A stretch of 64,000 bases of DNA from Massilia frigida (lineage in GTDB: Bacteria > Pseudomonadota > Gammaproteobacteria > Burkholderiales > Burkholderiaceae_D), in NCBI RefSeq assembly GCF_011682175.1, contig NZ_WHJG01000004.1:124001-188000 (forward strand), read 5' to 3'. The notes beneath the pieces were generated by a model. It worked only from the letters and a program-made list of their open reading frames with translations. It searched no databases and was not told where the DNA came from. Below, one piece after another: positions 1-64,000 of this stretch (position 1 is the first letter of the stretch; each line of letters opens with the position of its first letter). The position numbers were made by a program, and so were the translations under genes.

Positions 1-2339
1 CCGCGCCCGTCAAGAACACGACCTTGAACGGGTTGTACGTGTCCAACGGCAACTTTTTCACGCAGTGCGAGGCGGAAGGTTTCCGCAACATCAGCTATTT
101 CCCCGACCGTCCCGACGTGATGGCGAAATACACGGTGATGCTGCGCGCCGACAAGGCGACCTATCCGGTGCTGCTGTCGAACGGCAACCTGATCGAAGAG
201 GGCGAGCTGGGCGATGGCCGCCATTTTGCCAAGTGGGAAGACCCGTTCAAGAAGCCGTCCTACCTGTTCGCCCTGGTGGCGGCGCGCCTGGTGTGCCAGG
301 AAGAAACCTTCAAGCTGGCCGATGGCCGCTCGGCACTGTTGCAGGTGTGGGTGGAAGAGGGCAATCTCGACAAGACCGATTACGCCATGCAGTCGCTCAA
401 GAACAGCATCCGCTGGGACGAAGAGCGCTTCGGGCTCGAACTCGACCTGGACCGCTTCATGATCGTGGCGGTGGGCGACTTCAACATGGGCGCGATGGAA
501 AACAAGGGCCTGAACATCTTCAATACCAAGTTCGTGCTGGCCAATCCGCGCGTGGCCACCGACATCGACTACGCCGGCATCGAGGCGGTGGTCGGACACG
601 AGTATTTCCACAACTGGACCGGCAACCGCATCACGTGCCGCGACTGGTTCCAGCTGTCGCTGAAAGAAGGCCTGACGGTGTTTCGCGACCAGGAATTTTC
701 GGCCGATATGATCGGCACCGACAGCGGGCGCGCCGTCACCCGCATCGACCAGGTGCGCACATTGCGCCAGGCCCAGTTCCCGGAAGACGCGGGGCCGATG
801 GCGCATCCGGTGCGCCCCGACTCGTTTGTGGAGATCAATAACTTCTACACCGTCACCGTGTACGAAAAAGGCGCGGAAGTGGTGCGCATGTACCAGACCC
901 TGCTCGGGCGCGAGCTTTTCCGCAAGGGCATGGACCTGTATTTCGAGCGGCACGACGGCCAGGCCGTGACCTGCGACGATTTCCGCGCTGCGATGGCCGA
1001 CGCCGGCGGGCGCGACCTGACCCAGTTCGAGCGCTGGTACAGCCAGGCCGGTACGCCGGTGGTGCGCGCCGAAGGCCGCTACGATGCCGATGCGCAGACC
1101 TACGAGCTGACCTTGACCCAACGCTGTCCGGCCACGCCGGGGCAGGAAAACAAGCTGCCGTTTCATATTCCGGTGGCCGTGGGCCTGCTGGGCGCCGACG
1201 GGCGCGACCTGCACCTGAACGTCGATGGACTCGATGCCGTCACCGCGGTGCTGGAACTGACCGAAGCAAGCCGCACCTTCCGCTTTTCCGGCGTGAAGGA
1301 AGCGCCGACGCCATCGATCCTGCGCGACTTTTCCGCGCCCGTGGTCCTTGAATACGATTACACCGATACCGAACTGCTGCACCTGTTCAGCCATGACAGC
1401 GACCCGGTCAACCGCTGGGAAGCCGGCCAGCGCCTGGCGATGGCGCGCCTGCTCAAGCTGACGGCGGCCGTGGCCAAGGGCGATACGCTTGAACTGGACA
1501 CCACCTTCATCGAGGCGCTGCGCAAGATCCTGGCCGACGAATCGCTCGATGCCGCCTTCCGCGAACAAGCCTTGCTGCTGCCGTCGGAGAGCATGATTGC
1601 CGATCAAATGGACGTGGTCAATCCGCAAGCGATCCACCAGGCGCGCCAGTTCGTTCGGCGCACCATCGGCGGCGCGCTGCGCGCTGACCTGCGCGCCCAG
1701 TACGACGCCAACCAGACGCCGGGCGCGTACAGCCCCGATGCGCTGTCGGCGGGGCGGCGCGGCCTGAAAAACCTGGCCCTGGCTTATCTTGCGTCCACCT
1801 CCAGCGAAGACAGTATCGCGCTGGCGCAGGCGCAGTTCGACCACGCCGGCAATATGACCGACCGGGTCGCCGCGCTGGGAGCCCTGATCCATGCGGGCGC
1901 CGCTTCCGCGCAGGCGGCGCTGCAGGCTTTCTACGCCGACTTCGACAACGAGGCGCTGGTGATCGACAAGTGGTTCGCGATGCAGGCTTGCGCCCCGGCG
2001 ACCGACGTGGCCGCGGTGCGCGCGTTGATGCGCCACGCGGCCTTCAACCTCAAGAACCCGAACCGGGCGCGCAGCCTGGTATTCACTTTCTGCGTCGGCA
2101 ATCCATCGCAGTTCCACGCGGCGGACGGCAGCGGCTACGCGTTCTGGGCCGAGCAGGTGATCGCGCTCGACGCCTTGAATCCGCAGGTGGCCAGCCGCCT
2201 GGCGCGCTCGATGGACCGCTGGCGCAGGTATGCGCCGGCCTTGCAGGCGCCGATGAAGAAGGCCTTGCAAAAGGTCGCGGGCGTGAAAAAATTATCGAAC
2301 GACGTGCGCGAAGTGGTGAGCAAGGCGCTTGCCAACTGA
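1..2339 (+). CDS. pepN: Aminopeptidase N (M1 family), 5' truncated
   Basis: This is the C-terminal part of a PepN-type zinc aminopeptidase, which removes N-terminal residues from peptides in the cytoplasm. The frame is open to the left edge of the window with no start, so the gene begins outside; about 778 codons are visible of the roughly 870-890 usual for PepN. The substrate-binding GAMENKG motif lies at about nt 489 and the zinc site HEYFH at about nt 597, followed by the expected downstream Glu in [17 protein letters not shown]. The long alpha-helical C-terminal domain typical of PepN is complete to the stop at 2339. The gene is followed 43 nt later by fbp. Identity is secure; only the start is missing. 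Confidence 0.96.
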
Positions 2340-2382
2340 TGCTGTCGTCAGCAAAGAACGTCAACAAACCAAAGGGAAGTGA

Positions 2383-3384
2383 ATGAAACGCGTCAGTCTC
2401 ACGCAACACCTGGTCGAAGAACAACGGCTGCATAACTCCATCCCGGCCGAACTGCGCCTGCTGATCGAAGTGGTCGCGCGCGCCTGCAAGACCATCAGCC
2501 ATTCGGTCGGCAAGGGAGCGCTCGGCGATATCCTCGGCAGCGCCGACACCGAGAATATCCAGGGCGAAGTGCAGAAAAAGCTCGACGTGATCTCCAACGA
2601 GATCCTGCTCGAGGCGAACGAATGGGGCGGCCACCTGGCGGCCATGGCGTCGGAAGAGATGGAATCGATCCATCCGATCCCGAACCGCTATCCCATGGGC
2701 GAATACATGCTCCTGTTCGACCCGCTCGACGGCTCGTCGAACATCGACGTGAACGTCTCGATCGGCACCATCTTCTCGGTGCTCAAGGCGCCCGAAGGCA
2801 TGGGCACGCCGACCGAAGCGGACTTCATGCAGGCCGGTAGCATGCAGGTTGCCGCCGGCTACGCCGTGTATGGCCCGCAAACCATGCTGGTGCTCACCAC
2901 CGGCAATGGCGTGAACTGCTTCACCCTGGACCGCGAAATGGGCTCGTGGGTGCTGACCCAGCGCCACATGATGATTCCCGAGACGACCAAGGAATTCGCG
3001 ATCAATATGTCCAACGCGCGCCACTGGCATGCGCCGGTGCAGCGCTATGTCGACGAGCTGCTGGCCGGCTCGACTGGCGTGCGCGGCAAGGACTTCAATA
3101 TGCGCTGGATTGCGTCGATGGTGGCCGACGTGCACCGCATCCTGAACCGTGGCGGCATCTTCATGTATCCGGCCGATACGCGCGACACCTCGATGCCGGG
3201 CAAGCTGCGCCTGATGTACGAAGCCAACCCGATGGCGATGATCGTCGAGCAGGCCGGCGGCGCCGCGACCGACGGGCGCACGCGTATCCTCGATATCGCC
3301 CCGCACAAGCTGCATCAGCGGGTGCCGGTGTTCCTGGGATCGAAGAGCGAAGTCGAGCGCGTGAGCAGCTATCACGCCGAGTAA
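2383..3384 (+). CDS. fbp: Fructose-1,6-bisphosphatase, class I
   Basis: This cytoplasmic enzyme hydrolyses fructose 1,6-bisphosphate to fructose 6-phosphate in gluconeogenesis. The 333-residue length is normal for class I. The metal-binding motif DPLDGSS is at about residues 113-119 and the active-site signature [12 protein letters not shown] is near residue 275. The ATG is preceded by an AGGGAAG ribosome site. It follows pepN after 43 nt and may be co-transcribed with it. Nothing points to a Calvin-cycle context. Confidence 0.97.
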
Positions 3385-3409
3385 AAATGGTCTTTTTCAC
3401 AAAAAAGTA

Positions 3410-3450
3410 AAAGAACGCGCATTCGCACTAGCAATTTTGCAGCGTTCTTT
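3410..3450 (+). terminator. Possible fbp terminator hairpin
   Basis: AAAGAACGC at 3410-3418 is the perfect inverted repeat of GCGTTCTTT at 3442-3450, 25 nt after the fbp stop. The loop is long (23 nt) and the T-tract is short, so termination is only plausible. It abuts a TAGAAT hexamer at 3453-3458 that could be the -10 of the tRNA promoter. Confidence 0.4.
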
Positions 3451-3468
3451 GCTAGAATACGCGTCTTC

Positions 3469-3544
3469 GCCGATTTAGCTCAGTTGGTAGAGCAGCACAT
3501 TCGTAATGTGAAGGTCGCCAGTTCGATTCCGGCAATCGGCACCA
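3469..3544 (+). tRNA. tRNA-Thr (CGT anticodon)
   Basis: The 76-nt sequence folds as a full cloverleaf: acceptor GCCGATT pairs with AATCGGC, the D-arm contains AGCTCAGTTGGTAGAGC, the anticodon loop is TTCGTAA (anticodon CGT) and the T-loop is GTTCGATTCC. CCA is encoded. It closely resembles Escherichia coli tRNA-Thr(CGU). A TAGAAT -10-like hexamer lies at 3453-3458. Confidence 0.97.
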
Positions 3545-3564
3545 AGTACATAGCAGCAAGTCAG

Positions 3565-3599
3565 AACCCGCACGCCTTACCGGCGTAGCGGGTTTTTTC
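3565..3599 (+). terminator. Rho-independent terminator after tRNA-Thr
   Basis: AACCCGC at 3565-3571 pairs with GCGGGTT at 3588-3594, with an inner ACGCC/GGCGT stem, followed by a run of T. Confidence 0.85.
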
Positions 3600-3637
3600 T
3601 CGTTCTTTTGCCGCGGCGGGTAATTCGCTGCGATGCC

Positions 3638-4222
3638 TCACCGGGGCACGAGGGCGTGAAGTGTCGGCGCGAGCTTGATCGCACTGCCGAAGGGAATCCG
3701 GAAGAACGTTTTCCCGCCTTGGGCGCGGGTGGCACTTTTCCCCGATTCAAAACTGGTGATCATGCCCGACAGTAAGGTCGCGTTGAAGGCGGCGACTCCG
3801 AAGACCGTCGCCATCGTCGCGGTGATGGCGGTGATGATGACTGTCTTCTTGAGGTCTTTCATGTCGGCTTTGATCTTGGTTCCGGTTTGCTCGATATGGG
3901 CGAAACGCACGTCCAGCCGTTTTTCAAATTCCGCGCGCCGCTCCGCCTCAAGGCGGTCGCGCTCAATTTGCTGTTGGCGGCGCTCAGCCTCGAGGCGCGC
4001 GCGCTCGGCTCGTTGTTCAGCTCGCCATTCGGCTTCCAGGCGGTCGCGTTCGGCCCGCCGCTCCGCTTCCCGTTGGTCGCGTTCGGCCATCCGGGCATCG
4101 CGCTCGTCCATGCACATGATCAGCGTTTTTACATCCATGTCGATTGCCGAGACGCGCGCTTCCGTCCAGCCTTTTTGGGCTGCCAGACGTGCTTCGATCT
4201 CTTCGCGTGATAGGCCGTTCAT
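3638..4222 (-). CDS. Coiled-coil protein with C-terminal membrane segment
   Basis: The 194-residue product has no function I recognise. Residues about 45-105 are a highly charged Glu/Arg-rich helix (repeats of the type ERDRLEAERRAE) that should form a coiled coil. It is followed by KKTVIITAITATMATVFGVA, a likely single membrane span near residue 130, and a short tail. The layout resembles small bacterial CCDC90/DUF1640-like membrane coiled-coil proteins, but no motif proves this. An overlapping plus-strand frame (3675-4235) is judged an artefact of the repetitive charged codons. It lies just outside the left repeat of the prophage. Confidence 0.7.
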   Translation of the reverse strand: MNGLSREEIEARLAAQKGWTEARVSAIDMDVKTLIMCMDERDARMAERDQREAERRAERDRLEAEWRAEQRAERARLEAERRQQQIERDRLEAERRAEFEKRLDVRFAHIEQTGTKIKADMKDLKKTVIITAITATMATVFGVAAFNATLLSGMITSFESGKSATRAQGGKTFFRIPFGSAIKLAPTLHALVPR

Positions 4223-4248
4223 TGGTCCATCATAGCGTCGCCCATGGG

Positions 4249-4281
4249 TGCGTCAAGCGCGCGCGTTTGAGGTGGCGCAAG
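4249..4281 (+). repeat. Left flanking direct repeat (candidate attL)
   Basis: TGCGTCAA, seven variable bases, then CGTTTGAGGTGGCGCAAG matches 21166-21198 without gaps at 27 of 33 positions. It sits between the host coiled-coil gene and the first phage genes. It does not overlap the tRNA-Thr gene. Confidence 0.5.
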
Positions 4282-4350
4282 CGCCGCCGGCGGGTGTCGC
4301 CAGCCCGGCTAAAGGCTGTCCATGGAGAAAAATAGTAGCGACAGGAGGTC

Positions 4351-4578
4351 TCAGCGCTGTTGCATGGACGGAAAGGTACGCGCAGCACGCGCCGCCAGCA
4401 GGTCGATACTGGCCTTGGCGCGCCGCAGCAGTTCAGGGTCGGGTTGCAAATAGCCTTCGATGGTGCTGATCTGCCCGCGAAAGTAGCCGCTATCCCATAC
4501 ATCCGGACCCGTCAGGGCATCGGCGTGCCGGATCAGACTGCGCAGGGCCATGTTTCCCCGCTCGCAGGGTTGAATCAT
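4351..4578 (-). CDS. Small phage protein of PL operon
   Basis: The 75-residue product is of unknown function and contains no recognisable domain; it is rich in charged residues and predicted soluble. Its start overlaps the stop of the upstream gene by ATGA (4575-4578), so the two are translationally coupled and expressed from the leftward promoter PL under repressor control. It occupies the distal early-left position that in lambdoid phages holds recombination or host-takeover genes. Confidence 0.65.
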   Translation of the reverse strand: MIQPCERGNMALRSLIRHADALTGPDVWDSGYFRGQISTIEGYLQPDPELLRRAKASIDLLAARAARTFPSMQQR

Positions 4579-4898
4579 GCAAACATCGCCATGGCACGGT
4601 CATGCGCGAGGCGGTCGGCGCGCGCGGACAGGTGTTCGTCCATCGCGTCGCGGATGTGCGCCGCCAGCCGCGCCAGGTCGCACAGCTCGGTCGCATTCCA
4701 CCCTCCGGGCCGGTGCAAACGGGTGCCATCATGGCCGATGAAGTCGGCGCCCTGGGGACAGGTCACTTTCACCACCTGGTTGCCGGCCATCAGGCAATCG
4801 ACCCGCGTCGCCGCCAGTTGCGTCAGCTCTTCATCGAAGCCTTCGCCGACAAACATCGTCAATTTCATACCATGCCACATTGTTTGCATTACCGTCAT
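4575..4898 (-). CDS. Phage protein, first gene of PL operon
   Basis: The 107-residue product has no recognised family. It begins about 28 nt downstream of the predicted PL start point, with GGGGAG (4907-4912, minus strand) 8 nt before the ATG. Three cysteines and a GHDGTRLH segment are present but form no clear metal site. Its position, immediately after PL/OL, is that of lambda N, but it lacks the Arg-rich N-terminal motif of N-type antiterminators, so no such role is assigned. Confidence 0.65.
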   Translation of the reverse strand: MTVMQTMWHGMKLTMFVGEGFDEELTQLAATRVDCLMAGNQVVKVTCPQGADFIGHDGTRLHRPGGWNATELCDLARLAAHIRDAMDEHLSARADRLAHDRAMAMFA

Positions 4899-4932
4899 TC
4901 AGCGCGCTCCCCATATCGTTGAGACAGGTGAT

Positions 4933-4961
4933 ATATTAGTCTTACTAATGAATATTGTCAA
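4933..4961 (-). promoter_or_regulatory. PL promoter
   Basis: On the minus strand TTGACA (4961-4956) and TAATAT (4938-4933) are separated by exactly 17 bp. Both hexamers and the spacing are identical to those of PR. The operators overlap the -10 by four bases and the -35 by two, also as at PR. Confidence 0.85.
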
Positions 4962-4974
4962 TAGTCCAACTGAT
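4935..4974. promoter_or_regulatory. Left operators OL1 and OL2
   Basis: OL1 at 4935-4949 is a perfect dyad, ATTAGT CTT ACTAAT. OL2 at 4960-4974 is AATAGT CCA ACTGAT, 10 of 12 half-site bases. The centres are 25 bp apart, the same distance as OR1 to OR2. Confidence 0.85.
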
Positions 4975-5009
4975 ATATTTCGCCAAAGTGTTGTTTGTTT
5001 GAGCATAAA

Positions 5010-5033
5010 ACAGAAACCCCGCACACGGCGGGT
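5010..5033 (-). terminator. Terminator of the repressor gene
   Basis: Read on the minus strand, CCCGC (plus 5032-5028) pairs with GCGGG (plus 5022-5018) around a five-base loop and is followed by TTTCTGTTTTATG. It lies 51 nt beyond the repressor stop codon, before the PL operon. Confidence 0.7.
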
Positions 5034-5083
5034 TGGGGTTGCGGAAACAGGCAGGGCGCTCGGGGCAGGCTTGCTTGTTGGCC

Positions 5084-5878
5084 TCAGACGCGGCCCATCA
5101 GCGTGCGCGCTTCCTGCCGCACCACGCGTCCGACGATGATGCAGTCGCCGCCGCGGCAAGCACGCCGGTGGTAGGCCGGATCCGGATTCATGGATGCCAG
5201 ATACCACTCGCGGCCGTCGCGCACGAGGCGCTTGACCACGGCTTCGCCCTCGAAATTGACGGCGTAAAACTCGTTGTTGATGGGCTTGGTATCGGCAATA
5301 TTGATGACCACCACATCGCCTTCGATCATCAGCGGCCACATGCTGTCACCCTTGACGCTGATGGCCAGCAAGCATTGCGGCACCAGGTCGTTTTCCTCGA
5401 TGAAGCGGCGCGGCAGGTCGATCGTGCTGTCGGACGGATCCTCCTGCGACGCCTCGAAGCCCATCACGCCGGCGCGCAGCGTCAGGCTGACCTTCTTGAT
5501 GGGGATGTGCTCGGCCTGCTGCGCATCGACCGTGACGCGCTTGCCGACGATGCCGAAATCATGCTCGCGCGCCTGCGCCATGGCTATCGCATCCTTGGCG
5601 GCGGCAAAGTCATCGGCATGGGACGCCAGCGTCGAGCTGAACGCCGAGATCGGCACGCCCAGCAGTTTGGAGAACTTGATGGCGACGTCGATATTCAAGG
5701 GGATCTTCCCGTTGAGATATTGGTTCAAGGCGCTCTGGCCGAACTCCAGCTGGTTGGCGGCTGCTTCCTGGGACGCCGGCAGCCCTTGGCTGCGGCGCGC
5801 GTGTTGCCACTCAATGAAGAGTTGCTTGAGCTGCGCTGCTTCCGCGAGCTCGTGTTGGTTTAGGGGGAGGGCTGGCAT
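5084..5878 (-). CDS. CI-like phage repressor with S24 autoprotease
   Basis: This 264-residue protein should bind the ATTAGTnnnACTAAT operators and keep PL and PR silent. The N-terminal part (about residues 12-90) is a lambda-repressor-type helix-turn-helix domain (EAAANQLEFGQSALNQYLNG). The C-terminal half is a LexA/CI peptidase S24 domain: self-cleavage site Ala136-Gly137 in LRAGVMG, catalytic Ser179 in GDSMWP and Lys216 in EAVVKRL. All three are present, so RecA-stimulated cleavage after DNA damage is expected. An upstream in-frame start at 5914 would lie inside the operators, so the ATG at 5878 was chosen. It is transcribed divergently from cro. Confidence 0.92.
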   Translation of the reverse strand: MPALPLNQHELAEAAQLKQLFIEWQHARRSQGLPASQEAAANQLEFGQSALNQYLNGKIPLNIDVAIKFSKLLGVPISAFSSTLASHADDFAAAKDAIAMAQAREHDFGIVGKRVTVDAQQAEHIPIKKVSLTLRAGVMGFEASQEDPSDSTIDLPRRFIEENDLVPQCLLAISVKGDSMWPLMIEGDVVVINIADTKPINNEFYAVNFEGEAVVKRLVRDGREWYLASMNPDPAYHRRACRGGDCIIVGRVVRQEARTLMGRV

Positions 5879-5890
5879 AGCTCGCACAAT

Positions 5891-5953
5891 ATAAGGAAAA
5901 CTAATAAACATCAATTAGTCCGACTGTTGACAAACATCATTAGTAGGACTAAT
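5891..5953. promoter_or_regulatory. Right operators OR3, OR2, OR1
   Basis: Three 15-bp dyads are seen: OR3 5891-5905 (ATAAGG AAA ACTAAT, 10/12), OR2 5914-5928 (ATTAGT CCG ACTGTT, 10/12) and OR1 5939-5953 (ATTAGT AGG ACTAAT, 12/12). Centres are 23 and 25 bp apart, about two helical turns plus, which would allow side-by-side cooperative binding as in lambda. OR3 lies next to the repressor start and could mediate autoregulation. Confidence 0.87.
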
Positions 5954-5955
5954 AT
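5927..5955 (+). promoter_or_regulatory. PR promoter driving a leaderless cro
   Basis: A consensus TTGACA (5927-5932), a 17-bp spacer and TAATAT (5950-5955) precede the cro ATG at 5963. Transcription should begin at about 5961-5963, so the mRNA would start at or within two bases of the start codon and have no ribosome site. Confidence 0.85.
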
Positions 5956-5962
5956 AGTGCCT

Positions 5963-6196
5963 ATGAACTCAATCGCACACATCCGGGCCCGGCTCGGCGT
6001 TACCCAAGCCGTGATGGCGAAGGGGATCAATGTTTCTCAGGGCAATGTTTCCAACTACGAGCGCGGGCAATCCATGCCGCCCGACGTGGCGGCCCGGCTG
6101 ATCCGCTACGCGGCGTCCGTGGGCTGCACGATCAGCCACAACGATGTGTATGCGTCGTCGCACGGCCGCGCGCACGGAGACGCCCGCCGGGCCTGA
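5963..6196 (+). CDS. Cro-like repressor
   Basis: The 77-residue protein has a helix-turn-helix of the YdaS/Cro type (VTQAVMAKGINVSQGNVSNYERGQ). It is divergent from the S24 repressor and is the first gene of the rightward early operon, as Cro is in lambda. It should bind the same operators and favour lytic expression. The frame is open back to a TTG at 5927, but that TTG is the -35 box of PR; the ATG at 5963 is therefore the start. Confidence 0.88.
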   Translation: MNSIAHIRARLGVTQAVMAKGINVSQGNVSNYERGQSMPPDVAARLIRYAASVGCTISHNDVYASSHGRAHGDARRA

Positions 6197-6237
6197 TCCG
6201 GCTGTTCCGTTTTACCCGGTTTCACCCCAAGCCCAGC

Positions 6238-6258
6238 GCCATCGCCAGCAGCGATGGC
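6238..6258 (+). other. Strong RNA hairpin in cro-downstream leader
   Basis: GCCATCGC (6238-6245) and GCGATGGC (6251-6258) are perfect inverted repeats around CAGCA. No T-tract follows, so this is not a standard terminator. It could be an mRNA structure, a processing site or part of an antitermination signal. Confidence 0.5.
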
Positions 6259-6310
6259 GGCTGTACCCCCACGTCCGCGCCAGTGGCGCTCACTTCATCA
6301 AGGAAAACAC

Positions 6311-6496
6311 ATGACTGTTCTACCGGAACTCAATCACGAGGCACGCCAGGTGCTCGCCATGGCATGTGCCTGGCGCGACAGCCGCAATGCCACCTTCGCC
6401 CTGCGCGGCGTCACCGCCGAGCTGATGCAGCTGCGCCACCGCCTCGATGGCGACGCCCTGGCCGACGCCATCGACAGCTACTGGAGGACAGCATGA
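6311..6496 (+). CDS. Small early phage protein
   Basis: This 61-residue, helix-rich protein has no recognised domain. The ATG at 6311 follows AAGGA at 6300-6304; the longer frame from 6254 has no ribosome site. Its stop overlaps the next start (ATGA, 6493-6496), so it belongs to the early replication operon run from PR. Confidence 0.65.
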   Translation: MTVLPELNHEARQVLAMACAWRDSRNATFALRGVTAELMQLRHRLDGDALADAIDSYWRTA

Positions 6497-6840
6497 GAGC
6501 CCTCTGGATCGATGCACTGCGCGCCAGCATCGTCAGCGCCCTGGCGGACGGCCCCACGCAAGTGATTCCGCTGGCGCAGCGGCTGGGCGTGGACGCCGAA
6601 CTGGTGCGCCAGCAATGCCTCCTGCTGTTTCGCGAAGGTGCTATCGCGCGTGATCCGCGCACCCGGCGCGCGCGCATGGTGTACAAGGCCGCCGCCAATG
6701 GGCAGGCCGCCGCCGAACACGACCCGCACCCGCTCCTGCACGTCCTGGCGGCCGAATGGAAGGGCCATCCTTTCCGCGATCCGCTGGTCGCCGCCCTGTT
6801 CGGTCCGGCGGGACAGCATACCAACCATAGCGCTATCTGA
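6493..6840 (+). CDS. Winged-helix-like early phage protein
   Basis: The 115-residue protein begins with a segment (ALADGPTQVIPLAQRLGVDAELVRQQCLLLFREGAIARD) that reads like a winged helix: helix, helix, recognition helix, then a basic wing with RTRRARMVYK. A DNA-binding role in the early region is therefore plausible, but the family is not identified. GGAGGA precedes the ATG. It is coupled to the upstream gene by ATGA and lies before the replication initiator. Confidence 0.65.
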   Translation: MRALWIDALRASIVSALADGPTQVIPLAQRLGVDAELVRQQCLLLFREGAIARDPRTRRARMVYKAAANGQAAAEHDPHPLLHVLAAEWKGHPFRDPLVAALFGPAGQHTNHSAI

Positions 6841-6881
6841 TAGCGGTTCTGAAACGCGGTCATCCGCAACGGAGGTAATCA

Positions 6882-7733
6882 ATGGCAGGAGAATGGATCA
6901 AGATGCGCACCAATCTGTGGAGCGATCCGCGCGTGTCCAGGCTGTGCGACCTGACCGGCAAGGCCGAAGCGACGGTGGTCGGCGCGCTGTACTGGCTGTG
7001 GGCCACGGCCGACGAGCATACCCGCAGCGGTCACATGCCGGGTCTGAGCATGGCTGGCATCGACCGCAAGACCGGCATCGACGGCTTTGGCGCGGCGCTG
7101 CTGGCAGTGTGCTGGATCGATGATACCGAAGGCGGCATCACCCTGCTGCGCTTCGACGAACATAACGGTTCCTCGGCCAAGAACCGCGCCACCACCGCGC
7201 GCCGCGTGGCCAGTCATGCCGCCGGCGTACGCGCCAGAACACAGGCCGGCGGCGCCGTCGCGACGGCACTGGCCGATGATGGCGGCGACGCTAACGCCGC
7301 CGCCGTTAGTGCCGCGTTAGCTAAAGAAGAGAAGAGAAGAGAAGATGTAAACAGCCTTCCCCCAACCCCGGCGGTTTCTTCAAGTCCGCTTGTTGCAACG
7401 CCGGCCAAACGGCGCGCGTCGGGTGCCGTCTCGCTCGCGGCCTACCTTGAGCAATGCAAGCTGGCCGACGACAAGCCGATCCGCGCCGACGACGCGGTGT
7501 TCGACTACGCGGCCAAGGTGGGCGTGCCGACCGACTTCCTGCGCCTGCAGTGGCTCGAATTCAAGGAGCGCTATAGCCTGGACGGCGCGAAGCAGTACAA
7601 ATCGTGGCCCACCGTGTTCGCCAAATCGGTCAGGGGCAACTGGTTCCGCCTGTGGTACATCCAGCCCGACGGCGCTTACGCCCTGACCACCAGCGGCTTG
7701 CAGGCCCGGCGCCAGCACGAGGCGGGCGCTTGA
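6882..7733 (+). CDS. Phage replication initiation protein
   Basis: The 283-residue protein has an N-terminal domain (about 1-100) beginning WIKMRTNLWSDPRVSRLCDLTG and containing VVGALYWLWATADEHT, found in replication proteins of Burkholderiales prophages. A low-complexity Ala-rich linker follows, then a C-terminal domain (about 185-275) with PTDFLRLQWLEFKERYSLDG and a Trp/Phe-rich segment, similar in style to DnaT/primosomal domains. It directly precedes and overlaps a DnaB helicase, so it most likely loads that helicase at the phage origin. GGAGG lies just upstream of the ATG. The exact family is not certain. Confidence 0.78.
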   Translation: MAGEWIKMRTNLWSDPRVSRLCDLTGKAEATVVGALYWLWATADEHTRSGHMPGLSMAGIDRKTGIDGFGAALLAVCWIDDTEGGITLLRFDEHNGSSAKNRATTARRVASHAAGVRARTQAGGAVATALADDGGDANAAAVSAALAKEEKRREDVNSLPPTPAVSSSPLVATPAKRRASGAVSLAAYLEQCKLADDKPIRADDAVFDYAAKVGVPTDFLRLQWLEFKERYSLDGAKQYKSWPTVFAKSVRGNWFRLWYIQPDGAYALTTSGLQARRQHEAGA

Positions 7734-9076
7734 GCCGGCCCCTTTTCAGCATCACTGCCGAACAGGCCGTGCTGGGCGCCATCCTGGTCGACAACGCGGC
7801 GCTCGACAAGATTGCGACCCTGCTCGAACACGATTTTTACCGCGCCGACCATCGCCTGATCTACGCCGAAATGGTGCGCCAGGTGATGGACAACAAACGC
7901 GCCGACGCCATCACCCTGGCCGATACGCTCAAGGAGCGCGTGGCCGATTGCCTGCCTTATCTGTTTGCGCTGCAGGCCTCTGCCGCCAGCGCGGCCAACG
8001 TCGCCATGCACGCCGCGATCGTGCGCGACCGCGCCATGCTGCGCGCGCTCGACGCCTTCGGGATGGAAGCGCAGACGGAGGCCAACGGCGCGCTCGAACC
8101 GGCGCGCGTGGTGCTCGACCGCATGGCGCACAAGCTCGATGCGCTGGCTCTGAACAAGGAAGAGGGCGCGCCGCTGCACAGCGCCGAGCTGCTGGGCGGC
8201 TATGTCGAACTGCTGACCCGGCGCATGGATGGCCTGGTGCGCGCGGTACCGACCGGCTTTCGCGACCTTGACCGCCAGCTCGACGGCGGCCTGGAACGCG
8301 GCACCCTGTCGGTGCTGGCGGCGCGCCCCGGCATGGGCAAGACGGCCATGGGCCTGGCCATGGCGCGCAACGTGGCGCGCGAGGGAGCGGCCCTGTTCCT
8401 GTCGATGGAAATGAACCGCACCCAGATCAGCGACCGCAATATCGCGGCGCTGGGCGGCATCCCGGTGGCGTGGCTGCGCAATCCGCACGCGGGCGACGCC
8501 GCCACCTGGGGCAAGGTAGCGGCGGCGTGCGCGGCGAACGGAGAACTGAACCTGTACGTGGACGATGCGAGCAGCCTGTCGATGCTGGAGATCCGCGCCA
8601 AGGCGCGCGCCGTCAAGCGCCGCCACGGCCTCGATCTGCTGGTGATCGACCAGCTCAGTTTCATCAGCGGCGGCAGCAACGAGAACAAGGCCTACGACAT
8701 CGGCGAACACACGCGCGGCGCGGTGGCGCTGTCGAAGGAACTCGATTGCGCCGTGCTGCTGCTGGCGCAGCTGAACCGCGACTGCGAGAAGCGCCAGAAC
8801 CGGCGTCCCATCATGGCCGACCTGGCGATGTCGGGATCGATCGAGCAGGATGCGGCCAACGTCCTGTTCCTGTACCGCGACGAGATGTACAACCCGCTCA
8901 CGCGCGAGCGCGGCGTGTGCGAGGTCATCGCCGGCAAGCAGCGCCAGGGCGCCACCGGCACGGTCGGGCTGCATTACATCGGCAGCCAGACCAGGTTCGA
9001 GGATCTGCAGCACGCATGGCAGGCGCCATACCAGAGCGACGCCGGCGCCGCTCCACACCTGCGCGGTTTCGATTAA
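7730..9076 (+). CDS. Replicative DNA helicase (DnaB family), phage-encoded
   Basis: This 448-residue protein is a full-length DnaB homologue. It has the N-terminal helical domain (SITAEQAVLGAILVDNAALDKI), Walker A (ARPGMGKTAMG), Walker B (LDLLVIDQLSFI) and the H3/H4 motifs (LLAQLNRDCEKR, MADLAMSGSIEQDAANVLFLYRD). It unwinds DNA at replication forks with the preceding loader. The chosen start is TTG at 7730, which overlaps the upstream stop (TTGA) and follows GAGG; the longer open frame back to 7604 encodes nothing DnaB-like. Retention of an intact helicase is unusual for a pure tail-particle locus. Confidence 0.93.
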   Translation: MSRPLFSITAEQAVLGAILVDNAALDKIATLLEHDFYRADHRLIYAEMVRQVMDNKRADAITLADTLKERVADCLPYLFALQASAASAANVAMHAAIVRDRAMLRALDAFGMEAQTEANGALEPARVVLDRMAHKLDALALNKEEGAPLHSAELLGGYVELLTRRMDGLVRAVPTGFRDLDRQLDGGLERGTLSVLAARPGMGKTAMGLAMARNVAREGAALFLSMEMNRTQISDRNIAALGGIPVAWLRNPHAGDAATWGKVAAACAANGELNLYVDDASSLSMLEIRAKARAVKRRHGLDLLVIDQLSFISGGSNENKAYDIGEHTRGAVALSKELDCAVLLLAQLNRDCEKRQNRRPIMADLAMSGSIEQDAANVLFLYRDEMYNPLTRERGVCEVIAGKQRQGATGTVGLHYIGSQTRFEDLQHAWQAPYQSDAGAAPHLRGFD

Positions 9077-9181
9077 GCGGCTGCATGCACGTCACAGCCG
9101 CCGGCAAACCACCTACCAGGCCCGCACGCCCCGCATGGCGCGGCGGCGGGCCCGCCCACACATATATATGAGGAGTGCAGC

Positions 9182-9529
9182 ATGATCGTTCAATCCAAGC
9201 ACACGGCCCCCGTGGCACAACAGCCGGCGTCGCCGTTCGAGCATGCCATGTCGGTCTGGACGCGCTGGATCGCGCTCAAGGACAACCAGGTTTCGCAAGG
9301 CTGGGGCCATCCGCAGGACACCAAGGATTTCATGCGCGCCGGCGAAGCGGTCGAGGTCATGATCAACGACCTGCCGCGCGTGGAATGGTGGGCTGTGCGC
9401 AAGGCGCGCGGGGTGGCCACGGTGTGGCGTTTTCCCGATTTGTCGCTGCCTGATGCACTGGCGCGCGCCGAACAAATCCTCACGCCAAAAATGAGAAATC
9501 ACATTGCCACGCGCCGCTTCTTCCATTAG
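9182..9529 (+). CDS. Phage protein at the early/late junction
   Basis: The 115-residue protein has a Trp-rich middle (VWTRWIALKDNQVSQGWG, VEWWAVRKARGVATVWRF) and a helical C-terminus. GAGGAG precedes the ATG. It sits where lambdoid phages carry the late regulator (Q), between helicase and late genes, and the DNA after it is rich in inverted repeats and a terminator. A late-regulator role would fit, but I see no zinc motif or other Q signature, so it stays hypothetical. Confidence 0.6.
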   Translation: MIVQSKHTAPVAQQPASPFEHAMSVWTRWIALKDNQVSQGWGHPQDTKDFMRAGEAVEVMINDLPRVEWWAVRKARGVATVWRFPDLSLPDALARAEQILTPKMRNHIATRRFFH

Positions 9530-9591
9530 TATGGTGGTGTTAGATGTGATTTCTGCGTCAGAAGCGACGGCAGTAAAATCACCCTGACGCA
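9495..9591. promoter_or_regulatory. Inverted-repeat cluster at early/late boundary
   Basis: GAAATCACAT (9495-9504) is the exact inverted repeat of ATGTGATTTC (9544-9553). AAATCAC recurs at 9576-9582. TGCGTCAG (9554-9561) is the exact inverted repeat of CTGACGCA (9584-9591). The first arm lies inside the end of the 9182-9529 gene. The cluster immediately precedes a terminator, as late-gene control sites do. Confidence 0.55.
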
Positions 9592-9595
9592 CAAG

Positions 9596-9626
9596 GCCCG
9601 CTCCGCAAGGACAGCGGGCTTTTTCG
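9596..9626 (+). terminator. Terminator before the late genes
   Basis: GCCCGCT (9596-9602) pairs with AGCGGGC (9613-9619), followed by TTTTT. It separates the early operon from the tail genes, in the place of lambda tR'. Confidence 0.8.
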
Positions 9627-9687
9627 TTTGCGCGCGCGCTTTTCGGCGCCGCGTTTTTGAACCACAACACGGATCGACAGGTAAATC

Positions 9688-10038
9688 ATGGGCATGGAAG
9701 CGATGGTATCGGCGGTGCTCTGGCCCCTGACCGCGGGACGCGTCTATTTGGACGTCGCCCCCTCCGGCGCGGTGCGGCCGTTCATCACTTTGCGCGCCGC
9801 TGGCGGCACGCCCATCACGTTCCTGGACGGGACCATCCCTGCCAAGGAGATCGTGCGCGTGGAGGTCTCCGTATGGGGCAGCGGGCGCGCGGACGCCGCT
9901 GACGTGGGCAAGAAGGTGGAAGACGCCCTGCGCGCCGCCACGGCCCTGCAAACGACGGTGCTCACCGGCCGCAGCGCCATCATCGACAGCGCGACCCAGA
10001 TACCCGTCATGCTGCAGGAATTCGAGATATTCGTCTGA
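9688..10038 (+). CDS. Tail terminator / tail completion protein (DUF3168-like)
   Basis: The 116-residue protein reads like the DUF3168 family (LWPLTAGRVYLDVAPSGAVRPFITLRAAGGTPITF, then a beta-rich second half ending VMLQEFEIFV). These proteins cap the finished tail tube and normally provide the head-joining face. It is the first gene of the late block and precedes the tube protein, as in lambda and HK97. Its survival without head genes fits a tail that is terminated but not attached to a capsid. Confidence 0.75.
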   Translation: MGMEAMVSAVLWPLTAGRVYLDVAPSGAVRPFITLRAAGGTPITFLDGTIPAKEIVRVEVSVWGSGRADAADVGKKVEDALRAATALQTTVLTGRSAIIDSATQIPVMLQEFEIFV

Positions 10039-10085
10039 CACGGCGCCGCAGGGCGCCAGCACTTTGCCCGCAAGGGTCACAACCG

Positions 10086-10107
10086 ACCGCCCACGAGGCG
10101 GTTTTTT
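10086..10107 (+). terminator. Hairpin terminator between tail genes
   Basis: ACCGCC (10086-10091) pairs with GGCGGT (10097-10102), followed by TTTTT, between the tail terminator gene and the tube gene. Confidence 0.75.
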
Positions 10108-10160
10108 CATGCCCTCACGGGTCAACTATATCGGTCGACATCGACCGGAAAGGCACTATC

Positions 10161-10805
10161 TTGGCCGTATCTCTCCCTAATGGCATCGTTCTCGCTCTGG
10201 CAACTGCGTATGCCGCACCCATCGCCGTTACCGCGGCAAGCAACGGCGCCGAAGCCGTCCTGACGGTGGCCAATGCCCTGGTCGCCGGCGACTACGTCGA
10301 GTTCAGCTCCGGCTGGAGCCGCGCGAATGGCCGCGTGTTCCGCGTCAAGGCGCCGACCCCGACCACCATCGTGGCCGAAGGACTGGACACCACGTCCACC
10401 TCGCTGTTCCCGATCGGTTCGGGCGTGGGCACGATCCGCAAGATCAATAGCTGGACCCAGATCACCCAGATCATGGGTTGCACCAGCTCGGGCGGCGAGC
10501 CGCAGTACCAGACCTACTCTTTCCTGGAGCAGGACTTCGACAGCCAGATTCCGACCACCACGTCGGCCCAATCGCTGGCCCTGGAAATCGCCGACGATCC
10601 GTCGCTGGCCGGCTACCAGGCGTTGAAGAACGCGTCGCAAGCGCGTAACCCGACGGCGCTGCGCGCCACCCTGCCGGCTGGCGGCTTCATTCTCTACAAC
10701 GGCGTGTTCGCCTTCGACGAGACGCCATCGCTGACCAAGGGCAGCCTGATGGCCGTCAAGGCCGGCATGGCACTGCAAGGCCGTCCGGTCCGTTACATCG
10801 CTTAA
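10161..10805 (+). CDS. Major tail tube protein
   Basis: The 214-residue, beta-rich protein (MAVSLPNGIVLALAT, then GDYVEFSSGWSRANGRVFRVK) matches siphophage tail tube proteins in length, composition and position, directly before the tail assembly chaperones and tape measure. It should polymerise into the hollow tail. The start is TTG at 10161, preceded by GGAAAGG at 10148-10154; no ATG fits the N-terminus. Terminator-like hairpins flank it on both sides. Confidence 0.82.
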   Translation: MAVSLPNGIVLALATAYAAPIAVTAASNGAEAVLTVANALVAGDYVEFSSGWSRANGRVFRVKAPTPTTIVAEGLDTTSTSLFPIGSGVGTIRKINSWTQITQIMGCTSSGGEPQYQTYSFLEQDFDSQIPTTTSAQSLALEIADDPSLAGYQALKNASQARNPTALRATLPAGGFILYNGVFAFDETPSLTKGSLMAVKAGMALQGRPVRYIA

Positions 10806-10821
10806 ACACCTTGTTGTCTGT

Positions 10822-10876
10822 GGCCCGCTCTGGCGGGTCTTTTACGCCCCCGGCTTGATCCCTGGGGGTCTTTTTC
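10822..10876 (+). terminator. Two tandem terminator hairpins after tube gene
   Basis: GCCCGC (10823-10828) pairs with GCGGGT (10833-10838) before TCTTTT. A second stem of CCCCCGG with CTGGGGG (about 10847-10868) precedes TCTTTTTCTC. Strong stops here would lower chaperone and tape measure expression relative to tube protein. Confidence 0.72.
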
Positions 10877-10892
10877 TCTCTGAAAGCAAAAA

Positions 10893-11258
10893 ATGACCAA
10901 GACAAACGCCAAACAAAAATTCTCCCTGAACGTCGCGCCGACCTTCAAGGCGCCGGTGACGATCACGATTCCCGGCGGCGGCGAAGCTGACATCATGTTT
11001 ACCTTCAAGCACCGCACGCGCGACGAATTCAAGGCCTTCACCGAAAGCCTGAAAGCAAGCGCCGATGCCGACGACGGCACCAAGGGCGACGGTCCCAAGG
11101 ATACCGACGTGCTGCTCGACATCGCCAGCGGCTGGGACCTGGACGATCCGTTCGACGCCGTCTCGCTCGACAAGCTGGTGCAGCGTTACATGGGCGCGGC
11201 CCAGGCCGTTATCGGCGCCTACTTCGGCGAACTGACGGGCGCGCGCGCAAAAAACTGA
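10893..11258 (+). CDS. Tail assembly chaperone, upstream frame (gpG-like)
   Basis: The 121-residue protein sits between tube and tape measure and has the acidic, beta-then-helical make-up of tail assembly chaperones. These proteins coat the tape measure during tail polymerisation. The last codons are GCA AAA AAC TGA, so the stop directly follows a canonical A AAA AAC slippery heptamer (11249-11255). Most ribosomes should stop here; a fraction should shift -1 into the frame that ends at 11569. No strong ribosome site is seen. Confidence 0.82.
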   Translation: MTKTNAKQKFSLNVAPTFKAPVTITIPGGGEADIMFTFKHRTRDEFKAFTESLKASADADDGTKGDGPKDTDVLLDIASGWDLDDPFDAVSLDKLVQRYMGAAQAVIGAYFGELTGARAKN

Positions 11259-11569
11259 TCGCGCTTGCAGAGCACCTGTACCGCACAGCCCCGACCGCCG
11301 ACGAGTTGGAGGCGGCCGGGCTGACGGCGCAGGACTTTGCAGGCGAAGCGGTCACGCCCTGGCCGGACAACCTGGCAGCGTTCTCGCTGTTTCAGTTCAT
11401 GCGCACGCAGTGGCGCATCGGGATGGCCGGGCCGACCGGCCTGGACTACGGTGTGCTGTTCCGCAAGATGGACCGGATGGGCTTGAGCCCGGACGAGTAC
11501 GACCAGCTCGAGTGCGACATCCAGATCATGGAAGTGGCCGCACTGAACTGTATTTTCGCAAAAACCTAG
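10893..11569 (+). CDS. Frameshift product: extended tail chaperone (gpGT-like)
   Basis: A -1 shift on A AAA AAC at 11249-11255 continues reading CTG ATC GCG from 11255 in a frame that stays open to the stop at 11567-11569. The fusion would be 121 + 104 = 225 residues. The downstream part (LTAQDFAGEAV to MEVAALNCIFAKT) resembles the DUF1799 family found as the T extension of HK97-type chaperones. That frame has no credible start or ribosome site of its own. The arrangement copies lambda gpG/gpGT, where the T domain recruits the tail tube protein. Confidence 0.82.
11249..11255 (+). promoter_or_regulatory. Programmed -1 frameshift site A AAA AAC
   Basis: The heptamer is in the correct phase (xxA AAA AAC) relative to the upstream frame and is followed at once by TGA. 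The -1 frame is continuous with the DUF1799-like sequence. Confidence 0.85.
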
Positions 11570-11592
11570 CCGCCTTCGGGCGGCATTTTTAT
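11569..11592 (+). terminator. Hairpin terminator before tape measure gene
   Basis: GCCGCC (11569-11574) and GGCGGC (11579-11584) enclose a TTCG tetraloop, followed by ATTTTTATTT. It begins on the last base of the chaperone stop codon and ends 12 nt before the tape measure start. Confidence 0.75.
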
Positions 11593-11603
11593 TTGGACTT
11601 CCC

Positions 11604-14600
11604 ATGCCGGACATCACGAACAATACCACCATCAAGCTCGACACGAGCCAGGTGGAAGCGGGTCTGAAGAGGATCGACGAGGCGCTGGCCAGGACCGGCC
11701 GCAACCTCGAGAACCTTGGCGATGGCGACGGCATGGGCAAGCTGGGCGAGGATGCCCAGGCCGCCGCGGCCGCGTTCTCGGCGGGCGCCGGGACCGTTTC
11801 CGACGCGGTGGAAAAACAGAGCGCGTCGATGGCGGACTTCGCCGGCAAGCTTGGCGAGGTTACCAGCGCCAGCGAACTGTGCGCCGAAGCCCTGCTGGCG
11901 GTCAGCGCGGCGGCCGCGCCGCTGCTGGTGCAGTTGAACGGCGCCGCGCAAGCCACGTCCTTTCTCGATGGCGTGCTCGGCAAGGCCAAGGCATCGCTGA
12001 TCGGCTTGGGTGTCAGCCTGCTTGAGAAGGTCTCGTTCGAGGCGATGGTCGAGGGCATCAATGCCGCGATCACCGGCCTGGCCGACCTGGACGACATGGC
12101 GCAGCGCACCGGCGCGTCGGTCGAGACGCTCTCGCGCATGCAGAAGGTAGCGCAAATGACGGGCCAGGAATTCGGCGAAGTCGACCGCGTGCTGTCTCGC
12201 CTGGCGGGCAATATGGGCGGGGTGGGCGAGGGCGCGGACAAGGTCAAGGATGCGCTCAAGCGATTGGGTGTGTCGGCCACGGAGGCGTCGGGTGAACTGC
12301 GCGACCCGGCCGAGGTGCTGATCGAGGCGACCACCAAGCTGCAGGGCTATTCCGAGAGCGTCGCCAAGACGGTGCTCCAGCAAGACTTGCTGGGCATATC
12401 CGGCGCCAAGCTCAAGCCTTATCTGAACGATGTGGTCGAGCATATCGGCAAGTTTTCCGGAACGAGCGAAGCGTCCGCCGCCGCGGCGACGGCGTTCAAC
12501 CAGAACATGGGCAAGCTGCAGGTACACCTCGGCGAACTGGGCACGTCGGTGGCCGAGAATCTGCTGCCGTCGCTGAACAGGCTGTTGGAGAAGGTGAATG
12601 AGCTGGCCTCCAGCGAGGAATTCAAGACGTTTCTGAAAGTCGCAGGCGCGGGTGCCCGGCTGTTTGCCGTTGGCGTCGAGATCCTGGTATCCGCGCTGGT
12701 CGCAGCGACCAAGATCGCGGCTGGCTTTGCCACCGCGTTTGGCGCCGCGCCCGCGCTGTGCGGCATGGCGGGCAAGGGCTTGTCCGCACTGACGGGTCTA
12801 TTTACTGACTCCTCGGCCGCAATCAGCACCAACGGCGGCTTGTGGTCGACGCTGGACAAGAACCTGGGCGATGTCGCGGAGTCGACCGAATCGGCCAGCG
12901 CTTGGCTGGACAAACTCCAGGTCGCCGCAGTCGAGGTTCTCACCGCATTCGGCGCATGGCAGATCGGTACCTGGCTGCGCGAGGAATTCGAGATCGTGCG
13001 CATTGCCGCCCTGGCTTTCGTGGGGGATGTTCTGGTCGGATTCGACTATATTTCTTCCAACAGCAAGAAGGCTTTTCTTTACCTGGAAACTGCCTGGTCA
13101 TATTCCCTCGGCAACATGTCGGTATCCTTTGCCAGTTTTGGCGACTGGATCGCTAACGGGCTGGGCAAGATGGGAGCGAAGCGCATCGCGGGCGAAGTGC
13201 GCGAGTATGCAAATTCCTTGCGCGCAACGGGCGCCGAGCACCACGCCAATGCCGCCAGCGCGCTCAAGTCCGCTGCAGCGGAGACCGAGGCGTACGAGGC
13301 GCGCAAGACATCGACCCAGGCGCGGATCGACGAGATGATGCAATTCGAGCGGCTCAAGGGAAAAATTGTCGAGCCCACCTCCGGCGGATCCGAGCCAAAG
13401 CCGCAAGTGCCGGCACCGGTTGTCAAGACCGGCAAGTCGACAGAGGCGAGCGATTACAGCAAGATAACGGCATCCATCCGCGACAGGATCGCGGCAAGCG
13501 AACTGGAGCTGAAAACCAGCGAGAACGCGACCGAAAGCGAGAAGCTGCTGCTCAAACTGCGACAGGATCGTGCTGTTGGCACGGTCGTGTTGACCGATAA
13601 GCAGATGGAATTGGTCAAGGCGCAACTGGCCGAGCTTGGCGCGAAGGAAAAGCTGCTCAAGTTGCGTGCGGCGGAAAAGGATGTGGGCGACTACATCGAG
13701 CAGAGCACGGCGGCCCGGGTGGCCTCGACAAAATCGCTTGCGCTGGAATACAGCATGTACGGCAAATCGAGCGATGCGCGCGAGCTGGCCAATGTGGCGG
13801 TGCGCTCGGAAGCCGAGCTGCAGAAAAAGCTGACGGACATGCGCAAGGAAGACAAGCCGATCACCGACGACATGCTCGAACGGATGCGTCGGGAAAAGGA
13901 CTTGCGCGACGAGATCGAAACAGCGACGCTGGCGCAGACCAAGGCGCTCGCCTATGCAAGCACCTTGGCCGGCGAAAACCAGCGCTTCGCGGTCGAGTCG
14001 ATTCTCGATGAGCGCGAGCGTGCCGCCGCCCTGCTGGAAATCGAGGCCGACACCTGGCGCGAGCGGATCGCGCTGGCCGGTGAAGGCACCGATGCGCAGA
14101 AAAAGCTGCAAACGCAGTTCGACCAGTGGTACAAAAACCAGTCGGCCAAGCCGATGATCGAGGAGTGGAAGAAGACTGTTCAGCAATATGAAGAGCTCTT
14201 CCACAAGGGATTCACCGATACGCTGATCAACGGCAAAGAGGGCTGGAAGTCGTTTACGAAGTCGCTGGTCTCCACGTTCAAGACCACTGTCGCGGACCAG
14301 ATCTACAAAATGTTCATCAAGCCGATCGTGCTGCAAATGGTCGGCAATATGGTCGGTGGCCCCGGCTCAGGTGGGACGGGCGGCTTTGATTTTTCCAGCG
14401 CCGGACAGTCGATCTACAAAGCGTTTTCCGCAGCGGCGTCCAGCGGGGGCGGCTTGGTCAACATGGGGAAAACGTTCTTCACGACGTTGCGCGGGACTCC
14501 TGCGGTTTCCACGCCGCCTGTGGGCCACCATGTGATCCCTGGCGCTACGGAGCCAGTCACTAGCGGCACCCCAACTCCCACCACGGGCGGCGGCTTAAGC

Positions 14601-17030
14601 GCCTCTAATGGCACCATGTCCATCGCGGGCTGGATTGCCGCGGGCATGGCGTTGTCGAAATCGCTCTATGCGAAGGGCTGGGATGCGCAGAACGGGTCGA
14701 TCAGCTCGGTGGGCCCGGTGGCACCTTTCAATGCGCCAATGCTGCACCTGAACAAGGGGCTGCAAAAACTCGGGTTTGACAACACCACGGCCAATATGCT
14801 TTCGGGCGCCTCCACCGTGTCGCGCCTCTTCGGCCGCAAGAACCCCGAGGTGAAAGACTTCGGCATCGAAGGCACGTTCGGCGCGTCCGGGTTCGATGGG
14901 AAGACGTACCAGGACATCCTCGAAAAAGGCGGCATCTTGCGCAAAAGCAAGCGCTACACGAAGGATGGGGCGCTCGACGCCGCCAGTGAAAGCACCTTCG
15001 ACGGCACGATCAAGAACCTGATGGCGGCCGTGAAAGGCTTTGGCGCGCAGTTGGGCATTGAGGCGACGCAGATCGACAGCTACACCAAGTCGATCAAGCT
15101 CGCCCTCACCAGCGACGAGGCCAAGAACAAGGAATTGATCGTGTCCCTGTTCGGCGACATCGGCAACGAGCTGGCCACCTTGCTGCTGCCCACGATTGCA
15201 GGCCTGGGCAGGGATGGCGAAACGGCGGCGGCGACGCTGCAGCGCATCGCGACTGAATTCGTCGCCATCGATGCCGCTCTGGCCTCGGTGGGGGACGCCT
15301 TTGGGGCGGTCGGCATGGGTTCGCTGGAAGCGCGCCAGCGCTTGCTCGACCTCAGTGGCGGCATGGAATCATTCGGCAAGGATATCGCCTTCTTCGGCCA
15401 GAATTACCTGACCGAATCGGAACGCCTGGCGCCGGTCGCCAAGACGGTCGAGGCGGCGCTCGATAGCCTTGGCATGTCCCAGATCAAGACCCGCGACCAG
15501 TTCAAGGAAGCGATCCTCGGCACGCGCGATGCGACGGGAGAACTGGTGGGGGGCCTGGACCTGACCACCGAGGCCGGTGCCAAGGCTTACGCCGGCCTGA
15601 TGAACATCCAGGAAGCGTTCGCCCAACTGCATCCGGCGGCCCAGAAAATCGCCGACAAGCTGCGCACGCCGGACGACATCAAGGCCGAGCGCGATGGGTT
15701 GAATGATCAGATCGATGAACTGACGATGACGCCTGCCGCGTATAGCGACAAGCAGCGTATAAAACAGCGTGCCAAAGACGCTGAGCTGATCGATCCGAGC
15801 AACAGGGATCTGTTCGACCAGGTGCAGAACGGGCGCATCGCCGATGCGGCGAACAAGAAGATGTTTGCCGACGCCGAGAAGCTCGCCAAGATCAGCCAGG
15901 GCATTCAGGATCAGATCGACACCTACGAACGAGCAAGCATGACGCCCACGCAGGTGCGTGAGCGTGAAATCGCCGGGATGGACAAGAGCACGGTGGAGCT
16001 GTACGACTCCCTGGCAGCGCTCAAGCAGTCGGCGACCGCGGCCGATGCGCTGAAATCGGCCAACAAGAGCATTCAGGACCAGATCGACACCTACGAGAAA
16101 GCGAGCATGACGCTCGTGCAGGTGCGCGACCGTGAAATCGCTGGGATGGACCAGACCACGGTGAAGCTGTATGACTCCCTGGCAGTGCTCAAGCAATCGT
16201 CGGCCGCGGCCGATGCCCTGAAATCGGCCAACAAGGTCATCCAGGACCAGATCGACAGCATGCTCAGGGCACGCATGACGCCGGACCAATTGCGCGCCGA
16301 GGACACCAAAGGCATGAAGCAGGAGACCATCGACCTGTACGACAAGCTGGCCGCCATGAAGCTGGCGGAGCAGCAGGCGCAGGCCACGCGCCAGGCCGAG
16401 GAGGTGCGCCTGGCGGACCAGAAACGCCTGGCCGAAGAAGCCCAGCGCGCAGCGGAACAGTTGCGCGATGCCTGGAAGTCGGTCACCGACGCCATCTTGG
16501 ACGAGGTCAAGCGGCTGCGCGGCTCGATCGATGACGCCTCGGTGAACTCGGTGGCGCGCGCCCAGTCGGCCTTCACCGTCGCCACCGCGCAGGCGCGCTC
16601 GGGCGACATGGACGCGAGCAAGATGCTGCCGAGCCTGTCGCAGAAACTGATCGAGCTGACCGAAGCGAACGCGACCTCGCTGCTCGAACTGCAGCGGGTG
16701 CGCGCACAGACGGCGGCCAGCCTGGCCGTCACCGGCGCGCTGCTCGGCGCCACGATGGGCTTGAATGCGCCGCAGGCAGGCCCCGCCGCCGCGCCGAACG
16801 CGCAGGGCGGCATGCCGAAGGCGGGCGCGTATCAGCCGCCGATGCAAGTGCCGCAAAACTGGGGCTTGCAAGGCGGCGCGGGTGCCAATCCGGATGCCCA
16901 GAGGCTGCAGGCCGAGGTGGAGGCGCTGCGCGCCGAAACGCGCGCCACGGCCACTCATACCGCCAAGCTGGTGTCGATGCTGAGCCGATTGATTGTCGAT
17001 GACGTACTGAAAACAAAGGAGACCGCATGA
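11604..17030 (+). CDS. Tail tape measure protein
   Basis: This 1808-residue protein is the largest in the element. It is mostly alpha-helical and Ala/Gln/Lys-rich, with hydrophobic segments near residues 95-165 and 340-400 and long coiled coils, as expected of a tape measure that sets tail length and is ejected through the tube. At the usual 0.15 nm per residue the tail would be about 270 nm long, which is inference. Three 56-residue tandem repeats starting at residues 1434, 1490 and 1546 each begin I-Q-D-Q-I-D and include REIAGMD..TV.LYDSLA. The frame is intact over 5.4 kb, so it is under selection or recent. Confidence 0.93.
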   Translation: MPDITNNTTIKLDTSQVEAGLKRIDEALARTGRNLENLGDGDGMGKLGEDAQAAAAAFSAGAGTVSDAVEKQSASMADFAGKLGEVTSASELCAEALLAVSAAAAPLLVQLNGAAQATSFLDGVLGKAKASLIGLGVSLLEKVSFEAMVEGINAAITGLADLDDMAQRTGASVETLSRMQKVAQMTGQEFGEVDRVLSRLAGNMGGVGEGADKVKDALKRLGVSATEASGELRDPAEVLIEATTKLQGYSESVAKTVLQQDLLGISGAKLKPYLNDVVEHIGKFSGTSEASAAAATAFNQNMGKLQVHLGELGTSVAENLLPSLNRLLEKVNELASSEEFKTFLKVAGAGARLFAVGVEILVSALVAATKIAAGFATAFGAAPALCGMAGKGLSALTGLFTDSSAAISTNGGLWSTLDKNLGDVAESTESASAWLDKLQVAAVEVLTAFGAWQIGTWLREEFEIVRIAALAFVGDVLVGFDYISSNSKKAFLYLETAWSYSLGNMSVSFASFGDWIANGLGKMGAKRIAGEVREYANSLRATGAEHHANAASALKSAAAETEAYEARKTSTQARIDEMMQFERLKGKIVEPTSGGSEPKPQVPAPVVKTGKSTEASDYSKITASIRDRIAASELELKTSENATESEKLLLKLRQDRAVGTVVLTDKQMELVKAQLAELGAKEKLLKLRAAEKDVGDYIEQSTAARVASTKSLALEYSMYGKSSDARELANVAVRSEAELQKKLTDMRKEDKPITDDMLERMRREKDLRDEIETATLAQTKALAYASTLAGENQRFAVESILDERERAAALLEIEADTWRERIALAGEGTDAQKKLQTQFDQWYKNQSAKPMIEEWKKTVQQYEELFHKGFTDTLINGKEGWKSFTKSLVSTFKTTVADQIYKMFIKPIVLQMVGNMVGGPGSGGTGGFDFSSAGQSIYKAFSAAASSGGGLVNMGKTFFTTLRGTPAVSTPPVGHHVIPGATEPVTSGTPTPTTGGGLSASNGTMSIAGWIAAGMALSKSLYAKGWDAQNGSISSVGPVAPFNAPMLHLNKGLQKLGFDNTTANMLSGASTVSRLFGRKNPEVKDFGIEGTFGASGFDGKTYQDILEKGGILRKSKRYTKDGALDAASESTFDGTIKNLMAAVKGFGAQLGIEATQIDSYTKSIKLALTSDEAKNKELIVSLFGDIGNELATLLLPTIAGLGRDGETAAATLQRIATEFVAIDAALASVGDAFGAVGMGSLEARQRLLDLSGGMESFGKDIAFFGQNYLTESERLAPVAKTVEAALDSLGMSQIKTRDQFKEAILGTRDATGELVGGLDLTTEAGAKAYAGLMNIQEAFAQLHPAAQKIADKLRTPDDIKAERDGLNDQIDELTMTPAAYSDKQRIKQRAKDAELIDPSNRDLFDQVQNGRIADAANKKMFADAEKLAKISQGIQDQIDTYERASMTPTQVREREIAGMDKSTVELYDSLAALKQSATAADALKSANKSIQDQIDTYEKASMTLVQVRDREIAGMDQTTVKLYDSLAVLKQSSAAADALKSANKVIQDQIDSMLRARMTPDQLRAEDTKGMKQETIDLYDKLAAMKLAEQQAQATRQAEEVRLADQKRLAEEAQRAAEQLRDAWKSVTDAILDEVKRLRGSIDDASVNSVARAQSAFTVATAQARSGDMDASKMLPSLSQKLIELTEANATSLLELQRVRAQTAASLAVTGALLGATMGLNAPQAGPAAAPNAQGGMPKAGAYQPPMQVPQNWGLQGGAGANPDAQRLQAEVEALRAETRATATHTAKLVSMLSRLIVDDVLKTKETA

Positions 17031-17941
17031 GCGGAATGAAGGTCATTAAACCGACCACCATCAGCGGCGCGATGCTCACCAGCAGCAGCGTGGCCGAACC
17101 GGATGTGGGCGAGACGGTGTGGAATCCGGCCACCAGCTACGGCGCCGGCGCCGTGGTGATCCGCACCACCACCCACATGAAATATGAACGCGTCGCCGCC
17201 GGCGCCAGCGCTACCTTGCCGGAGAACGATAGCGTCAACTGGCTGCCGGCCGGACCGACCAACAAGTGGGCGATGTTCGACCGCAAGATCGGCACCACCA
17301 CCAAGGCCGGCGCCAGCCTGACGGTGGTGATGCGGCCGGGCGGTATTTCTGGCCTGGGCATGCTGGAGCTGATCGGGCGCGAAGCGATCGTCACGCTGCG
17401 CGATGCGCCAGGCGGCAAGGTGGTCTACAACCGCACCATCAATCTGGACGGCACCTTGATCACCAGCGTCTACGACTGGTTCTTCCTGGACTACGAGCAG
17501 CTGAGCGACTTCGTGCTGACCGACTTGCCGCAGCATTACTCGGCGGGCGAACTGAGCGTGCAGCTCAAGGGCACCACCGGCGTGGCGGTCGGCGTGCTGC
17601 AAGTGGGGCAAGTGCTGGCGATCGGGCGCACCACGGGCGGCTCGACCGTCGGCATCATCGACTACAGCCGCAAGGAGAAAGACCGGTTCGGCAACTTCGA
17701 TGTGGTCGAAGGCGCCTTCAGCAAACGCGGCACCTTGCAGGTGGTGACCGAGGCGTCCGAATTCAACAAGCTGTTCCGCTCGCTGGCGGCACTGCGCGCG
17801 ATTCCCTGCATCTACATCGGCACCGACCAGATCGGTTTCGAACCGATGATTAATTACGGCTTCTACAAAGACTTTTCGATGGTGGTGGCCTATCCGCACC
17901 ACCACCTTTGCAACCTTGAAATTGAAGGACTTTCCCAATGA
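17027..17941 (+). CDS. Tail tip / distal tail protein with sugar-binding-like motif
   Basis: The 304-residue protein overlaps the tape measure stop (ATGA) and so is in the distal-tail position. Residues about 28-60 (ETVWNPATSYGAGAVVI, then KYERVAAG) resemble the aromatic core of chitin-binding type 3 modules. The rest is beta-rich and resembles conserved hypothetical tail proteins of Burkholderiales prophages. It is the only candidate for the tail hub, because no lambda M, L, K, I or J homologue follows. Confidence 0.65.
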   Translation: MSGMKVIKPTTISGAMLTSSSVAEPDVGETVWNPATSYGAGAVVIRTTTHMKYERVAAGASATLPENDSVNWLPAGPTNKWAMFDRKIGTTTKAGASLTVVMRPGGISGLGMLELIGREAIVTLRDAPGGKVVYNRTINLDGTLITSVYDWFFLDYEQLSDFVLTDLPQHYSAGELSVQLKGTTGVAVGVLQVGQVLAIGRTTGGSTVGIIDYSRKEKDRFGNFDVVEGAFSKRGTLQVVTEASEFNKLFRSLAALRAIPCIYIGTDQIGFEPMINYGFYKDFSMVVAYPHHHLCNLEIEGLSQ

Positions 17942-18744
17942 CGATCACTGCCATTCCACCACTGGACCGCACCGCGCCGACATTTCGTGCCGACTGCGAC
18001 ACCTACTTCGCCACCAGCATCCCCAACTTCACCACGGAGATCAATGCGCTGGCGACCGACCTGAGCGGCAGACAGGACATCGCCAGCAAGGCCGCCATCA
18101 ACGCGGCCACGTCTGCCGAGACCGCGACGAAAAAGGCCGCGGACGCCGCTGGCAGTGCGAGCAGCGCCGACACCAGTGCGGTCAACGCCGCCACCAGCGC
18201 CGCCAATGCGCTGGCCTCGGCCGGCACCATCGGCCAGGCTGCCGCCTTTTCCGATGCTAATCCGGTGGTCAAGGGCAGCACCGATCCGACCAAGCAGCTC
18301 AAGATCGAGTGCGACATGCTGATCCCGGCCGGCTCGACCGTGACGCTGACGGCACCGGCGGTCAGCGGAACCATTGCGACGCTGAGCGACCTGCAGGAGC
18401 TGATGCGCTCGATGGTGTTCTACGACAATGGAGCAAGTACCGCAGTCAATTACGCCAATGGTGGCACCCAGCGCGTGGCGCCGGCCTCGGGCGCAAAGAC
18501 ACTGAGTTTTACCAACTGGCCCGCCGCCGGGAAGCAGGCGGTGCAGTTTCTGGAGCTGGTGAACATCGGCCTCGGCGGTACACCAGCCTGGCCTGCCGGC
18601 GCGCGCTTCATCCGCAACGATGGCGTGCTCCAGCCGACGGCCGGCGCGGCAAATATCAACTGGCAGGGGAGCGGCACCGATTATGTGATGGTATCGACGC
18701 GCGACGGCGGCACCACGCTGATCATTTCCGTTCAGCGGGGTTGA
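17938..18744 (+). CDS. Tail fibre protein, Ala-rich coiled-coil shaft
   Basis: The 268-residue protein overlaps the previous gene (ATGA, 17938-17941). Residues about 50-100 are an Ala/Ser/Thr-rich helical region (INAATSAETATKKAADAAGSA) of the kind that forms trimeric fibre shafts. The C-terminal half is beta-rich with Gly/Asn/Trp turns, like a receptor-binding tip. It probably contacts the target cell surface. Confidence 0.72.
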   Translation: MTITAIPPLDRTAPTFRADCDTYFATSIPNFTTEINALATDLSGRQDIASKAAINAATSAETATKKAADAAGSASSADTSAVNAATSAANALASAGTIGQAAAFSDANPVVKGSTDPTKQLKIECDMLIPAGSTVTLTAPAVSGTIATLSDLQELMRSMVFYDNGASTAVNYANGGTQRVAPASGAKTLSFTNWPAAGKQAVQFLELVNIGLGGTPAWPAGARFIRNDGVLQPTAGAANINWQGSGTDYVMVSTRDGGTTLIISVQRG

Positions 18745-18746
18745 GC

Positions 18747-19409
18747 ATGACACCGATCGATGCGCAACGTGCCTTGTTCTACGGGAAGCGCTCACGTACG
18801 CTCGTGACCCAGACATTCACCAGCAGCGGGACGTGGTACGCCCCGTTGACAACGACACGCCTGGAATCATTGACTGGAAAAGGTGGTGATGGCGTCCCGG
18901 GAGGAGGTTCTTATCGTACTGATCCAAACTCGATTGTCGCCATTGTGCAGACCACTTCTGGTTCAGGCCCAACAGCGGGGATCGCTCGTTGGGAGCAACT
19001 CGCGCCATACGCAAACGCGGCGGTGAACGCACTGAATGCCGGGAACAGCACTTATTCAGGTGTTGCCATTTCTCAATGGACCACGCCGGGATTTAGCTAC
19101 GGCATCTATCCTGGCACCGTGATTACTGTCACAGAGCCTGTGATACCAGGTAGCGCGGTATGGACCGCCTCTGGCTCAGCAAGCAGCAGTGGGCCGATTT
19201 CGAGTAATGGGGGCCTGACTCTGCGGTGGGAAACACCGTATCCGGCAACGACCGGGCAGGCGACCGTGGCATTTGGCATCAGCTTCCCGGGTGGCCTTGG
19301 CGGTGGGGCCAATCCGGTCGTTTACGGCGCCATGGGGGTTTCACCGGGTTACGGATATGCGTTCACAGTACCCCCTGGCGGGTCTATCAGCTTCACCTAC
19401 TATTTTTAA
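18747..19409 (+). CDS. Tail fibre tip / receptor-binding protein
   Basis: The 220-residue protein starts MTPIDAQRALFYGKRSRT two nt after the fibre gene and is Gly/Ser/Thr/Pro-rich and beta-structured (GGDGVPGGGS, GGLGGGANPV, VPPGGSISFTYYF). Such Gly-rich, hydrophobic-ended proteins occur as adhesin tips of phage fibres. Its codon and base use is visibly more AT-rich than its neighbours, suggesting that this host-range module was exchanged recently. The function is inferred from position and composition. Confidence 0.65.
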   Translation: MTPIDAQRALFYGKRSRTLVTQTFTSSGTWYAPLTTTRLESLTGKGGDGVPGGGSYRTDPNSIVAIVQTTSGSGPTAGIARWEQLAPYANAAVNALNAGNSTYSGVAISQWTTPGFSYGIYPGTVITVTEPVIPGSAVWTASGSASSSGPISSNGGLTLRWETPYPATTGQATVAFGISFPGGLGGGANPVVYGAMGVSPGYGYAFTVPPGGSISFTYYF

Positions 19410-19505
19410 CGGCTAGCCATATTGCTGCGCTTTCCATGACTGCTCCTGCAATCGACTGCGTTTGCCTCCCGCCGCCGCGCGCGCTAATTCAACCGGATCA
19501 ATTCC

Positions 19506-19787
19506 ATGACCAATAGTCCACAACGCATCGTTGATATGCGCATTCCCCTCACCTGGTTGCTGACCTCCGCGTCAACCATACTTTCCCTGCTATGCCTCAC
19601 CCTGTGGACGGTTGCCGGCCAGTCCAACAAGCTCGAACAGATCGCCGGCACCAGCGCCAAGATGGAAAAGCGGCTCGACGATCGCGACGAGAAGACCGAG
19701 GCCATGCGTGAACGCATGTTCAACTTCGACCGCACCACCGACAACCTCAAGCTGCGTGTCGATGCGCTGGAACGGGCGCGCAAATGA
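19506..19787 (+). CDS. Small phage membrane protein with coiled coil
   Basis: The 93-residue protein has one N-terminal membrane span (about residues 14-36, LTWLLTSASTILSLLCLTLW) followed by a charged coiled coil (KLEQIAGTSAKMEKRLDDRD). It is translationally coupled (ATGA) to the holin gene, so it likely belongs to lysis, perhaps as a holin partner or antiholin. Confidence 0.68.
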   Translation: MTNSPQRIVDMRIPLTWLLTSASTILSLLCLTLWTVAGQSNKLEQIAGTSAKMEKRLDDRDEKTEAMRERMFNFDRTTDNLKLRVDALERARK

Positions 19788-20005
19788 TCCTGCTCGATGA
19801 CTGGCGCGCCGTGCTCGCCAAAGCCTGGAGCCTGAAATTCACCGCCGCCGCCGGCCTGCTCGGCGCCGCCGAAGTGTATATCGCCATCGCCCAGCCAGCG
19901 GGCGTGCCGAACGGCGTGTTCGCCGGCATCGGTGCGCTGGTGTCGGTGCTGGCCTTCGTGGCGCGCCTGATGGCGCAGGAGGAACTGCGCGATGGCCAGC
20001 ATTAA
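19784..20005 (+). CDS. Holin
   Basis: The 73-residue protein has two predicted membrane spans (about 20-36 and 43-62) and a short charged C-terminus (RLMAQEELRDGQH). Length, topology and position directly before a lysozyme are those of small phage holins, which open the inner membrane to trigger lysis. It overlaps both neighbours. Confidence 0.78.
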   Translation: MILLDDWRAVLAKAWSLKFTAAAGLLGAAEVYIAIAQPAGVPNGVFAGIGALVSVLAFVARLMAQEELRDGQH

Positions 20006-20447
20006 GCAGCGTGCCGGCTGGTGCGCGATCGCGGTGACGATGGTCGGCGGCTTCGAGGGCTTGCGCCTGGCCGCCTATGCCGATCCGGTCGGCATTCCCA
20101 CCATCTGCTTCGGCGAAACGAAGGGCGTGCGCCTCGGCCAGCGCGCCACGCCCGCGCAGTGCCAGGCCATGCTGGCCGACTCGCTGGCCATTGCCAACCG
20201 CGCGGTCGACGCCTGCATCCGCGCGCCCCTGGGCGATTACCGGCGCGCCGCGCTGGTCTCGTTCGCCTACAACGTCGGGCAGGAAAACTTATGCGGCTCC
20301 ACGCTGGCGCGCAAGATGAATGCCGGCGATGCACTCGGCGCCTGCAACGAATTTCCACGCTGGAACCGGGCGAAGGGTATCGTCTTGCCTGGCCTGACCA
20401 GGCGCCGCGCCACCGAGCAGGCGATGTGCCTCGGGGCCTTGCCATGA
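19992..20447 (+). CDS. Endolysin, GH24 (T4-type) lysozyme
   Basis: The 151-residue enzyme cleaves peptidoglycan. The GH24 catalytic triad is present: Glu in GGFEGLRL, Asp in AYADPVG and Thr in PTICFGET. The weakly hydrophobic N-terminus (about residues 10-20, GWCAIAVTMVGG) could act as a signal-anchor-release segment, so export may not need the holin pore. It overlaps the holin and Rz genes. Confidence 0.92.
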   Translation: MASIKQRAGWCAIAVTMVGGFEGLRLAAYADPVGIPTICFGETKGVRLGQRATPAQCQAMLADSLAIANRAVDACIRAPLGDYRRAALVSFAYNVGQENLCGSTLARKMNAGDALGACNEFPRWNRAKGIVLPGLTRRRATEQAMCLGALP

Positions 20448-20809
20448 ACGCGCTCTTGTGGAAACCCATCGCGGCGGTCCTGCTGCTGGTGCTGGGCATC
20501 GCCTGCGTGGCCAGCGGCACCGGCTGGTTCCTGGCGCGGCGCGAGCGCGACCTCGCCCGTGCCGAGCTGTCGGCCGAACGCGACAAGCGTGCCGCCTGCG
20601 GTGCGGCGCTCGACCAGCAAAATAGCGCGCTGGCGGAACTGGCCGAGCAGAAAGCAGCCGCCGACCTGCGCGGACTGGCTGCCCAGCAAGTCGCCGCTGC
20701 CCAAGGCAAGCGTTTCGACCAGGCGCTGGCGCAGGTGCGCACTGCCAGGGCCACTACCTGCACCGAAGCCATGCCTGCCGTCAACATGATCCTGGAGTCC
20801 ATCCGATGA
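20444..20809 (+). CDS. Rz-like inner-membrane spanin
   Basis: The 121-residue protein has an N-terminal membrane anchor (about residues 9-30, IAAVLLLVLGIACVASGTGW) and a long charged, Ala-rich periplasmic coiled coil. This is the build of Rz i-spanins, which join Rz1 to fuse inner and outer membranes at lysis. The start ATGA overlaps the lysozyme stop. Confidence 0.85.
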   Translation: MNALLWKPIAAVLLLVLGIACVASGTGWFLARRERDLARAELSAERDKRAACGAALDQQNSALAELAEQKAAADLRGLAAQQVAAAQGKRFDQALAQVRTARATTCTEAMPAVNMILESIR

Positions 20810-21096
20810 GTTCACCTTCCTTTCCTGCTGGCACGCGCCTGCTTGCACTGGCGATGCTGACGGGGGTGCCGATCGCGCTGGCCGGATGCGGCACCGCAAC
20901 GCAGGCGATGCACACCGTCCGCGTGCCGGTGCGCTCGCCCTGCATAGTCGCGTTGCCGGCGCGCCCGCTGTTCGCTACCCAAACCCTCATGCCGGACGCC
21001 AGCGACGGCGAAAAGGTGCTGGCCATCGCGCGCGACCTGCCGCTGCACCTCAAGTACGAGAGTGCACTCGAAGCCGCCATGGTAGCCTGCCTGTAA
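20806..21096 (+). CDS. Rz1-like outer-membrane lipoprotein spanin
   Basis: The 96-residue protein has a lipoprotein signal peptide with lipobox LAGC (Cys28), then a short Pro-containing mature region. It overlaps the end of Rz by ATGA rather than being nested fully inside it. Together they form the spanin pair of a Gram-negative host. It is the last gene of the element. Confidence 0.85.
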   Translation: MSSPSFPAGTRLLALAMLTGVPIALAGCGTATQAMHTVRVPVRSPCIVALPARPLFATQTLMPDASDGEKVLAIARDLPLHLKYESALEAAMVACL

Positions 21097-21165
21097 GCGG
21101 CCGGCTTGCGGCCATCCCGCGCCCGCCTGCCACCGCATCCGCACCATCTTAAGCCTGCGCCGACC

Positions 21166-21198
21166 TGCGTCAATAACGCACGTTTGAGGCAGCGCAAG
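21166..21198 (+). repeat. Right flanking direct repeat (candidate attR)
   Basis: TGCGTCAA, seven variable bases, then CGTTTGAGGCAGCGCAAG aligns without gaps to 4249-4281. It lies 69 nt after the Rz1 gene in a 262-bp stretch (21097-21358) that has no other gene or clear signal. Confidence 0.5.
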
Positions 21199-21358
21199 GC
21201 GTCCCGCATCCTCCCTCTAAAACGATGCCTTCTGGCATGCATTGCAACTCTGTTAGTCAGCGCACGGTGAACGACGAGTAATCGTTATATTTTTTGTATT
21301 CGGCGTCATCCAAAGCGCCACCACCCGCGCTGGTATAAAACTTTTAGAGGAATGGATC

Positions 21359-21781
21359 ATGGACAATCAGAAATCGAATGGCGGCAACGCAAGCAATATG
21401 GGTAACGAAGGTTCGGGCAGCAGCATGGGCAAGGATCTGGGCGCTGGCCGCAGCGATGGCAACCAAGGTAGCGATAATAAAGGCAGTGATCTGAGCAAGA
21501 GCGCGAGCGAGCTGCACAACACCATCGACAAGGCAGCCGAGGCTGCCCAGCCTGTGGTCGACCGCCTCGCTTCCAGCGCGCACGCCGGCGTCGACAAAGT
21601 CAGCGGCGCCCTGAACGGCGTCACCGGCCGCATGGATGAAAAAGCGCGCCAGCTGACCGACGCCTATAAAAACTTCGCAGAAACCGGCCGCGACTATGTT
21701 CGCACCAGCCCGGCGACCTCGGTCCTGGTCGCCCTCGGTGTCGGCTATACGCTCTCGAAACTGCTGGGCCGTCGTCACTAA
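21359..21781 (+). CDS. DUF883/ElaB-like membrane-anchored protein
   Basis: The 140-residue protein has a Gly/Ser/Asn-rich N-terminus (about 1-45), an amphipathic helical middle (LHNTIDKAAEAAQPVVDRLASSA) and a C-terminal membrane segment with a GVGYTLSKLLGRRH tail. This is the pattern of the YqjD/ElaB/DUF883 family, stress-induced inner-membrane proteins linked to ribosomes in Escherichia coli. AGAGGA precedes the ATG. Its neighbour is a stationary-phase type catalase, which fits stress expression. Confidence 0.8.
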   Translation: MDNQKSNGGNASNMGNEGSGSSMGKDLGAGRSDGNQGSDNKGSDLSKSASELHNTIDKAAEAAQPVVDRLASSAHAGVDKVSGALNGVTGRMDEKARQLTDAYKNFAETGRDYVRTSPATSVLVALGVGYTLSKLLGRRH

Positions 21782-21943
21782 TCAGCGCTCGTGCGCTGGC
21801 ATGGCCCGGACGGCGCACGCCGCCCGGGTCAAGCCCGTACGTCCCCACACTCCCGTTTTGATCGTGTCGCTACCGTGCCCATGCCGGTGGTGTTGCATTC
21901 CCGCGCCGGTCGCTCGTCACACATATTCTAATTGAGGTATTTC

Positions 21944-24358
21944 ATGGTCACACGCAAGAAAACGGGCGCCACGGAAGATGGCGCCGGTTCCATCCTGAGC
22001 ACCGTCTCCGGTCCCTCCAACGCGCAGCCTCCCGGCAGCCTGGGCAGCAGCGATCCGATCGCCGAACAGTTGCTCCTTAAAACCGTGGCCGGCCAACAGC
22101 TCGCCGCCGCGATGCCATTCAACCCGAACAAGCCAGCCGAGTACGGCGAGGCGGCGCGCACGCCGCCGCCGGGCGCCACGGCCGAGCCATCGACCCCGTC
22201 CGCCACCGGCAGCACCAGCACCGAAACCATCGCGTCCAGCAAGCTCGGTGCCGGCGTCGCGCCGCTTGGTGCCAACCCGACCGTGGGACCGCTCGACCGC
22301 GTGCGCGTCGACGGCGGCGGCCAGCGCCTGACCACCAACCAGGGCGTGCCGATCGCCGACAACCAGCATTCGCTCAAGGTTGGCCTGCGCGGACCGACCG
22401 CGATGGAAGACTTCATCCTGCGCGAAAAACTCACCCATTTCGACCACGAGCGCATTCCCGAGCGCGTGGTGCACGCGCGCGGCTCCGCTGCCCACGGCTA
22501 TTTCGAGAGCTACCAGGACTTGAGCGGCGTGACCCGCGCCTCGCTGTTGGCCCAGCCCGGCAAGCGCACGCCCGTGTTCACCCGGTTTTCGACCGTCGCC
22601 GGCGAACGCGGTTCCTCCGATACCGTGCGCGATGTGCGCGGCTTCGCCGTCAAGTTCTATACCGATGAAGGCAACTGGGATCTGGTCGGCAATAACATGC
22701 CCGTCTTTTTCATCCAGGACGCCATGAAGTTTCCCGACCTGGTGCACTCGGTCAAGCCCGAGCCGCACCACGCCATGCCGCAAGCGTCGAGCGCCCACGA
22801 TACCTTCTGGGACTTCGTTTCCCTGATGCCCGAATCGACCCACATGCTGCTGTGGCAAATGTCGGACCGCGCGATTCCGCGCAGCTACCGCACCATGCAG
22901 GGTTTCGGCGTGCACACCTTCCGCCTGGTCAATGCGGAAGGCGAATCGGTGTTCTGCAAATTCCACTGGACCCCGCTGCAGGGCACGCACTCGCTGGTCT
23001 GGGACGAAGCCGCCAAGCTGGTCGGCGCCGATCCCGATTACCACCGGCGCGACCTGTGGGAAGCCATCGACAGCGGCAATTTCCCCGAGTGGGAACTGGC
23101 GCTGCAAATTTTCACCGAAGAGCAGGCTGAATCGTTCGCTTTCGACGTGCTCGATCCGACCAAGCTGGTGCCTGAGGAATTGGTGCCGCTGACGCCGGTC
23201 GGCAAGATGGTGCTCAACCGTAACCCGGATAACTTCTTCGCCGAAACCGAACAAGTGGCCTTCTGTACCGCCCACATCGTGCCCGGCATCGATTTCAGCA
23301 ACGATCCGCTGCTGCAAGGGCGTATCCATTCCTACCTGGATACCCAGATCAGCCGCCTGGGTGGCGCCAACTTCCACGAAATCCCGGTCAACGCGCCAGT
23401 GGCGCAGGTGCAGAACAACCAGCGCGACGGAATGCACCGCCAGGCCATCCACCGTGGCCGCGTGAATTACGAGCCGAACTCGCTGGCCGGCGGATGCCCG
23501 TTCCAGGCTGGCATGACGTCGGGCTTTACCAGCTTTCCGCAGACGATTTCGGAAGACAAGGTGCGCGGCAATCCGGAACTGTTCGCCGATCACTATTCCC
23601 AGGCGCGTTTGTTCTTCAACAGCCAGAGCCCGGTCGAACAAGCCCACATCGCCGCCGCCTTCCGCTTCGAGCTCACGCGCGTGCAGACGCCGGCCGTGCG
23701 CGCGCGCGTGCTGGCCACCCTGGCCAATGTGAACCCGGTCCTGGCTGGCGCCGTTGCGGGCGGCCTGGGCATGGAGGTGCCGCCGCCGCTGCCGCTGGCG
23801 ACCGACCGTCCGATCCCCGAGTACGAGCCGTCGCCGGCCCTGTCGCTGCTCAGCCGTCCGGGCGAAACCGGCATCCGCACGCGCAAGGTGGCCGTGCTGG
23901 TCGCCAACGGCGTCGATGGCGCCATGGTGCGCGCCATCTACAGCGCGCTGCTGGAAGAGGGCGCCGTGCCGCGCGTGGTGGCCAGCCAGCTGGGCAAGGT
24001 CAAGACCAGCGACGGCGCCACGCTCGACGTGGAAATCACGCTCGAAGCCGGACCGTCGGTGCTGTATGACGCGGTGGTCGTGCCCGATGGCGACGCCGTC
24101 ACCGTGCTCGGGCGCGATGCGCATGCGCTCGACTTCGTGCGCGAGCAGTATCGTCACTGCAAGCCGATCCTGGTGGTGGGCGCCGGCGCTGCGCTGCTGA
24201 AAAAGGCGGGCGTGCCGCCGGCGCTGCCGGATGGCTCGGCCGACCCGGCCCTGATCGGTACCGAAGCCGGCGCACTGGCGCCGGCGCTGGCCGCGTTCAA
24301 GAAGGCGCTGGCCGGGCACCGCTCTTTCGCGCGCGAAACCGATCCGCCGAAAATCTGA
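21944..24358 (+). CDS. katE: Catalase HPII, large-subunit clade
   Basis: This 804-residue haem catalase decomposes hydrogen peroxide. The distal-His signature ([20 protein letters not shown]) and the haem-Tyr signature ([10 protein letters not shown]) are both intact. Length and the C-terminal flavodoxin/DJ-1-like domain (from about residue 650, [15 protein letters not shown]) place it in the large-subunit HPII clade. A Ser/Thr/Pro-rich N-terminal extension of about 130 residues precedes the core. The ATG at 21944 follows GAGG; a TTG 12 nt upstream is less likely. It ends at a strong bidirectional terminator. Confidence 0.96.
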
Positions 24359-24367
24359 GCGCACCGA

Positions 24368-24403
24368 CCAAAAAAACGCCAGCAATGCTGGCGTTTTTTT
24401 TGG
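24368..24403. terminator. Bidirectional terminator between katE and PEP-CTERM gene
   Basis: AACGCCAGC (24375-24383) and GCTGGCGTT (24387-24395) form a 9-bp stem with an AAT loop, flanked by an A-run on the left and a T-run on the right, so it can stop transcripts from both convergent genes. Confidence 0.9.
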
Positions 24404-24423
24404 TCCGGGAAGCGCGTTGCGGA

Positions 24424-25131
24424 TCAGCGGAAGGTGTCGTACTCGCTCTTGCGGCGACGCGACATGAAACCGATCAGGCCCAGGCCGGCCAGCAGCATGA
24501 CATAGCTTTCCGGTTCTGGAACCGGGGTGGTCGGCACCTGGAAAGCGGTCTTGCTCAGGTCGCGCGCGAAGATGGTCAGGCTCGAGTAATCGGCCAGCTT
24601 GCCGCCCGGGTTGAGCGCGTTCAGGGTCCAGCTGCCCGTGCTTTTCGCGCCGGCGCCGAGGGCTTCGTTATCGAACAGCCAGGCCGCGCTGCCGCCGCCG
24701 CCGTGCATCGCAAACACCAGGTCCAGCTTGACATTGTTCTTGACGTCGCTGTTCGCGACAGTCCACGAACCATGGCGGCCGTCAAACTTGTCGAAGGTGA
24801 AAGTCAAGCTGGCGCCGAGCTTGCTGGTCGTGATCGCAACGCCATTGTCAGCCTTGCTGTCGAAGGCGGCGATCGAGGTCCAGCCCTGCTGCGAGCCGTA
24901 CAGTGCAAAGTCGCTGGCGAAACCGCTGCTGCCGCCTTTGGTGGCGTTGCCGCTCTGCGGATTGACGCCGGCGGCATAGTCGACCGCATCGGCGCTCACG
25001 CCGCCCAGGCTGACATCATTTTTGGTGGTGTTGCCGGCGCTACCGCTGGCAGCCGCATGCGCGGTGGCGGCGAACAGGACGGACGAGCAAAGAACTGCGC
25101 CAAAGCTTATCGTTTTTGCAATGTTTTTCAT
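24424..25131 (-). CDS. PEP-CTERM sorted exported protein, copy 1
   Basis: The 235-residue protein has a Sec signal peptide (MKNIAKTISFGAVLCSSVLFAATAHA is residues 1-26 in outline) and a C-terminal PEP-CTERM tripartite signal: Pro-Glu-Pro, a hydrophobic stretch and a basic RRRK end. Such proteins are processed by exosortase and reach the outer surface or exopolysaccharide layer. The middle is Gly/Ser/Asn-rich and beta-structured with no known catalytic motif. It is a close paralogue of the next gene. GGAAA precedes the ATG. Confidence 0.9.
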   Translation of the reverse strand: MKNIAKTISFGAVLCSSVLFAATAHAAASGSAGNTTKNDVSLGGVSADAVDYAAGVNPQSGNATKGGSSGFASDFALYGSQQGWTSIAAFDSKADNGVAITTSKLGASLTFTFDKFDGRHGSWTVANSDVKNNVKLDLVFAMHGGGGSAAWLFDNEALGAGAKSTGSWTLNALNPGGKLADYSSLTIFARDLSKTAFQVPTTPVPEPESYVMLLAGLGLIGFMSRRRKSEYDTFR

Positions 25132-25494
25132 GTCGTTTCCGATGACTGAGAAATGGATGGAGAAGCATTGCAGGGGTTAGGCAGCGCTTGATGCAAATGC
25201 AGTAGGTCAGGACAGATAGTACCGCAGGTATTGATTAGATTCAAGAAGGAAAGTTATATTAATGCAATTCAACTGATAAATATACAACTTTCATGCGCAA
25301 TGAGCTTGAGATTGCATCATGTTGCCCGCCCGCGCTTCCCGGCGAATCGGGCTCAACGGCGGGCGACGTGGCCTGGCGCGGCCTGGCGCAGCCGGACATG
25401 GCGGCGCACGGCGGCCCCAGCCTCGACCGTTGTCAGGGTCCAACAAAAACGCCAGCACGAGGCTGGCGTTTTTGGCTGATTCACAACAGGCGGA
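25132..25494. other. 363-bp intergenic region between PEP-CTERM paralogues
   Basis: This stretch holds no gene. The AT-rich part next to 25131 (about 25190-25310) is the likely promoter of copy 1 and shares GATTCAAGAA and AATATACAAC with the region upstream of copy 2. The GC-rich middle (about 25315-25440) shows nothing clear. A terminator lies at 25448-25473. Confidence 0.6.
25443..25475. terminator. Terminator of PEP-CTERM copy 2
   Basis: AACGCCAGC (25448-25456) pairs with GCTGGCGTT (25462-25470) with an A-run before it and T-run after it; the stem is identical to that at 24375-24395. It ends the leftward copy 2 gene. Confidence 0.85.
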
Positions 25495-26193
25495 TCAGTG
25501 GAACAGCGGCTGTGCCTGCTTGCGGCGACGCGACATGAAGCCGACCAGGCCCAGGCCGGCCAGCAGCATGGCATAGGTTTCCGGTTCCGGTACCGGGGTG
25601 GTTGGCACTTCGAAGGCGGTCTTGCTGACGTCGCGCGCGAAAATGGTCAGGTTTCCGTAGTTGGCCTTGCTGCCGAACAGGTTCAGCGCGTTGAAGGTCC
25701 AGCTGCCGGCGCTGGTCGAACCGGCGCCCAGGGTTTCATTGTCGAACAAAAAGGCCGAGCTGCCGATGCCGCCGTACATGGCGAACACCAGGTCGAGTTT
25801 GACGTTGTTCTTCACATCGTTGTTCACCACCGTCCACGCACCATGGCGGCCATCGGTCTTGTCGAAGGTGAAGGTCAGGTTGGTGCCCAGCTTGTGGGTG
25901 GTGAAGGCGTCGCCATTGTCGGCCTGGCTGCCGAAGGCAGCCATCGCGGTCCAGCCCTGCTTCGAGCCGTACAGCGCGAAGTCGCTGGCGAAACCGCCGC
26001 TGCCGCCCTTGGTGGCGAACAAACCTTGCGGATTGACCAGCAAGGCGTAATCGGCCGCATCGGCGCTGGCGCCGTTCAGCTTGACGTCGGCCGCGGTGGT
26101 ATTGCCGGCCCAGGTCGCATGCGCGCTCGAGGCGAACAGGACGGATGCGCAGAGTGCCACGCCCATCGTAATATTTTTAGCAATGTTTTTCAT
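25495..26193 (-). CDS. PEP-CTERM sorted exported protein, copy 2
   Basis: The 232-residue protein is a tandem paralogue of the gene at 24424-25131, aligned almost end to end (GNTT..DV.L.G.SADA.DYA at the N-terminus, KNNVKLDLVFAM in the middle, TTPVPEPE.Y.MLLAGLGL.GFMSRRRK at the end). It has the same signal peptide type and PEP-CTERM signal. The ATG at 26193 was chosen because the signal peptide starts there and GGAAA precedes it in both copies; the longer frame to 26298 runs into promoter sequence. Confidence 0.9.
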   Translation of the reverse strand: MKNIAKNITMGVALCASVLFASSAHATWAGNTTAADVKLNGASADAADYALLVNPQGLFATKGGSGGFASDFALYGSKQGWTAMAAFGSQADNGDAFTTHKLGTNLTFTFDKTDGRHGAWTVVNNDVKNNVKLDLVFAMYGGIGSSAFLFDNETLGAGSTSAGSWTFNALNLFGSKANYGNLTIFARDVSKTAFEVPTTPVPEPETYAMLLAGLGLVGFMSRRRKQAQPLFH

Positions 26194-26396
26194 GTCGTTT
26201 CCAGTGGAATGGTTCAAGAAGCATTGCGGGGGTTCGGCAGTGCTTATGCAAATGGAATATGCGGAGCGAATACTACCTGACGTATTGATGAGATTCAAGA
26301 AAATGCATTATATTTCCATAACAAAGCTGACGAATATACAACGTCGATGCTCTGGAACATTTCTACCTAGAAATTCCAGCAAACGCGTCGGCCAAT

Positions 26397-26424
26397 AAAA
26401 ACGCCAGCACGAGGCTGGCGTTAG
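26397..26424 (-). terminator. Terminator of the RND efflux operon
   Basis: ACGCCAGC (26401-26408) and GCTGGCGT (26414-26421) form a stem followed, on the minus strand, by TTTTATT. On the plus strand no T-run follows, so it serves the leftward operon that ends at 26449. The stem is of the same sequence family as those at 24375 and 25448. Confidence 0.75.
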
Positions 26425-26448
26425 GGGGCAGGCACCGGAGCGGGCTGC

Positions 26449-29400
26449 TTATTCGTTCAGGTCGAGCACGGCCCTGCGTGGCGGGACGGCTTTTTCCTTG
26501 CGCAGATAGCGCATGCCGCGCTTGAGCAAGCCTTCCAGGTCATCGATGTAGGTGTACACCGCCGGCACCACCAGCAGGCTGAGCAAGGTGGATGTGATCA
26601 GGCCGCCGATGACGGCAATCGCCATCGGCGAGCGGAAGCTCGGGTCGGCGCCCCAGCCCAGCGCCAGCGGCATCATGCCGGCGCCCATCGCGATGGTGGT
26701 CATGATGATCGGGCGGCTGCGCTTGTGGCAGGCGTCGACCAGCGCATCGAAGCGGTCCATGCCGGCCTGGCGCGCCAGGATCGCGTAATCGACCAGCAGG
26801 ATCGAGTTCTTGGTCACGATCCCCATCAGCATGATCAGGCCGATCATGGATGGCATCGACAATGCTTTCCCGGTCAGCAGCAGGGCCACGAAGGCGCCGC
26901 CTATCGACAGCGGCAACGCCGCCAGGATCGTCACCGGCTGCATGAAGTCCTTGAACAGCAGCACCAGCACGCCGTAGATGCACAGCACCCCGATCAGCAT
27001 CGCCAGGCCGAAGCTGGCAAACAGCGCCTGCATTTCCTGGGCGTCGCCCAGTTCCGCGATCTTCACCGACGCCGGCAGGTTTTGCATCGATGGCAGCTTG
27101 CGCGCTTCGTCATTGACTTCGCCCAGCGAGCGGCCCGACAGCTCCACTTCCAGGGTCACGTTGCGGCTGCGATTGAGGCGGTCGATCTGCGCCGGACCGC
27201 TCTCCATCGTGATGGACGCCACGTTGTCGAGCATGACCGGGCCGTTCTTGCCCGGCACCGTCAGCCGGCCCAGGGCCGACAGGTCGGCCCGCACCGCGTC
27301 CGGCAGCTTGACCCGGATCGGCACCTGGCGCTCGCTCAGGTTCATCTTGGTCAGCGCCGTATCGTAGTCGCCGGCGGTGGCCACGCGCACCGTCTCGCCG
27401 ATGGCCGCCGCGGTCACGCCCATGTCGGCCGCCTTGGCAAAGTCGGGACGCACGATGATCTCCGGACGTACCAGCGAAGCGCTCGAACTGACATTGCCGA
27501 TGCCCTTGAGGGTGCGCAGTTCGCGCTCCACCGCCTGCGCCGCGCCGGTCAGCGCCAGCGCATCTTCGCTGCGCAGCACCAGCTGCATCTTCACGCCGGT
27601 ATCCTGCGGGCCCACGTTGAACTTGGCGCCGGGGATCTGATCGAGCTTGGCGCGGATCTGGCGTTCCAGCTGGTCCATCGATTCCTTGCGGTCGTTGCGG
27701 TGCAGCGTGGTCAGGGTCAGCACCGCGCGGCGCGCCTCGGCCGAGGCGCCCGGAGCGAAGGCGTCGCCGCTCGAACCGCCACCGATCGAACTGAAAATGC
27801 CTTTGATGCCCGACACTTCCATCGCCGCCACGCGGGCCCGTTCGGCCACCGCGCGCGTCTCGGCCAGGGTGGAGCCGGGCGGCAGTTCGACGTTGATCAT
27901 GGTCTGGGCGCGGTCGGACGGCGGCACGAAGCCGGTCGGCAGCAGTGGCACCAGCATGATCGAACCGACGAAGAACAGGGCCGAGCCGATCGCGGTCACC
28001 AGGCGGTGCTTCAGGCACCACTTCATGGCCACCATGTAGCGCTGCATGATCCAGCCGTCTTTTTCCTCTTCGTGCGGCAAGTCCTTGAGGATGTAGGCCG
28101 CCATCATTGGCGTGAGCAGGCGCGCCACCACCAGCGAGGCCAGGATCGCCAGCACCGCGGTCCAGCCGAACTGCTTGAAGAACAGGCCCGGAATACCGCC
28201 CATGAAGGCGGTCGGCAGGAACACCGCGACCAGCGCGAAGGTGGTGGCGATGACCGCCATGCCGATTTCATCGGCCGCTTCCATGGCCGCCTGCATCGGG
28301 CTTTTCCCCATGCGCAGGTGGCGCGAAATGTTTTCGATCTCGACGATCGCATCGTCCACCAGCACCCCCACCACCAGCGCCAGCGACAGCAGGGTCACCG
28401 TATTGAGGGTGTAGCCGAACCAGTACTGGCCCAGGAAGGCGGGAATCACCGACAGCGGCAGCGCGGCGGCGGCCACCAGGGTGGCGCGCCAGTCGCGCAG
28501 GAACCACCACACCACCAGCACCGCCAGGATCGCGCCTTCGTACAGCAGTTCCATCGAACCGTCGAAGTTTTCCTTGACCGGCTGTGCGTTGTCGATCACT
28601 TCCTTCAATGCCACGTTGGCATGCGCCGCCCGCAGTTCGGCGATGGCGGCGCGCGTCCCTTCGGCCACCGCGATTTCGCTGGCGCCCTTGGTGCGGAAAA
28701 TCTCGAAGCCGACCACGCGCTTGCCATCCTGTTCGGCCACTGAACGCGGCTCGGCCACGGTATCGGTCACGGTCGCGATCTGGTCCAGGCGCACACGGCG
28801 TCCGTCCGGCAGCGGAATGTCCATTGCCGCCAGCTGGTCGGCCGTCTGCACGGTGGCGATGGTGCGCACCGATTGTTCGGCGCCGGAGACGTCACCGCGT
28901 CCACCCGGCGCTTCGCGCTGCACGCTGCGCAACTGGCGCGACACGTCCACGGCAGCCACCTGCAACGCCGCCATGCGGGCGTCGTCGAGTTCCACGCGGA
29001 TCTCGCGGAACACGCCGCCGACGCGCTTGACTGCCCCCACGCCCGGCACATTCAAGAGGCGCTTGGCGACCGAATTATCGACGAACCAGCTCAGTTCCTG
29101 GTCGTCCAGCGGCACGCCGCCCTTGCCCGGCGCCGCGCTGGCGGTAAAGGTGAGGATCACGCGCCCGGCCGTGGAAGCCTTGGTCACGGTCGGGTCGCGC
29201 ATCTCGGCGGGCAGGTCGGCCTTGACCCGCGCCACCGCATCGCGCACATCGTTCACGCCTTCCGAGATGTTTTTCTCGAGGATGAATTCGACCGTCACGG
29301 TGGCCACGCCGTCGAGCACCTTGGTGTAGACGTTCTTCACGCCTTGCAGCGTGGCGACCGAATCCTCGATCTTGCGCGCCACTTCCGTTTCCAGCTGCGC

Positions 29401-29568
29401 CGGCGCGGCGCCGTCGAGCGTGGCGGTGACGGTGACGATCGGCAGTTCGATGTCCGGGAAGTCCTGTACCGCGTTGGCCTTGTAGGCCAGCAGGCCGGCC
29501 AGGGTCAGCAACGCGAACAGCATGATTGCCGGTATCGGGTTCTTGATTGATAGGGATGAAAAATTCAT
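26449..29568 (-). CDS. RND multidrug efflux permease (HAE1 type)
   Basis: The 1039-residue inner-membrane pump has the AcrB-like plan: a first membrane helix (about 13-30), a large periplasmic porter domain, helices 2-6 around residues 335-560, a second porter domain and helices 7-12. The N-terminus (LSIKNPIPAIMLFALL) and FLPTAFMGGIPGLFFKQFGW, GFVPPSDRAQTMINVELPPGS are typical. Conserved Asp pair VDDAIVEIENISRH in helix 4 supports proton coupling. It is last in a TetR-OMF-adaptor-pump operon, 9 nt after the adaptor gene. The substrate is not evident. Confidence 0.93.
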   Translation of the reverse strand: MNFSSLSIKNPIPAIMLFALLTLAGLLAYKANAVQDFPDIELPIVTVTATLDGAAPAQLETEVARKIEDSVATLQGVKNVYTKVLDGVATVTVEFILEKNISEGVNDVRDAVARVKADLPAEMRDPTVTKASTAGRVILTFTASAAPGKGGVPLDDQELSWFVDNSVAKRLLNVPGVGAVKRVGGVFREIRVELDDARMAALQVAAVDVSRQLRSVQREAPGGRGDVSGAEQSVRTIATVQTADQLAAMDIPLPDGRRVRLDQIATVTDTVAEPRSVAEQDGKRVVGFEIFRTKGASEIAVAEGTRAAIAELRAAHANVALKEVIDNAQPVKENFDGSMELLYEGAILAVLVVWWFLRDWRATLVAAAALPLSVIPAFLGQYWFGYTLNTVTLLSLALVVGVLVDDAIVEIENISRHLRMGKSPMQAAMEAADEIGMAVIATTFALVAVFLPTAFMGGIPGLFFKQFGWTAVLAILASLVVARLLTPMMAAYILKDLPHEEEKDGWIMQRYMVAMKWCLKHRLVTAIGSALFFVGSIMLVPLLPTGFVPPSDRAQTMINVELPPGSTLAETRAVAERARVAAMEVSGIKGIFSSIGGGSSGDAFAPGASAEARRAVLTLTTLHRNDRKESMDQLERQIRAKLDQIPGAKFNVGPQDTGVKMQLVLRSEDALALTGAAQAVERELRTLKGIGNVSSSASLVRPEIIVRPDFAKAADMGVTAAAIGETVRVATAGDYDTALTKMNLSERQVPIRVKLPDAVRADLSALGRLTVPGKNGPVMLDNVASITMESGPAQIDRLNRSRNVTLEVELSGRSLGEVNDEARKLPSMQNLPASVKIAELGDAQEMQALFASFGLAMLIGVLCIYGVLVLLFKDFMQPVTILAALPLSIGGAFVALLLTGKALSMPSMIGLIMLMGIVTKNSILLVDYAILARQAGMDRFDALVDACHKRSRPIIMTTIAMGAGMMPLALGWGADPSFRSPMAIAVIGGLITSTLLSLLVVPAVYTYIDDLEGLLKRGMRYLRKEKAVPPRRAVLDLNE

Positions 29569-29577
29569 GAAGATTCC

Positions 29578-30762
29578 TTATTTGGCGGCGCCAGCCGGCG
29601 CGCCTGCCGTGGCCGCAGCCGCGGCAGGCACGTTACGTACCAGATCGCCATCATTCAAAAAGCCCGCGCCGCTGACCACGACCAGCGAATCGGCCGTCAA
29701 GCCCTTGGTCACTTCGATGCGCTCGCCCAGGCGCCGTCCGGCCTGTACCTTGAGCTGGCTGACCCGCTGATCCTGGTTCAGGCGGAACACATAGCTGAAA
29801 CCATCGCGCACCACCACCGCCTGCTGTGGCACGGTCATGGCGTCCGAGGTCCCCAGCTCGAACCGGCCGCTGGCGAACATGCCGGCCTTGAATGGCGCGT
29901 TGGCCCCTGTCGTTGCTGGCAGGTCCACATACACCAGCGCGGAGCGGGTCTGCGGATCGATGGTGGGCGCGATCATGCGCACCTTCCCGGTCAGCTCGCT
30001 GCCGTTGGCCGCCTTGACCACGGCGCCGGTGCCGGGCTTGATGCGCGCCAGTTCGGCCGCCGTGACTTCGGCGCGCCATTCCAGGCGGCCCTGGCGGATC
30101 ATGCGGAACAGTTCCGTGCCCACGCCCACCACCGAGCCGACGGTGGCCGCGCGCGCCGAGATCACGCCATCGTCGGGCGCGGCCACCTGCGTGTATTTCA
30201 GGCGCAGCTGCTGCGACGACAGGGCCGCCCTGGCCGAGGCGATGCGCGCCTTGGCGGTCTGCTCGGCCGTCTTGTACTGGCTGATCTGCTGGGCCGACAG
30301 CGCGCCCGAGGTTTCCAGCGTGCGCGCGCGGGCCGCGTTGGCCACCGCTTCGGCGGCATTCGCTTCGGCTTCGAGCAGGCCGGCGCGCGCCTGCGCCACA
30401 TCGGCATTGACGCTATCGGCCGAGAACACGGCCAGTACCTGGCCCTTCCTGACCACGTCGCCGACATTGACCTTCACATCCGTCAGGCGCAGGCCGCCCG
30501 ATTCGCTGCCGATCACCGCTTCCTGCCAGGCTGCGACGTTGCCGTTGGCGCCCAGCTTGATGGCCAGCGTGGCCGGCGACGGTTTGGTGGTGGTCACGGT
30601 CAGCGCCGGTTTCGGCGCCGCGTCTTTCTTGTCGTCGGCCGCCATCGAATTGGAGGACACGGCCATCAGCGCCGTCGAGGCCAGCACCAGGCTGCCGATC
30701 ACCAGCGCGGCGGCCGGCTTGAGTTTGAGGTTTTTCAAAGTGTAGTGGGTATGGTTTGTCAT
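29578..30762 (-). CDS. RND efflux periplasmic adaptor
   Basis: The 394-residue membrane-fusion protein has an N-terminal anchor or signal sequence (about 17-37), a split lipoyl domain (GGLRLTDVKVNVGDVVRKGQVLAVF and YTQVAAPDDGVISARAATVGSVV), a helical hairpin rich in Ala between them and a beta-barrel with an Ala-rich tail. It links the pump at 26449-29568 to the outer-membrane factor. Confidence 0.93.
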   Translation of the reverse strand: MTNHTHYTLKNLKLKPAAALVIGSLVLASTALMAVSSNSMAADDKKDAAPKPALTVTTTKPSPATLAIKLGANGNVAAWQEAVIGSESGGLRLTDVKVNVGDVVRKGQVLAVFSADSVNADVAQARAGLLEAEANAAEAVANAARARTLETSGALSAQQISQYKTAEQTAKARIASARAALSSQQLRLKYTQVAAPDDGVISARAATVGSVVGVGTELFRMIRQGRLEWRAEVTAAELARIKPGTGAVVKAANGSELTGKVRMIAPTIDPQTRSALVYVDLPATTGANAPFKAGMFASGRFELGTSDAMTVPQQAVVVRDGFSYVFRLNQDQRVSQLKVQAGRRLGERIEVTKGLTADSLVVVSGAGFLNDGDLVRNVPAAAAATAGAPAGAAK

Positions 30763-30792
30763 GGTGTTCTATCCGTAGTCGTGTCGGGGCGG

Positions 30793-32175
30793 TCAGTTCG
30801 AGGCGGTGGTCCAGCCGCCGCCGGCGGCGCGGTACAAGGCGACCGAGGCGGCGCTGCGTTCGCGCTCCAGGGTCACGACCGCGTTCTCGGCGGCCAGGCG
30901 GGTGCGGCGCGCGTCTTCCAGTTCGAGCAGGCTGCCCAATCCATTCTTGTAGCGGTCCTCGGCGGCGCGGAAGGCGGCGCGGTAGCCGTCCAGCGAGACT
31001 TGCGCGTCGGCGCTGCGGTCGGCAGCGCTGTTCAGGTTCACCAGCGCCTGCTCGACTTCACTGACGGCGCGCCGCGCGCTGGCGCGGTACGACACCACCG
31101 CCGCTTCGTAGCGCCCCTTGGCCGCGTCCACATTGGCGCTGCGCCGCCCGCCGTCGAAGATCGGCAGGGTCAGCGCCAGCGGACCGATGGTCCAGGTATC
31201 GAGCTGGGTATTTTCGCCGCCGCTGCGAAAGTTCGCCGCGCCGATCGCGCCTCTCAGCGCCAGGCGCGGATAGCGCTGCGCCTGGGCGCTGCCCACGTCG
31301 AAGCTGGCGGCCGCCACTTCGCGTTCGGCGGTAAACACGTCGGGCCGCTGGGCCAGTACCTGCGCCGGCAGGGCCGCGATGCCCAAGGGCGGCGGCGCCA
31401 CCGGCGTGCTGGCCAGCAGGCGCGCGCGCAGGTCAGGCTCGTCGATCGCCGTCAGGGCCACCAGCGTCTTGATATCGATATCGCACAAGGCGCGCTGCAA
31501 GGTGGCGCGGCTCTTGCCTTCGGCCGCGCTGGCGCGTGCCAGGGCCGCCGTGGCGGGTGCCTGGAAGCCGGCATCGGCCGACAGGCCGGTCAGGCGCGCG
31601 GTGTCCTGGCGCGAGGCGGCGTCGAGGCGGGCCACCGCCAGCAACTGCTCGCATGCGCGCAGGCTGTAATACTGGTTGGCCACTTCGGCCGCCACCGCCA
31701 CGCGCGCGTCATGCCAGCCGGCGCGCGCGCCGGCCAGGCGTTCCTCGCTCGCGTTACGGGTGGCGCGGCCACCGCCGAACAGGTCGATCTCCCATGTGCT
31801 TTCCAGGCCGGCCTGGCTGGTGGTGCCGCCCGGCTGGGCGCTTTGCTGGTTGGCGCGGCTCACGCTCACGCTCGCGTCCAGGGTTGGCGCCAGCGCGGCG
31901 CCGGCCGCGATGCGGTCGGCGCGCGACTGGGCGATGCGCGAGCGCGCCGTGGCCACGCTGGGGCTGGCCGTCTGCGCCGCCTCGACCAGCTGCACCAGCA
32001 GCGGGTCGCCCTGCTGGCGCCACCAGCTGGAGAGGTCGGTCAGGCTGCCGTTGTGCGGCAGCGGTGCCTGCCATTGCGGCGCTACCGGCGCGTCGGTCTT
32101 GCCCGGCGGCGCCAGCGCGCATCCTCCCAGCGTCAGCGGCAACAGGGCCGCACTCAATACATGGATTATCTTCAT
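30793..32175 (-). CDS. Outer-membrane efflux lipoprotein (NodT/OMF family)
   Basis: The 460-residue protein has a lipoprotein signal with lipobox LGGC (Cys19) and the two repeated OEP domains of TolC-like channels (e.g. ARSRIAQSRADRIAAGAALAPTLDASVSVSRANQ and YKNGLGSLLELEDARRTRLAAEN). It forms the outer-membrane exit duct. The ATG at 32175 overlaps the TetR stop (ATGA), so the longer open frame to 32526 is not used. Confidence 0.93.
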   Translation of the reverse strand: MKIIHVLSAALLPLTLGGCALAPPGKTDAPVAPQWQAPLPHNGSLTDLSSWWRQQGDPLLVQLVEAAQTASPSVATARSRIAQSRADRIAAGAALAPTLDASVSVSRANQQSAQPGGTTSQAGLESTWEIDLFGGGRATRNASEERLAGARAGWHDARVAVAAEVANQYYSLRACEQLLAVARLDAASRQDTARLTGLSADAGFQAPATAALARASAAEGKSRATLQRALCDIDIKTLVALTAIDEPDLRARLLASTPVAPPPLGIAALPAQVLAQRPDVFTAEREVAAASFDVGSAQAQRYPRLALRGAIGAANFRSGGENTQLDTWTIGPLALTLPIFDGGRRSANVDAAKGRYEAAVVSYRASARRAVSEVEQALVNLNSAADRSADAQVSLDGYRAAFRAAEDRYKNGLGSLLELEDARRTRLAAENAVVTLERERSAASVALYRAAGGGWTTASN

Positions 32176-32888
32176 GCTTTCTTCTTTCGTGGCTTTGTAA
32201 TCGGTTGTGCGGCGCCGGCCTTGCGGCGCGCCAGTTCGGCATTGACCATCGCCTCGCCGTAGTCGACCAGGCGCGCCATCCAGGCATCGATGGCGGCGTC
32301 GTTTTCCAGCAGGAGGGGATTGATGCGGTCGATCACGTCGCGCGTGACCATCAGCTGCACCGCCAGCCCGACCAGCGAGAAGGCCAGGCGCTGCAGGTCG
32401 TCGTCGGGCGTGGCCAGGCCCAGGTGGCGGCCCAGCACCATCATCAGCGCCGCATGCGCCGGCTTGATGCCGTTGTCGATTTCCTCGTCCCACACGCCGG
32501 TCGGTTCGAGCATCTCGCGAAACCACAGCCGCATCGACAGGCGCGCCAGGTCGCCGCGTTTCAGGTCGGCCATCATGACGCCGTAGAAGCCTGCGAGCGT
32601 CTCGCGCAAGGTGACGCCGGTCGCGGTGAACGCGTGCAGATTGGATTCACAGCCGGGCGACGGTTCGGTGAAGGCGGCGCGGTACAAGCCCGCCTTGTCG
32701 CCAAAGTAGTAGCTGATCGACGCGATATTGGTACCGGCAGCCAGCGCAATCTCGCGCGTGGACGTCCTGGCGAAGCCCTGCTCGGCGAACAGGCGGATCG
32801 CCGCCAGCAGCAGCCGCTCGCGCGACTGGGCGCCGTCCGAGCGCGTGCGGCGCGCATCGTCGGCCGGTAATGTGGGTGTTTTTTCCAT
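32172..32888 (-). CDS. TetR-family regulator of the efflux operon
   Basis: The 238-residue protein has an N-terminal TetR helix-turn-helix (about 20-68, LLLAAIRLFAEQGFARTSTREIALAAGTNIASISYYFGDK) and a C-terminal domain like the CecR/YbiH group (LSMRLWFREMLEPTGVWDE). It is first in the operon it probably represses, coupled to the outer-membrane factor by a 4-nt overlap. A TAAAGCG-TT-CGCTTTA palindrome lies 40 nt upstream. Confidence 0.92.
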   Translation of the reverse strand: MEKTPTLPADDARRTRSDGAQSRERLLLAAIRLFAEQGFARTSTREIALAAGTNIASISYYFGDKAGLYRAAFTEPSPGCESNLHAFTATGVTLRETLAGFYGVMMADLKRGDLARLSMRLWFREMLEPTGVWDEEIDNGIKPAHAALMMVLGRHLGLATPDDDLQRLAFSLVGLAVQLMVTRDVIDRINPLLLENDAAIDAWMARLVDYGEAMVNAELARRKAGAAQPITKPRKKKA

Positions 32889-32927
32889 CCCGTAATTTAA
32901 TCACGAAAATCAAACGATTGATATAAC

Positions 32928-32943
32928 TAAAGCGTTCGCTTTA
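32928..32943. promoter_or_regulatory. TetR-type operator palindrome
   Basis: TAAAGCG (32928-32934) and CGCTTTA (32937-32943) are perfect inverted repeats with a 2-bp centre in the intergenic region between tetR and the DUF1800 gene. Size and position suit a TetR dimer site. Confidence 0.75.
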
Positions 32944-33080
32944 ACTAAACGGCTGTAACTTTACATTAGGGTTATATTGTGGACCATCTTGCACCTAAAT
33001 TAACGGGAACTTTTCGTCCGTTCGGGCGCAATACATGGAAGGCGGGGATGTTCCCGGCCATTTCCCGGATCGGGTTGCCC

Positions 33081-34577
33081 ATGAAAATGACTTTGCTTGC
33101 CTTGTTCGCCGCCGCCACGCTGATGACGGCGCGTGCCGACCCGCTGCCGGGCGGGCAGGCGGCCGCGCATGTGCTCAACCGGATCGCCTTCGGGCCCGCG
33201 CCGGGCGACCTTGAGCGCGTGACCCGCAGCGGCGTGCGCGCCTATATCGACAGCCAGCTCGAACCCGAAGCGATTGCCTTGCCGGCCGCGCTGGGCGCGC
33301 GCCTGGCCGCTTTGGAAGCGCCCAACCGCAGCGCCGGCAAGACCCTGGGCGAATTCGAGCAAGCGCGCCGCAATGCGCGCGACGAGGCGCCCGCCGCGCT
33401 GGCGCAACGGCGCGCGCGGGTGGCCCGCATTGCCCGCGACACGGCCGAAGCGCGCCTGCTGCGCGCCATCTACAGTCCGCGCCAGCTCGAAGAAGTCATG
33501 CTCGACTTCTGGTTCAATCACTTTAACGTGGCCGCCTCCAAGGGCAATGTGCAAGCGCTGGTCGCCAGCTACGAGCGCGATGCGATCCGGCCCTGGGTGT
33601 TCGGCTCCTTCCGCCAGCTGCTGGGGGCCACCGCGAAACATCCGGCCATGCTGTACTACCTCGACAACTACCTGTCGGCCGGCCCCGCGCCGGCGGGCGC
33701 CAGGGGCCGGCCGCGCGGCCTGAACGAAAACTACGCGCGCGAACTGATGGAACTGCACACGCTCGGCGTCGATGGCGGCTACACCCAGCGCGACGTGACG
33801 GAACTGGCGCGCATGCTCACCGGCTGGACCTACGACCAGCGCGCCCTGATCGCCGGGGACCAGGGCTTCCGCTTCGATTCCCGGCGCCACGACCAGGGCG
33901 CCAAGACCTGGCTGGGGCGCGCGGTGCCGGCGCAAGGCCAGGCCGAAGGCGAGATGGCGCTCGACGTGCTGGCCGTGCATCCGGCCACTGCGCGCCACCT
34001 GAGCTACAAGCTGGCCCAGTATTTTGTGCAGGACGAGCCGCCGCCGGCGCTGGTCGGGCGCATGGCGCGCACCTGGCAGGCCAGTGATGGCGACATTCGC
34101 GCCGTGCTGCGCGTGCTGTTCGCCAGCGACGAATTCATGGCGCCGGCCAGTGTCGGCGCCAAGTTCAAGACGCCGTACCAATATGTGGTGTCGGCGGCGC
34201 GCGCCAGCGCCGCGCCGCTGGGCGACATCGGCCCGCTGCTCTCGGCCATGACCCAGCTCGGCATGCCGCTGTACGGCTGCCAGACCCCGGACGGCTACAA
34301 CAATACCGAGGCGGCCTGGATGAATCCCCATGCGCTGACCCGGCGCATCGTGTTCGCCACGGCGCTCGGCGCGGGACGCCTGCCGCTGGGGGCGGGTGCG
34401 CAGCCGGTGCCCTTGGAGGCGGCCAGCTCGGTGGCGCCGGCGCCGCTCGATCCGCAAGTGCTGGAAGCCACCCTGGGCGCGGCCGTGTCGGCCCGCACCC
34501 GCGACATGGTGGCGGCCAGTCCCATCGCGCTGCGGGCGGCGATGCTGCTCGGCGGCCCCGATTTCATGCAGCGTTAA
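33081..34577 (+). CDS. Exported DUF1800 protein
   Basis: The 498-residue protein belongs to DUF1800 by its characteristic blocks (LDFWFNHFNVAASKGN, NENYARELMELHTLGVDGGYTQRDVTELARMLTGWT). It has a Sec signal peptide (MKMTLLALFAAATLMTARA), which fixes the ATG at 33081; upstream in-frame starts would not give one. The biochemical role of the family is unknown. It is paired with the DUF1501 gene 14 nt downstream, as is common across bacteria. Confidence 0.9.
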   Translation: MKMTLLALFAAATLMTARADPLPGGQAAAHVLNRIAFGPAPGDLERVTRSGVRAYIDSQLEPEAIALPAALGARLAALEAPNRSAGKTLGEFEQARRNARDEAPAALAQRRARVARIARDTAEARLLRAIYSPRQLEEVMLDFWFNHFNVAASKGNVQALVASYERDAIRPWVFGSFRQLLGATAKHPAMLYYLDNYLSAGPAPAGARGRPRGLNENYARELMELHTLGVDGGYTQRDVTELARMLTGWTYDQRALIAGDQGFRFDSRRHDQGAKTWLGRAVPAQGQAEGEMALDVLAVHPATARHLSYKLAQYFVQDEPPPALVGRMARTWQASDGDIRAVLRVLFASDEFMAPASVGAKFKTPYQYVVSAARASAAPLGDIGPLLSAMTQLGMPLYGCQTPDGYNNTEAAWMNPHALTRRIVFATALGAGRLPLGAGAQPVPLEAASSVAPAPLDPQVLEATLGAAVSARTRDMVAASPIALRAAMLLGGPDFMQR

Positions 34578-34591
34578 GCGAAGGAGCATCC

Positions 34592-35824
34592 ATGCAACGC
34601 AGAGACTTTTTATCCTCGATGGCGGCGGGTGCCAGCCTGCTGGTGCCGGCCGGGCGCAGCGCCTGGGCCGCCAGCGGCGACAGCGCCACGCGCCAGAAAC
34701 TGATCGTCGTGATGCTGCGCGGCGCGGTCGATGGCCTGAACGTGGTGGCGCCGGTGGGCGACCCGAATTACCGGCGCCTGCGCCCGACCATCGGCCTCGA
34801 ATTGCCTGGGGCGGAGGGCGGCGCGCTCGACCTGGACGGCTACTTTGGCCTGCATCCCGCGCTCGCGCCGCTGCTGCCGCTGTGGCAGGAAAAGCGGCTC
34901 GCGTTCGTGCATGCGAGCGGCTCGCCCGACGACAGCCGCTCGCACTTCGACGCCCAGATCTATATGGAGAACGCCACGCCCGGGCGCAAGAACACGCCGG
35001 ACGGCTGGATGAACCGGCTGGTGGCGGCGCTGCCGGGAGCGCCGGCGGCCAGCCGCGCGCTGAGCATCTGCCCGCTCATGCCGCGCATCCTGAGCGGGGC
35101 GGCGCCGGCCATCAACCTGCCCAGTGGCGCCGGCGCAACCCGCGCCGATGTCCTCGACCGCCCGGCGGTGGGCGCCGTGTTCGACCAGCTGTATGGCGGC
35201 CATGCGCGCTTCGGCCGCGCCTATGGCGAGGGCAGGGTCGCGCACAAGGAAGTCATGCAGGCGGCGATGAGCCAGGAGATGCAGGCCGCCGACAACGGCG
35301 CGCCACTGCCGAATGGTTTTCCCGACGATGCGGCGCGCCTGGCGGGCCTGATGCGCAGCGACCCGCGCATGCAGGTGGCGTTCATCGCGCTGGGCGGATG
35401 GGACACGCATGCCAACCAGGGCGCGGCCAGCGGCCAGCTGGCCAACCGGCTGGCGCCGCTCGGACTGGGGCTGGCCACCTTGGCCCAGCGTCTGGGCCCG
35501 ATGTTCGCGCAGACGACCATCGTCGTCATGTCGGAATTTGGCCGTACCGCACGCCAGAACGGCAACGCCGGCACCGATCATGGACACGGCAACGCCATGT
35601 GGCTGCTGGGCGGGCGGGTCGCGGGCGGCAAGGTGTATGGCGACTGGCAGGGTGTCGGCGACGCCGCGCTCAACGAAGGGCGCGACCTGCCGGTGACGAC
35701 CGATTTCCGCTCGGTGCTGGCGCAGGTGGCTGAAAAACACCTCGGTTTGCCCGACAGGCAACTGGCGCGCTTGTTCCCGGACATGCCACGCAAGGCGCCG
35801 GGATTTCAATTATTTCAAGCGTAA
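34592..35824 (+). CDS. Tat-exported DUF1501 protein
   Basis: The 410-residue protein starts MQRRDFLSS, a twin-arginine signal, so it is exported folded. The core resembles the alkaline-phosphatase/sulfatase-like DUF1501 family (KLIVVMLRGAVDGLNVV, SHFDAQIYME, WDTHANQG, FGRTARQNGNAGTDHGHGNAMWLLGG) with several His/Asp residues that may bind metal. The catalysed reaction is unknown. AAGGAG precedes the ATG. Confidence 0.9.
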   Translation: MQRRDFLSSMAAGASLLVPAGRSAWAASGDSATRQKLIVVMLRGAVDGLNVVAPVGDPNYRRLRPTIGLELPGAEGGALDLDGYFGLHPALAPLLPLWQEKRLAFVHASGSPDDSRSHFDAQIYMENATPGRKNTPDGWMNRLVAALPGAPAASRALSICPLMPRILSGAAPAINLPSGAGATRADVLDRPAVGAVFDQLYGGHARFGRAYGEGRVAHKEVMQAAMSQEMQAADNGAPLPNGFPDDAARLAGLMRSDPRMQVAFIALGGWDTHANQGAASGQLANRLAPLGLGLATLAQRLGPMFAQTTIVVMSEFGRTARQNGNAGTDHGHGNAMWLLGGRVAGGKVYGDWQGVGDAALNEGRDLPVTTDFRSVLAQVAEKHLGLPDRQLARLFPDMPRKAPGFQLFQA

Positions 35825-35935
35825 GCAGAATATTTGTATCCGCACAGCAACACCGTAGAACTACCGTATTGCAGTGCACCATCAATGAGAATATAGTGGA
35901 CTTGTCTCCTCCAGTTTTCTCGGAAGATTGGATTG

Positions 35936-35969
35936 CCGCCCGCACCATCAAGGTCGCGGGCGTTTTTTT
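35936..35969 (+). terminator. Terminator downstream of DUF1501 gene
   Basis: GCCCGC (35938-35943) pairs with GCGGGC (35956-35961); an inner ACC/GGT pair shortens the loop. GTTTTTTT follows. Confidence 0.8.
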
Positions 35970-36022
35970 GGGGTCAGACCCCGGTGTTGCCTGCATGGGG
36001 TCTGACCCCGGGGTCTGACCCC
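35970..36022. repeat. Three palindromic GGGGTC(A/T)GACCCC elements
   Basis: Copies lie at 35970-35982 (GGGGTCAGACCCC), 35997-36009 (GGGGTCTGACCCC) and 36010-36022 (GGGGTCTGACCCC); the last two are directly adjacent. The unit is self-complementary except for the central base. They sit between two convergent genes, where REP-like elements are usually found. Confidence 0.8.
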
Positions 36023-36034
36023 GGTTTGTACGTC

Positions 36035-37393
36035 TTAACGTTTTTCGCGCAGGGCGAGGGTGAAGGTGCTGCCGGTGCCGTAGTCGCTGGTGAAATACAG
36101 GTTCCCGCCGAGCAGATTGGCCAGGTTCTGGCACAGGTACAGTCCCAGTCCCGCGCCCTCGGCATGCCGGGTCGAGGTCGAATCGAGCTGCGAAAAGGCC
36201 TGGAACAGCTTCGACTGGTCTTCCGGCTTGATTCCCGCCCCGCTGTCGGTCACGCTGAATTCGGTGAGCAGCTCGCTCGTGTCAAGCCGTTGCGAAAGCG
36301 CGACTTTGACCGTCCCCTGGTCCGTAAACTTGATCGCATTATTAACCAGGTTGATAATGATCTGGGTCAGCGCGCGCCGGTCCGAATCGATCACGATTAC
36401 CTCGCCCGGCAGTTCCACCGACAGCGTCAGGCCCTTTTGCGCCGCCAGCGGACGCAGGGAATCGGCCGTCTGGTTCAGCAGGTCCTGGCACTGCACCCGC
36501 TCCAGCGCCAGCGTCACCTTGCCCGCCTCGATCTTGGCCACATCGAGAATGTCGTTGATCAGCGAGAGCAGATGGCGTGCGCTCGAACGGATGGTGTTGA
36601 GCTGCTTGTCCTGGTCGGGCGTGAGCGGTCCGGGAAGCTTCATCAGCAGCGCCCCGGTAAAGCCGATGATGGCATTGAGCGGGGTGCGCAGCTCGTGCGA
36701 CATATTGGCGATGAAGGCCGACTTCATGCGGCTCGCTTCGGCCAGCTCCAGGTTCTTGAGCGCGATCTCGCGGTTGATGGTTTCCAGTTCGGACGCATGG
36801 TGCGCCAGCCGCATATTCAGTTCGATCACCTGGCGCTCGCGCGCCTGCAGCTCGCTGTTGACCTGCACCGCCTGTTCGTAGGTGGAAATGAGCAGGTCCA
36901 GGATTTGCTGGCGCCCGGCGTTGATGAAGTGCTTCTGGTTGCCGAGATAGAGCGCGATGCCCGCTTCCACCTCTTGCGGCGGCCCTTCGCGCAGGCGCAG
37001 GTTGAGCAGCATGTGGCTGATCCTGCTGAGCAGGTAATCCTCCGCATACGGCTTGCGCACGAAGTTATCGGCGCCGCACTCGATGCCGCGGATGATGTCC
37101 TTGGGGTCGTTCAGCGCCGTCACCAGGATGACCGGGATGTCGCGCAGGGCCGGGTCGGACTTGATGATGTGGCAAAGTTCGTAGCCGTCCATCTCGGGCA
37201 TGATGATGTCCGACAGGACCAGGTCCGGCTTTTGCTCGCGGATCAGGGCCAGTGCCAGCTGGCCGTTGAGGGCCACGCGCACCCGGTACGCCTTGGACTG
37301 GATCAGGCGCCGCAGACGCTCGGCCTGGGTCGGGCTGTCTTCGACGATCAGTATCTCGAATTCTTCTGGCTGGATTTGGTACGTCGAGTCCAC
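36035..37393 (-). CDS. Receiver-histidine kinase hybrid
   Basis: The protein (452 residues from the GTG at 37393) has an N-terminal receiver domain with phosphoacceptor Asp62 (DLVLSDIIMPEMDG) and Lys in VRKPYAED, a coiled-coil linker (about 150-225), a HisKA domain (MSHELRTPLNAIIGF) and an HATPase domain (NNAIKFTDQG, DSGAGI, GLGLYL). It has no membrane span, so it is cytoplasmic and probably receives phosphate from, or passes it within, a wider relay. The GTG start follows AAGGAG at 7 nt spacing; an ATG 33 nt further upstream lacks one. Confidence 0.92.
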   Translation of the reverse strand: MDSTYQIQPEEFEILIVEDSPTQAERLRRLIQSKAYRVRVALNGQLALALIREQKPDLVLSDIIMPEMDGYELCHIIKSDPALRDIPVILVTALNDPKDIIRGIECGADNFVRKPYAEDYLLSRISHMLLNLRLREGPPQEVEAGIALYLGNQKHFINAGRQQILDLLISTYEQAVQVNSELQARERQVIELNMRLAHHASELETINREIALKNLELAEASRMKSAFIANMSHELRTPLNAIIGFTGALLMKLPGPLTPDQDKQLNTIRSSARHLLSLINDILDVAKIEAGKVTLALERVQCQDLLNQTADSLRPLAAQKGLTLSVELPGEVIVIDSDRRALTQIIINLVNNAIKFTDQGTVKVALSQRLDTSELLTEFSVTDSGAGIKPEDQSKLFQAFSQLDSTSTRHAEGAGLGLYLCQNLANLLGGNLYFTSDYGTGSTFTLALREKR

Positions 37394-37490
37394 GACATGG
37401 CTCCTTGCACGACGGCTGCGTTGCACACGACTATATCGGATTTGTCGCGCCAGATGGTAAATTTACAGCCTCGATCATGTCACTGTTTTT

Positions 37491-38228
37491 TTACTCCGTG
37501 TCGCCCTGGAAGCTTCCCGTGCGCCAGGTCAGCACCAGGGTGTCGCGGTGGCCGTTCGCGCCGTCGGGCTGGATCGGGGTCGATTCGTGGATCACGGTGG
37601 CGTCGTCGAGCAGGATCAGGGTCCACGGTTCGAGCATTGTGAAGCGCTTGCCGTCCGGCCCGGCGGCCTCGAAAATGCGGGTTTCGCCACCCTTGATATG
37701 GCGGCGCCCGACCAGCAGCACGGCGACAAAATCGACGCCATCGCGGTGCGCGCCTTCCGGGGTGGGGCGGCCGATGCCGTCGAGCGTATCGATGCGGAAC
37801 TGGTGCGCTTCCACGTACCAGGGCTGGCCCGCACGCACGCGCGAGCAGGCGTCGCCCAGTGCGCGCAGCAGCTTGCCCCACGCCGGCAGGGCCACCGTGG
37901 CCGGGTCGACCGGCTCGAACAGGCGGTGCATGCCGCCGTGCAGCGCGTTGTATTCGACCGGCTGCCAGTGTGCACGGTGCGCGGTCTGGGTCAGCGTGGC
38001 GCCATCCTGGATGAAGCAGGAGTGGCGCCGGCGCCGGTAATTGCCGCCATCCTTGAGATAGTTGTCCGGCGCGAGCTGGTCCCAGCTGGCGACCAGGGTG
38101 TTGAGTTCCTCGAGGGTGCAGCCGGCCAGGATGGCCACATCGGCGGGACGCAGCAGGGCGTAGCCGCTGGCGCGCAGCGCGCTGGTGAGCTGGGCGATAT
38201 CGGTAAAAGGTGGCGCGTGTGTTGTCAT
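37491..38228 (-). CDS. 2OG-Fe(II) dioxygenase (PF10014-type)
   Basis: The 245-residue protein matches the 2OG-Fe_Oxy_2 family that includes amino acid hydroxylases such as isoleucine dioxygenase. Visible features are YRRRRHSCF, EAHQFRI, the iron-binding HxD in PEGAHRDGVDFV, and the distal His and Arg in IHESTPI and GHRDTLVLTW. It should use 2-oxoglutarate and oxygen to hydroxylate a small substrate, perhaps a free amino acid. It is a single gene between a kinase and a TonB receptor. Confidence 0.82.
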   Translation of the reverse strand: MTTHAPPFTDIAQLTSALRASGYALLRPADVAILAGCTLEELNTLVASWDQLAPDNYLKDGGNYRRRRHSCFIQDGATLTQTAHRAHWQPVEYNALHGGMHRLFEPVDPATVALPAWGKLLRALGDACSRVRAGQPWYVEAHQFRIDTLDGIGRPTPEGAHRDGVDFVAVLLVGRRHIKGGETRIFEAAGPDGKRFTMLEPWTLILLDDATVIHESTPIQPDGANGHRDTLVLTWRTGSFQGDTE

Positions 38229-38277
38229 TCCGTTAGCGTAGCATTTTTTGCTGCGGGCCGTCAGGGGCGGCCCCCCT

Positions 38278-40290
38278 TTACCATTTCTTCACAAGGGTCA
38301 GCCGCAGCGAACGCGATTCCGTGGGGTGGAAGTGCACGTCCTGGCGCGCTTCGCTATCGCCCGGCAGGCGCGACGCATAAAAATAGGCGATGGCCGACGC
38401 GCGCCGGTTGGCCAGGTTGAAGCCTTCGATTTCCAGCAGCAGGCCGCCGGCGAGGCGATAGCCGATGCGGCCATTCATGGTGCTGCCGCCGGGTGCGCGC
38501 ACGCTGTTGTCTTCGATGAGCGGACGCGCGCCCACGTAGCGCAGGCGCAGTGCGCCGGACCAGCGGCCACGCTCGAGGGTCAGCGCGAACTGGCCCACGC
38601 CTTCGACCGCGCCGGCGATGCGCTCTTCACCGGCGGCGGCGCCGCGCGTGCGGGCTTTGGCGAATGCCAGGTCCAGATCGAGCGAGAGCCATTTGAAGGG
38701 CTTGTAGTAGTTCGACAGCTCAATCCCGGTGCGGCGGCTTGCGGGGCCGGCTTCGGTGTTGCCGGCGTCGCCGACGAACACCAGTTCCGAGTCGATGTCG
38801 AGGCGGTATAGCGACAGCGCGCTTTGCAGCTTGGGCAGCAGTTCGCTGCGCACGCCCGCCTCCAGTCCACGCGTGCGCGCCAGGCCCGGCGCGGGGGCGA
38901 GCCGGTCCAGCGTGCCGCGCGCATCGTTACTGTGAAAGCCGTTGCCGGCATTGAGATACCACTCGGTCTGCGCCCACGGACCGAAGATCAGGTTCAGCGA
39001 AGGGCCGAGCTGGCGGTCGCGCGCGCGTGCCGCGCCGCCTTCGTTGCGCACGGCGAAGCGGTAGGTGTCGGCGCGCAGGCCGGCCACGCTGCGCAGCTTC
39101 TCGCTCCAGCGCACCTGATGTTCGGCGAACAGGCCAAGGCTGGTCTCGGCCACGTGGTCTTCACGCGTGGTGGAGAGGCGCTCGCGCCGGCGCGTGTTGT
39201 ACAAGCCGTTGAAGATATTGTCGTTCTGGAGCTGCAGGCCGACGGTCAGGTCGGTATTGATCCCGGTGCCGTGCCCATGCCAGGTGTGGGTCGCGTCGAC
39301 GCCGCTGGTCACGCGCCGGTCGGGCTGGCTGAACTGGTCGCCGTTGAGCGGGTCGTTCAGGAAGTAGGTGAAGTTGGAATACAGCTCGAGCTGGTTGCGG
39401 ATCACGTAGGCGCTGACCTTCGACGCCTGGTCCGCCCCGGTGCGGCGCCACACGCCGGACACGCTGTAGCGGCGCGCCTGGCCGCCGTCGCTGTCGTCGA
39501 TGGCGTCGAAACGTCCCAGCGTGCCGTCATCGACAGCGCGCCGCGGTATCTGGTCGGTTGCGTTCCAGCTGGCGCGGTAAGCCATGGCGCCGATACTGAA
39601 ACCGTTGTTGGCGTAGCCCTGGCTATAGCGCAGCACGGCGTTGACCTTGCGGTAGTCGTCCGGACGGGTGAACGGGCCGTCGTTGTGCAGCACCTCCAGC
39701 GCGTACAGCAGGTTGCCCGCGCCCGCCTCGGGCGAGCCGGCCAGCAGGGCACGGGCAAAGCCGTTCTGGCCGATGCTGGCGCTGGCGGCCGATTGCGCCA
39801 GCCGGTTGGCGTAGGTGATCGCCGCGGCGCCGGCCGAGGCAAAGTCGCCGTCGCGCGCCGAGTACGGCCCTTTGCGGTAGTCCAGGCGCGCCGCCAGTTC
39901 GGGGATCAGAAAATTCAGGTCGGTCCAGCCCTGGCCATGCGCGTGGCTGCGCTGGTTGACCGGCATGTCGTCGACCGTGGTGCGCAGGTCGGTGCCATGA
40001 TCGAGGTTGAAACCGCGCAGGAAGAATTGATTGGCCTTGCCCTCGCCACTGTGCTGGGTGGCGACCAGCCCCGGCGCCGCTTCCAGCAGCTCGCCCGGGC
40101 GGTACACGGTGCGCATCTCCAGCTGCTTCTGGTTGACGCTGCCGGCGTTGGCCGAATCGGCGATGCCCAGCTGGCTGGCGCGCGCGCCGTCGATCAGCAC
40201 GCGCTGCAACACCAGGTCGTCGGCGCGCGCCGGCAGGTGGCACAGCATCAGGGACAAGGCGAGAGGGGTGAGGAAATGGGCGTGCTGCAT
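38278..40290 (-). CDS. TonB-dependent outer-membrane receptor
   Basis: The 670-residue protein has a signal peptide (about 1-23), a plug domain (about 45-150; RPGELLEAAPGLVATQHSGEGKANQFFLRGFNLDHGTDL) and a beta-barrel ending in a Trp (TLVKKW). No N-terminal signalling extension is present. It is the last gene of an operon with two M1 peptidases and a DUF6702 protein, three nt after the latter, so its ligand may be a peptide or a metal complex. Confidence 0.9.
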   Translation of the reverse strand: MQHAHFLTPLALSLMLCHLPARADDLVLQRVLIDGARASQLGIADSANAGSVNQKQLEMRTVYRPGELLEAAPGLVATQHSGEGKANQFFLRGFNLDHGTDLRTTVDDMPVNQRSHAHGQGWTDLNFLIPELAARLDYRKGPYSARDGDFASAGAAAITYANRLAQSAASASIGQNGFARALLAGSPEAGAGNLLYALEVLHNDGPFTRPDDYRKVNAVLRYSQGYANNGFSIGAMAYRASWNATDQIPRRAVDDGTLGRFDAIDDSDGGQARRYSVSGVWRRTGADQASKVSAYVIRNQLELYSNFTYFLNDPLNGDQFSQPDRRVTSGVDATHTWHGHGTGINTDLTVGLQLQNDNIFNGLYNTRRRERLSTTREDHVAETSLGLFAEHQVRWSEKLRSVAGLRADTYRFAVRNEGGAARARDRQLGPSLNLIFGPWAQTEWYLNAGNGFHSNDARGTLDRLAPAPGLARTRGLEAGVRSELLPKLQSALSLYRLDIDSELVFVGDAGNTEAGPASRRTGIELSNYYKPFKWLSLDLDLAFAKARTRGAAAGEERIAGAVEGVGQFALTLERGRWSGALRLRYVGARPLIEDNSVRAPGGSTMNGRIGYRLAGGLLLEIEGFNLANRRASAIAYFYASRLPGDSEARQDVHFHPTESRSLRLTLVKKW

Positions 40291-40293
40291 GGT

Positions 40294-40779
40294 TCAGGGA
40301 AGCGGCTGTTCGGTTTTGCTGCGGTCGAAGGTGAGGGTGGCGGTCGCGCCGCCTCGGTTGACGTTGACGGTATTGATCTGGTCGGGCAAAAAATCGGACA
40401 GGACCGCGTCGTGCACGCGCGCGGCGCTGGCCAGCGGGGTCTTTTCAACTTCCTGGTAGACCACCACTGTGTCCACGTTGCTCGTGACGCCGACCCAGCG
40501 CAGCGGCAGGCGCGATTTGTCTGGTGCCAGGAGGTAGAACTGTTTTTCGACGTACTTGCGCAGCACCGCTTCGTCCTGCGGGTCGGACAGGTCGAACTGG
40601 CGCTGGTACAAATTGGCCAGCAGCGCTTCGACATCGTGCGCCATGTAGGTGTGCACGACTTCGATGCTGCCGGTGCCGTGGTTGAACGAAATGTCGGTGA
40701 TCCCCGCGTGGAAGCGGTGCGCATGCGCACCCAGGCAGGCGCAGGCCAGCAGCGCGCCGCACACGAGGCGACGCATCAT
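40294..40779 (-). CDS. DUF6702 family exported protein
   Basis: The 161-residue protein has a signal peptide (about 1-20, MMRRLVCGALLACACLGAHA) and starts its mature part with HRFHAGITDISFN, the hallmark of DUF6702. The family is often beside M1 peptidases and TonB receptors, as here, but its function is unknown. The start overlaps the upstream peptidase stop (ATGA), giving translational coupling. Confidence 0.85.
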   Translation of the reverse strand: MMRRLVCGALLACACLGAHAHRFHAGITDISFNHGTGSIEVVHTYMAHDVEALLANLYQRQFDLSDPQDEAVLRKYVEKQFYLLAPDKSRLPLRWVGVTSNVDTVVVYQEVEKTPLASAARVHDAVLSDFLPDQINTVNVNRGGATATLTFDRSKTEQPLP

Positions 40780-43145
40780 TGGGCGGCCTTCTTGTCCTTG
40801 GCGTCCTTGAGTTTCAGCGGCGTGTTGAAGTCCTTCATCAGGTCATCCTTGGTGCGGTCGGTCTTGAACAGCTCCAGGCGCGACGGCATGATCTTGCGCG
40901 GCCAGGCGTTGTTGCTCACGTCCGTGTCGGCCGTTTCCCAGTACGGGTCCTGGGTCAGTCCCACCATCGGTTCGTCGGTGGCGATCAGCTTCGTGATCTT
41001 TTTCGGCGAATAGCGCCACACTTCGGCCGGAATGCGCTCGATGTATTTTTTGCCGGACTTGAGTTCGATGTCGAGCACCAGCGGCGTCACCAAGCCGCCC
41101 AGGTTGGAAAAGTCGACCAGGTACAGATGCTTGCCCTGCGCCAGCAGCGCCTTTTCCCAGTCTTCCAGACCCTCCACGGCTTCGCTGTACTTGTTGCGGT
41201 CCTTGTTGGTGACCGTGAAGTCGTCATGCTCGTTGTAGAAGTCCTTGAGCTGCGGATGCGCGTCGACGCGGCGCGCCGTGCCCTTGTCGCGCTGGCTTGT
41301 CACCGACACCGGTTCGGCATCCTTCTGCGCCTTTTTCCAGGCTTTCTCGATGTCCGGATTCTTGGTGTTCACGCTATATTCGGTGATGCCGTCCACGCTC
41401 ACGTCCACCGCATCGGTGGTGTAGAACCAGCCGCGCCAGAACCAGTCCAGGTCCGTGCCGGAAGCGTCTTCCATGGTGCGGAAAAAGTCGGCCGGGGTCG
41501 GGCGCTTGAATTTCCAGCGCCGCGCGTATTCGCGGAAAGCGAAATCGAACAGTTCGCGCCCCAGCACCGTCTCGCGCAGCACGATCAGCGCGGTGGCCGG
41601 CTTGGCGTAGGCGTTGTTGCCGCGCTGCAGAACCGATTCCGAGTTGGTCATCACCGGCACCTGGTTCTTGCTGCGCATGTAGTCGACGATGGCGCGCGGA
41701 TCGCCGCGCGTATCGGGGAAGTCATCTTCCCACGCACGCTCCGACAGGTATTCCAGGAAGCTGTTCAGGCCCTCGTCCATCCAGGTCCACTGGCGCTCGT
41801 CGGAGTTGACGATCATCGGGAAGTAGTTGTGGCCCACTTCGTGGATGATCACCCCGATCAGGCCATACTTGGTGCGCTTGGAGTAAGTCAGCTCGCCGGT
41901 TTTCTTGTCCTTGACCGGACGCGGGCCGTTAAATGAAATCATCGGATATTCCATGCCGCCCACCGGGCCGTTGACCGAAATGGCGATCGGATACGGATAA
42001 TCGAAGGCGTACTTGTTGTACTGCTCGATGGTGTGGATGATGGCCTGGGTCGAATAGCGCTCCCACAGCGGATTGCCTTCCTTGGGATAGTAGGACATCG
42101 CCAGCACGTCGGTGCCGCCCTTCTTGTAGCCCTGCGCATCCCAGATGAACTTGCGGCTGCTGGCAAAGGCGAAATCGCGCACGTTGGCGGCCTTGTAGTG
42201 CCAGGTCTTGCTGGCGCTGCTGCGCGATTTTTCGGCCGCTTCCGCTTCCTTCTGGGTGACGATGATCACCGGTTTTCCGCTGCTGCGGGCTTGTTTGAGG
42301 CGCTCGCGCTGGGTCGCGCTCAGCACCTCGCCCGGATTTTGCAGCTCGCCCGTACTGGCCACGATATGGTCGGCCGGGACGGTCAGTTCGATGTCGTAGT
42401 CGCCGAATTCGAGCGTGAATTCGCCGTCGCCGAGGTACTGCTTGTTTTGCCAGCCGGCCGCGTCGTAGTAAGCCGCCATGCGCGGATACCACTGCGCCAC
42501 CTCGAACAGGTCGTTCTTGTCTTCCTCGAATTTTTCGTAGCCGGAGCGGCGCCCCAGCACATGCATTTCGGGGATGTTGAAGTTCCACGCCATCTTGAAC
42601 GAAAAGCGCGAGCCCGGCTTCATCGGCTGCGGCAGGTCGATCCGCATCATGGTCTTGTTGATCGTGTACTTGAGCGGCTGGCCGCCGGTACCGCTCAGGC
42701 CGGTGATATTGAAACCACCGTCGAACGTGCGGCTCTCGACGATAAAGCGCATCGCCTCGAACTTCATGCCGTCCGCCTCGGTCGCCTTGCCCCATGCTTC
42801 GCGCGACGGCACGGTGGCGATGGCGCGGTTGTCCGAATCGGCGCGGAACATGTTCTGGTCCAGCTGCACCCACAGGTAGGACAGCGTATCCGGCGAATTG
42901 TTGTGGTACGTGACCGTGCCGCTGCCGTCGATGCGGCGCTTCGCTTCGTCGAGCGTGGCGCGCAGCCTGTAGTCGGCGCGCTGCTGCCAGTAAGCGTGGC
43001 CGGGGGCGCCGGACGCGGTGCGCGTGATGCCGGGCGTGGGCAGCAGCTCGTCGAGCTGGCGGAACTTGTCCTCCAAAGGCTGGGCCGCCGCGATGGAACC
43101 GGCGAGGCAGGCGGCCAGGGCCAGCGAAAGGTGTTTGATGATCAT
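40776..43145 (-). CDS. Exported M1 metallopeptidase, copy 2
   Basis: The 789-residue protein has a signal peptide (MIIKHLSLALAACLAGSIAAA) and an M1 catalytic domain with zinc motif HEVGHNYFP and the third ligand in WMDEGLNSF. It should hydrolyse peptides outside the cytoplasm. It is a close tandem paralogue of the gene at 43198-45537; the last 200 residues are almost identical, while the first third has drifted. The ATG at 43145 was chosen for the signal peptide; the longer frame to 43178 lacks one. It ends with a Lys-rich tail absent from copy 1. Confidence 0.9.
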   Translation of the reverse strand: MIIKHLSLALAACLAGSIAAAQPLEDKFRQLDELLPTPGITRTASGAPGHAYWQQRADYRLRATLDEAKRRIDGSGTVTYHNNSPDTLSYLWVQLDQNMFRADSDNRAIATVPSREAWGKATEADGMKFEAMRFIVESRTFDGGFNITGLSGTGGQPLKYTINKTMMRIDLPQPMKPGSRFSFKMAWNFNIPEMHVLGRRSGYEKFEEDKNDLFEVAQWYPRMAAYYDAAGWQNKQYLGDGEFTLEFGDYDIELTVPADHIVASTGELQNPGEVLSATQRERLKQARSSGKPVIIVTQKEAEAAEKSRSSASKTWHYKAANVRDFAFASSRKFIWDAQGYKKGGTDVLAMSYYPKEGNPLWERYSTQAIIHTIEQYNKYAFDYPYPIAISVNGPVGGMEYPMISFNGPRPVKDKKTGELTYSKRTKYGLIGVIIHEVGHNYFPMIVNSDERQWTWMDEGLNSFLEYLSERAWEDDFPDTRGDPRAIVDYMRSKNQVPVMTNSESVLQRGNNAYAKPATALIVLRETVLGRELFDFAFREYARRWKFKRPTPADFFRTMEDASGTDLDWFWRGWFYTTDAVDVSVDGITEYSVNTKNPDIEKAWKKAQKDAEPVSVTSQRDKGTARRVDAHPQLKDFYNEHDDFTVTNKDRNKYSEAVEGLEDWEKALLAQGKHLYLVDFSNLGGLVTPLVLDIELKSGKKYIERIPAEVWRYSPKKITKLIATDEPMVGLTQDPYWETADTDVSNNAWPRKIMPSRLELFKTDRTKDDLMKDFNTPLKLKDAKDKKAAQ

Positions 43146-43197
43146 TGTGCGGTCATTCAGTGCGAAGAAGACGGGCACGCGATCGTGCCCGCCCGTG

Positions 43198-45537
43198 CTA
43201 CTTGGTTTTCAAGGGCGTGTTGAAGTCTTTCATCAGGTCGTCCTTGAAGCGGTCGGTCTTGAATAGTTCCAGGCGCGACGGCGTGATCTTGCGCGGCCAT
43301 GCATTGTTGCTGTTGTCGATATCGGCCGTTTCCCAGTATGGGTCCTGGTTCAGGCTCACCATCGGTTCGTCGGTGACGATCAGCTTGGTGATCTTCTTCG
43401 ATGAATAGCGCCACACTTCGGCCGGAATGCGTTCGATGTATTTTTTGCCCGACTTGAGTTCGATTTCCAGCACCAGCGGCGTCACCAGCCCGCCCAGGTT
43501 GGAAAAATCGACCAGGTACAGGTGCTTGCCTTTGGCGAGCAGCGCCTTTTCCCAGTCTTCCAGGCCCTCGACCGCTTCGCTGTACTTGTTGCGGTCCTTG
43601 TTGGTGACCGTGAAGTCGTCATGCTCGTTGTAGAAGTCCTTGAGCTGCGGATGCGCATCGACGCGGCGCGCCGTTCCCTTGTCGCGCTGGGCCGTCACCG
43701 ACACCGGCTCGGCATCCTTCTGCGCCTTTTTCCATGCCTTTTCGATTTCCGGATTCTTGGTGTTCACGCCATACTCGGTGATGCCGTCCACGCTGACGTC
43801 GACCGCGTCGGTGGTGTAGAACCAGCCGCGCCAGAACCAGTCCAGGTCCGTGCCGGAAGCGTCTTCCATGGTGCGGAAAAAGTCGGACGGCGTCGGGCGC
43901 TTGAATTTCCAGCGCTGCGCGTACTCGCGGAAGGCGAAATCGAACAGCTCGCGGCCGAGCACCGTCTCGCGCAGCACGTTCAGCGCTGCCGCCGGCTTGG
44001 CGTAGGCGTTGTTCCCGAACTGCAGCAGCGATTCGGAATTGGTCATGATCGGCACCTGGTTGCGGCTGCGCATGTACTCGACGATGGTGCGCGCTTCGCC
44101 GCGCGACTGCGGGTAGTGCTCTTCCCACGCGTTTTGCGCCAGGCCCTGGATGAAGGTGTTCAGGCCTTCATCCATCCAGGTCCACTGGCGCTCGTCGGAA
44201 TTGACGATCATCGGGAAGTAGTTGTGGCCCACCTCGTGGATGATTACCCCGATCAAGCCATACTTGGTGCGCCTGGAGTAGGTCAGCTCACCGGTCTTCT
44301 TGTCCTTGACCGGACGCGGGCCGTTAAACGAAATCATCGGATACTCCATGCCGCCGATCGGGCCATTGACCGAGATCGCCGCCGGGTATGGATAGTCCAG
44401 CGCATACTTGTTGTACTGTTCGATGGTGTGGACGATGGCCTGGGTCGAATACTTTTCCCACAGCGGATTGCCCTCTTTCGGGTAGTACGACATGGCCATC
44501 GTGTCGGTGCCGCCCTTCTTGTAGCCCTGCGCATCCCAGATGAACTTGCGGCTGCTGGCGAACGCGAAATCGCGCACGTTGTTCGCCTTGTAGTGCCAGG
44601 TGCGGGTGCCGCTGGCGCGCGATTTTTCGGCCGCTTCCGCTTCCTGCTGGGTGACGATGAGTACCGGCCTGGCGCTGGTGCGCGCTTGTCTGAGGCGCTC
44701 GCGCTGGGTGGCCGTCAGCACCTCGCCCGGATTTTGCAGCTCGCCCGTGCTGGCCACGATATGGTCGGCCGGGACGGTCAGCTGCACGTCGTAGTCGCCA
44801 AATTCCAGCGTGAACTCGCCGGCGCCGAGGAACTGCTTGTGCTGCCAGCCATACACGTCGTAATACGCCGCCATGCGCGGGAACCAGTGGGCGATTTCGA
44901 ACAGGTCGTTCTTGTCGTCGAATTTTTCGTAGCCGGTGCGCCCGCCCTGGACCTTGGCGTCGTTGATGTTGAAGCTGAAGTCGATGTTGAACGACAGGCG
45001 CGCGCCCGGCTTCATCGGCTGCGCCAGGTCGATCCGCATCATGGTCTTGTTGATGGTGTGGCGCAGTGGCTTGCCGTCCGCCCCCTTGACCGCGCCGATC
45101 GCGAAACCGCCCGCGAAGCCGGGGTTCTCCAGCAGCGAGCGCATGCTCTCGAAGCGCACGCCGTCTTCGTCGCTGCGCGCCTTGGCCCACGCGTCGCGCG
45201 AAGCCACCGTGGCCGACATGCGCGCGTCCGAATCGGGCTTGAAGATATTCTGGTCCAGCTGCACCCACAGGTAGGACAGGGTGTCGGGCGAATTGTTGTG
45301 GTAAGTGACCGTTTCGGTCGCGCTGATGGTGCGCTTGTCTTCATCGAGGCGCGCGCGGATCGTGTAATCGGCGCGCAGCAGCCAGTAGGCGTGGCCGGGA
45401 GCGCCGGCCGCGTTGCGGATCGTGTTCGGTGTCGGCAGCACTTCTTCGAGCTGGCGGAACTTGTCGTCGAACGGTTCGGCGGCCGGGGCGATGCCCGACA
45501 CGAGGAACAACGCTGCTAGGACCGGGATACGGATCAT
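43198..45537 (-). CDS. Exported M1 metallopeptidase, copy 1
   Basis: The 779-residue protein is the first gene of the peptidase/TonB operon. It has a signal peptide (MIRIPVLAALFLVSGIAPAA), a beta-rich N-terminal domain (YHNNSPDTLSYLWVQLDQNIF), HEVGHNYFP with WMDEGLNTF and a long C-terminal domain rich in Lys/Asp. Unlike cytoplasmic PepN it lacks a clear GAMEN; the matching region reads GGMEYPMISFNG, which is typical of exported M1-like enzymes. Its frame is intact, so both copies are probably active. Confidence 0.9.
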   Translation of the reverse strand: MIRIPVLAALFLVSGIAPAAEPFDDKFRQLEEVLPTPNTIRNAAGAPGHAYWLLRADYTIRARLDEDKRTISATETVTYHNNSPDTLSYLWVQLDQNIFKPDSDARMSATVASRDAWAKARSDEDGVRFESMRSLLENPGFAGGFAIGAVKGADGKPLRHTINKTMMRIDLAQPMKPGARLSFNIDFSFNINDAKVQGGRTGYEKFDDKNDLFEIAHWFPRMAAYYDVYGWQHKQFLGAGEFTLEFGDYDVQLTVPADHIVASTGELQNPGEVLTATQRERLRQARTSARPVLIVTQQEAEAAEKSRASGTRTWHYKANNVRDFAFASSRKFIWDAQGYKKGGTDTMAMSYYPKEGNPLWEKYSTQAIVHTIEQYNKYALDYPYPAAISVNGPIGGMEYPMISFNGPRPVKDKKTGELTYSRRTKYGLIGVIIHEVGHNYFPMIVNSDERQWTWMDEGLNTFIQGLAQNAWEEHYPQSRGEARTIVEYMRSRNQVPIMTNSESLLQFGNNAYAKPAAALNVLRETVLGRELFDFAFREYAQRWKFKRPTPSDFFRTMEDASGTDLDWFWRGWFYTTDAVDVSVDGITEYGVNTKNPEIEKAWKKAQKDAEPVSVTAQRDKGTARRVDAHPQLKDFYNEHDDFTVTNKDRNKYSEAVEGLEDWEKALLAKGKHLYLVDFSNLGGLVTPLVLEIELKSGKKYIERIPAEVWRYSSKKITKLIVTDEPMVSLNQDPYWETADIDNSNNAWPRKITPSRLELFKTDRFKDDLMKDFNTPLKTK

Positions 45538-45598
45538 GTTGTCTCTGGCTTTTCTCGTGAAAAAGAGCAAGTATTCTAAACGTACCGATTAGTCAATT

Positions 45599-45627
45599 GT
45601 TTCAGGAAATTGTAAAAAACCTGAAAC
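45599..45627. promoter_or_regulatory. Inverted repeat GTTTCAGG-N13-CCTGAAAC
   Basis: GTTTCAGG (45599-45606) and CCTGAAAC (45620-45627) are perfect 8-bp inverted repeats with an A-rich 13-nt centre, in the 150-bp divergent region between the peptidase operon and the HD-GYP gene. It may be an operator or a hairpin in either leader. Confidence 0.55.
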
Positions 45628-45689
45628 ATAGACGCGGGTGCACGCTATGATTGTTGAGGCCGAATATTGTGGCGGGGAGGCGTGGCGGA

Positions 45690-46799
45690 ATGGAAATGAA
45701 CTTCAAGGCGAGCATCCTGATTGTCGATGGCGTATCCGACAACCTTGTACTGATGGAAGAGCTGCTGCAGGAACGCTACCACGTGCGCCTGGCGCGCAGC
45801 GGCGAGGACGCGTTGCGCATTGCGCAGCAGGCGCCGCGGCCGGACCTGATCGTGCTTGGCGGCGCGCTGGCGGACGCCGACAGCGTGCGCGTGTTCCACG
45901 GCTTGAAGTGCCAGGTGCTCAGTGCCGACATCCCCGTGATCATGCTCATTTCCGCCGGCGGCGTGGGGCTGGAACAGCGCGCGTGGCGCGAAGGCGTGGC
46001 CGACGTCGTGCAATTGCCGTTGGTGGCCGGGGCGCTGCAGGCGCGTATCGGCACCCAGTTGCGCTTGCGCGCGGCCGATGCCATGCTCAAGGACCAGCAC
46101 CGCCACTTCGAGCACCTGGTGGCCGAGCGCGTGCGCGATGCGGGCCTGATGCAGGACGCCACGGTGCTGGCGATGGCCGTGCTGGCCGAGTCGCACGATC
46201 CGGGGATCGGGCAGCATTTGCTGCGCACCCAGCATTACGTGACGGCGCTGGCGCGCGAGCTGCGTTTCGTGTCGGCCTACACGGCCGAACTGACCAACGA
46301 GGATATCGCGCTGCTGCACAAGGCGGCGCCGCTGCACGATATCGGCAAGGTGAGCGTGCCGGATGCGGTGCTGCTCAAGCCGGGCAAATTGAGCGACAGC
46401 GAATTCGAGCTGATGAAACTGCACACCGTGTACGGGCGCGATGCGATTGCCGGGGTCGAGCGCACGCTGGGGCGCAGCAATGGCTTTCTGCGCTACGCGC
46501 GCGAGATCGCCTACTCGCACCAGGAAAAGTGGGATGGATCGGGCTATCCCGAAGGCTTGGCGGGTGACGCGATTCCGCTGTCGGCGCGGCTGATGGCGGT
46601 GGCCGACGTGTACGACGCCCTGATCACCGCGCGTGTCTACCGGCCCGCGTTCACGCACGAAACGGCGGTCGAGCTGATCCGCCAGGGCCGGGGCGAGCAC
46701 TTCGACCCCGACGTGGTTGACGCCATGCTCGCCATCGAAGAGCGCTTCAAAGCCATCGCCGCCGAATTTCCTCCCCCCAAACCGGGCTCAGAGCTCTAA
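45690..46799 (+). CDS. HD-GYP protein with degenerate receiver domain
   Basis: The 369-residue protein joins an N-terminal receiver-like domain (about 1-120) to an HD-GYP phosphodiesterase domain (about 165-360). HD-GYP enzymes hydrolyse cyclic di-GMP. The HDIGK motif and HQEKWDGSGYP are intact. The receiver keeps the fold pattern (SILIVDGVSDN, PDLIVLGGALAD) but the phosphoacceptor Asp is Gly, the acidic pair is Asp-Gly and the conserved Lys is Gln (VVQLP). Phosphorylation control therefore seems lost. The ATG at 45690 follows GGGGAGG. Confidence 0.9.
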   Translation: MEMNFKASILIVDGVSDNLVLMEELLQERYHVRLARSGEDALRIAQQAPRPDLIVLGGALADADSVRVFHGLKCQVLSADIPVIMLISAGGVGLEQRAWREGVADVVQLPLVAGALQARIGTQLRLRAADAMLKDQHRHFEHLVAERVRDAGLMQDATVLAMAVLAESHDPGIGQHLLRTQHYVTALARELRFVSAYTAELTNEDIALLHKAAPLHDIGKVSVPDAVLLKPGKLSDSEFELMKLHTVYGRDAIAGVERTLGRSNGFLRYAREIAYSHQEKWDGSGYPEGLAGDAIPLSARLMAVADVYDALITARVYRPAFTHETAVELIRQGRGEHFDPDVVDAMLAIEERFKAIAAEFPPPKPGSEL

Positions 46800-47103
46800 T
46801 TTGAAACATTTAGCGCCGCAGGAACTGCGGCCTTACCCAGCGTCGTGGGGCAGGCATGGCGGAAGTGCGCTACATGCCTGATTTGGCAACTGTTTTTGGC
46901 CGAGATTTGATGCTTTTATGGAATGTTTCAATTTAAAGCTCTCACCCCGGTTGTAGGGGACTTTGGAGGGAGGCTGTAGGAGATTTCGGCGGGCTGAAGT
47001 GTTGTTGGGCTGCGCCATTTGTGCGATTTCCGCATAACAATATGCTATAGTCAATTCGCATACCCGGGCGTGCCCGGCCTTCGGTACAACGTGGAGCGAA
47101 CCG
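46800..47103. other. 304-bp intergenic region with inverted repeats
   Basis: No gene is seen. TTGAAACATT (46801-46810) is the exact inverted repeat of AATGTTTCAA (46922-46931). A GCCGCAG/CTGCGGC hairpin at 46815-46831 lacks a T-tract but could end the HD-GYP transcript. A TATAGT hexamer at 47046-47051 may be the -10 of the kinase gene. Confidence 0.5.
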
Positions 47104-49416
47104 ATGCGGACTCAAGGATGCCTGGCCTTTGTAGTCGGTATTTGTCTGACCATGTGGACCTGCGTTGCCGTGCTCGATGCGCAGCAGGCGCGCATCTCGG
47201 CCATCTTCCAGCGCGATGCCGACAAGGTCGCCAGCGACACCAATGTGCGCCTGCAAACCTATTTCGACATGCTGCTCAGTATCAAGGGCGCCTTTGCCGT
47301 TAACGATCAGGTCGACCGCGAGCAGTTCGCCCGCTTCGTGCGCGAACTGAACCTGACCACGCGCTATCCAGGCTTCCAGGCGATCCAGTTCGTCCGTTAT
47401 GTGCCGGCCGCCGACCTGGCCCGGTTCACCGAGGCCGTGCGCAGCGATACGCGCCTTTCCCCCGTCGGCTATCCCACTTTCACCGTGCATCCGAAGGTGG
47501 CGCGCGCCGAACACTTCATCATCGAATACACCGAGCCGCTCAAGGGCAACGAAAATGCCTTCGGCCTCGATCTGGCGGCCCTGCCGCCGCACCTGGCGGC
47601 GGTCCAGACGGGCCGCGACAGCGGCGAGATCGTCGCCACCGAGCGCATCATCCTGGTCCAGGACCACACCGGCCAGCCTGGCTTCGTGGCGCGCGCGCCG
47701 GTGTACCGCCAGAACATGCCCTTGAGCACCGTGGCGGAACGGCGCGCCGCGCTGGTGGGCCTGGTGGCGATCGTGTTCCGCGTGAAGAACCTGATGCATG
47801 AGGTGATCGACCCGTCGCTCATGAGCCAGATGGCGTTTCGCATCCACGATGCCGGCAATGTGTCGGACGGCGCCAACGCACCCTATGCCGCATCGAACGT
47901 GATGTTCGATACCAGCGCTGCCGGCGCGCCGCCGCTGCCCGGCTTCCAGACCGAGGCGCGCCTGAACGTGGCGCAGCGCCAGTGGGTGATCCGCTTCCAG
48001 GCGCTGAGCGGCAGCCGTTACAGCCGCGATGTGCGGCCGGTGCTGGTCATCGCCGCCGGCGGCCTGGTGATCAGCACCCTGATCGCGGCGCTGATGATCG
48101 CCTCGCGCCGCAGCCGCCTGCTGGCGCAGCAGCTGCGCGTGACGCTCGACGAGCAGCGCGCCTTCCAGGACAGCGCCAGCGTCGGCATCGCGCTGTTTTC
48201 GCACGGCGTGATCATGCGCTGCAACCGCGGCATGGAGGAGATGATGGGCTACGCGCCGGGCGAGCTGGCGGGGAAAGCGACGCAGGTACTGTCGCGCCCC
48301 GCGGCGGCCGGCGCGGCCGATCCGTTCGCGGTCGATCCGCAAACCCAGCGCTGGCAGGGTGAACTGAAACTGCTGCGCAAGGATGGCACCACGATCTGGT
48401 GCCTGATCAACGGCAAGGCGCTCGATGCGTCGGACCTGCCCAAGGGCGGGGTGTGGGTGATCCAGAATATCAGCGACCGCAAACATACCGAGGCGGCCCT
48501 GGTCGACGCCAAGGATGGCCTGGAACACAGCCTGGCCGAACTCGAACAGCAAAAGGCCAACGTGGAGAGCGCACACCGCGACCTGTCGACGGTGCTGGTC
48601 ACGCTCAAGCAGGCGCAGACGAATCTGATCACCTCGGAGAAAATGGCCTCGCTCGGGTCGCTGGTGGCGGGCATCGCGCACGAACTCAATACCCCGATCG
48701 GCAACAGCCTGCTGACCGCCACCGCGCTGGCCGACATGGTGGCCGACTTCGAGCGCAAGTATGCGGGCGGCGGCATCAAGCGCTCGGCGCTCGAAGCGCA
48801 CATGGCCGATACGCGCCTGGCGTGCGACATCATGGCCAGTTCGCTGCGCCGCGCGGGCGACCTGATTACCTCGTTCAAGCAGGTGGCGGTGGACCAGACC
48901 AGCGACCAGCGCCGCCGTTTCGACCTGTGCGACCTGGTGCGCGATACGCTGGCGACGTACGCGGCGCAGCTGCGCCGGGCCAACTGCGAAACGCGCATGG
49001 ATGGTCCGGCCGCGCTGCTGCTCGATTCCTATCCGGGCAGCGTGGGGCAGGTGCTGTCGAACCTGATCAACAATGCGCTGCTGCACGCGTTCGAGGGGCG
49101 CCCAAGCGCGCTCATTACGATCACCGCGCGCGAGATCGAAAACGACCAGCTGCTGCTCATTTTCAGCGACGACGGGGTGGGCATGCCGCCCAAGATCCTG
49201 CACCAGGTGTTCGATCCGTTTTTCACGACCAAGATGGGGCAGGGCGGCTCGGGCCTGGGGATGAACATCGTGTACAACATCGTCACCGGCATGCTGGGCG
49301 GGAGCATCGAGCTCGAATCGTCGCCCGAACATGGCACCAGCGTGACGATCCGCATTCCGCGCAAGGCGCCCAACCGCGAGAGCGAGGCGGCCGACGTCAA
49401 CATGCTGCTGATGTAG
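47104..49416 (+). CDS. CHASE-PAS sensor histidine kinase
   Basis: The 770-residue membrane kinase has a first membrane span (about 6-26), a periplasmic CHASE domain (about 40-300; LTTRYPGFQAIQFVRYVP, FGLDLAA), a second span (about 311-333), a PAS domain (about 345-455), a coiled coil and a HisKA domain with His526 in GIAHELNTPIGN. The HATPase part is complete (NLINNALLHAF, DDGVGMP, GSGLGMNI). CHASE domains bind small extracellular ligands. No response regulator is adjacent; the receiver in the upstream HD-GYP gene lacks an acceptor Asp. The stop is 2 nt from a convergent gene. Confidence 0.93.
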   Translation: MRTQGCLAFVVGICLTMWTCVAVLDAQQARISAIFQRDADKVASDTNVRLQTYFDMLLSIKGAFAVNDQVDREQFARFVRELNLTTRYPGFQAIQFVRYVPAADLARFTEAVRSDTRLSPVGYPTFTVHPKVARAEHFIIEYTEPLKGNENAFGLDLAALPPHLAAVQTGRDSGEIVATERIILVQDHTGQPGFVARAPVYRQNMPLSTVAERRAALVGLVAIVFRVKNLMHEVIDPSLMSQMAFRIHDAGNVSDGANAPYAASNVMFDTSAAGAPPLPGFQTEARLNVAQRQWVIRFQALSGSRYSRDVRPVLVIAAGGLVISTLIAALMIASRRSRLLAQQLRVTLDEQRAFQDSASVGIALFSHGVIMRCNRGMEEMMGYAPGELAGKATQVLSRPAAAGAADPFAVDPQTQRWQGELKLLRKDGTTIWCLINGKALDASDLPKGGVWVIQNISDRKHTEAALVDAKDGLEHSLAELEQQKANVESAHRDLSTVLVTLKQAQTNLITSEKMASLGSLVAGIAHELNTPIGNSLLTATALADMVADFERKYAGGGIKRSALEAHMADTRLACDIMASSLRRAGDLITSFKQVAVDQTSDQRRRFDLCDLVRDTLATYAAQLRRANCETRMDGPAALLLDSYPGSVGQVLSNLINNALLHAFEGRPSALITITAREIENDQLLLIFSDDGVGMPPKILHQVFDPFFTTKMGQGGSGLGMNIVYNIVTGMLGGSIELESSPEHGTSVTIRIPRKAPNRESEAADVNMLLM

Positions 49417-49418
49417 GG

Positions 49419-50237
49419 TCAGGCGGCGTAGCGTTCCCGCAGCAGCCGCAGCATCGCCACGTTCAGGTCCCACGCATCCGAGAGCGGCTCGCCGCTGAAC
49501 GGCATGCTCTGGGTGTAGGGCGCCGGCCCGAATTCGGGCGTGATCGTCATTAATGCGGCGCCGGCCGCGCGGCGCAGGGCGACGATGCGGTCCCACCACT
49601 CCAGATGGCGCGCCAGCTCGGCCGCGAACTGCGGTGCGCGGAAGTCGCTCACCTGCGGCCCTTGCGCATGGCCCACACGCGCGTGGATATGGCGCACGTG
49701 CGGCAGCGTCGCCGCCAGCGTGGCCGGCTGGTCGTCCAGCAGCGATTCGCAGGCGCAGCACCAGTGCGACAGGTCGGCCGTCAGTTCAAGCCCGGGCAGC
49801 TCGCGCAGGTACGGCCGCAGCAGCATCGGATGGCCGGAAAAGCGGCTGCGGTGGATCTCGTGCACGATCGGCACGCCGTGCTCGCGCGCGATGCGTGCGG
49901 TCAGCGCGATCAGCTCGCGGTTTTGTTCGTGCGTGTAAAAATCCTTGCCGGTGTGCGTGTTGACGAACAGCGGCCGCGCGGCGCAGGCGTTGGCCAGGTA
50001 GGTCGCCAGCGCGTCGCGGTGCGCGTCAAATTCGGCATGGAACACGGTTTCCCACTGCTGCGCGATGAGCAGCAGGCCGGCATCGGCGATGCGCGTGCGC
50101 CAGTCGTCGCGCTGGGCGGCGTCGAGCGGGAGCGACATTTCAATGCCGTCGAAACCGGCCGCCTTGACGCGCTCGATGAAGACTTCCGGTGCCAGCTCGT
50201 TGCTGCCCCAGTGCGGGGCGAAAATGCGGATATCCAT
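49419..50237 (-). CDS. Sugar phosphate isomerase/epimerase-like TIM barrel
   Basis: The 272-residue protein has the AP-endonuclease-2/xylose-isomerase-like barrel pattern (FDGIEMSLPLD, FVNTHTGKDFYT, VHEIHRSRFSGHP, LTADLSHW, HIHARVGHAQGP, ITPEFGP) with Glu/Asp/His residues spaced to bind metal. It probably isomerises or epimerises a sugar derivative. It follows the PhyH-type oxygenase by three nt, so the two probably act on the same compound. Confidence 0.85.
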   Translation of the reverse strand: MDIRIFAPHWGSNELAPEVFIERVKAAGFDGIEMSLPLDAAQRDDWRTRIADAGLLLIAQQWETVFHAEFDAHRDALATYLANACAARPLFVNTHTGKDFYTHEQNRELIALTARIAREHGVPIVHEIHRSRFSGHPMLLRPYLRELPGLELTADLSHWCCACESLLDDQPATLAATLPHVRHIHARVGHAQGPQVSDFRAPQFAAELARHLEWWDRIVALRRAAGAALMTITPEFGPAPYTQSMPFSGEPLSDAWDLNVAMLRLLRERYAA

Positions 50238-50240
50238 GAA

Positions 50241-51080
50241 CTAGTCGAAGCCTCGCACCGGAAAGCTGGCGTCGCGCTGGATCCAGTTCTGCGGCGAGTA
50301 GACAGTCGCGCCATCGGTCGCATGCAGGGTGTAGGCATGGCGCGATACGGACGATCGGTTCGGCGCGCTGTAGTGCGGCAGCAGGCCGTGAAAACATACC
50401 AGGCTGCCGGCTGTCGCTTCGAGCGGCACGGCGGTGCTGTCGTCCGGCCATGGCATGGTGTCGAGCGTTTCCATTTTAATGGCGTCGCCGTGGCGCACGA
50501 AGCGCTCGCGCAGCGGGCCGCGGTGGCCGCCCGGTTCGACCCACAGGCAGCCGTTGTCGATGGTGGCGTCTTCCAGCGCGAACCAGAAGGTGGTCACGCT
50601 GATCGGCGTGGTCTCGAAAAAGGTCGCGTCCTGGTGCCAGCGTACTTCGCCGCCGATGCCGGGCTGCTTGAAGATGTACATCGATTGCCACACCTTGGGG
50701 TCGCCCAGGCCCAGGTCGCGCGCGACGGCGGCGAGGTTCGCATCGCGCGAGAAGGCGCCGAACACCGGATCGAGGTCGTGCAGCGCGTGGCCGATCTTGT
50801 TGATCGACAGGGCTTTTTCCTGGCGCAGCTGGCCGTCCGCGCCGAACGCTTCTTCTTCAAAAAAGCAGCGGATGGTGTTGTCCGAGCGCAGGAAATACGC
50901 GTCGGTGGCGGTGGTCTGGTCGCGCGTGGTGAAGATCGAGCGGCCCTGGCCTGGATCGAATTCGTTGACAATCTCGCCGGCGCGCCGGCGCAGCCGGGCG
51001 ATCTCGTCCATTGTCTTGAAGCCGGGGACGACGAGGTAGCCGTCGCGCTGGAACTGGTCGCGTTGTTCGGTGCTGAGCAT
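50241..51080 (-). CDS. PhyH-type 2OG-Fe(II) dioxygenase
   Basis: The 279-residue protein belongs to the phytanoyl-CoA dioxygenase family: N-terminal FQRDGYLVVPGF, iron-binding HxD in VRWHQDATFF, LWVEPGGHRGPL, distal His in LLPHYSAPNRS and an Arg that would hold 2-oxoglutarate. Bacterial members hydroxylate varied small molecules. The ATG at 51080 follows AGGAG; upstream in-frame starts run into the divergent promoter. A LysR gene lies head to head, which suggests substrate-induced control. Confidence 0.87.
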   Translation of the reverse strand: MLSTEQRDQFQRDGYLVVPGFKTMDEIARLRRRAGEIVNEFDPGQGRSIFTTRDQTTATDAYFLRSDNTIRCFFEEEAFGADGQLRQEKALSINKIGHALHDLDPVFGAFSRDANLAAVARDLGLGDPKVWQSMYIFKQPGIGGEVRWHQDATFFETTPISVTTFWFALEDATIDNGCLWVEPGGHRGPLRERFVRHGDAIKMETLDTMPWPDDSTAVPLEATAGSLVCFHGLLPHYSAPNRSSVSRHAYTLHATDGATVYSPQNWIQRDASFPVRGFD

Positions 51081-51152
51081 GGGGGTGGCTCCTGGCATGA
51101 GGGAAGCTGCCATTGTAGGGTTGGCGGCGCAGCCCCGCAATCGCCGTATCGG

Positions 51153-51180
51153 TTGACAGATTGTCGCCATCGGGTTGACA
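51153..51180. promoter_or_regulatory. LysR-type binding region between divergent genes
   Basis: GACA-GAT-TGTC (51155-51165) is an inverted repeat, and TTGACA occurs twice, at 51153-51158 and 51175-51180, 22 bp apart. The second lies only 10 bp before the lysR ATG. The arrangement suits a LysR regulator site that also represses its own gene. Confidence 0.55.
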
Positions 51181-51189
51181 ATCGGCCGC

Positions 51190-52119
51190 ATGGATCAATT
51201 GCGCGCAATGGAGATTTTCGTCGAGGTGGCGCGCCTGCGCAGCTTTTCGGCCGCCGGGCGCCGCCTGGGGCTGACGCGCGCCATGGTCAGCAAACATATC
51301 ATGCAGTTAGAAAGCAAGCTCGATGCGCGCCTGCTGCACCGTTCCACCCGCGAAGTGAGCCTGACCGACGCCGGCCACGCCTATCTGGCGCCGTGCCTGG
51401 CGACGCTGGAGCAGGCGCGCGAAGCGGCGCGCGCCATCAGCCCGGCCGGCGCCGAGCTGGCCGGGGCGTTGCGGATCCAGGCGCCGTCCGGTTTCGGCAG
51501 CGCGTGGCTGGCCGATGCGCTGGCGCGTTTCAACCTGCGCCACCCGCTGCTCACGCCATCGCTGTTCGTCGACGATGCGCTGCTCGACCCGATCCGCCAT
51601 GGCTTCGACCTGACCATCCGCGTGGGCGGCATCCCGGACAGCAGCGGGCTGGCCATGCGCCGCCTGGCGCCGTGCCGCGGGGTGCTGTGCGCCAGCCCCG
51701 ATTACCTGGCCCGCTGGGGCATGCCGCAAACACCGGAACAACTGCTCGATCACCAGTGCCTGCATTTCAGCCACCTGACCGATGGCACCAGCTGGCACTT
51801 CACGCGCGGGAGCGAGCGCCGCACGGTGCGCGTGAACGCCGGTTTCACCGCGAATAACGGGCTGGTGCTGCAGCAGGCGGCCGAGCGCGGACTGGGCATC
51901 GTCTACAACACCACTTTCCTGGCATGGCAAAAGCTGATCGATGGGACGCTGCTGCCGGTGCTGCCGGACTGGGAGCTGCCACTGAACGACCTGTCGGCCC
52001 TGTACCCGGCCAGCCGCCAGCTCTCGCCCAAGGTCAGGGCGCTGGTCGATTTCCTGGTGGAGGAGTACCGCGTGGCGCCGTGGGACCTGGCGCTGGCCCG
52101 CGCCGGCATCCTGGCTTGA
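51190..52119 (+). CDS. LysR-family transcriptional regulator
   Basis: The 309-residue protein has the N-terminal winged helix (MDQLRAMEIFVEVARLRSFSAAGRRLGLTRAMVSKHIMQLE) and a periplasmic-binding-like effector domain, in the CrgA/DsdC-like group often found in Burkholderiales. It is divergent from the oxygenase/isomerase pair and probably regulates it. The ATG at 51190 is followed directly by family sequence; no ribosome site is obvious. The stop abuts a convergent gene. Confidence 0.92.
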   Translation: MDQLRAMEIFVEVARLRSFSAAGRRLGLTRAMVSKHIMQLESKLDARLLHRSTREVSLTDAGHAYLAPCLATLEQAREAARAISPAGAELAGALRIQAPSGFGSAWLADALARFNLRHPLLTPSLFVDDALLDPIRHGFDLTIRVGGIPDSSGLAMRRLAPCRGVLCASPDYLARWGMPQTPEQLLDHQCLHFSHLTDGTSWHFTRGSERRTVRVNAGFTANNGLVLQQAAERGLGIVYNTTFLAWQKLIDGTLLPVLPDWELPLNDLSALYPASRQLSPKVRALVDFLVEEYRVAPWDLALARAGILA

Positions 52120-53184
52120 TCAGGCCTCGGCGCCGACCTGCCAGGCGCCATCCTTGTAGACCAATTCCTCGTCCAGATACACGGCTTCCGTCACCGCGAA
52201 GATGTCGACGTGGTAGCGCGCATCCTTGCGCTTGAAACCCGGCTTGGGATAGACGCCGTGCTTGGCCCCCAGCGACAGGTGGATGCCGCACATGCGTTCA
52301 TAGGTGCCGATGTCGTTGACGCGGCGCTCGCGGGTAAAGGCGCGGTTCATGCCGAAACCGAGTTCGCGCACCCATACTTCGCCTTCGTCCGCCCGGATGA
52401 TCTCCAGCAGGCGCGCGAATTCCGGCGTGGCGTCGACCGTATCGACCACGCGGCCACGTTCGATCACCAGCGTGATCGGGGTCTCGGGGCGGTTGACCAT
52501 GTAGGAGGTGTCGCCGAAGACGTGCACGCGTACGCGCCCGTTGACCGCTTCGAGGTCTTGCGCTTCGGTGAATACTTCGCCGATCGGGAACTGGCCGCCG
52601 ACGTTGTTCATGCCGCTGTAGTCGCCCACGTTCAGCTTGGCCGGCTCGAACGGCGAGGCGAATACCAGCGTCTCGCCGCCGCTGTGCACCACGCCGCCGG
52701 AGGCGGCATCGATGCGGCGCTTGAGCGCCTTGCCCACGCCGCGGTAATAGGCGCTGTCGTAGGCCAGTGATTCGATGTAGTGCTCGCCCTGCGCGCCCGG
52801 CATGCGCGACAGGTGCACGTGCTCGATCACTTTCAGGCCCAGCTTGAACAGCTCGACCCGGATGCGGAAGGCTTCGAGGCGGAAGTTGGTGGACTGGATC
52901 AGCACCACCAGGTCGTGCGCCGCCATGCCCTTGAAGGCGGCCAGCACCGCGTCGGCGGCGACCGTATCGAAGTCGATGAAGACGGCATCGGGCAGGTTGC
53001 GTCGATAGCCTTCGGTGAGCGCGCGCGCCAGGTCGCAGCGGCGGTCGACCACCACCAGCGCGCGCTGGGCCGGCCCGTGCTCGAACACGGTGGCGAGCAC
53101 CTCGTGCAGGTGGGCGGCGGCCGCGTCGACGGCGTGCGCGGGAATCTCGCCCCAGGGGGCGGCGGTCAGGTCAGGGGAGGTCAT
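52120..53184 (-). CDS. M29-like aminopeptidase / NicX-like metalloenzyme
   Basis: The 354-residue protein resembles the thermophilic aminopeptidase M29 superfamily, which also includes 2,5-dihydroxypyridine dioxygenase. Expected metal-site blocks are visible: GGQFPIGEVFTE, ELGFGMN, CGIHLSLG and YHVDIF. Which activity it has cannot be decided from sequence; it has no secretion signal. It is a single gene, convergent with lysR. Confidence 0.7.
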   Translation of the reverse strand: MTSPDLTAAPWGEIPAHAVDAAAAHLHEVLATVFEHGPAQRALVVVDRRCDLARALTEGYRRNLPDAVFIDFDTVAADAVLAAFKGMAAHDLVVLIQSTNFRLEAFRIRVELFKLGLKVIEHVHLSRMPGAQGEHYIESLAYDSAYYRGVGKALKRRIDAASGGVVHSGGETLVFASPFEPAKLNVGDYSGMNNVGGQFPIGEVFTEAQDLEAVNGRVRVHVFGDTSYMVNRPETPITLVIERGRVVDTVDATPEFARLLEIIRADEGEVWVRELGFGMNRAFTRERRVNDIGTYERMCGIHLSLGAKHGVYPKPGFKRKDARYHVDIFAVTEAVYLDEELVYKDGAWQVGAEA

Positions 53185-53382
53185 GGTGCGCTGCGAAGGT
53201 CTTGGATGACCGCCATTATACGTGGCGCGGCGGCATGGTTTTGCTTGGTAGCCACACTTCCTTGTCGAAGAAATAATGCTTTGTGTTATTTATTCCGATA
53301 ACCCAAGGGCATATGTTAACGTCAGTAAAACTACACGGTTCAAGGCCGGACCCCTCGATCTGACAAACCCAAGGAGATACAG

Positions 53383-53844
53383 ATGAAATCATTGTTCAAG
53401 CAATTGATGTTCGCGGTCTTTGCCTTCACCCTCGCCGGCGCCGCCAGCGCGCAGGATGCCAAGCGCGGTACCGCCGAGGAAGCGGTGGCCATGGTCAAGA
53501 AGGCCAGCGCCTACCTGAACGAGAACGGCCGCGACAAGGCGGTTGCCGCCTTCAACGACCCCAAGGGCGAATTCATCAAGGGCGATCTGTACGTCTTCAT
53601 GTTCACCTTCGACGGCACCGCGCTCGCGCACGGCCAGAATGCCAAGATGGTCGGCAAGAACCTGATCGACCTGAAGGCCGGCGAAGTCTATCCGATCCGC
53701 GAATTCATCAAGATCGCCAAGACTTCCGGCACGGGCTGGTTCGGCTACAAGTGGCCCAATTCGATCACCAAGGCCATGGAAGAGAAAAACACCTACATCG
53801 AGCGCAATGGCGAGGTGCTGATCGGCGTCGGCACCTACAAATAG
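53383..53844 (+). CDS. Secreted single-Cache-domain protein
   Basis: The 153-residue protein has a signal peptide (about 1-23, LMFAVFAFTLAGAASA) and one Cache_2-like domain (AVAMVKKASAYLNENGRDKAVAAFNDPKGEFIKGDLYVFMFTFDGTALAHGQN, VYPIREFIKIA). Free-standing periplasmic Cache proteins bind small ligands and may present them to a membrane partner. No kinase or chemoreceptor is adjacent. AAGGAGA precedes the ATG. Confidence 0.87.
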   Translation: MKSLFKQLMFAVFAFTLAGAASAQDAKRGTAEEAVAMVKKASAYLNENGRDKAVAAFNDPKGEFIKGDLYVFMFTFDGTALAHGQNAKMVGKNLIDLKAGEVYPIREFIKIAKTSGTGWFGYKWPNSITKAMEEKNTYIERNGEVLIGVGTYK

Positions 53845-53869
53845 ATGAACATTGCGCTGCGCCCCTGAA

Positions 53870-53899
53870 AACCGTCCTTGCCGCCAATGACGGTTTCTC
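53870..53899 (+). terminator. Terminator after the Cache gene
   Basis: AACCGTC (53870-53876) pairs with GACGGTT (53889-53895), followed by TCTCT; the T-tract is imperfect. Confidence 0.6.
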
Positions 53900-54037
53900 T
53901 CCAGGCATCCGGTCCCGCCCCCTGAAATACCGCGAAACGGTACCCGGTAAATAAACCGCGTAGCCAACCCGTTTGCGCTATGATTTGAAGAGCAACAACG
54001 GCCCGCTTTGACGGGCCGCGACTTCTTATACATATAT

Positions 54038-55537
54038 ATGGCGGCAAGCGACATGGTACACCGATGGGAAACGCCCGGCAGCGTCTGGCTGGAAGATGAA
54101 CACACGGCGCAGTTTGAACTGGCGTCGAGCGAAGGATTGGGCCGCGTCGAGCGCGAAGCCCAGTCGCGCGGCCGGCTTCCCGACATCGCCCATCTGCTCG
54201 GCGCCTCGCTGCCACTATCGTGCGACTGCTCGCCCATCTATCCCGAAGGTTTCGCGTTTTGCCCCACCTGCGGCGCACCGCTCGACAAGCTGGCCGGGCG
54301 CACCAGGACCCCGCCCGACTGGTGGGGGCCGTGGTCCGACCGCCTGCTGCCGCGCCATGTACCGCATGGCTTGAGCGTGACCGCGCTGGCGCTGGGCGAC
54401 AGTCTCGAAGACCGTCCCGCCGCGCCGGCCCCGGGCCGCCCTGACCGCAGCATGCCGGCCCCGCCGAATGCGCATTGCGTGTTCGCGGCCGGCACCTTCG
54501 GCTTTTCGGCGCAGCGCCTGATCGCGCTGGCCCATGCCCGCAACGTGCTGCAATATTGGGACCCGCTCGGCGCGGCCTGGCATGTCATGGCGGCCGAAGA
54601 CAATACGGCCGACCTGACTTTCAGCGCCCCGGCCTCGTCCTACGCCTGGCTGCCGGAGCCTGACCCGCTGCGCGGCGAAGTGGGGCTGGTGCCGACCGAC
54701 CGCGGCCTGCGCCGCCTGTTCATCGATCCGGTCAGCGAAACCTGGCGCACCGAATCGGTGTTCGATGGCCGCCTTGCCAGCGCGCCCGGCGCCATGCGCC
54801 GCCACCTGGCTTGCCTGGTCAACGGCGACCAGGGCGTGCGCCTGTGGAGCGCGCACAGCGACATGAGCAATGAAGTCGTCTACGAATGCGATGCCCCGGC
54901 CGGCCACTGGGAGCGTCCGCTCGGCTACGACGGCAAGCTGTTCTGGCTGCACGCCCAGGGCCAGATGGTGTGGCAGCCGGACGCCCCGCCGCAATGGATC
55001 GCCTGGCCGGCCGGATGGTCGCCGCGCCTGCAGTTCGGCGGCCCCACGCAAAGCCGCGATGGCCGCCTGTGGCTGATCGGCCATGACGGCCAGGCTTACT
55101 CCTTCCTCGAACTGGGCAGGGCCGACGGCCAGCTCGAAGCGCTGTCCGGCGCGCGCCTGGGCTTTGCCAGCCTGCTGTTCCGGCGCGGCCATGCGGTGGT
55201 GGGCGAGCCGTGGGGACAGGAACACGTCGAAGATCCGCACGACGACGACGCCATGGTGCTGCCGCTGCTGCGCGGCTTCAATAACAACCGCAGCCAGCCG
55301 AGTGGGCTGGTGCTGCGCTTCCACCAGTACACCGGCATGGCCGAAGATGCGCTGGCCGGGCGCATCCTCCCGCGCACCACGGTCGAATGGATCGGCAAGC
55401 GCAACGTGATCCTCGACGATATCGCGCGCCTGGCGCGCCCGCTCGAATGCGTACCCTTCGTGTACGACAACTGCCTGTGGCTGCACCATCCGGACTGGAA
55501 CCAGGTGCGCGGCTGGCATCTGGACGCACTGCCGTGA
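54038..55537 (+). CDS. Zinc-ribbon, propeller-like protein, first gene of tubulin-like operon
   Basis: The protein (499 residues from the ATG at 54038) has a zinc ribbon near residues 60-85 (CDCSPIYPEGFAFCPTCGAP). The rest (about 130-490) is made of Trp/Gly-rich blocks of about 50 residues (VLQYWDPLGAAWHVMAAE, GVRLWSAHSD, LFWLHAQGQMVWQPDAPPQWIAW, GRLWLIGHDGQAYSFLE) that read like beta-propeller blades. No catalytic motif is seen. Start choice is uncertain; no strong ribosome site exists for any candidate. The stop overlaps the next start (GTGA). A GGCCCG/CGGGCC hairpin lies upstream at 54000-54017. Confidence 0.75.
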   Translation: MAASDMVHRWETPGSVWLEDEHTAQFELASSEGLGRVEREAQSRGRLPDIAHLLGASLPLSCDCSPIYPEGFAFCPTCGAPLDKLAGRTRTPPDWWGPWSDRLLPRHVPHGLSVTALALGDSLEDRPAAPAPGRPDRSMPAPPNAHCVFAAGTFGFSAQRLIALAHARNVLQYWDPLGAAWHVMAAEDNTADLTFSAPASSYAWLPEPDPLRGEVGLVPTDRGLRRLFIDPVSETWRTESVFDGRLASAPGAMRRHLACLVNGDQGVRLWSAHSDMSNEVVYECDAPAGHWERPLGYDGKLFWLHAQGQMVWQPDAPPQWIAWPAGWSPRLQFGGPTQSRDGRLWLIGHDGQAYSFLELGRADGQLEALSGARLGFASLLFRRGHAVVGEPWGQEHVEDPHDDDAMVLPLLRGFNNNRSQPSGLVLRFHQYTGMAEDALAGRILPRTTVEWIGKRNVILDDIARLARPLECVPFVYDNCLWLHHPDWNQVRGWHLDALP

Positions 55538-57024
55538 GCCGGTCGCTGCCGCGCCTCGCCGCCAGCGCCGCGCTGCTGTGCGCCGGCGCGCCCGCGCTGG
55601 CCGGCTCGCACGTATTCCTGGTCCAGAACTCTGGCTGGATGGAGCCGTTCTATACCGATCCGGCCTCGCCCTTCAAGCCGCTGGTGGCCGAAATCGTCAT
55701 GGCCGCCACCCGCCCGGGCGACCCGATGGTGCTGGCCGCGTTCAACCAGTCCTTGCCCGGCGCACCGTCGCCGAAGGCGCTGCTGTCGCTCACAGTCGAC
55801 CCTGTGCCCACGCGGCGCCAGGTGGTCACGGCGCTGTCCGCGCTCGCGGTGGCGCACAAGCCGGGCAGCACGGCGCTGGCCGATACCGATCTCAATGAAG
55901 CCGTCAGTTCCGCCATCGGCACGGCGCTGGGTGGCAAAGCGGGTCTGGTGTGGCTGTTCACGAACAACCGCAACAGCCCGAACAACGACCAGGCGACGGC
56001 GCTGCGCAACCGCGATTTTTACCAGTTGATCCACCGCGGCGGCGCGATCAGCAAGGCGCTCGCCTTTCCGCTGCAAATGCCGGTGCAGGGCGCGCAGTAT
56101 CGCGCCAATGGCTTGATGGTGTACGTGTTCGCGGTAGGCGGCGAGGGCGCGCGCGAGCTCGATGCGCTGCTGGCGTCCGGGCGCCTGCAACAGGTCATCA
56201 CGGAACCGGCCGCGCGCCTCAAGCCGCTCGACCGCGACACCGTGCGCCTGGTGCCGCGCAAGGTCAGCGACGCGCCGGGCGTATCGTTTTCGATGGCACC
56301 CAATGGCGTGCTGCATGCGGACGTGGATGCCGAAGCGCGCAGCCCCAGCGCGAAGATCGAGTGGAATCTGGAAAATACCATGTACCCGTACACCATCGCC
56401 AGCGCCACCCTCGGTGCGCGCTCGCTGCTGGGCGGGGAGAACCACCCGATCGAACTGGCCGGCACCCAGGTCAGCAAGCTCGCACCGGGCAAAAGCGCGC
56501 CGCTGGCCTCGACCATGCGGCTGCCGGTGGGCCAGCTGCCGGGCAAGTGGTCGATGCAGGCCGTGACCTCGGCCGGTTCGGCCTACGTGCTGCCGGGACG
56601 GATCGAGCTGCAACTGAGCGGCCAGCGCCTGGAACTGTCGCAAGCCTTCCGCCAGCGCATGGCCACCCTGTTCCCGGGCGACCCGCTGCCCGACATCTTC
56701 ACGCCGCCGGCGCAGATCGACGGCTCCACCGCCGTGCTGCCGATCGAAGTACGGGTGCATTACGGCGTCGGGCCGCTGGTGGCGCTGATCGGCGCCGCGC
56801 TGGCGCTGCTGGGCGCGGCCGGCGCCGCCGTGCTGGCCATGGCGCGCCCGCGCAAGGCGTACGTGACGGTGGAGGATGAATTGCGTACCCTGCACGCGCG
56901 CGCCGGTAGCACCCAGCCGATCTACGACAAGGCGGGCAACAAGGTGGCGCAACTGAAAACCACGCTGTTCGGCCACCAGCTGATCGACCTGCGCGAAGGC
57001 GCCCAGGTCCGGCTGGGCCGCTGA
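55534..57024 (+). CDS. vWA-like membrane protein with degenerate MIDAS
   Basis: The 496-residue protein has a signal peptide (about 1-23), then a von Willebrand A-like domain (about 24-220). The usual DxSxS is replaced by VFLVQNSGWMEPF, while the later Thr/Asp positions appear as ALADTDLNEAV and VWLFTNNRNSPNN. Metal binding may therefore be altered. A beta-rich middle (about 250-400) follows, then a membrane helix (about 415-440, VALIGAALALLGAAGAAVLAM) and a cytoplasmic tail of about 55 residues. The bulk is thus outside and the tail could meet the tubulin-like protein. The GTG start overlaps the upstream stop. Confidence 0.78.
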   Translation: MSRSLPRLAASAALLCAGAPALAGSHVFLVQNSGWMEPFYTDPASPFKPLVAEIVMAATRPGDPMVLAAFNQSLPGAPSPKALLSLTVDPVPTRRQVVTALSALAVAHKPGSTALADTDLNEAVSSAIGTALGGKAGLVWLFTNNRNSPNNDQATALRNRDFYQLIHRGGAISKALAFPLQMPVQGAQYRANGLMVYVFAVGGEGARELDALLASGRLQQVITEPAARLKPLDRDTVRLVPRKVSDAPGVSFSMAPNGVLHADVDAEARSPSAKIEWNLENTMYPYTIASATLGARSLLGGENHPIELAGTQVSKLAPGKSAPLASTMRLPVGQLPGKWSMQAVTSAGSAYVLPGRIELQLSGQRLELSQAFRQRMATLFPGDPLPDIFTPPAQIDGSTAVLPIEVRVHYGVGPLVALIGAALALLGAAGAAVLAMARPRKAYVTVEDELRTLHARAGSTQPIYDKAGNKVAQLKTTLFGHQLIDLREGAQVRLGR

Positions 57025-57052
57025 TCCATCTATTCATATTAGGACCATCTTC

Positions 57053-57505
57053 ATGCAAAATCCCAAGGACCCCGCAAGCGCACCCGCCGATCCCGGCTTC
57101 CGGCTGCCCAGTGCGGCCAGTGCGCCCGCCGTCGGACCGTTCAAGGGCGGCGCGAACGGCGGCACCTCGCCGCTGCCGATCGACATTGTCCCGGTCGAGG
57201 GCATGCCGGTGACCGATACCTCCACGCGCGACCTGGCCATCGGCGGTGCCGTGTTCCTGGTGCTGCTGATCGGTTTTTTCTTCGTGCGTAACGCCTACGT
57301 GCACCACCTGGTGGTCAAGCGCGTGGCGCCGTCGTCGGCCGGCAGCGCCGGCTGGCTGATGTTCGTCGGCCTGTCGCTGGTGAGCGCGGCGGGGGTACTG
57401 GCGGTCATCAACCCGGGCAAATTCCTGACCATGGCCGTGACCGCGACGCTGGTGCTGATTGGCCTGATCGCCATCATCGCCGCCCTGTTCGTCGGACGGC
57501 GCTGA
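57053..57505 (+). CDS. Small multi-span membrane protein of tubulin-like operon
   Basis: The 150-residue protein has a Pro/Ala/Gly-rich N-terminus (about 1-60) and three hydrophobic segments (about 62-81 with FLVLLIGFFFV, 99-119 and 125-147). Nothing identifies a family. It lies between the vWA-like and tubulin-like genes with gaps of 28 and 24 nt, so it is probably a membrane partner in the same complex. Confidence 0.75.
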   Translation: MQNPKDPASAPADPGFRLPSAASAPAVGPFKGGANGGTSPLPIDIVPVEGMPVTDTSTRDLAIGGAVFLVLLIGFFFVRNAYVHHLVVKRVAPSSAGSAGWLMFVGLSLVSAAGVLAVINPGKFLTMAVTATLVLIGLIAIIAALFVGRR

Positions 57506-57529
57506 ATCAACCACTGAAAGAGATTTGAC

Positions 57530-60500
57530 ATGGCAGAATTTCCCAACACCGGCGGCGCCAAGGCGGAACTGAAGGTCGACCTGCGGCCCACGCTGTTCAT
57601 CGGCGCCGGCGGCACCGGCATGGAAGTGATGCTGCGGATTCGCCGCCGCATCCTGTCGGAAGTATGGAACCGCCACAATCCGACCCGGGTCGAATCGATC
57701 GCGCAGTTTCCGGTCGCGCGCTTCCTGCACTTCGACCTCGATAACAACGCCATCATCGACGAGGGCAAATCGCAGCGCACCGACCCATTGTACGAACTGG
57801 TCAAGCTGGCCGACGACGAGCGCCTGGTCGAGCCGCTCGACCTGCCCCAGTACCACGAATCGGACGACAGCCTGGCGCGTTTCCCGCTGATCGAAAACTG
57901 GATGCCGCTGCGCCCCAAGAAACTGCGCTCGCTCGGGATCGACCCGTCCAAGGGCGCGGGCCAGATCCGCGCGCTGGCGCGACTGTACCTGTTCGACAAA
58001 TATCCCAAGCTGCGCGGGCGGATCAAAGGCGCGCTGAATTTCTTGAGCAGCAATGCCGGTAACGAGCGCAAGGAAACCTACCAGCGTCTCGGCCTGCAAG
58101 TCGATACGTCCAAGTTCCGCATCGTCGTCATCGCCTCCTGCGCCGGTGGCACGGGCGCCGGCAGCGCCATCGACCTTGGCTGGATTTCCAAGGCCATCGC
58201 GCGCCAGGAAGTGTCCGACAACCAGGTCGACCTGGTGATGTTCATGCCGTCCGGTTTCGCCAAGGCCAACAAGGAGCGCACCGAGGCCAATGCCTACGCG
58301 ACCCTGATGGAGCTGGAAACCACCATGCGCGACATGAACGCGCAAGTACGCTGGGCCGAGCCGGACAGCCTGGTGGGCAAGGGCGCACCGTTCGACGATG
58401 TGTATTTCGTCGACACCGCCAACCTGGCCAACAAGGCGACCGGCGACGTCAAGGATATCTACCAGATGGTGGCCGACACCCTGTTCGAGGACTTCGCCTC
58501 GGCCGATTTTGCCAACCGCAAGCGCTCGATCGCGGTCAACCAGCAGCAGCACAAGCTCGGGCCCTTCAATCCACGCGTGCCGGAACAGCGCTTCGGCGAC
58601 ATGCGCCTGTCGTACTCGAAGGTGTATTCGGCTTTCGGCCAGGCGGTGCTCGACACCCAGCAAAGCCTGCGCGACGATATCCGCGCCTACGAACTGGCCG
58701 CGCTGATGGTCAAGGCCTTCTTTGGCCTGATGGGGACTGACGGCGTGGCCGCGCGCCGCGCGGGCGACCAGGAACGCGACATCTTCATGCGCGAGCAGAT
58801 GGCGATGAGCGAGCATCCGTTCGACGAATTCCCCGACTTCAAAAAGGGCACGGTGGACCTGACGCCGTTCCAGGAATACGCGCTGACCGACCAGCTGCTG
58901 ATGGACAAGGACCAGCGCTCGCTGCTGGAGCGGGTCGAAAGCAAGGTGCAGCTGGAAATCGACCGCATCATGGGTTCCTACGACCTGGGCGTGTGGCGCG
59001 AAAAAGTGGCAGAGCTATTGCCGCACCTGGAGCGCGACGCCATCCGCGAAGCCGGCGCCACCGCCGAAACGAGCGAAGACCGCATCAAGCGCCACACGGT
59101 CGAACTGACCACGCGCCTCAAGGGCCGGGCGCGCACCCAGTTGTACGCGCTGCTGGACGACCGCAAGCAGGGCGGCCTGGAATTCGTGCTCTCGCTGCTG
59201 GAACAGATCAAGGCGCGCCTGCTGCAGCGCGACCTGGGCAACGCCGAACGCAATGGCAAGCGCTATCGCGACATCCGCGATGCACTGCGCACGCGCCAGG
59301 TCGAGGAGTCGCTGGGCAACCTGTCGCAGGCGGCCAGCCGCCTGTTCGGCAAGGATGTCCAGTCGCGCGAAGTGATGGCTCACCTCAAGCGCGACATTGC
59401 CGACTACCTGCGCTTTCACATGCTGGCAGTGGCGGCCGGCCAGTCGATCGAAGTGATGCGCGCCATGTCGGCCTGGCTGGGCGACCCGCAAAGCACCGAC
59501 GAACAGGGGCAGCCCGTATGGAGCGGCATCGCCGGCGAATTCCAGGAGGGCCGCCGCTGCGTGCAGGCCATGCTGGGCGCGGTCGACCAGCGCATCGACC
59601 AGCTGCGTGCCGACGCGCGCCACGAACACGCCACCTGCATCAAGCTGGCCAGCGATGTCTTGCCCGATCCGGTGGCCTTGAGCGGCGACATCCATGCCTG
59701 GAGCGAGGAAGTGCTGCTCGAATTCGGCGGCTCCGCGCGCCTGTTCCCGCAACTGGGCGATGAAAAACTGCGCGCCAGCCTGCTGCTCAAGCTGTTCCGC
59801 CGGGCCCAGACCCAGCTCACCGTGCAGGAGGCGGGCGACGCCGAACCCGTCGATCCGCTGCTCGAACGCCTTAACGCCATGTCGCCCCAGGAGCGCCAGC
59901 GCATCTTCAACGAGTGGCTTAAAAGCGCCATGCCGTGGATGAATGCGCGCTTTTCCGCCGAGTTCACGCCCAAGGCCGACCAGTTCAAGTGCTTTATCGG
60001 CGTGGGCGACGTCAATGCCTGGCGCAAGATGGAAACCGAAATCCGCGCCGCCGTGCCGGCCGGTTCCTTCCATGGCGACCTGGTCTCGGTGGTCAACACC
60101 GGCATTAACGGCAAGGCCGTGTGCTATATCGAGCTGTCCGGGTTCCCGATGACGGTGCTGCGCGGCCTGCCGACCTGGCGCACCTCGTACCAGATCGAGA
60201 ATCCCAAGATTCCGACCCACCTGCATTTCGACGCGACGCGCTTCCGGCATCCGATTTCGCCATCGATGGATGAACTGAACCGCCTGGCCGACGATTACGA
60301 GTGGTTCTTGCAGGCCAACGCGCTCGGCGTCATCCGCCGCAAGGGCGACCTGGCCGACCGCGAAGCGTCGTTCCAGCCGCGCGGGCAGTACCTGTTCGAG
60401 GTCGAGCCGGGGTCCGGCGAGTGGCTCCAGATCGGCAACGAGTTTGCGATCCGCTCCAACGGCTTGCCGCCGTTCTACCGCGAACAGGTGATCGCCGCCG

Positions 60501-61147
60501 TGCAGCAGCGCCTGGCCGGCGTGGGACCGGCCCAGCTGACCATGCTGGCCGCCCTGATGCGCCACTTCCAGCAGCGCGTGTACGAACCGAAGCTCGACGT
60601 CGACGAAACCGGCGCCCAGCTGCCGTCGCCGTCGCTGCCGAACATCACCGCGCGCCGCCTGTACGAACAATGGTTCAAGCGCGCCACGGCCATGAACCCG
60701 GCGCTGTCCCTGCGCGACATCGATGCCGCCAGCGCCTCGCTGGCCCAGTGGAGCGACACGGTACCCAATTCGGCCAGCGATGCCTACACCTGGGAAGTCG
60801 AGAAGGCGGTCGACAAGCGCGCCATCCGCGCCGCTTACCTGGCCAGCGAGTTCGAGGCGGCGCAGGCGCTGGCCGGGCGCGCGCTCGCGCCTCCACCGCC
60901 ACCGCCGCACGCGGGCGGTGGACGCTATAAACTGTTCATCGACGGCGCGCAGCAGGGACCATATTCGATCGATGAAATCGCGCTGCGCATCGCCCGTGCC
61001 GAAGTGGGGTCCGAGACGCGTGTGTGGAACATGCAGTGGAACCCCAAGGCCGACAAGTGGAAGTTCGCGGGCGACCTGCCGGAGCTGGCTGCCCTGTTCG
61101 ACGATGCCATTCCCGACCCCGATAACGACATACCCGATCCAGACTGA
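57530..61147 (+). CDS. Tubulin/FtsZ-like GTPase with C-terminal GYF_2 domain
   Basis: The 1205-residue protein has an N-terminal Rossmann start PTLFIGAGGTGMEVM (about 20-34) and, at residues 206-212, GGTGAGS, a variant of the tubulin/FtsZ nucleotide loop GGGTG(S/T)G. It fits the Tubulin_2-type families, much longer than FtsZ. The middle (about 480-900) is mostly charged helix. After a Pro-rich linker (APPPPPPHAGGG) the C-terminus (about 1131-1188, YKLFIDGAQQGPYSIDEIALRI) is a GYF_2 domain, which usually binds Pro-rich partners. The zinc-ribbon genes on either side, especially the Pro/Ala-rich one downstream, are candidate partners. Polymerisation near the membrane is inference. Confidence 0.85.
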   Translation: MAEFPNTGGAKAELKVDLRPTLFIGAGGTGMEVMLRIRRRILSEVWNRHNPTRVESIAQFPVARFLHFDLDNNAIIDEGKSQRTDPLYELVKLADDERLVEPLDLPQYHESDDSLARFPLIENWMPLRPKKLRSLGIDPSKGAGQIRALARLYLFDKYPKLRGRIKGALNFLSSNAGNERKETYQRLGLQVDTSKFRIVVIASCAGGTGAGSAIDLGWISKAIARQEVSDNQVDLVMFMPSGFAKANKERTEANAYATLMELETTMRDMNAQVRWAEPDSLVGKGAPFDDVYFVDTANLANKATGDVKDIYQMVADTLFEDFASADFANRKRSIAVNQQQHKLGPFNPRVPEQRFGDMRLSYSKVYSAFGQAVLDTQQSLRDDIRAYELAALMVKAFFGLMGTDGVAARRAGDQERDIFMREQMAMSEHPFDEFPDFKKGTVDLTPFQEYALTDQLLMDKDQRSLLERVESKVQLEIDRIMGSYDLGVWREKVAELLPHLERDAIREAGATAETSEDRIKRHTVELTTRLKGRARTQLYALLDDRKQGGLEFVLSLLEQIKARLLQRDLGNAERNGKRYRDIRDALRTRQVEESLGNLSQAASRLFGKDVQSREVMAHLKRDIADYLRFHMLAVAAGQSIEVMRAMSAWLGDPQSTDEQGQPVWSGIAGEFQEGRRCVQAMLGAVDQRIDQLRADARHEHATCIKLASDVLPDPVALSGDIHAWSEEVLLEFGGSARLFPQLGDEKLRASLLLKLFRRAQTQLTVQEAGDAEPVDPLLERLNAMSPQERQRIFNEWLKSAMPWMNARFSAEFTPKADQFKCFIGVGDVNAWRKMETEIRAAVPAGSFHGDLVSVVNTGINGKAVCYIELSGFPMTVLRGLPTWRTSYQIENPKIPTHLHFDATRFRHPISPSMDELNRLADDYEWFLQANALGVIRRKGDLADREASFQPRGQYLFEVEPGSGEWLQIGNEFAIRSNGLPPFYREQVIAAVQQRLAGVGPAQLTMLAALMRHFQQRVYEPKLDVDETGAQLPSPSLPNITARRLYEQWFKRATAMNPALSLRDIDAASASLAQWSDTVPNSASDAYTWEVEKAVDKRAIRAAYLASEFEAAQALAGRALAPPPPPPHAGGGRYKLFIDGAQQGPYSIDEIALRIARAEVGSETRVWNMQWNPKADKWKFAGDLPELAALFDDAIPDPDNDIPDPD

Positions 61148-61151
61148 CGCC

Positions 61152-62024
61152 ATGAACCTGCAAGACCAAGTGATCTACCGCTGCATCGATGCCGCCTGCG
61201 CGCGGCCGATGCCGCGCCGGGTCGATTTTTGTCCGTACTGCGGCGCTCCCCAGCACGACGGGGCGCGCAGGCCCGCGTCCGCCCCCGCGTTTGCCCCCGC
61301 TTCTGCGGCGCCTGCGGCTGCGCCGGCGCCGGCCGTGTCGCCGCTCGACGCCCCCTCGTTCGTGCAGGTAGTGCCTGTGGCGCCGCCAGCGCCACCGAAG
61401 CCGGCAGCGGCCGCGCCGGCGCGCAAGACCACGGCGCGGCCCGCGCCGGCCGCCGCTACCGGGCTGCGCAAGCCAATCCGCCTGCGCTACTGGCTGATGG
61501 CGCTGGCGCTGCTGGCCGTGATCTGGTTCACGGCCAAGCCGGAACCGAAACGGGTCGAGGCGCGCATCGCCGAGGCCACCGAGCTGGCTGAAAAATGCAA
61601 GATCAAGGAAGCGCAGGACGAGGTGGTCGCGCTCAGGGCCGACAAGGTCAGCGCGGCGCAACTGCGCCGCTTGCAGTCGTCGATCAACGCGGCGGCCGAC
61701 GCCTGCGAACGCAAGCACCCGCGCGTGGTCAAGCCCAAGGCTACCCCAAGGAACGAGCCGCCGGCGGTGTCGTCCAGGCCCGCGCCACGGCCCGTGGAAC
61801 GCCCGCTGGACCCGTCGGCGCGCAACCTGATCGCGGAAGCCGAGCGCCAGATCGCGCAGGGCGATTACCGGGCCGCCGCCGCCAAGCTGGAAACCTGCAT
61901 CGCCATGGTGGAGGGCGGCAGCCGCGAGTGCGCCGCTTTCAAGAAATACGCCAACCGCCTGCTCAGGGAAATGGAGAGCTGCGTGGCGTCGGGACGTTAC
62001 TGGAGCAACGGACGCTGCACGTAA
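61152..62024 (+). CDS. Zinc-ribbon, Pro/Ala-rich membrane protein, last gene of tubulin-like operon
   Basis: The 290-residue protein has an N-terminal zinc ribbon (Cys11, Cys16, Cys27, Cys30; CIDAAC and CPYC), a Pro/Ala-rich stretch (about 35-105), one membrane span (about 117-133, YWLMALALLAVIWF) and a helical C-terminal part with TPR-like repeats (EATELAEKCKIKEAQDEVVALRA; AERQIAQGDYRAAAAKLETCIAMVEGG). The Pro-rich part would face the cytoplasm and could bind the GYF_2 domain of the preceding protein. The ATG is 4 nt after that gene's stop. Confidence 0.8.
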   Translation: MNLQDQVIYRCIDAACARPMPRRVDFCPYCGAPQHDGARRPASAPAFAPASAAPAAAPAPAVSPLDAPSFVQVVPVAPPAPPKPAAAAPARKTTARPAPAAATGLRKPIRLRYWLMALALLAVIWFTAKPEPKRVEARIAEATELAEKCKIKEAQDEVVALRADKVSAAQLRRLQSSINAAADACERKHPRVVKPKATPRNEPPAVSSRPAPRPVERPLDPSARNLIAEAERQIAQGDYRAAAAKLETCIAMVEGGSRECAAFKKYANRLLREMESCVASGRYWSNGRCT

Positions 62025-62153
62025 GTACAATCGTGTCATAAAGTCCAGCGCTACTCGTCTGACATGTATCTTTTTTGTAAAGATTGTCAAAGTGCTTGCT
62101 GAAATGTTGCTGGTTGGTCTAGGATCGACACTTTCCTCTCATTGGAGACGTCG

Positions 62154-62531
62154 ATGGCTCTCAGCAGAATTCTCCCGTCGCTGGCACTGGCCTGCGGTGC
62201 AGCCTCGGCGCAAGCTGCCAGCTTCGACTGCGTGGCGCCCGAGTTTCCCGATAAATCGGTGTCGAGCCAGGCCGCGCGCCGGGTGGACGACCAGGTGCGC
62301 GCGTGGGAAAAGTGCTATGCCCAGTTCCGCGCCGGCCACTGGAGCATCGATGCCGCGCGCCAGAACGACGAAGTGGCGGCCGGCCTGGAACGCTGGATGA
62401 CGCTCACGCGCAGCCAGGGCCGGCGCAGCAGCGCCGATGGGCCGGCCCGGATCGCACGCGACAAACGCGATAGCCAGGCCGCGCGCTTCGTCGAACAGGC
62501 TCCGGTTCAATACGCGGTAGAACTGCCCTGA
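62154..62531 (+). CDS. Small secreted protein of unknown function
   Basis: The 125-residue protein has a signal peptide (MALSRILPSLALACGAASAQA) and a mature part with two cysteines (SFDCVAPEFP and WEKCYAQF), likely a disulfide. No family is recognised. GGAGA precedes the ATG at 62154. The 129-bp gap from the tubulin-like operon suggests its own promoter. The stop is 12 nt from a convergent gene. Confidence 0.7.
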   Translation: MALSRILPSLALACGAASAQAASFDCVAPEFPDKSVSSQAARRVDDQVRAWEKCYAQFRAGHWSIDAARQNDEVAAGLERWMTLTRSQGRRSSADGPARIARDKRDSQAARFVEQAPVQYAVELP

Positions 62532-62543
62532 CCCCGGGCCGGG

Positions 62544-64000
62544 TCAGGCCAGCGCCCGCATCTCAATCGCAATCCCCGACAGCACCGCGTTGCCCGACAG
62601 GGGATCGCGCAGGTTTTCATCCAGCAGGGCGTTCAGGTTCACGCCCGGCCGCTCGGCCGCCACCCGCATCCGCGTGCCTTCCAGGTTGTGGCCCCAGCCA
62701 TGCGGCAGGCTGACCACGCCCGGCATCATCTGCGCCGAGATCTCCACCTGCACTTCGATCATGCGCCCGCCATTGCGGATCTGCGCCATGGCGCCGTCGA
62801 CCAGGCCGCGCCGCGCCGCATCAATCGGATGGACCAGCGCCGTGCAGCGGTAGGCGCCCTTGGCCAGCACCGGCAGGTTGTGCATCCAGCTATTGTTCGA
62901 GCGTAGCTGGCGCCGGCCCACGATGACCAGGTCCGGCGCCGGCGCTTGCAGGTCGGCCGCGGCGCGCGCCAGGTCGTCGAGCAGCGCCTGCGGCGCCAGT
63001 TCGATCTTGCCCGACGGCGTGCGCAGCGCTTCCGGAATGCGGCTGCCCATCGGCCCCAGATCGATGCCCGAGGGGGCCGCCTTCAGCCGCGCCAGGGTCA
63101 GCCCGTCCGGGTTCTTTCCGAACTGGTCGCCGTAAGGGCCGCTGCGCAGCGCCAGGTCGAGCATGCGTTCGGCGCCGCGCTGGCTGCCCAGGGCCGCCAG
63201 CAGCGCGGGGGCGGCCGGTCCGGCGGCGCGCGCCACTTCCTCCTGCAGCAGCTCGTCGTCGAGCGCGTCGATATCGGCCGTCGCGCCCAGTCCCTTGGCG
63301 ATGGCGGCGATGCGCATCAGGCTTTGCCACTCGTCCGGCTGCCCGCCCGCGCGCGCCAGCACGGGCGCGCTGAAACGCGCATGGTTACGGTGCGAGAACT
63401 GGGTGAAACTGACGTCGTAGTGCGCGTCTTCCAGCGGCGAGACGCCCGGCAAAATAACGTCGGCGTGGCGCGAGGTTTCGTTGAGGTAGATATCGAGGCT
63501 GACCATGAAGTCGAGCTGGTCGAGCGCCTTGGACAGGCGCGCCCCGTTCGGCGCCGACAGTACCGGATTGGCGGCGATGGCGATCAGGGCGCGGATCTGG
63601 CCGGGGCCGGGGGTGTCGATTTCCTCGGCCAGGCAGGTCACCGGCAGCTCGCCCGACACTTCGGCCGCGCCCGAGACGCGCGAACGAAAACGCCCGCTGA
63701 CCACACCGCGCCCGATGCCCGGCGCGCCGCGCGTATTGGCGGCGAAGGCGGCCGCTTTCGGGAACATGGCGCCGCCTTCTTCATCGAGGTGCCCGGTCAG
63801 CACGTTGATGACGTCGATCAGCCACGAACACAGGGTGCCGAACTGCTGGGTGCAGGTGCCGATGCGCCCGTAGATGGCCGCGCGCGGCGTGTTGGCCAAG
63901 CTGCGCGCGAGCTGGCGCATGGTGGCCGCATCGATGCCGCAGCGCGCTGCCACCAGTTCGGGCGCGTAGCCGCGCACCGCCGCTTCGACCTGTTCCAGGC
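62544..64000 (-). CDS. Molybdopterin oxidoreductase, partial (N-terminus beyond window)
   Basis: About 485 C-terminal residues of a molybdopterin-dependent oxidoreductase of the DMSO reductase/formate dehydrogenase superfamily are visible. Typical blocks are VLTGHLDEEGGAMFPKAA, LDFMVSLDIYLNETSRHADVILPGVSPLED and a C-terminal molybdopterin-binding domain (SLPHGWGHNLEGTRM, NALLDENLRDPLSGNAVLSGIAIEM). The frame is open to the right edge; the GTG near 63977 is internal. The Fe-S cluster Cys motif would be outside the window, so the substrate cannot be assigned. Confidence 0.9.
   Translation of the reverse strand, partial: LEQVEAAVRGYAPELVAARCGIDAATMRQLARSLANTPRAAIYGRIGTCTQQFGTLCSWLIDVINVLTGHLDEEGGAMFPKAAAFAANTRGAPGIGRGVVSGRFRSRVSGAAEVSGELPVTCLAEEIDTPGPGQIRALIAIAANPVLSAPNGARLSKALDQLDFMVSLDIYLNETSRHADVILPGVSPLEDAHYDVSFTQFSHRNHARFSAPVLARAGGQPDEWQSLMRIAAIAKGLGATADIDALDDELLQEEVARAAGPAAPALLAALGSQRGAERMLDLALRSGPYGDQFGKNPDGLTLARLKAAPSGIDLGPMGSRIPEALRTPSGKIELAPQALLDDLARAAADLQAPAPDLVIVGRRQLRSNNSWMHNLPVLAKGAYRCTALVHPIDAARRGLVDGAMAQIRNGGRMIEVQVEISAQMMPGVVSLPHGWGHNLEGTRMRVAAERPGVNLNALLDENLRDPLSGNAVLSGIAIEMRALA

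Follow-up and report, generated by a model that had tools for sequence, protein, structure and literature searches.

A headless former prophage of Massilia frigida as a candidate F-type tailocin with replication genes under selection

Positions 4249-21198 of the window (the whole stretch of 64,000 nucleotides that was analysed) hold what was once a prophage, with genes for an S24 repressor, Cro, an initiator of replication and DnaB, followed by a tail module of the non-contractile kind and a lysis cassette (Table 1). Most probably it is a domesticated prophage that selection has kept as an F-type tailocin. Gene content, the missing head and integrase genes, a common junction, intact frames, purifying selection and fibre exchange were all read from the sequence; induction by damage, copying in place, terminator read-through, particle formation and killing are what we infer. 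F-type tailocins are few, and the locus adds a Massilia candidate; our literature search found no paper on Massilia tailocins.

Table 1. Features of the locus (positions in the window; an empty cell means no strand)
Feature	Position	Strand	Remark
Left copy of imperfect direct repeat	4249..4281		Putative old attachment site
Gene of unknown function, 75 aa	4351..4578	-	89% in M. mucilaginosa; no family match
Gene of unknown function, 107 aa, behind repressor-like operator	4575..4898	-	89-94% in two other elements
Operator-like ATTAGTnnnACTAAT	4935..4949		Overlies leftward promoter-like site
CI-like repressor, HTH + S24 peptidase	5084..5881	-	Peptidase_S24, E 1.8e-19
Two operator-like sites	5914..5953		Overlie rightward early promoter-like site
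Cro-like HTH protein	5963..6196	+	Family match
61-aa gene	6311..6496	+	Conserved in tail-less relatives
115-aa gene	6493..6840	+	Weak winged-helix matches
Replication initiator	6882..7733	+	phrog_2509, 1.6e-41
Candidate origin inside initiator gene	7315..7345		31 invariant bases with CGTTAG and purine run
DnaB-like helicase	7733..9076	+	phrog_19, 5.9e-95
115-aa gene in late-regulator place, putative function	9182..9529	+	No Pfam family; homologues in headed prophages
Late-control block and head-loss junction	9494..9653	+	Inverted repeat; promoter-like 9504-9532; terminator-like 9602-9618
Tail terminator	9688..10038	+	phrog_347, 2.1e-8
Major tail (tube) protein	10161..10805	+	phrog_584, 1.4e-70
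Tail assembly chaperone, first frame	10893..11258	+	Family match
Tail assembly chaperone, -1 frame extension	11240..11569	+	Family match; slippery site 11249
Tape measure, 1808 aa	11604..17030	+	Family match
Tip protein of family phrog_6278	17027..17941	+	phrog_6278 match; predicted structure
Fibre 1, conserved N-terminus, exchanged C-terminus	17938..18744	+	Weak match phrog_3279, E 0.0013
Fibre 2	18747..19409	+	Position alone; 33% in M. mucilaginosa
93-aa protein of lysis region	19506..19787	+	Comparison with other elements
Holin	19784..20005	+	Family match, 2.5e-9
Endolysin	19992..20447	+	Family match, 1.2e-55
Rz-like spanin	20444..20809	+	Gene order and sequence
Rz1-like lipoprotein	20806..21096	+	Gene order and sequence
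Right copy of direct repeat	21166..21198		Partner of 4249..4281

Gene families were assigned by PHROG and Pfam matches among the frames of 4230-21152. The matches supported the order given in the initial annotation, in which DnaB is followed after one small gene by terminator, tube, chaperones, tape measure, fibres and lysis genes; the match of fibre 1 was weak, fibre 2 was placed by position, and Rz and Rz1 by order and sequence. Terminase, portal, capsid, connector and integrase had no match among the frames scanned, in agreement with the absence claimed earlier, nor had a sheath, the tail module consisting of terminator, tube, chaperones, tape measure, tip and fibres. All reading frames of the locus, the tape measure included, proved to be open. 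Neither the integrase, terminase and head genes of a temperate virion-forming prophage nor the integrase with packaging or capsid-interference genes of a PICI-like phage satellite were found among these frames, in which short family-less genes remain. Of the marks of an F-type tailocin, the locus shows a sheathless tail module, absent head genes, its own lysis genes, maintenance by selection after head loss and diversified receptor-binding parts; damage-inducible expression and headless particles that kill relatives would be further ones.

The repressor contains the Ala-Gly, Ser and Lys that we take, from inspection by eye, to be those of the self-cleaving type. A slippery heptamer (A AAA AAC at 11249) missed by the initial annotation lies in the chaperone overlap and is present in M. 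mucilaginosa too. The phrog_6278 protein had no PDB sequence match, and its model (mean pLDDT 87.8) had no Foldseek match at E ≤0.001, the best being monocin cap (2.2e-3), monocin tube and phage T1 tip. In a second structural comparison carbohydrate-binding-like jelly rolls ranked first (Z up to 11.1). The protein may thus be a tip protein with a carbohydrate-binding-like jelly-roll fold.

The imperfect direct repeat coincides with the bounds first proposed; its copies were identical at 27 of 33 positions, against 22 in the best of 60 Markov-shuffled comparisons. The window has the repeat at both ends; elsewhere it was present at the left end only in three genomes (G016, G002 and G004), at the right end only in M. 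mucilaginosa (G007), as degenerate right copies (25/33) in G003 and G009, and at neither end in three outgroups. A clean empty site was not obtained from these genomes.

The headless element was found in three genomes, namely the window's, M. mucilaginosa and an IMG/VR contig. M. mucilaginosa, in which the copy sits at the same FBPase/catalase site, supplied the shared gene order that had been suggested for a search in other Massilia. A related tube gene occurred in 41 of 392 family genomes; terminase or portal was present in 11 of 12 regions of 20 kb around tube genes, the remaining one being at a contig edge. Among 150 IMG/VR loci, many of them too distant or short to be judged, six (representing three elements) carried this early module but lacked head genes. 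The same genes joined to head genes, named beforehand as the mark of a simple recent deletion, did not turn up in the collections searched.

In all six headed relatives within the genus, the tail terminator is preceded by terminase and portal genes. In the window, 158 bp separate the stop of the 115-aa gene (9529) from the tail terminator (9688). The junction at 9492-9653 was invariant at 159 of 162 positions in the three elements, and M. mucilaginosa has one inserted base. Because this junction is common to all three, a single loss of the head before they separated is the simplest account, and the time since head loss would therefore be at least their divergence. A gene upstream of promoter-like and terminator-like sites is the arrangement of lambdoid late control (Q-type antitermination), but this 115-aa gene had no Pfam family and no PHROG match below E 0.2. 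The block of 9504-9618 had escaped the initial annotation; promoter and terminator calls are weak in general (6 promoter-like sites vs 3.0 expected, 21 terminator-like sites vs 15.0).

Traces of the prophage were present at the site in seven species, five of which have lost the tail and keep the repressor end alone. In these five the replication, tail and lysis genes went by wholesale deletion; the one sign of frame decay is in G002, which keeps a broken stub of the initiator. Decay in relatives, proposed earlier as a ground for refuting the tailocin, was thus borne out as loss of the tail in 5/7 species, but not as erosion, since the deletions were wholesale and the three tail-bearing copies had no broken frame in the genes compared. 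Vertical inheritance from an ancestor of all seven species was rejected, as the host tree (window genome with G002; G007 with G003) and the repressor tree (G007 with G000 and G002) conflict. Repressor dS vs host dS was 0.35 vs 0.15 for G007-G003 and 0.22 vs 0.31 for G007-G000. Judged from these trees, lateral transfer into the G007 line is likelier than vertical descent, although overall dS of element and host was alike despite the conflict.

Fifteen genes compared across the three elements had no internal stop (the 61-aa gene was excluded from dN/dS counts). The dN/dS was 0.05-0.13 for the repressor, 0.16-0.20 for the initiator, 0.14-0.19 for DnaB, 0.04-0.10 for the tube, 0.07-0.24 for the chaperones, 0.10-0.13 for the tip and 0.15-0.37 for the endolysin. 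Constraint was weaker on the tape measure (0.35 in a comparison of two elements), the fibres (0.42-0.56), Rz1 (0.51) and the tail terminator. One tape measure and the fibre C-termini have been exchanged, the exchanged fibres being intact, and M. mucilaginosa holds a second fibre cassette. In neutral simulations at 0.12 substitutions per site, the tape measure alone acquired a mean of 15.6 stops (0 of 300 runs stop-free) and nine genes together at least 13. Drift is practically excluded by these comparisons, which indicate selection for some function after head loss; which function, selection does not tell.

The tail terminator, which capped the tail on the side of the head, was more constrained among headed Massilia prophages than among headless elements. 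Its dN/dS of 0.61-0.68 in the three headless elements compares with a maximum of 0.46 and a median of 0.21 in 150 pairs from other loci, which had passed a filter of at least 55% identity chosen after the unfiltered result; these pairs overlap in their sequences and so lack independence, just three sequences underlie the three headless values, and the presence of head genes was confirmed for some but not all of the 60 loci sequences. The unfiltered run (154 pairs, dS 0.15-1.0) had a median of 0.55 with 62 pairs reaching 0.61, that is, no contrast. Since tube, chaperone and tip also came out implausibly high in that run, we take saturated, poorly aligned pairs to have dominated it. The raised terminator dN/dS appears to be a new observation and, if upheld in a larger set of genomes, would provide a sequence mark separating headless-tail loci from headed prophages.

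That the head was deleted and the remainder drifts towards disappearance is improbable. Such decay would accord with the lost integrase and head, with the five species already without replication, tail and lysis genes, and with the G002 stub. It is strongly disfavoured by the 15 stop-free genes in three elements and by the constraint on repressor, initiator, DnaB, tube, chaperones and tip (dN/dS 0.04-0.24), as neutral change of such depth would leave many stops; one old junction in all three and intact exchanged fibres speak against it too. Selection could also have kept the tails for joining to heads of a headed prophage in the same cell, changing its host range. Both the window genome and M. 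mucilaginosa carry a headed prophage whose tail is related (tube 78-79%), and the C-terminus of M. mucilaginosa fibre 1 is 61% like fibre 1 of the window genome's headed prophage. However, these prophages own their tails, the terminator required to fit a head is the least constrained small tail gene, and the element's own lysis and replication genes would be superfluous, so we consider such a donor very improbable. Equally slight is the chance that the element is kept for controlling lysis or a cohabiting prophage, with tails secondary. In five species the repressor end is all that has been kept, and the Listeria monocin is reportedly coordinated with a cohabiting prophage (PMC6872733), but strong selection on tube, chaperones and tip, as well as fibre exchange, would be left unexplained. 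Headless copies in three genomes, one junction, purifying selection and exchanged fibres favour the F-type tailocin originally proposed.

In such a tailocin, DNA damage would lead to self-cleavage of the S24 repressor and expression of the early genes, and the initiator and DnaB would copy the locus in place, because it has no integrase for its excision. Late transcription would start in the block 9504-9618 and continue past the terminator there to reach the tail and lysis genes. The bursting cell would release flexible headless tails of about 270 nm, if the rule of 0.15 nm per tape-measure residue holds; bound to other bacteria via their fibres, they would kill them, probably by membrane depolarisation. 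Initiator and DnaB, being under purifying selection across three genomes, are on this evidence not leftovers, and a lasting role can therefore be argued for; what is new is the continued selection on tailocin replication genes across genomes. The possible origin at 7315-7345 was missed by the initial annotation. We tentatively suggest, as a proposal about as open to doubt as to belief, that the locus is a self-amplifying tailocin, in which selection keeps initiator, helicase and intra-initiator origin since in-place copying either multiplies transcription of the tail and lysis genes or switches it on. The replicon of the phage would then be a gene-dosage device, and the head-facing tail cap would be freed from its old constraint.

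F-pyocins of Pseudomonas aeruginosa and monocin of Listeria are flexible, non-contractile and headless tails, as proposed here, and have regulators other than those of the Massilia locus. Headed prophages of the genus (G016, G000 contig C173, G007 contig C392, G002 and G003) share tube (57-84% identical), tip (71-78%) and a similar gene order as far as the fibre and lysis end, and differ by having terminase and portal and a tail terminator more constrained among themselves. Acidovorax phage Aval (OP131589) has the same tail order, a tube of 47%, two chaperones, a 5.5-kb tape measure and a phrog_6278-like protein (28% in part); it is a complete phage that has terminase, portal, protease and capsid genes, and its early genes are different ones. 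The F-type tailocins named in PMC10811719 are F-pyocin, monocin and rhizoviticin. Replication genes, considered odd for a tailocin in the initial annotation, have a precedent in rhizoviticin of Allorhizobium vitis VAR03-1, an experimentally shown tailocin which keeps initiator and DnaB, while other tailocin loci have no replication-related genes according to the same source (PMC10811719). Both genes are needed there for tail-gene transcription, by a mechanism that its authors call an open issue. Rhizoviticin also has a headless F-type tail locus beside a tRNA gene, a LexA-like repressor, tail and lysis genes, lost head genes, an integrase reduced to a remnant and, as for the Massilia locus, headed prophages with the same tail module in relatives (PMC10811719). 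Its host is alphaproteobacterial, and its early region adds RuvC and a sigma-factor-like gene; the likeness to the Massilia locus is one of plan. The authors regard the rhizoviticin locus as an early evolutionary stage (PMC10811719), whereas the Massilia replication genes are under selection in three genomes, and the Massilia locus makes testable the question of what use replication is to a tailocin.

The window genome has a size of 7.8 Mb, and Massilia mucilaginosa CCM 8733 is among its close relatives. The element of about 17 kb lies between tRNA-Thr and a catalase gene and is flanked by an imperfect direct repeat with 27/33 identity, where the best of 60 shuffles reached 22. In gene order, two small leftward genes come first, then the S24 repressor and a Cro-like protein, followed by two further small genes, the replication initiator, DnaB and a 115-aa gene. 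The tail part consists of the terminator, tube, two frames for chaperones, tape measure, phrog_6278 (tip) protein and two fibre genes; a 93-aa protein, holin, endolysin, Rz and Rz1 close the element. Family matches revealed no head, terminase or integrase gene in it. The leftward genes follow a repressor-like operator, are conserved in M. mucilaginosa and had no family match. The coiled-coil gene adjoining tRNA-Thr has the left repeat in its upstream region; this gene was found in the five species carrying remnants of the element and was missing from M. mucilaginosa.

Positions of features in and around the headless element (window coordinates)
Feature	Position	Remark
tRNA-Thr	3469	
Coiled-coil gene	3638-4222	
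Left repeat	4249-4281	
Two small leftward genes	4351-4898	
115-aa gene	9182-9529	
Junction	9492-9653	159/162 positions invariant across the three headless elements
Tail terminator	9688-10038	
Repeat in tape-measure gene	15893-16257	168-bp unit x3 in tandem, third copy detected only in part
Right repeat	21166-21198	
Catalase gene	21938	

The same headless element was present at the same site in M. mucilaginosa and also in IMG/VR contig 2844200831_000004, whose name has a form that we take to be that of an isolate-genome contig. For the IMG/VR copy, identity was 98% in repressor, 96% in DnaB, 98% in tube and 95% in tip protein; its tape measure, open over 1723 residues, was just 42-48% identical and had been exchanged. 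All three elements (L165, L166, L167) are listed in IMG/VR as viral contigs, and therefore such collections contain tailocin-like loci filed as viruses. A headed prophage (L015-L017, contig C173) is also present in the window genome; its tail is related (tube 79%) and its repressor resembles that of the element in part (50% over 133 residues). Between the window and M. mucilaginosa, dS was 0.21-0.37 for the element gene groups, terminator and fibres excepted, and 0.31 for host genes (dN/dS 0.09). In the three element pairs, dN/dS was 0.04-0.24 for tube, chaperones, tip, DnaB, initiator and repressor, and no stop was found in the 15 genes compared. Random substitutions at 0.12 per site left nine genes with 30 stops on average (minimum 13, 300 runs). 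The element has thus stayed functional since head loss.

Operator-like palindromes ATTAGTnnnACTAAT overlap the rightward early promoter-like site and a leftward one, and in the repressor the Ala-Gly, Ser and Lys typical of S24 repressors that cleave themselves were assigned by eye. The interval between the 115-aa gene and the tail terminator contains an inverted repeat, a promoter-like site and a terminator-like hairpin. Consensus matches exceeded the chance number only about 2-fold for promoters and 1.4-fold for terminators; these sites draw their weight from conservation. Two headed prophages have DNA weakly matching this late-control block (71-77% identical; E 0.001 and 3e-4), in both directly after the 115-aa gene homologue and ahead of the terminase gene. 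This position points to excision of the head module between the block and the tail terminator.

The terminators of the headless elements were 59-64% identical (neighbouring tube, 96-98%); the three were nearer one another than to their best matches elsewhere (50-54%). Their dN/dS was 0.61-0.68. In 150 pairs from other loci, each of at least 55% identity, the median was 0.21 and the highest value 0.46. However, the unfiltered comparison gave no contrast, and the raised ratio is thus a lead and not proof. It would fit a head no longer present as binding partner; alternatively, exchange between unseen headless lines could account for it. At the target-facing end, fibre 1 had a conserved N-terminus and an exchanged C-terminus in all three pairs. 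M. mucilaginosa has a second cassette (last 27 tip-gene codons, a different fibre 1 of 319 aa and a 121-aa gene) located between a truncated endolysin gene and the full one.

The site was examined in 16 of 17 genus genomes (window, M. mucilaginosa and 14 fetched; G013 omitted). The full element was found in two; five (G002, G016, G003, G009, G004) retain the repressor, the 61-aa gene, the 115-aa gene that lies close to the repressor and some neighbours, the tail being gone; the other nine had no trace of the element there. The seven carriers form a single clade in the host tree. The locus probably moved between species, since the M. mucilaginosa repressor groups with those of the window genome and G002, contrary to that tree. 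The tail was lost in some lines and kept or regained in others, a pattern expected of a costly weapon, which also shows the locus to be dispensable. From tRNA-Thr to catalase (L131-L135), the five remnants retain the repressor end alone, with repressors 87-95% identical and pairwise dN/dS mostly 0.06-0.25; this stand-alone repressor is under selection, with immunity as a possible reason.

Initiator and DnaB had dN/dS of 0.14-0.20. Of 392 family genomes, 26 had a match to the initiator, and among these the window genome and M. mucilaginosa alone exceeded 66% identity. The initiator gene contains a stretch of 31 bases, including CGTTAG and a purine run, that does not vary among the three elements although its surroundings do. 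In lambdoid phages, origins are located within initiator genes, and these bases, resembling such an origin, are a candidate origin.

Our literature search found nothing joining Massilia and tailocin; 'Massilia' and 'phage tail-like' occur together in work that by its title concerns sponge symbionts, and the sampled part of the literature on related genera made no mention of tailocin. Judged from its sequence, the element is a non-contractile tail locus that lacks a head and is under selection; its best reading is an F-type tailocin retaining its own replicon. It is placed in the same kind as rhizoviticin, the tailocin of Allorhizobium vitis VAR03-1, which is a precedent for replication genes retained in a tailocin locus: there, deleting the DnaA-like or DnaB gene abolished killing and lowered tail and lysis gene transcription (PMC10811719).
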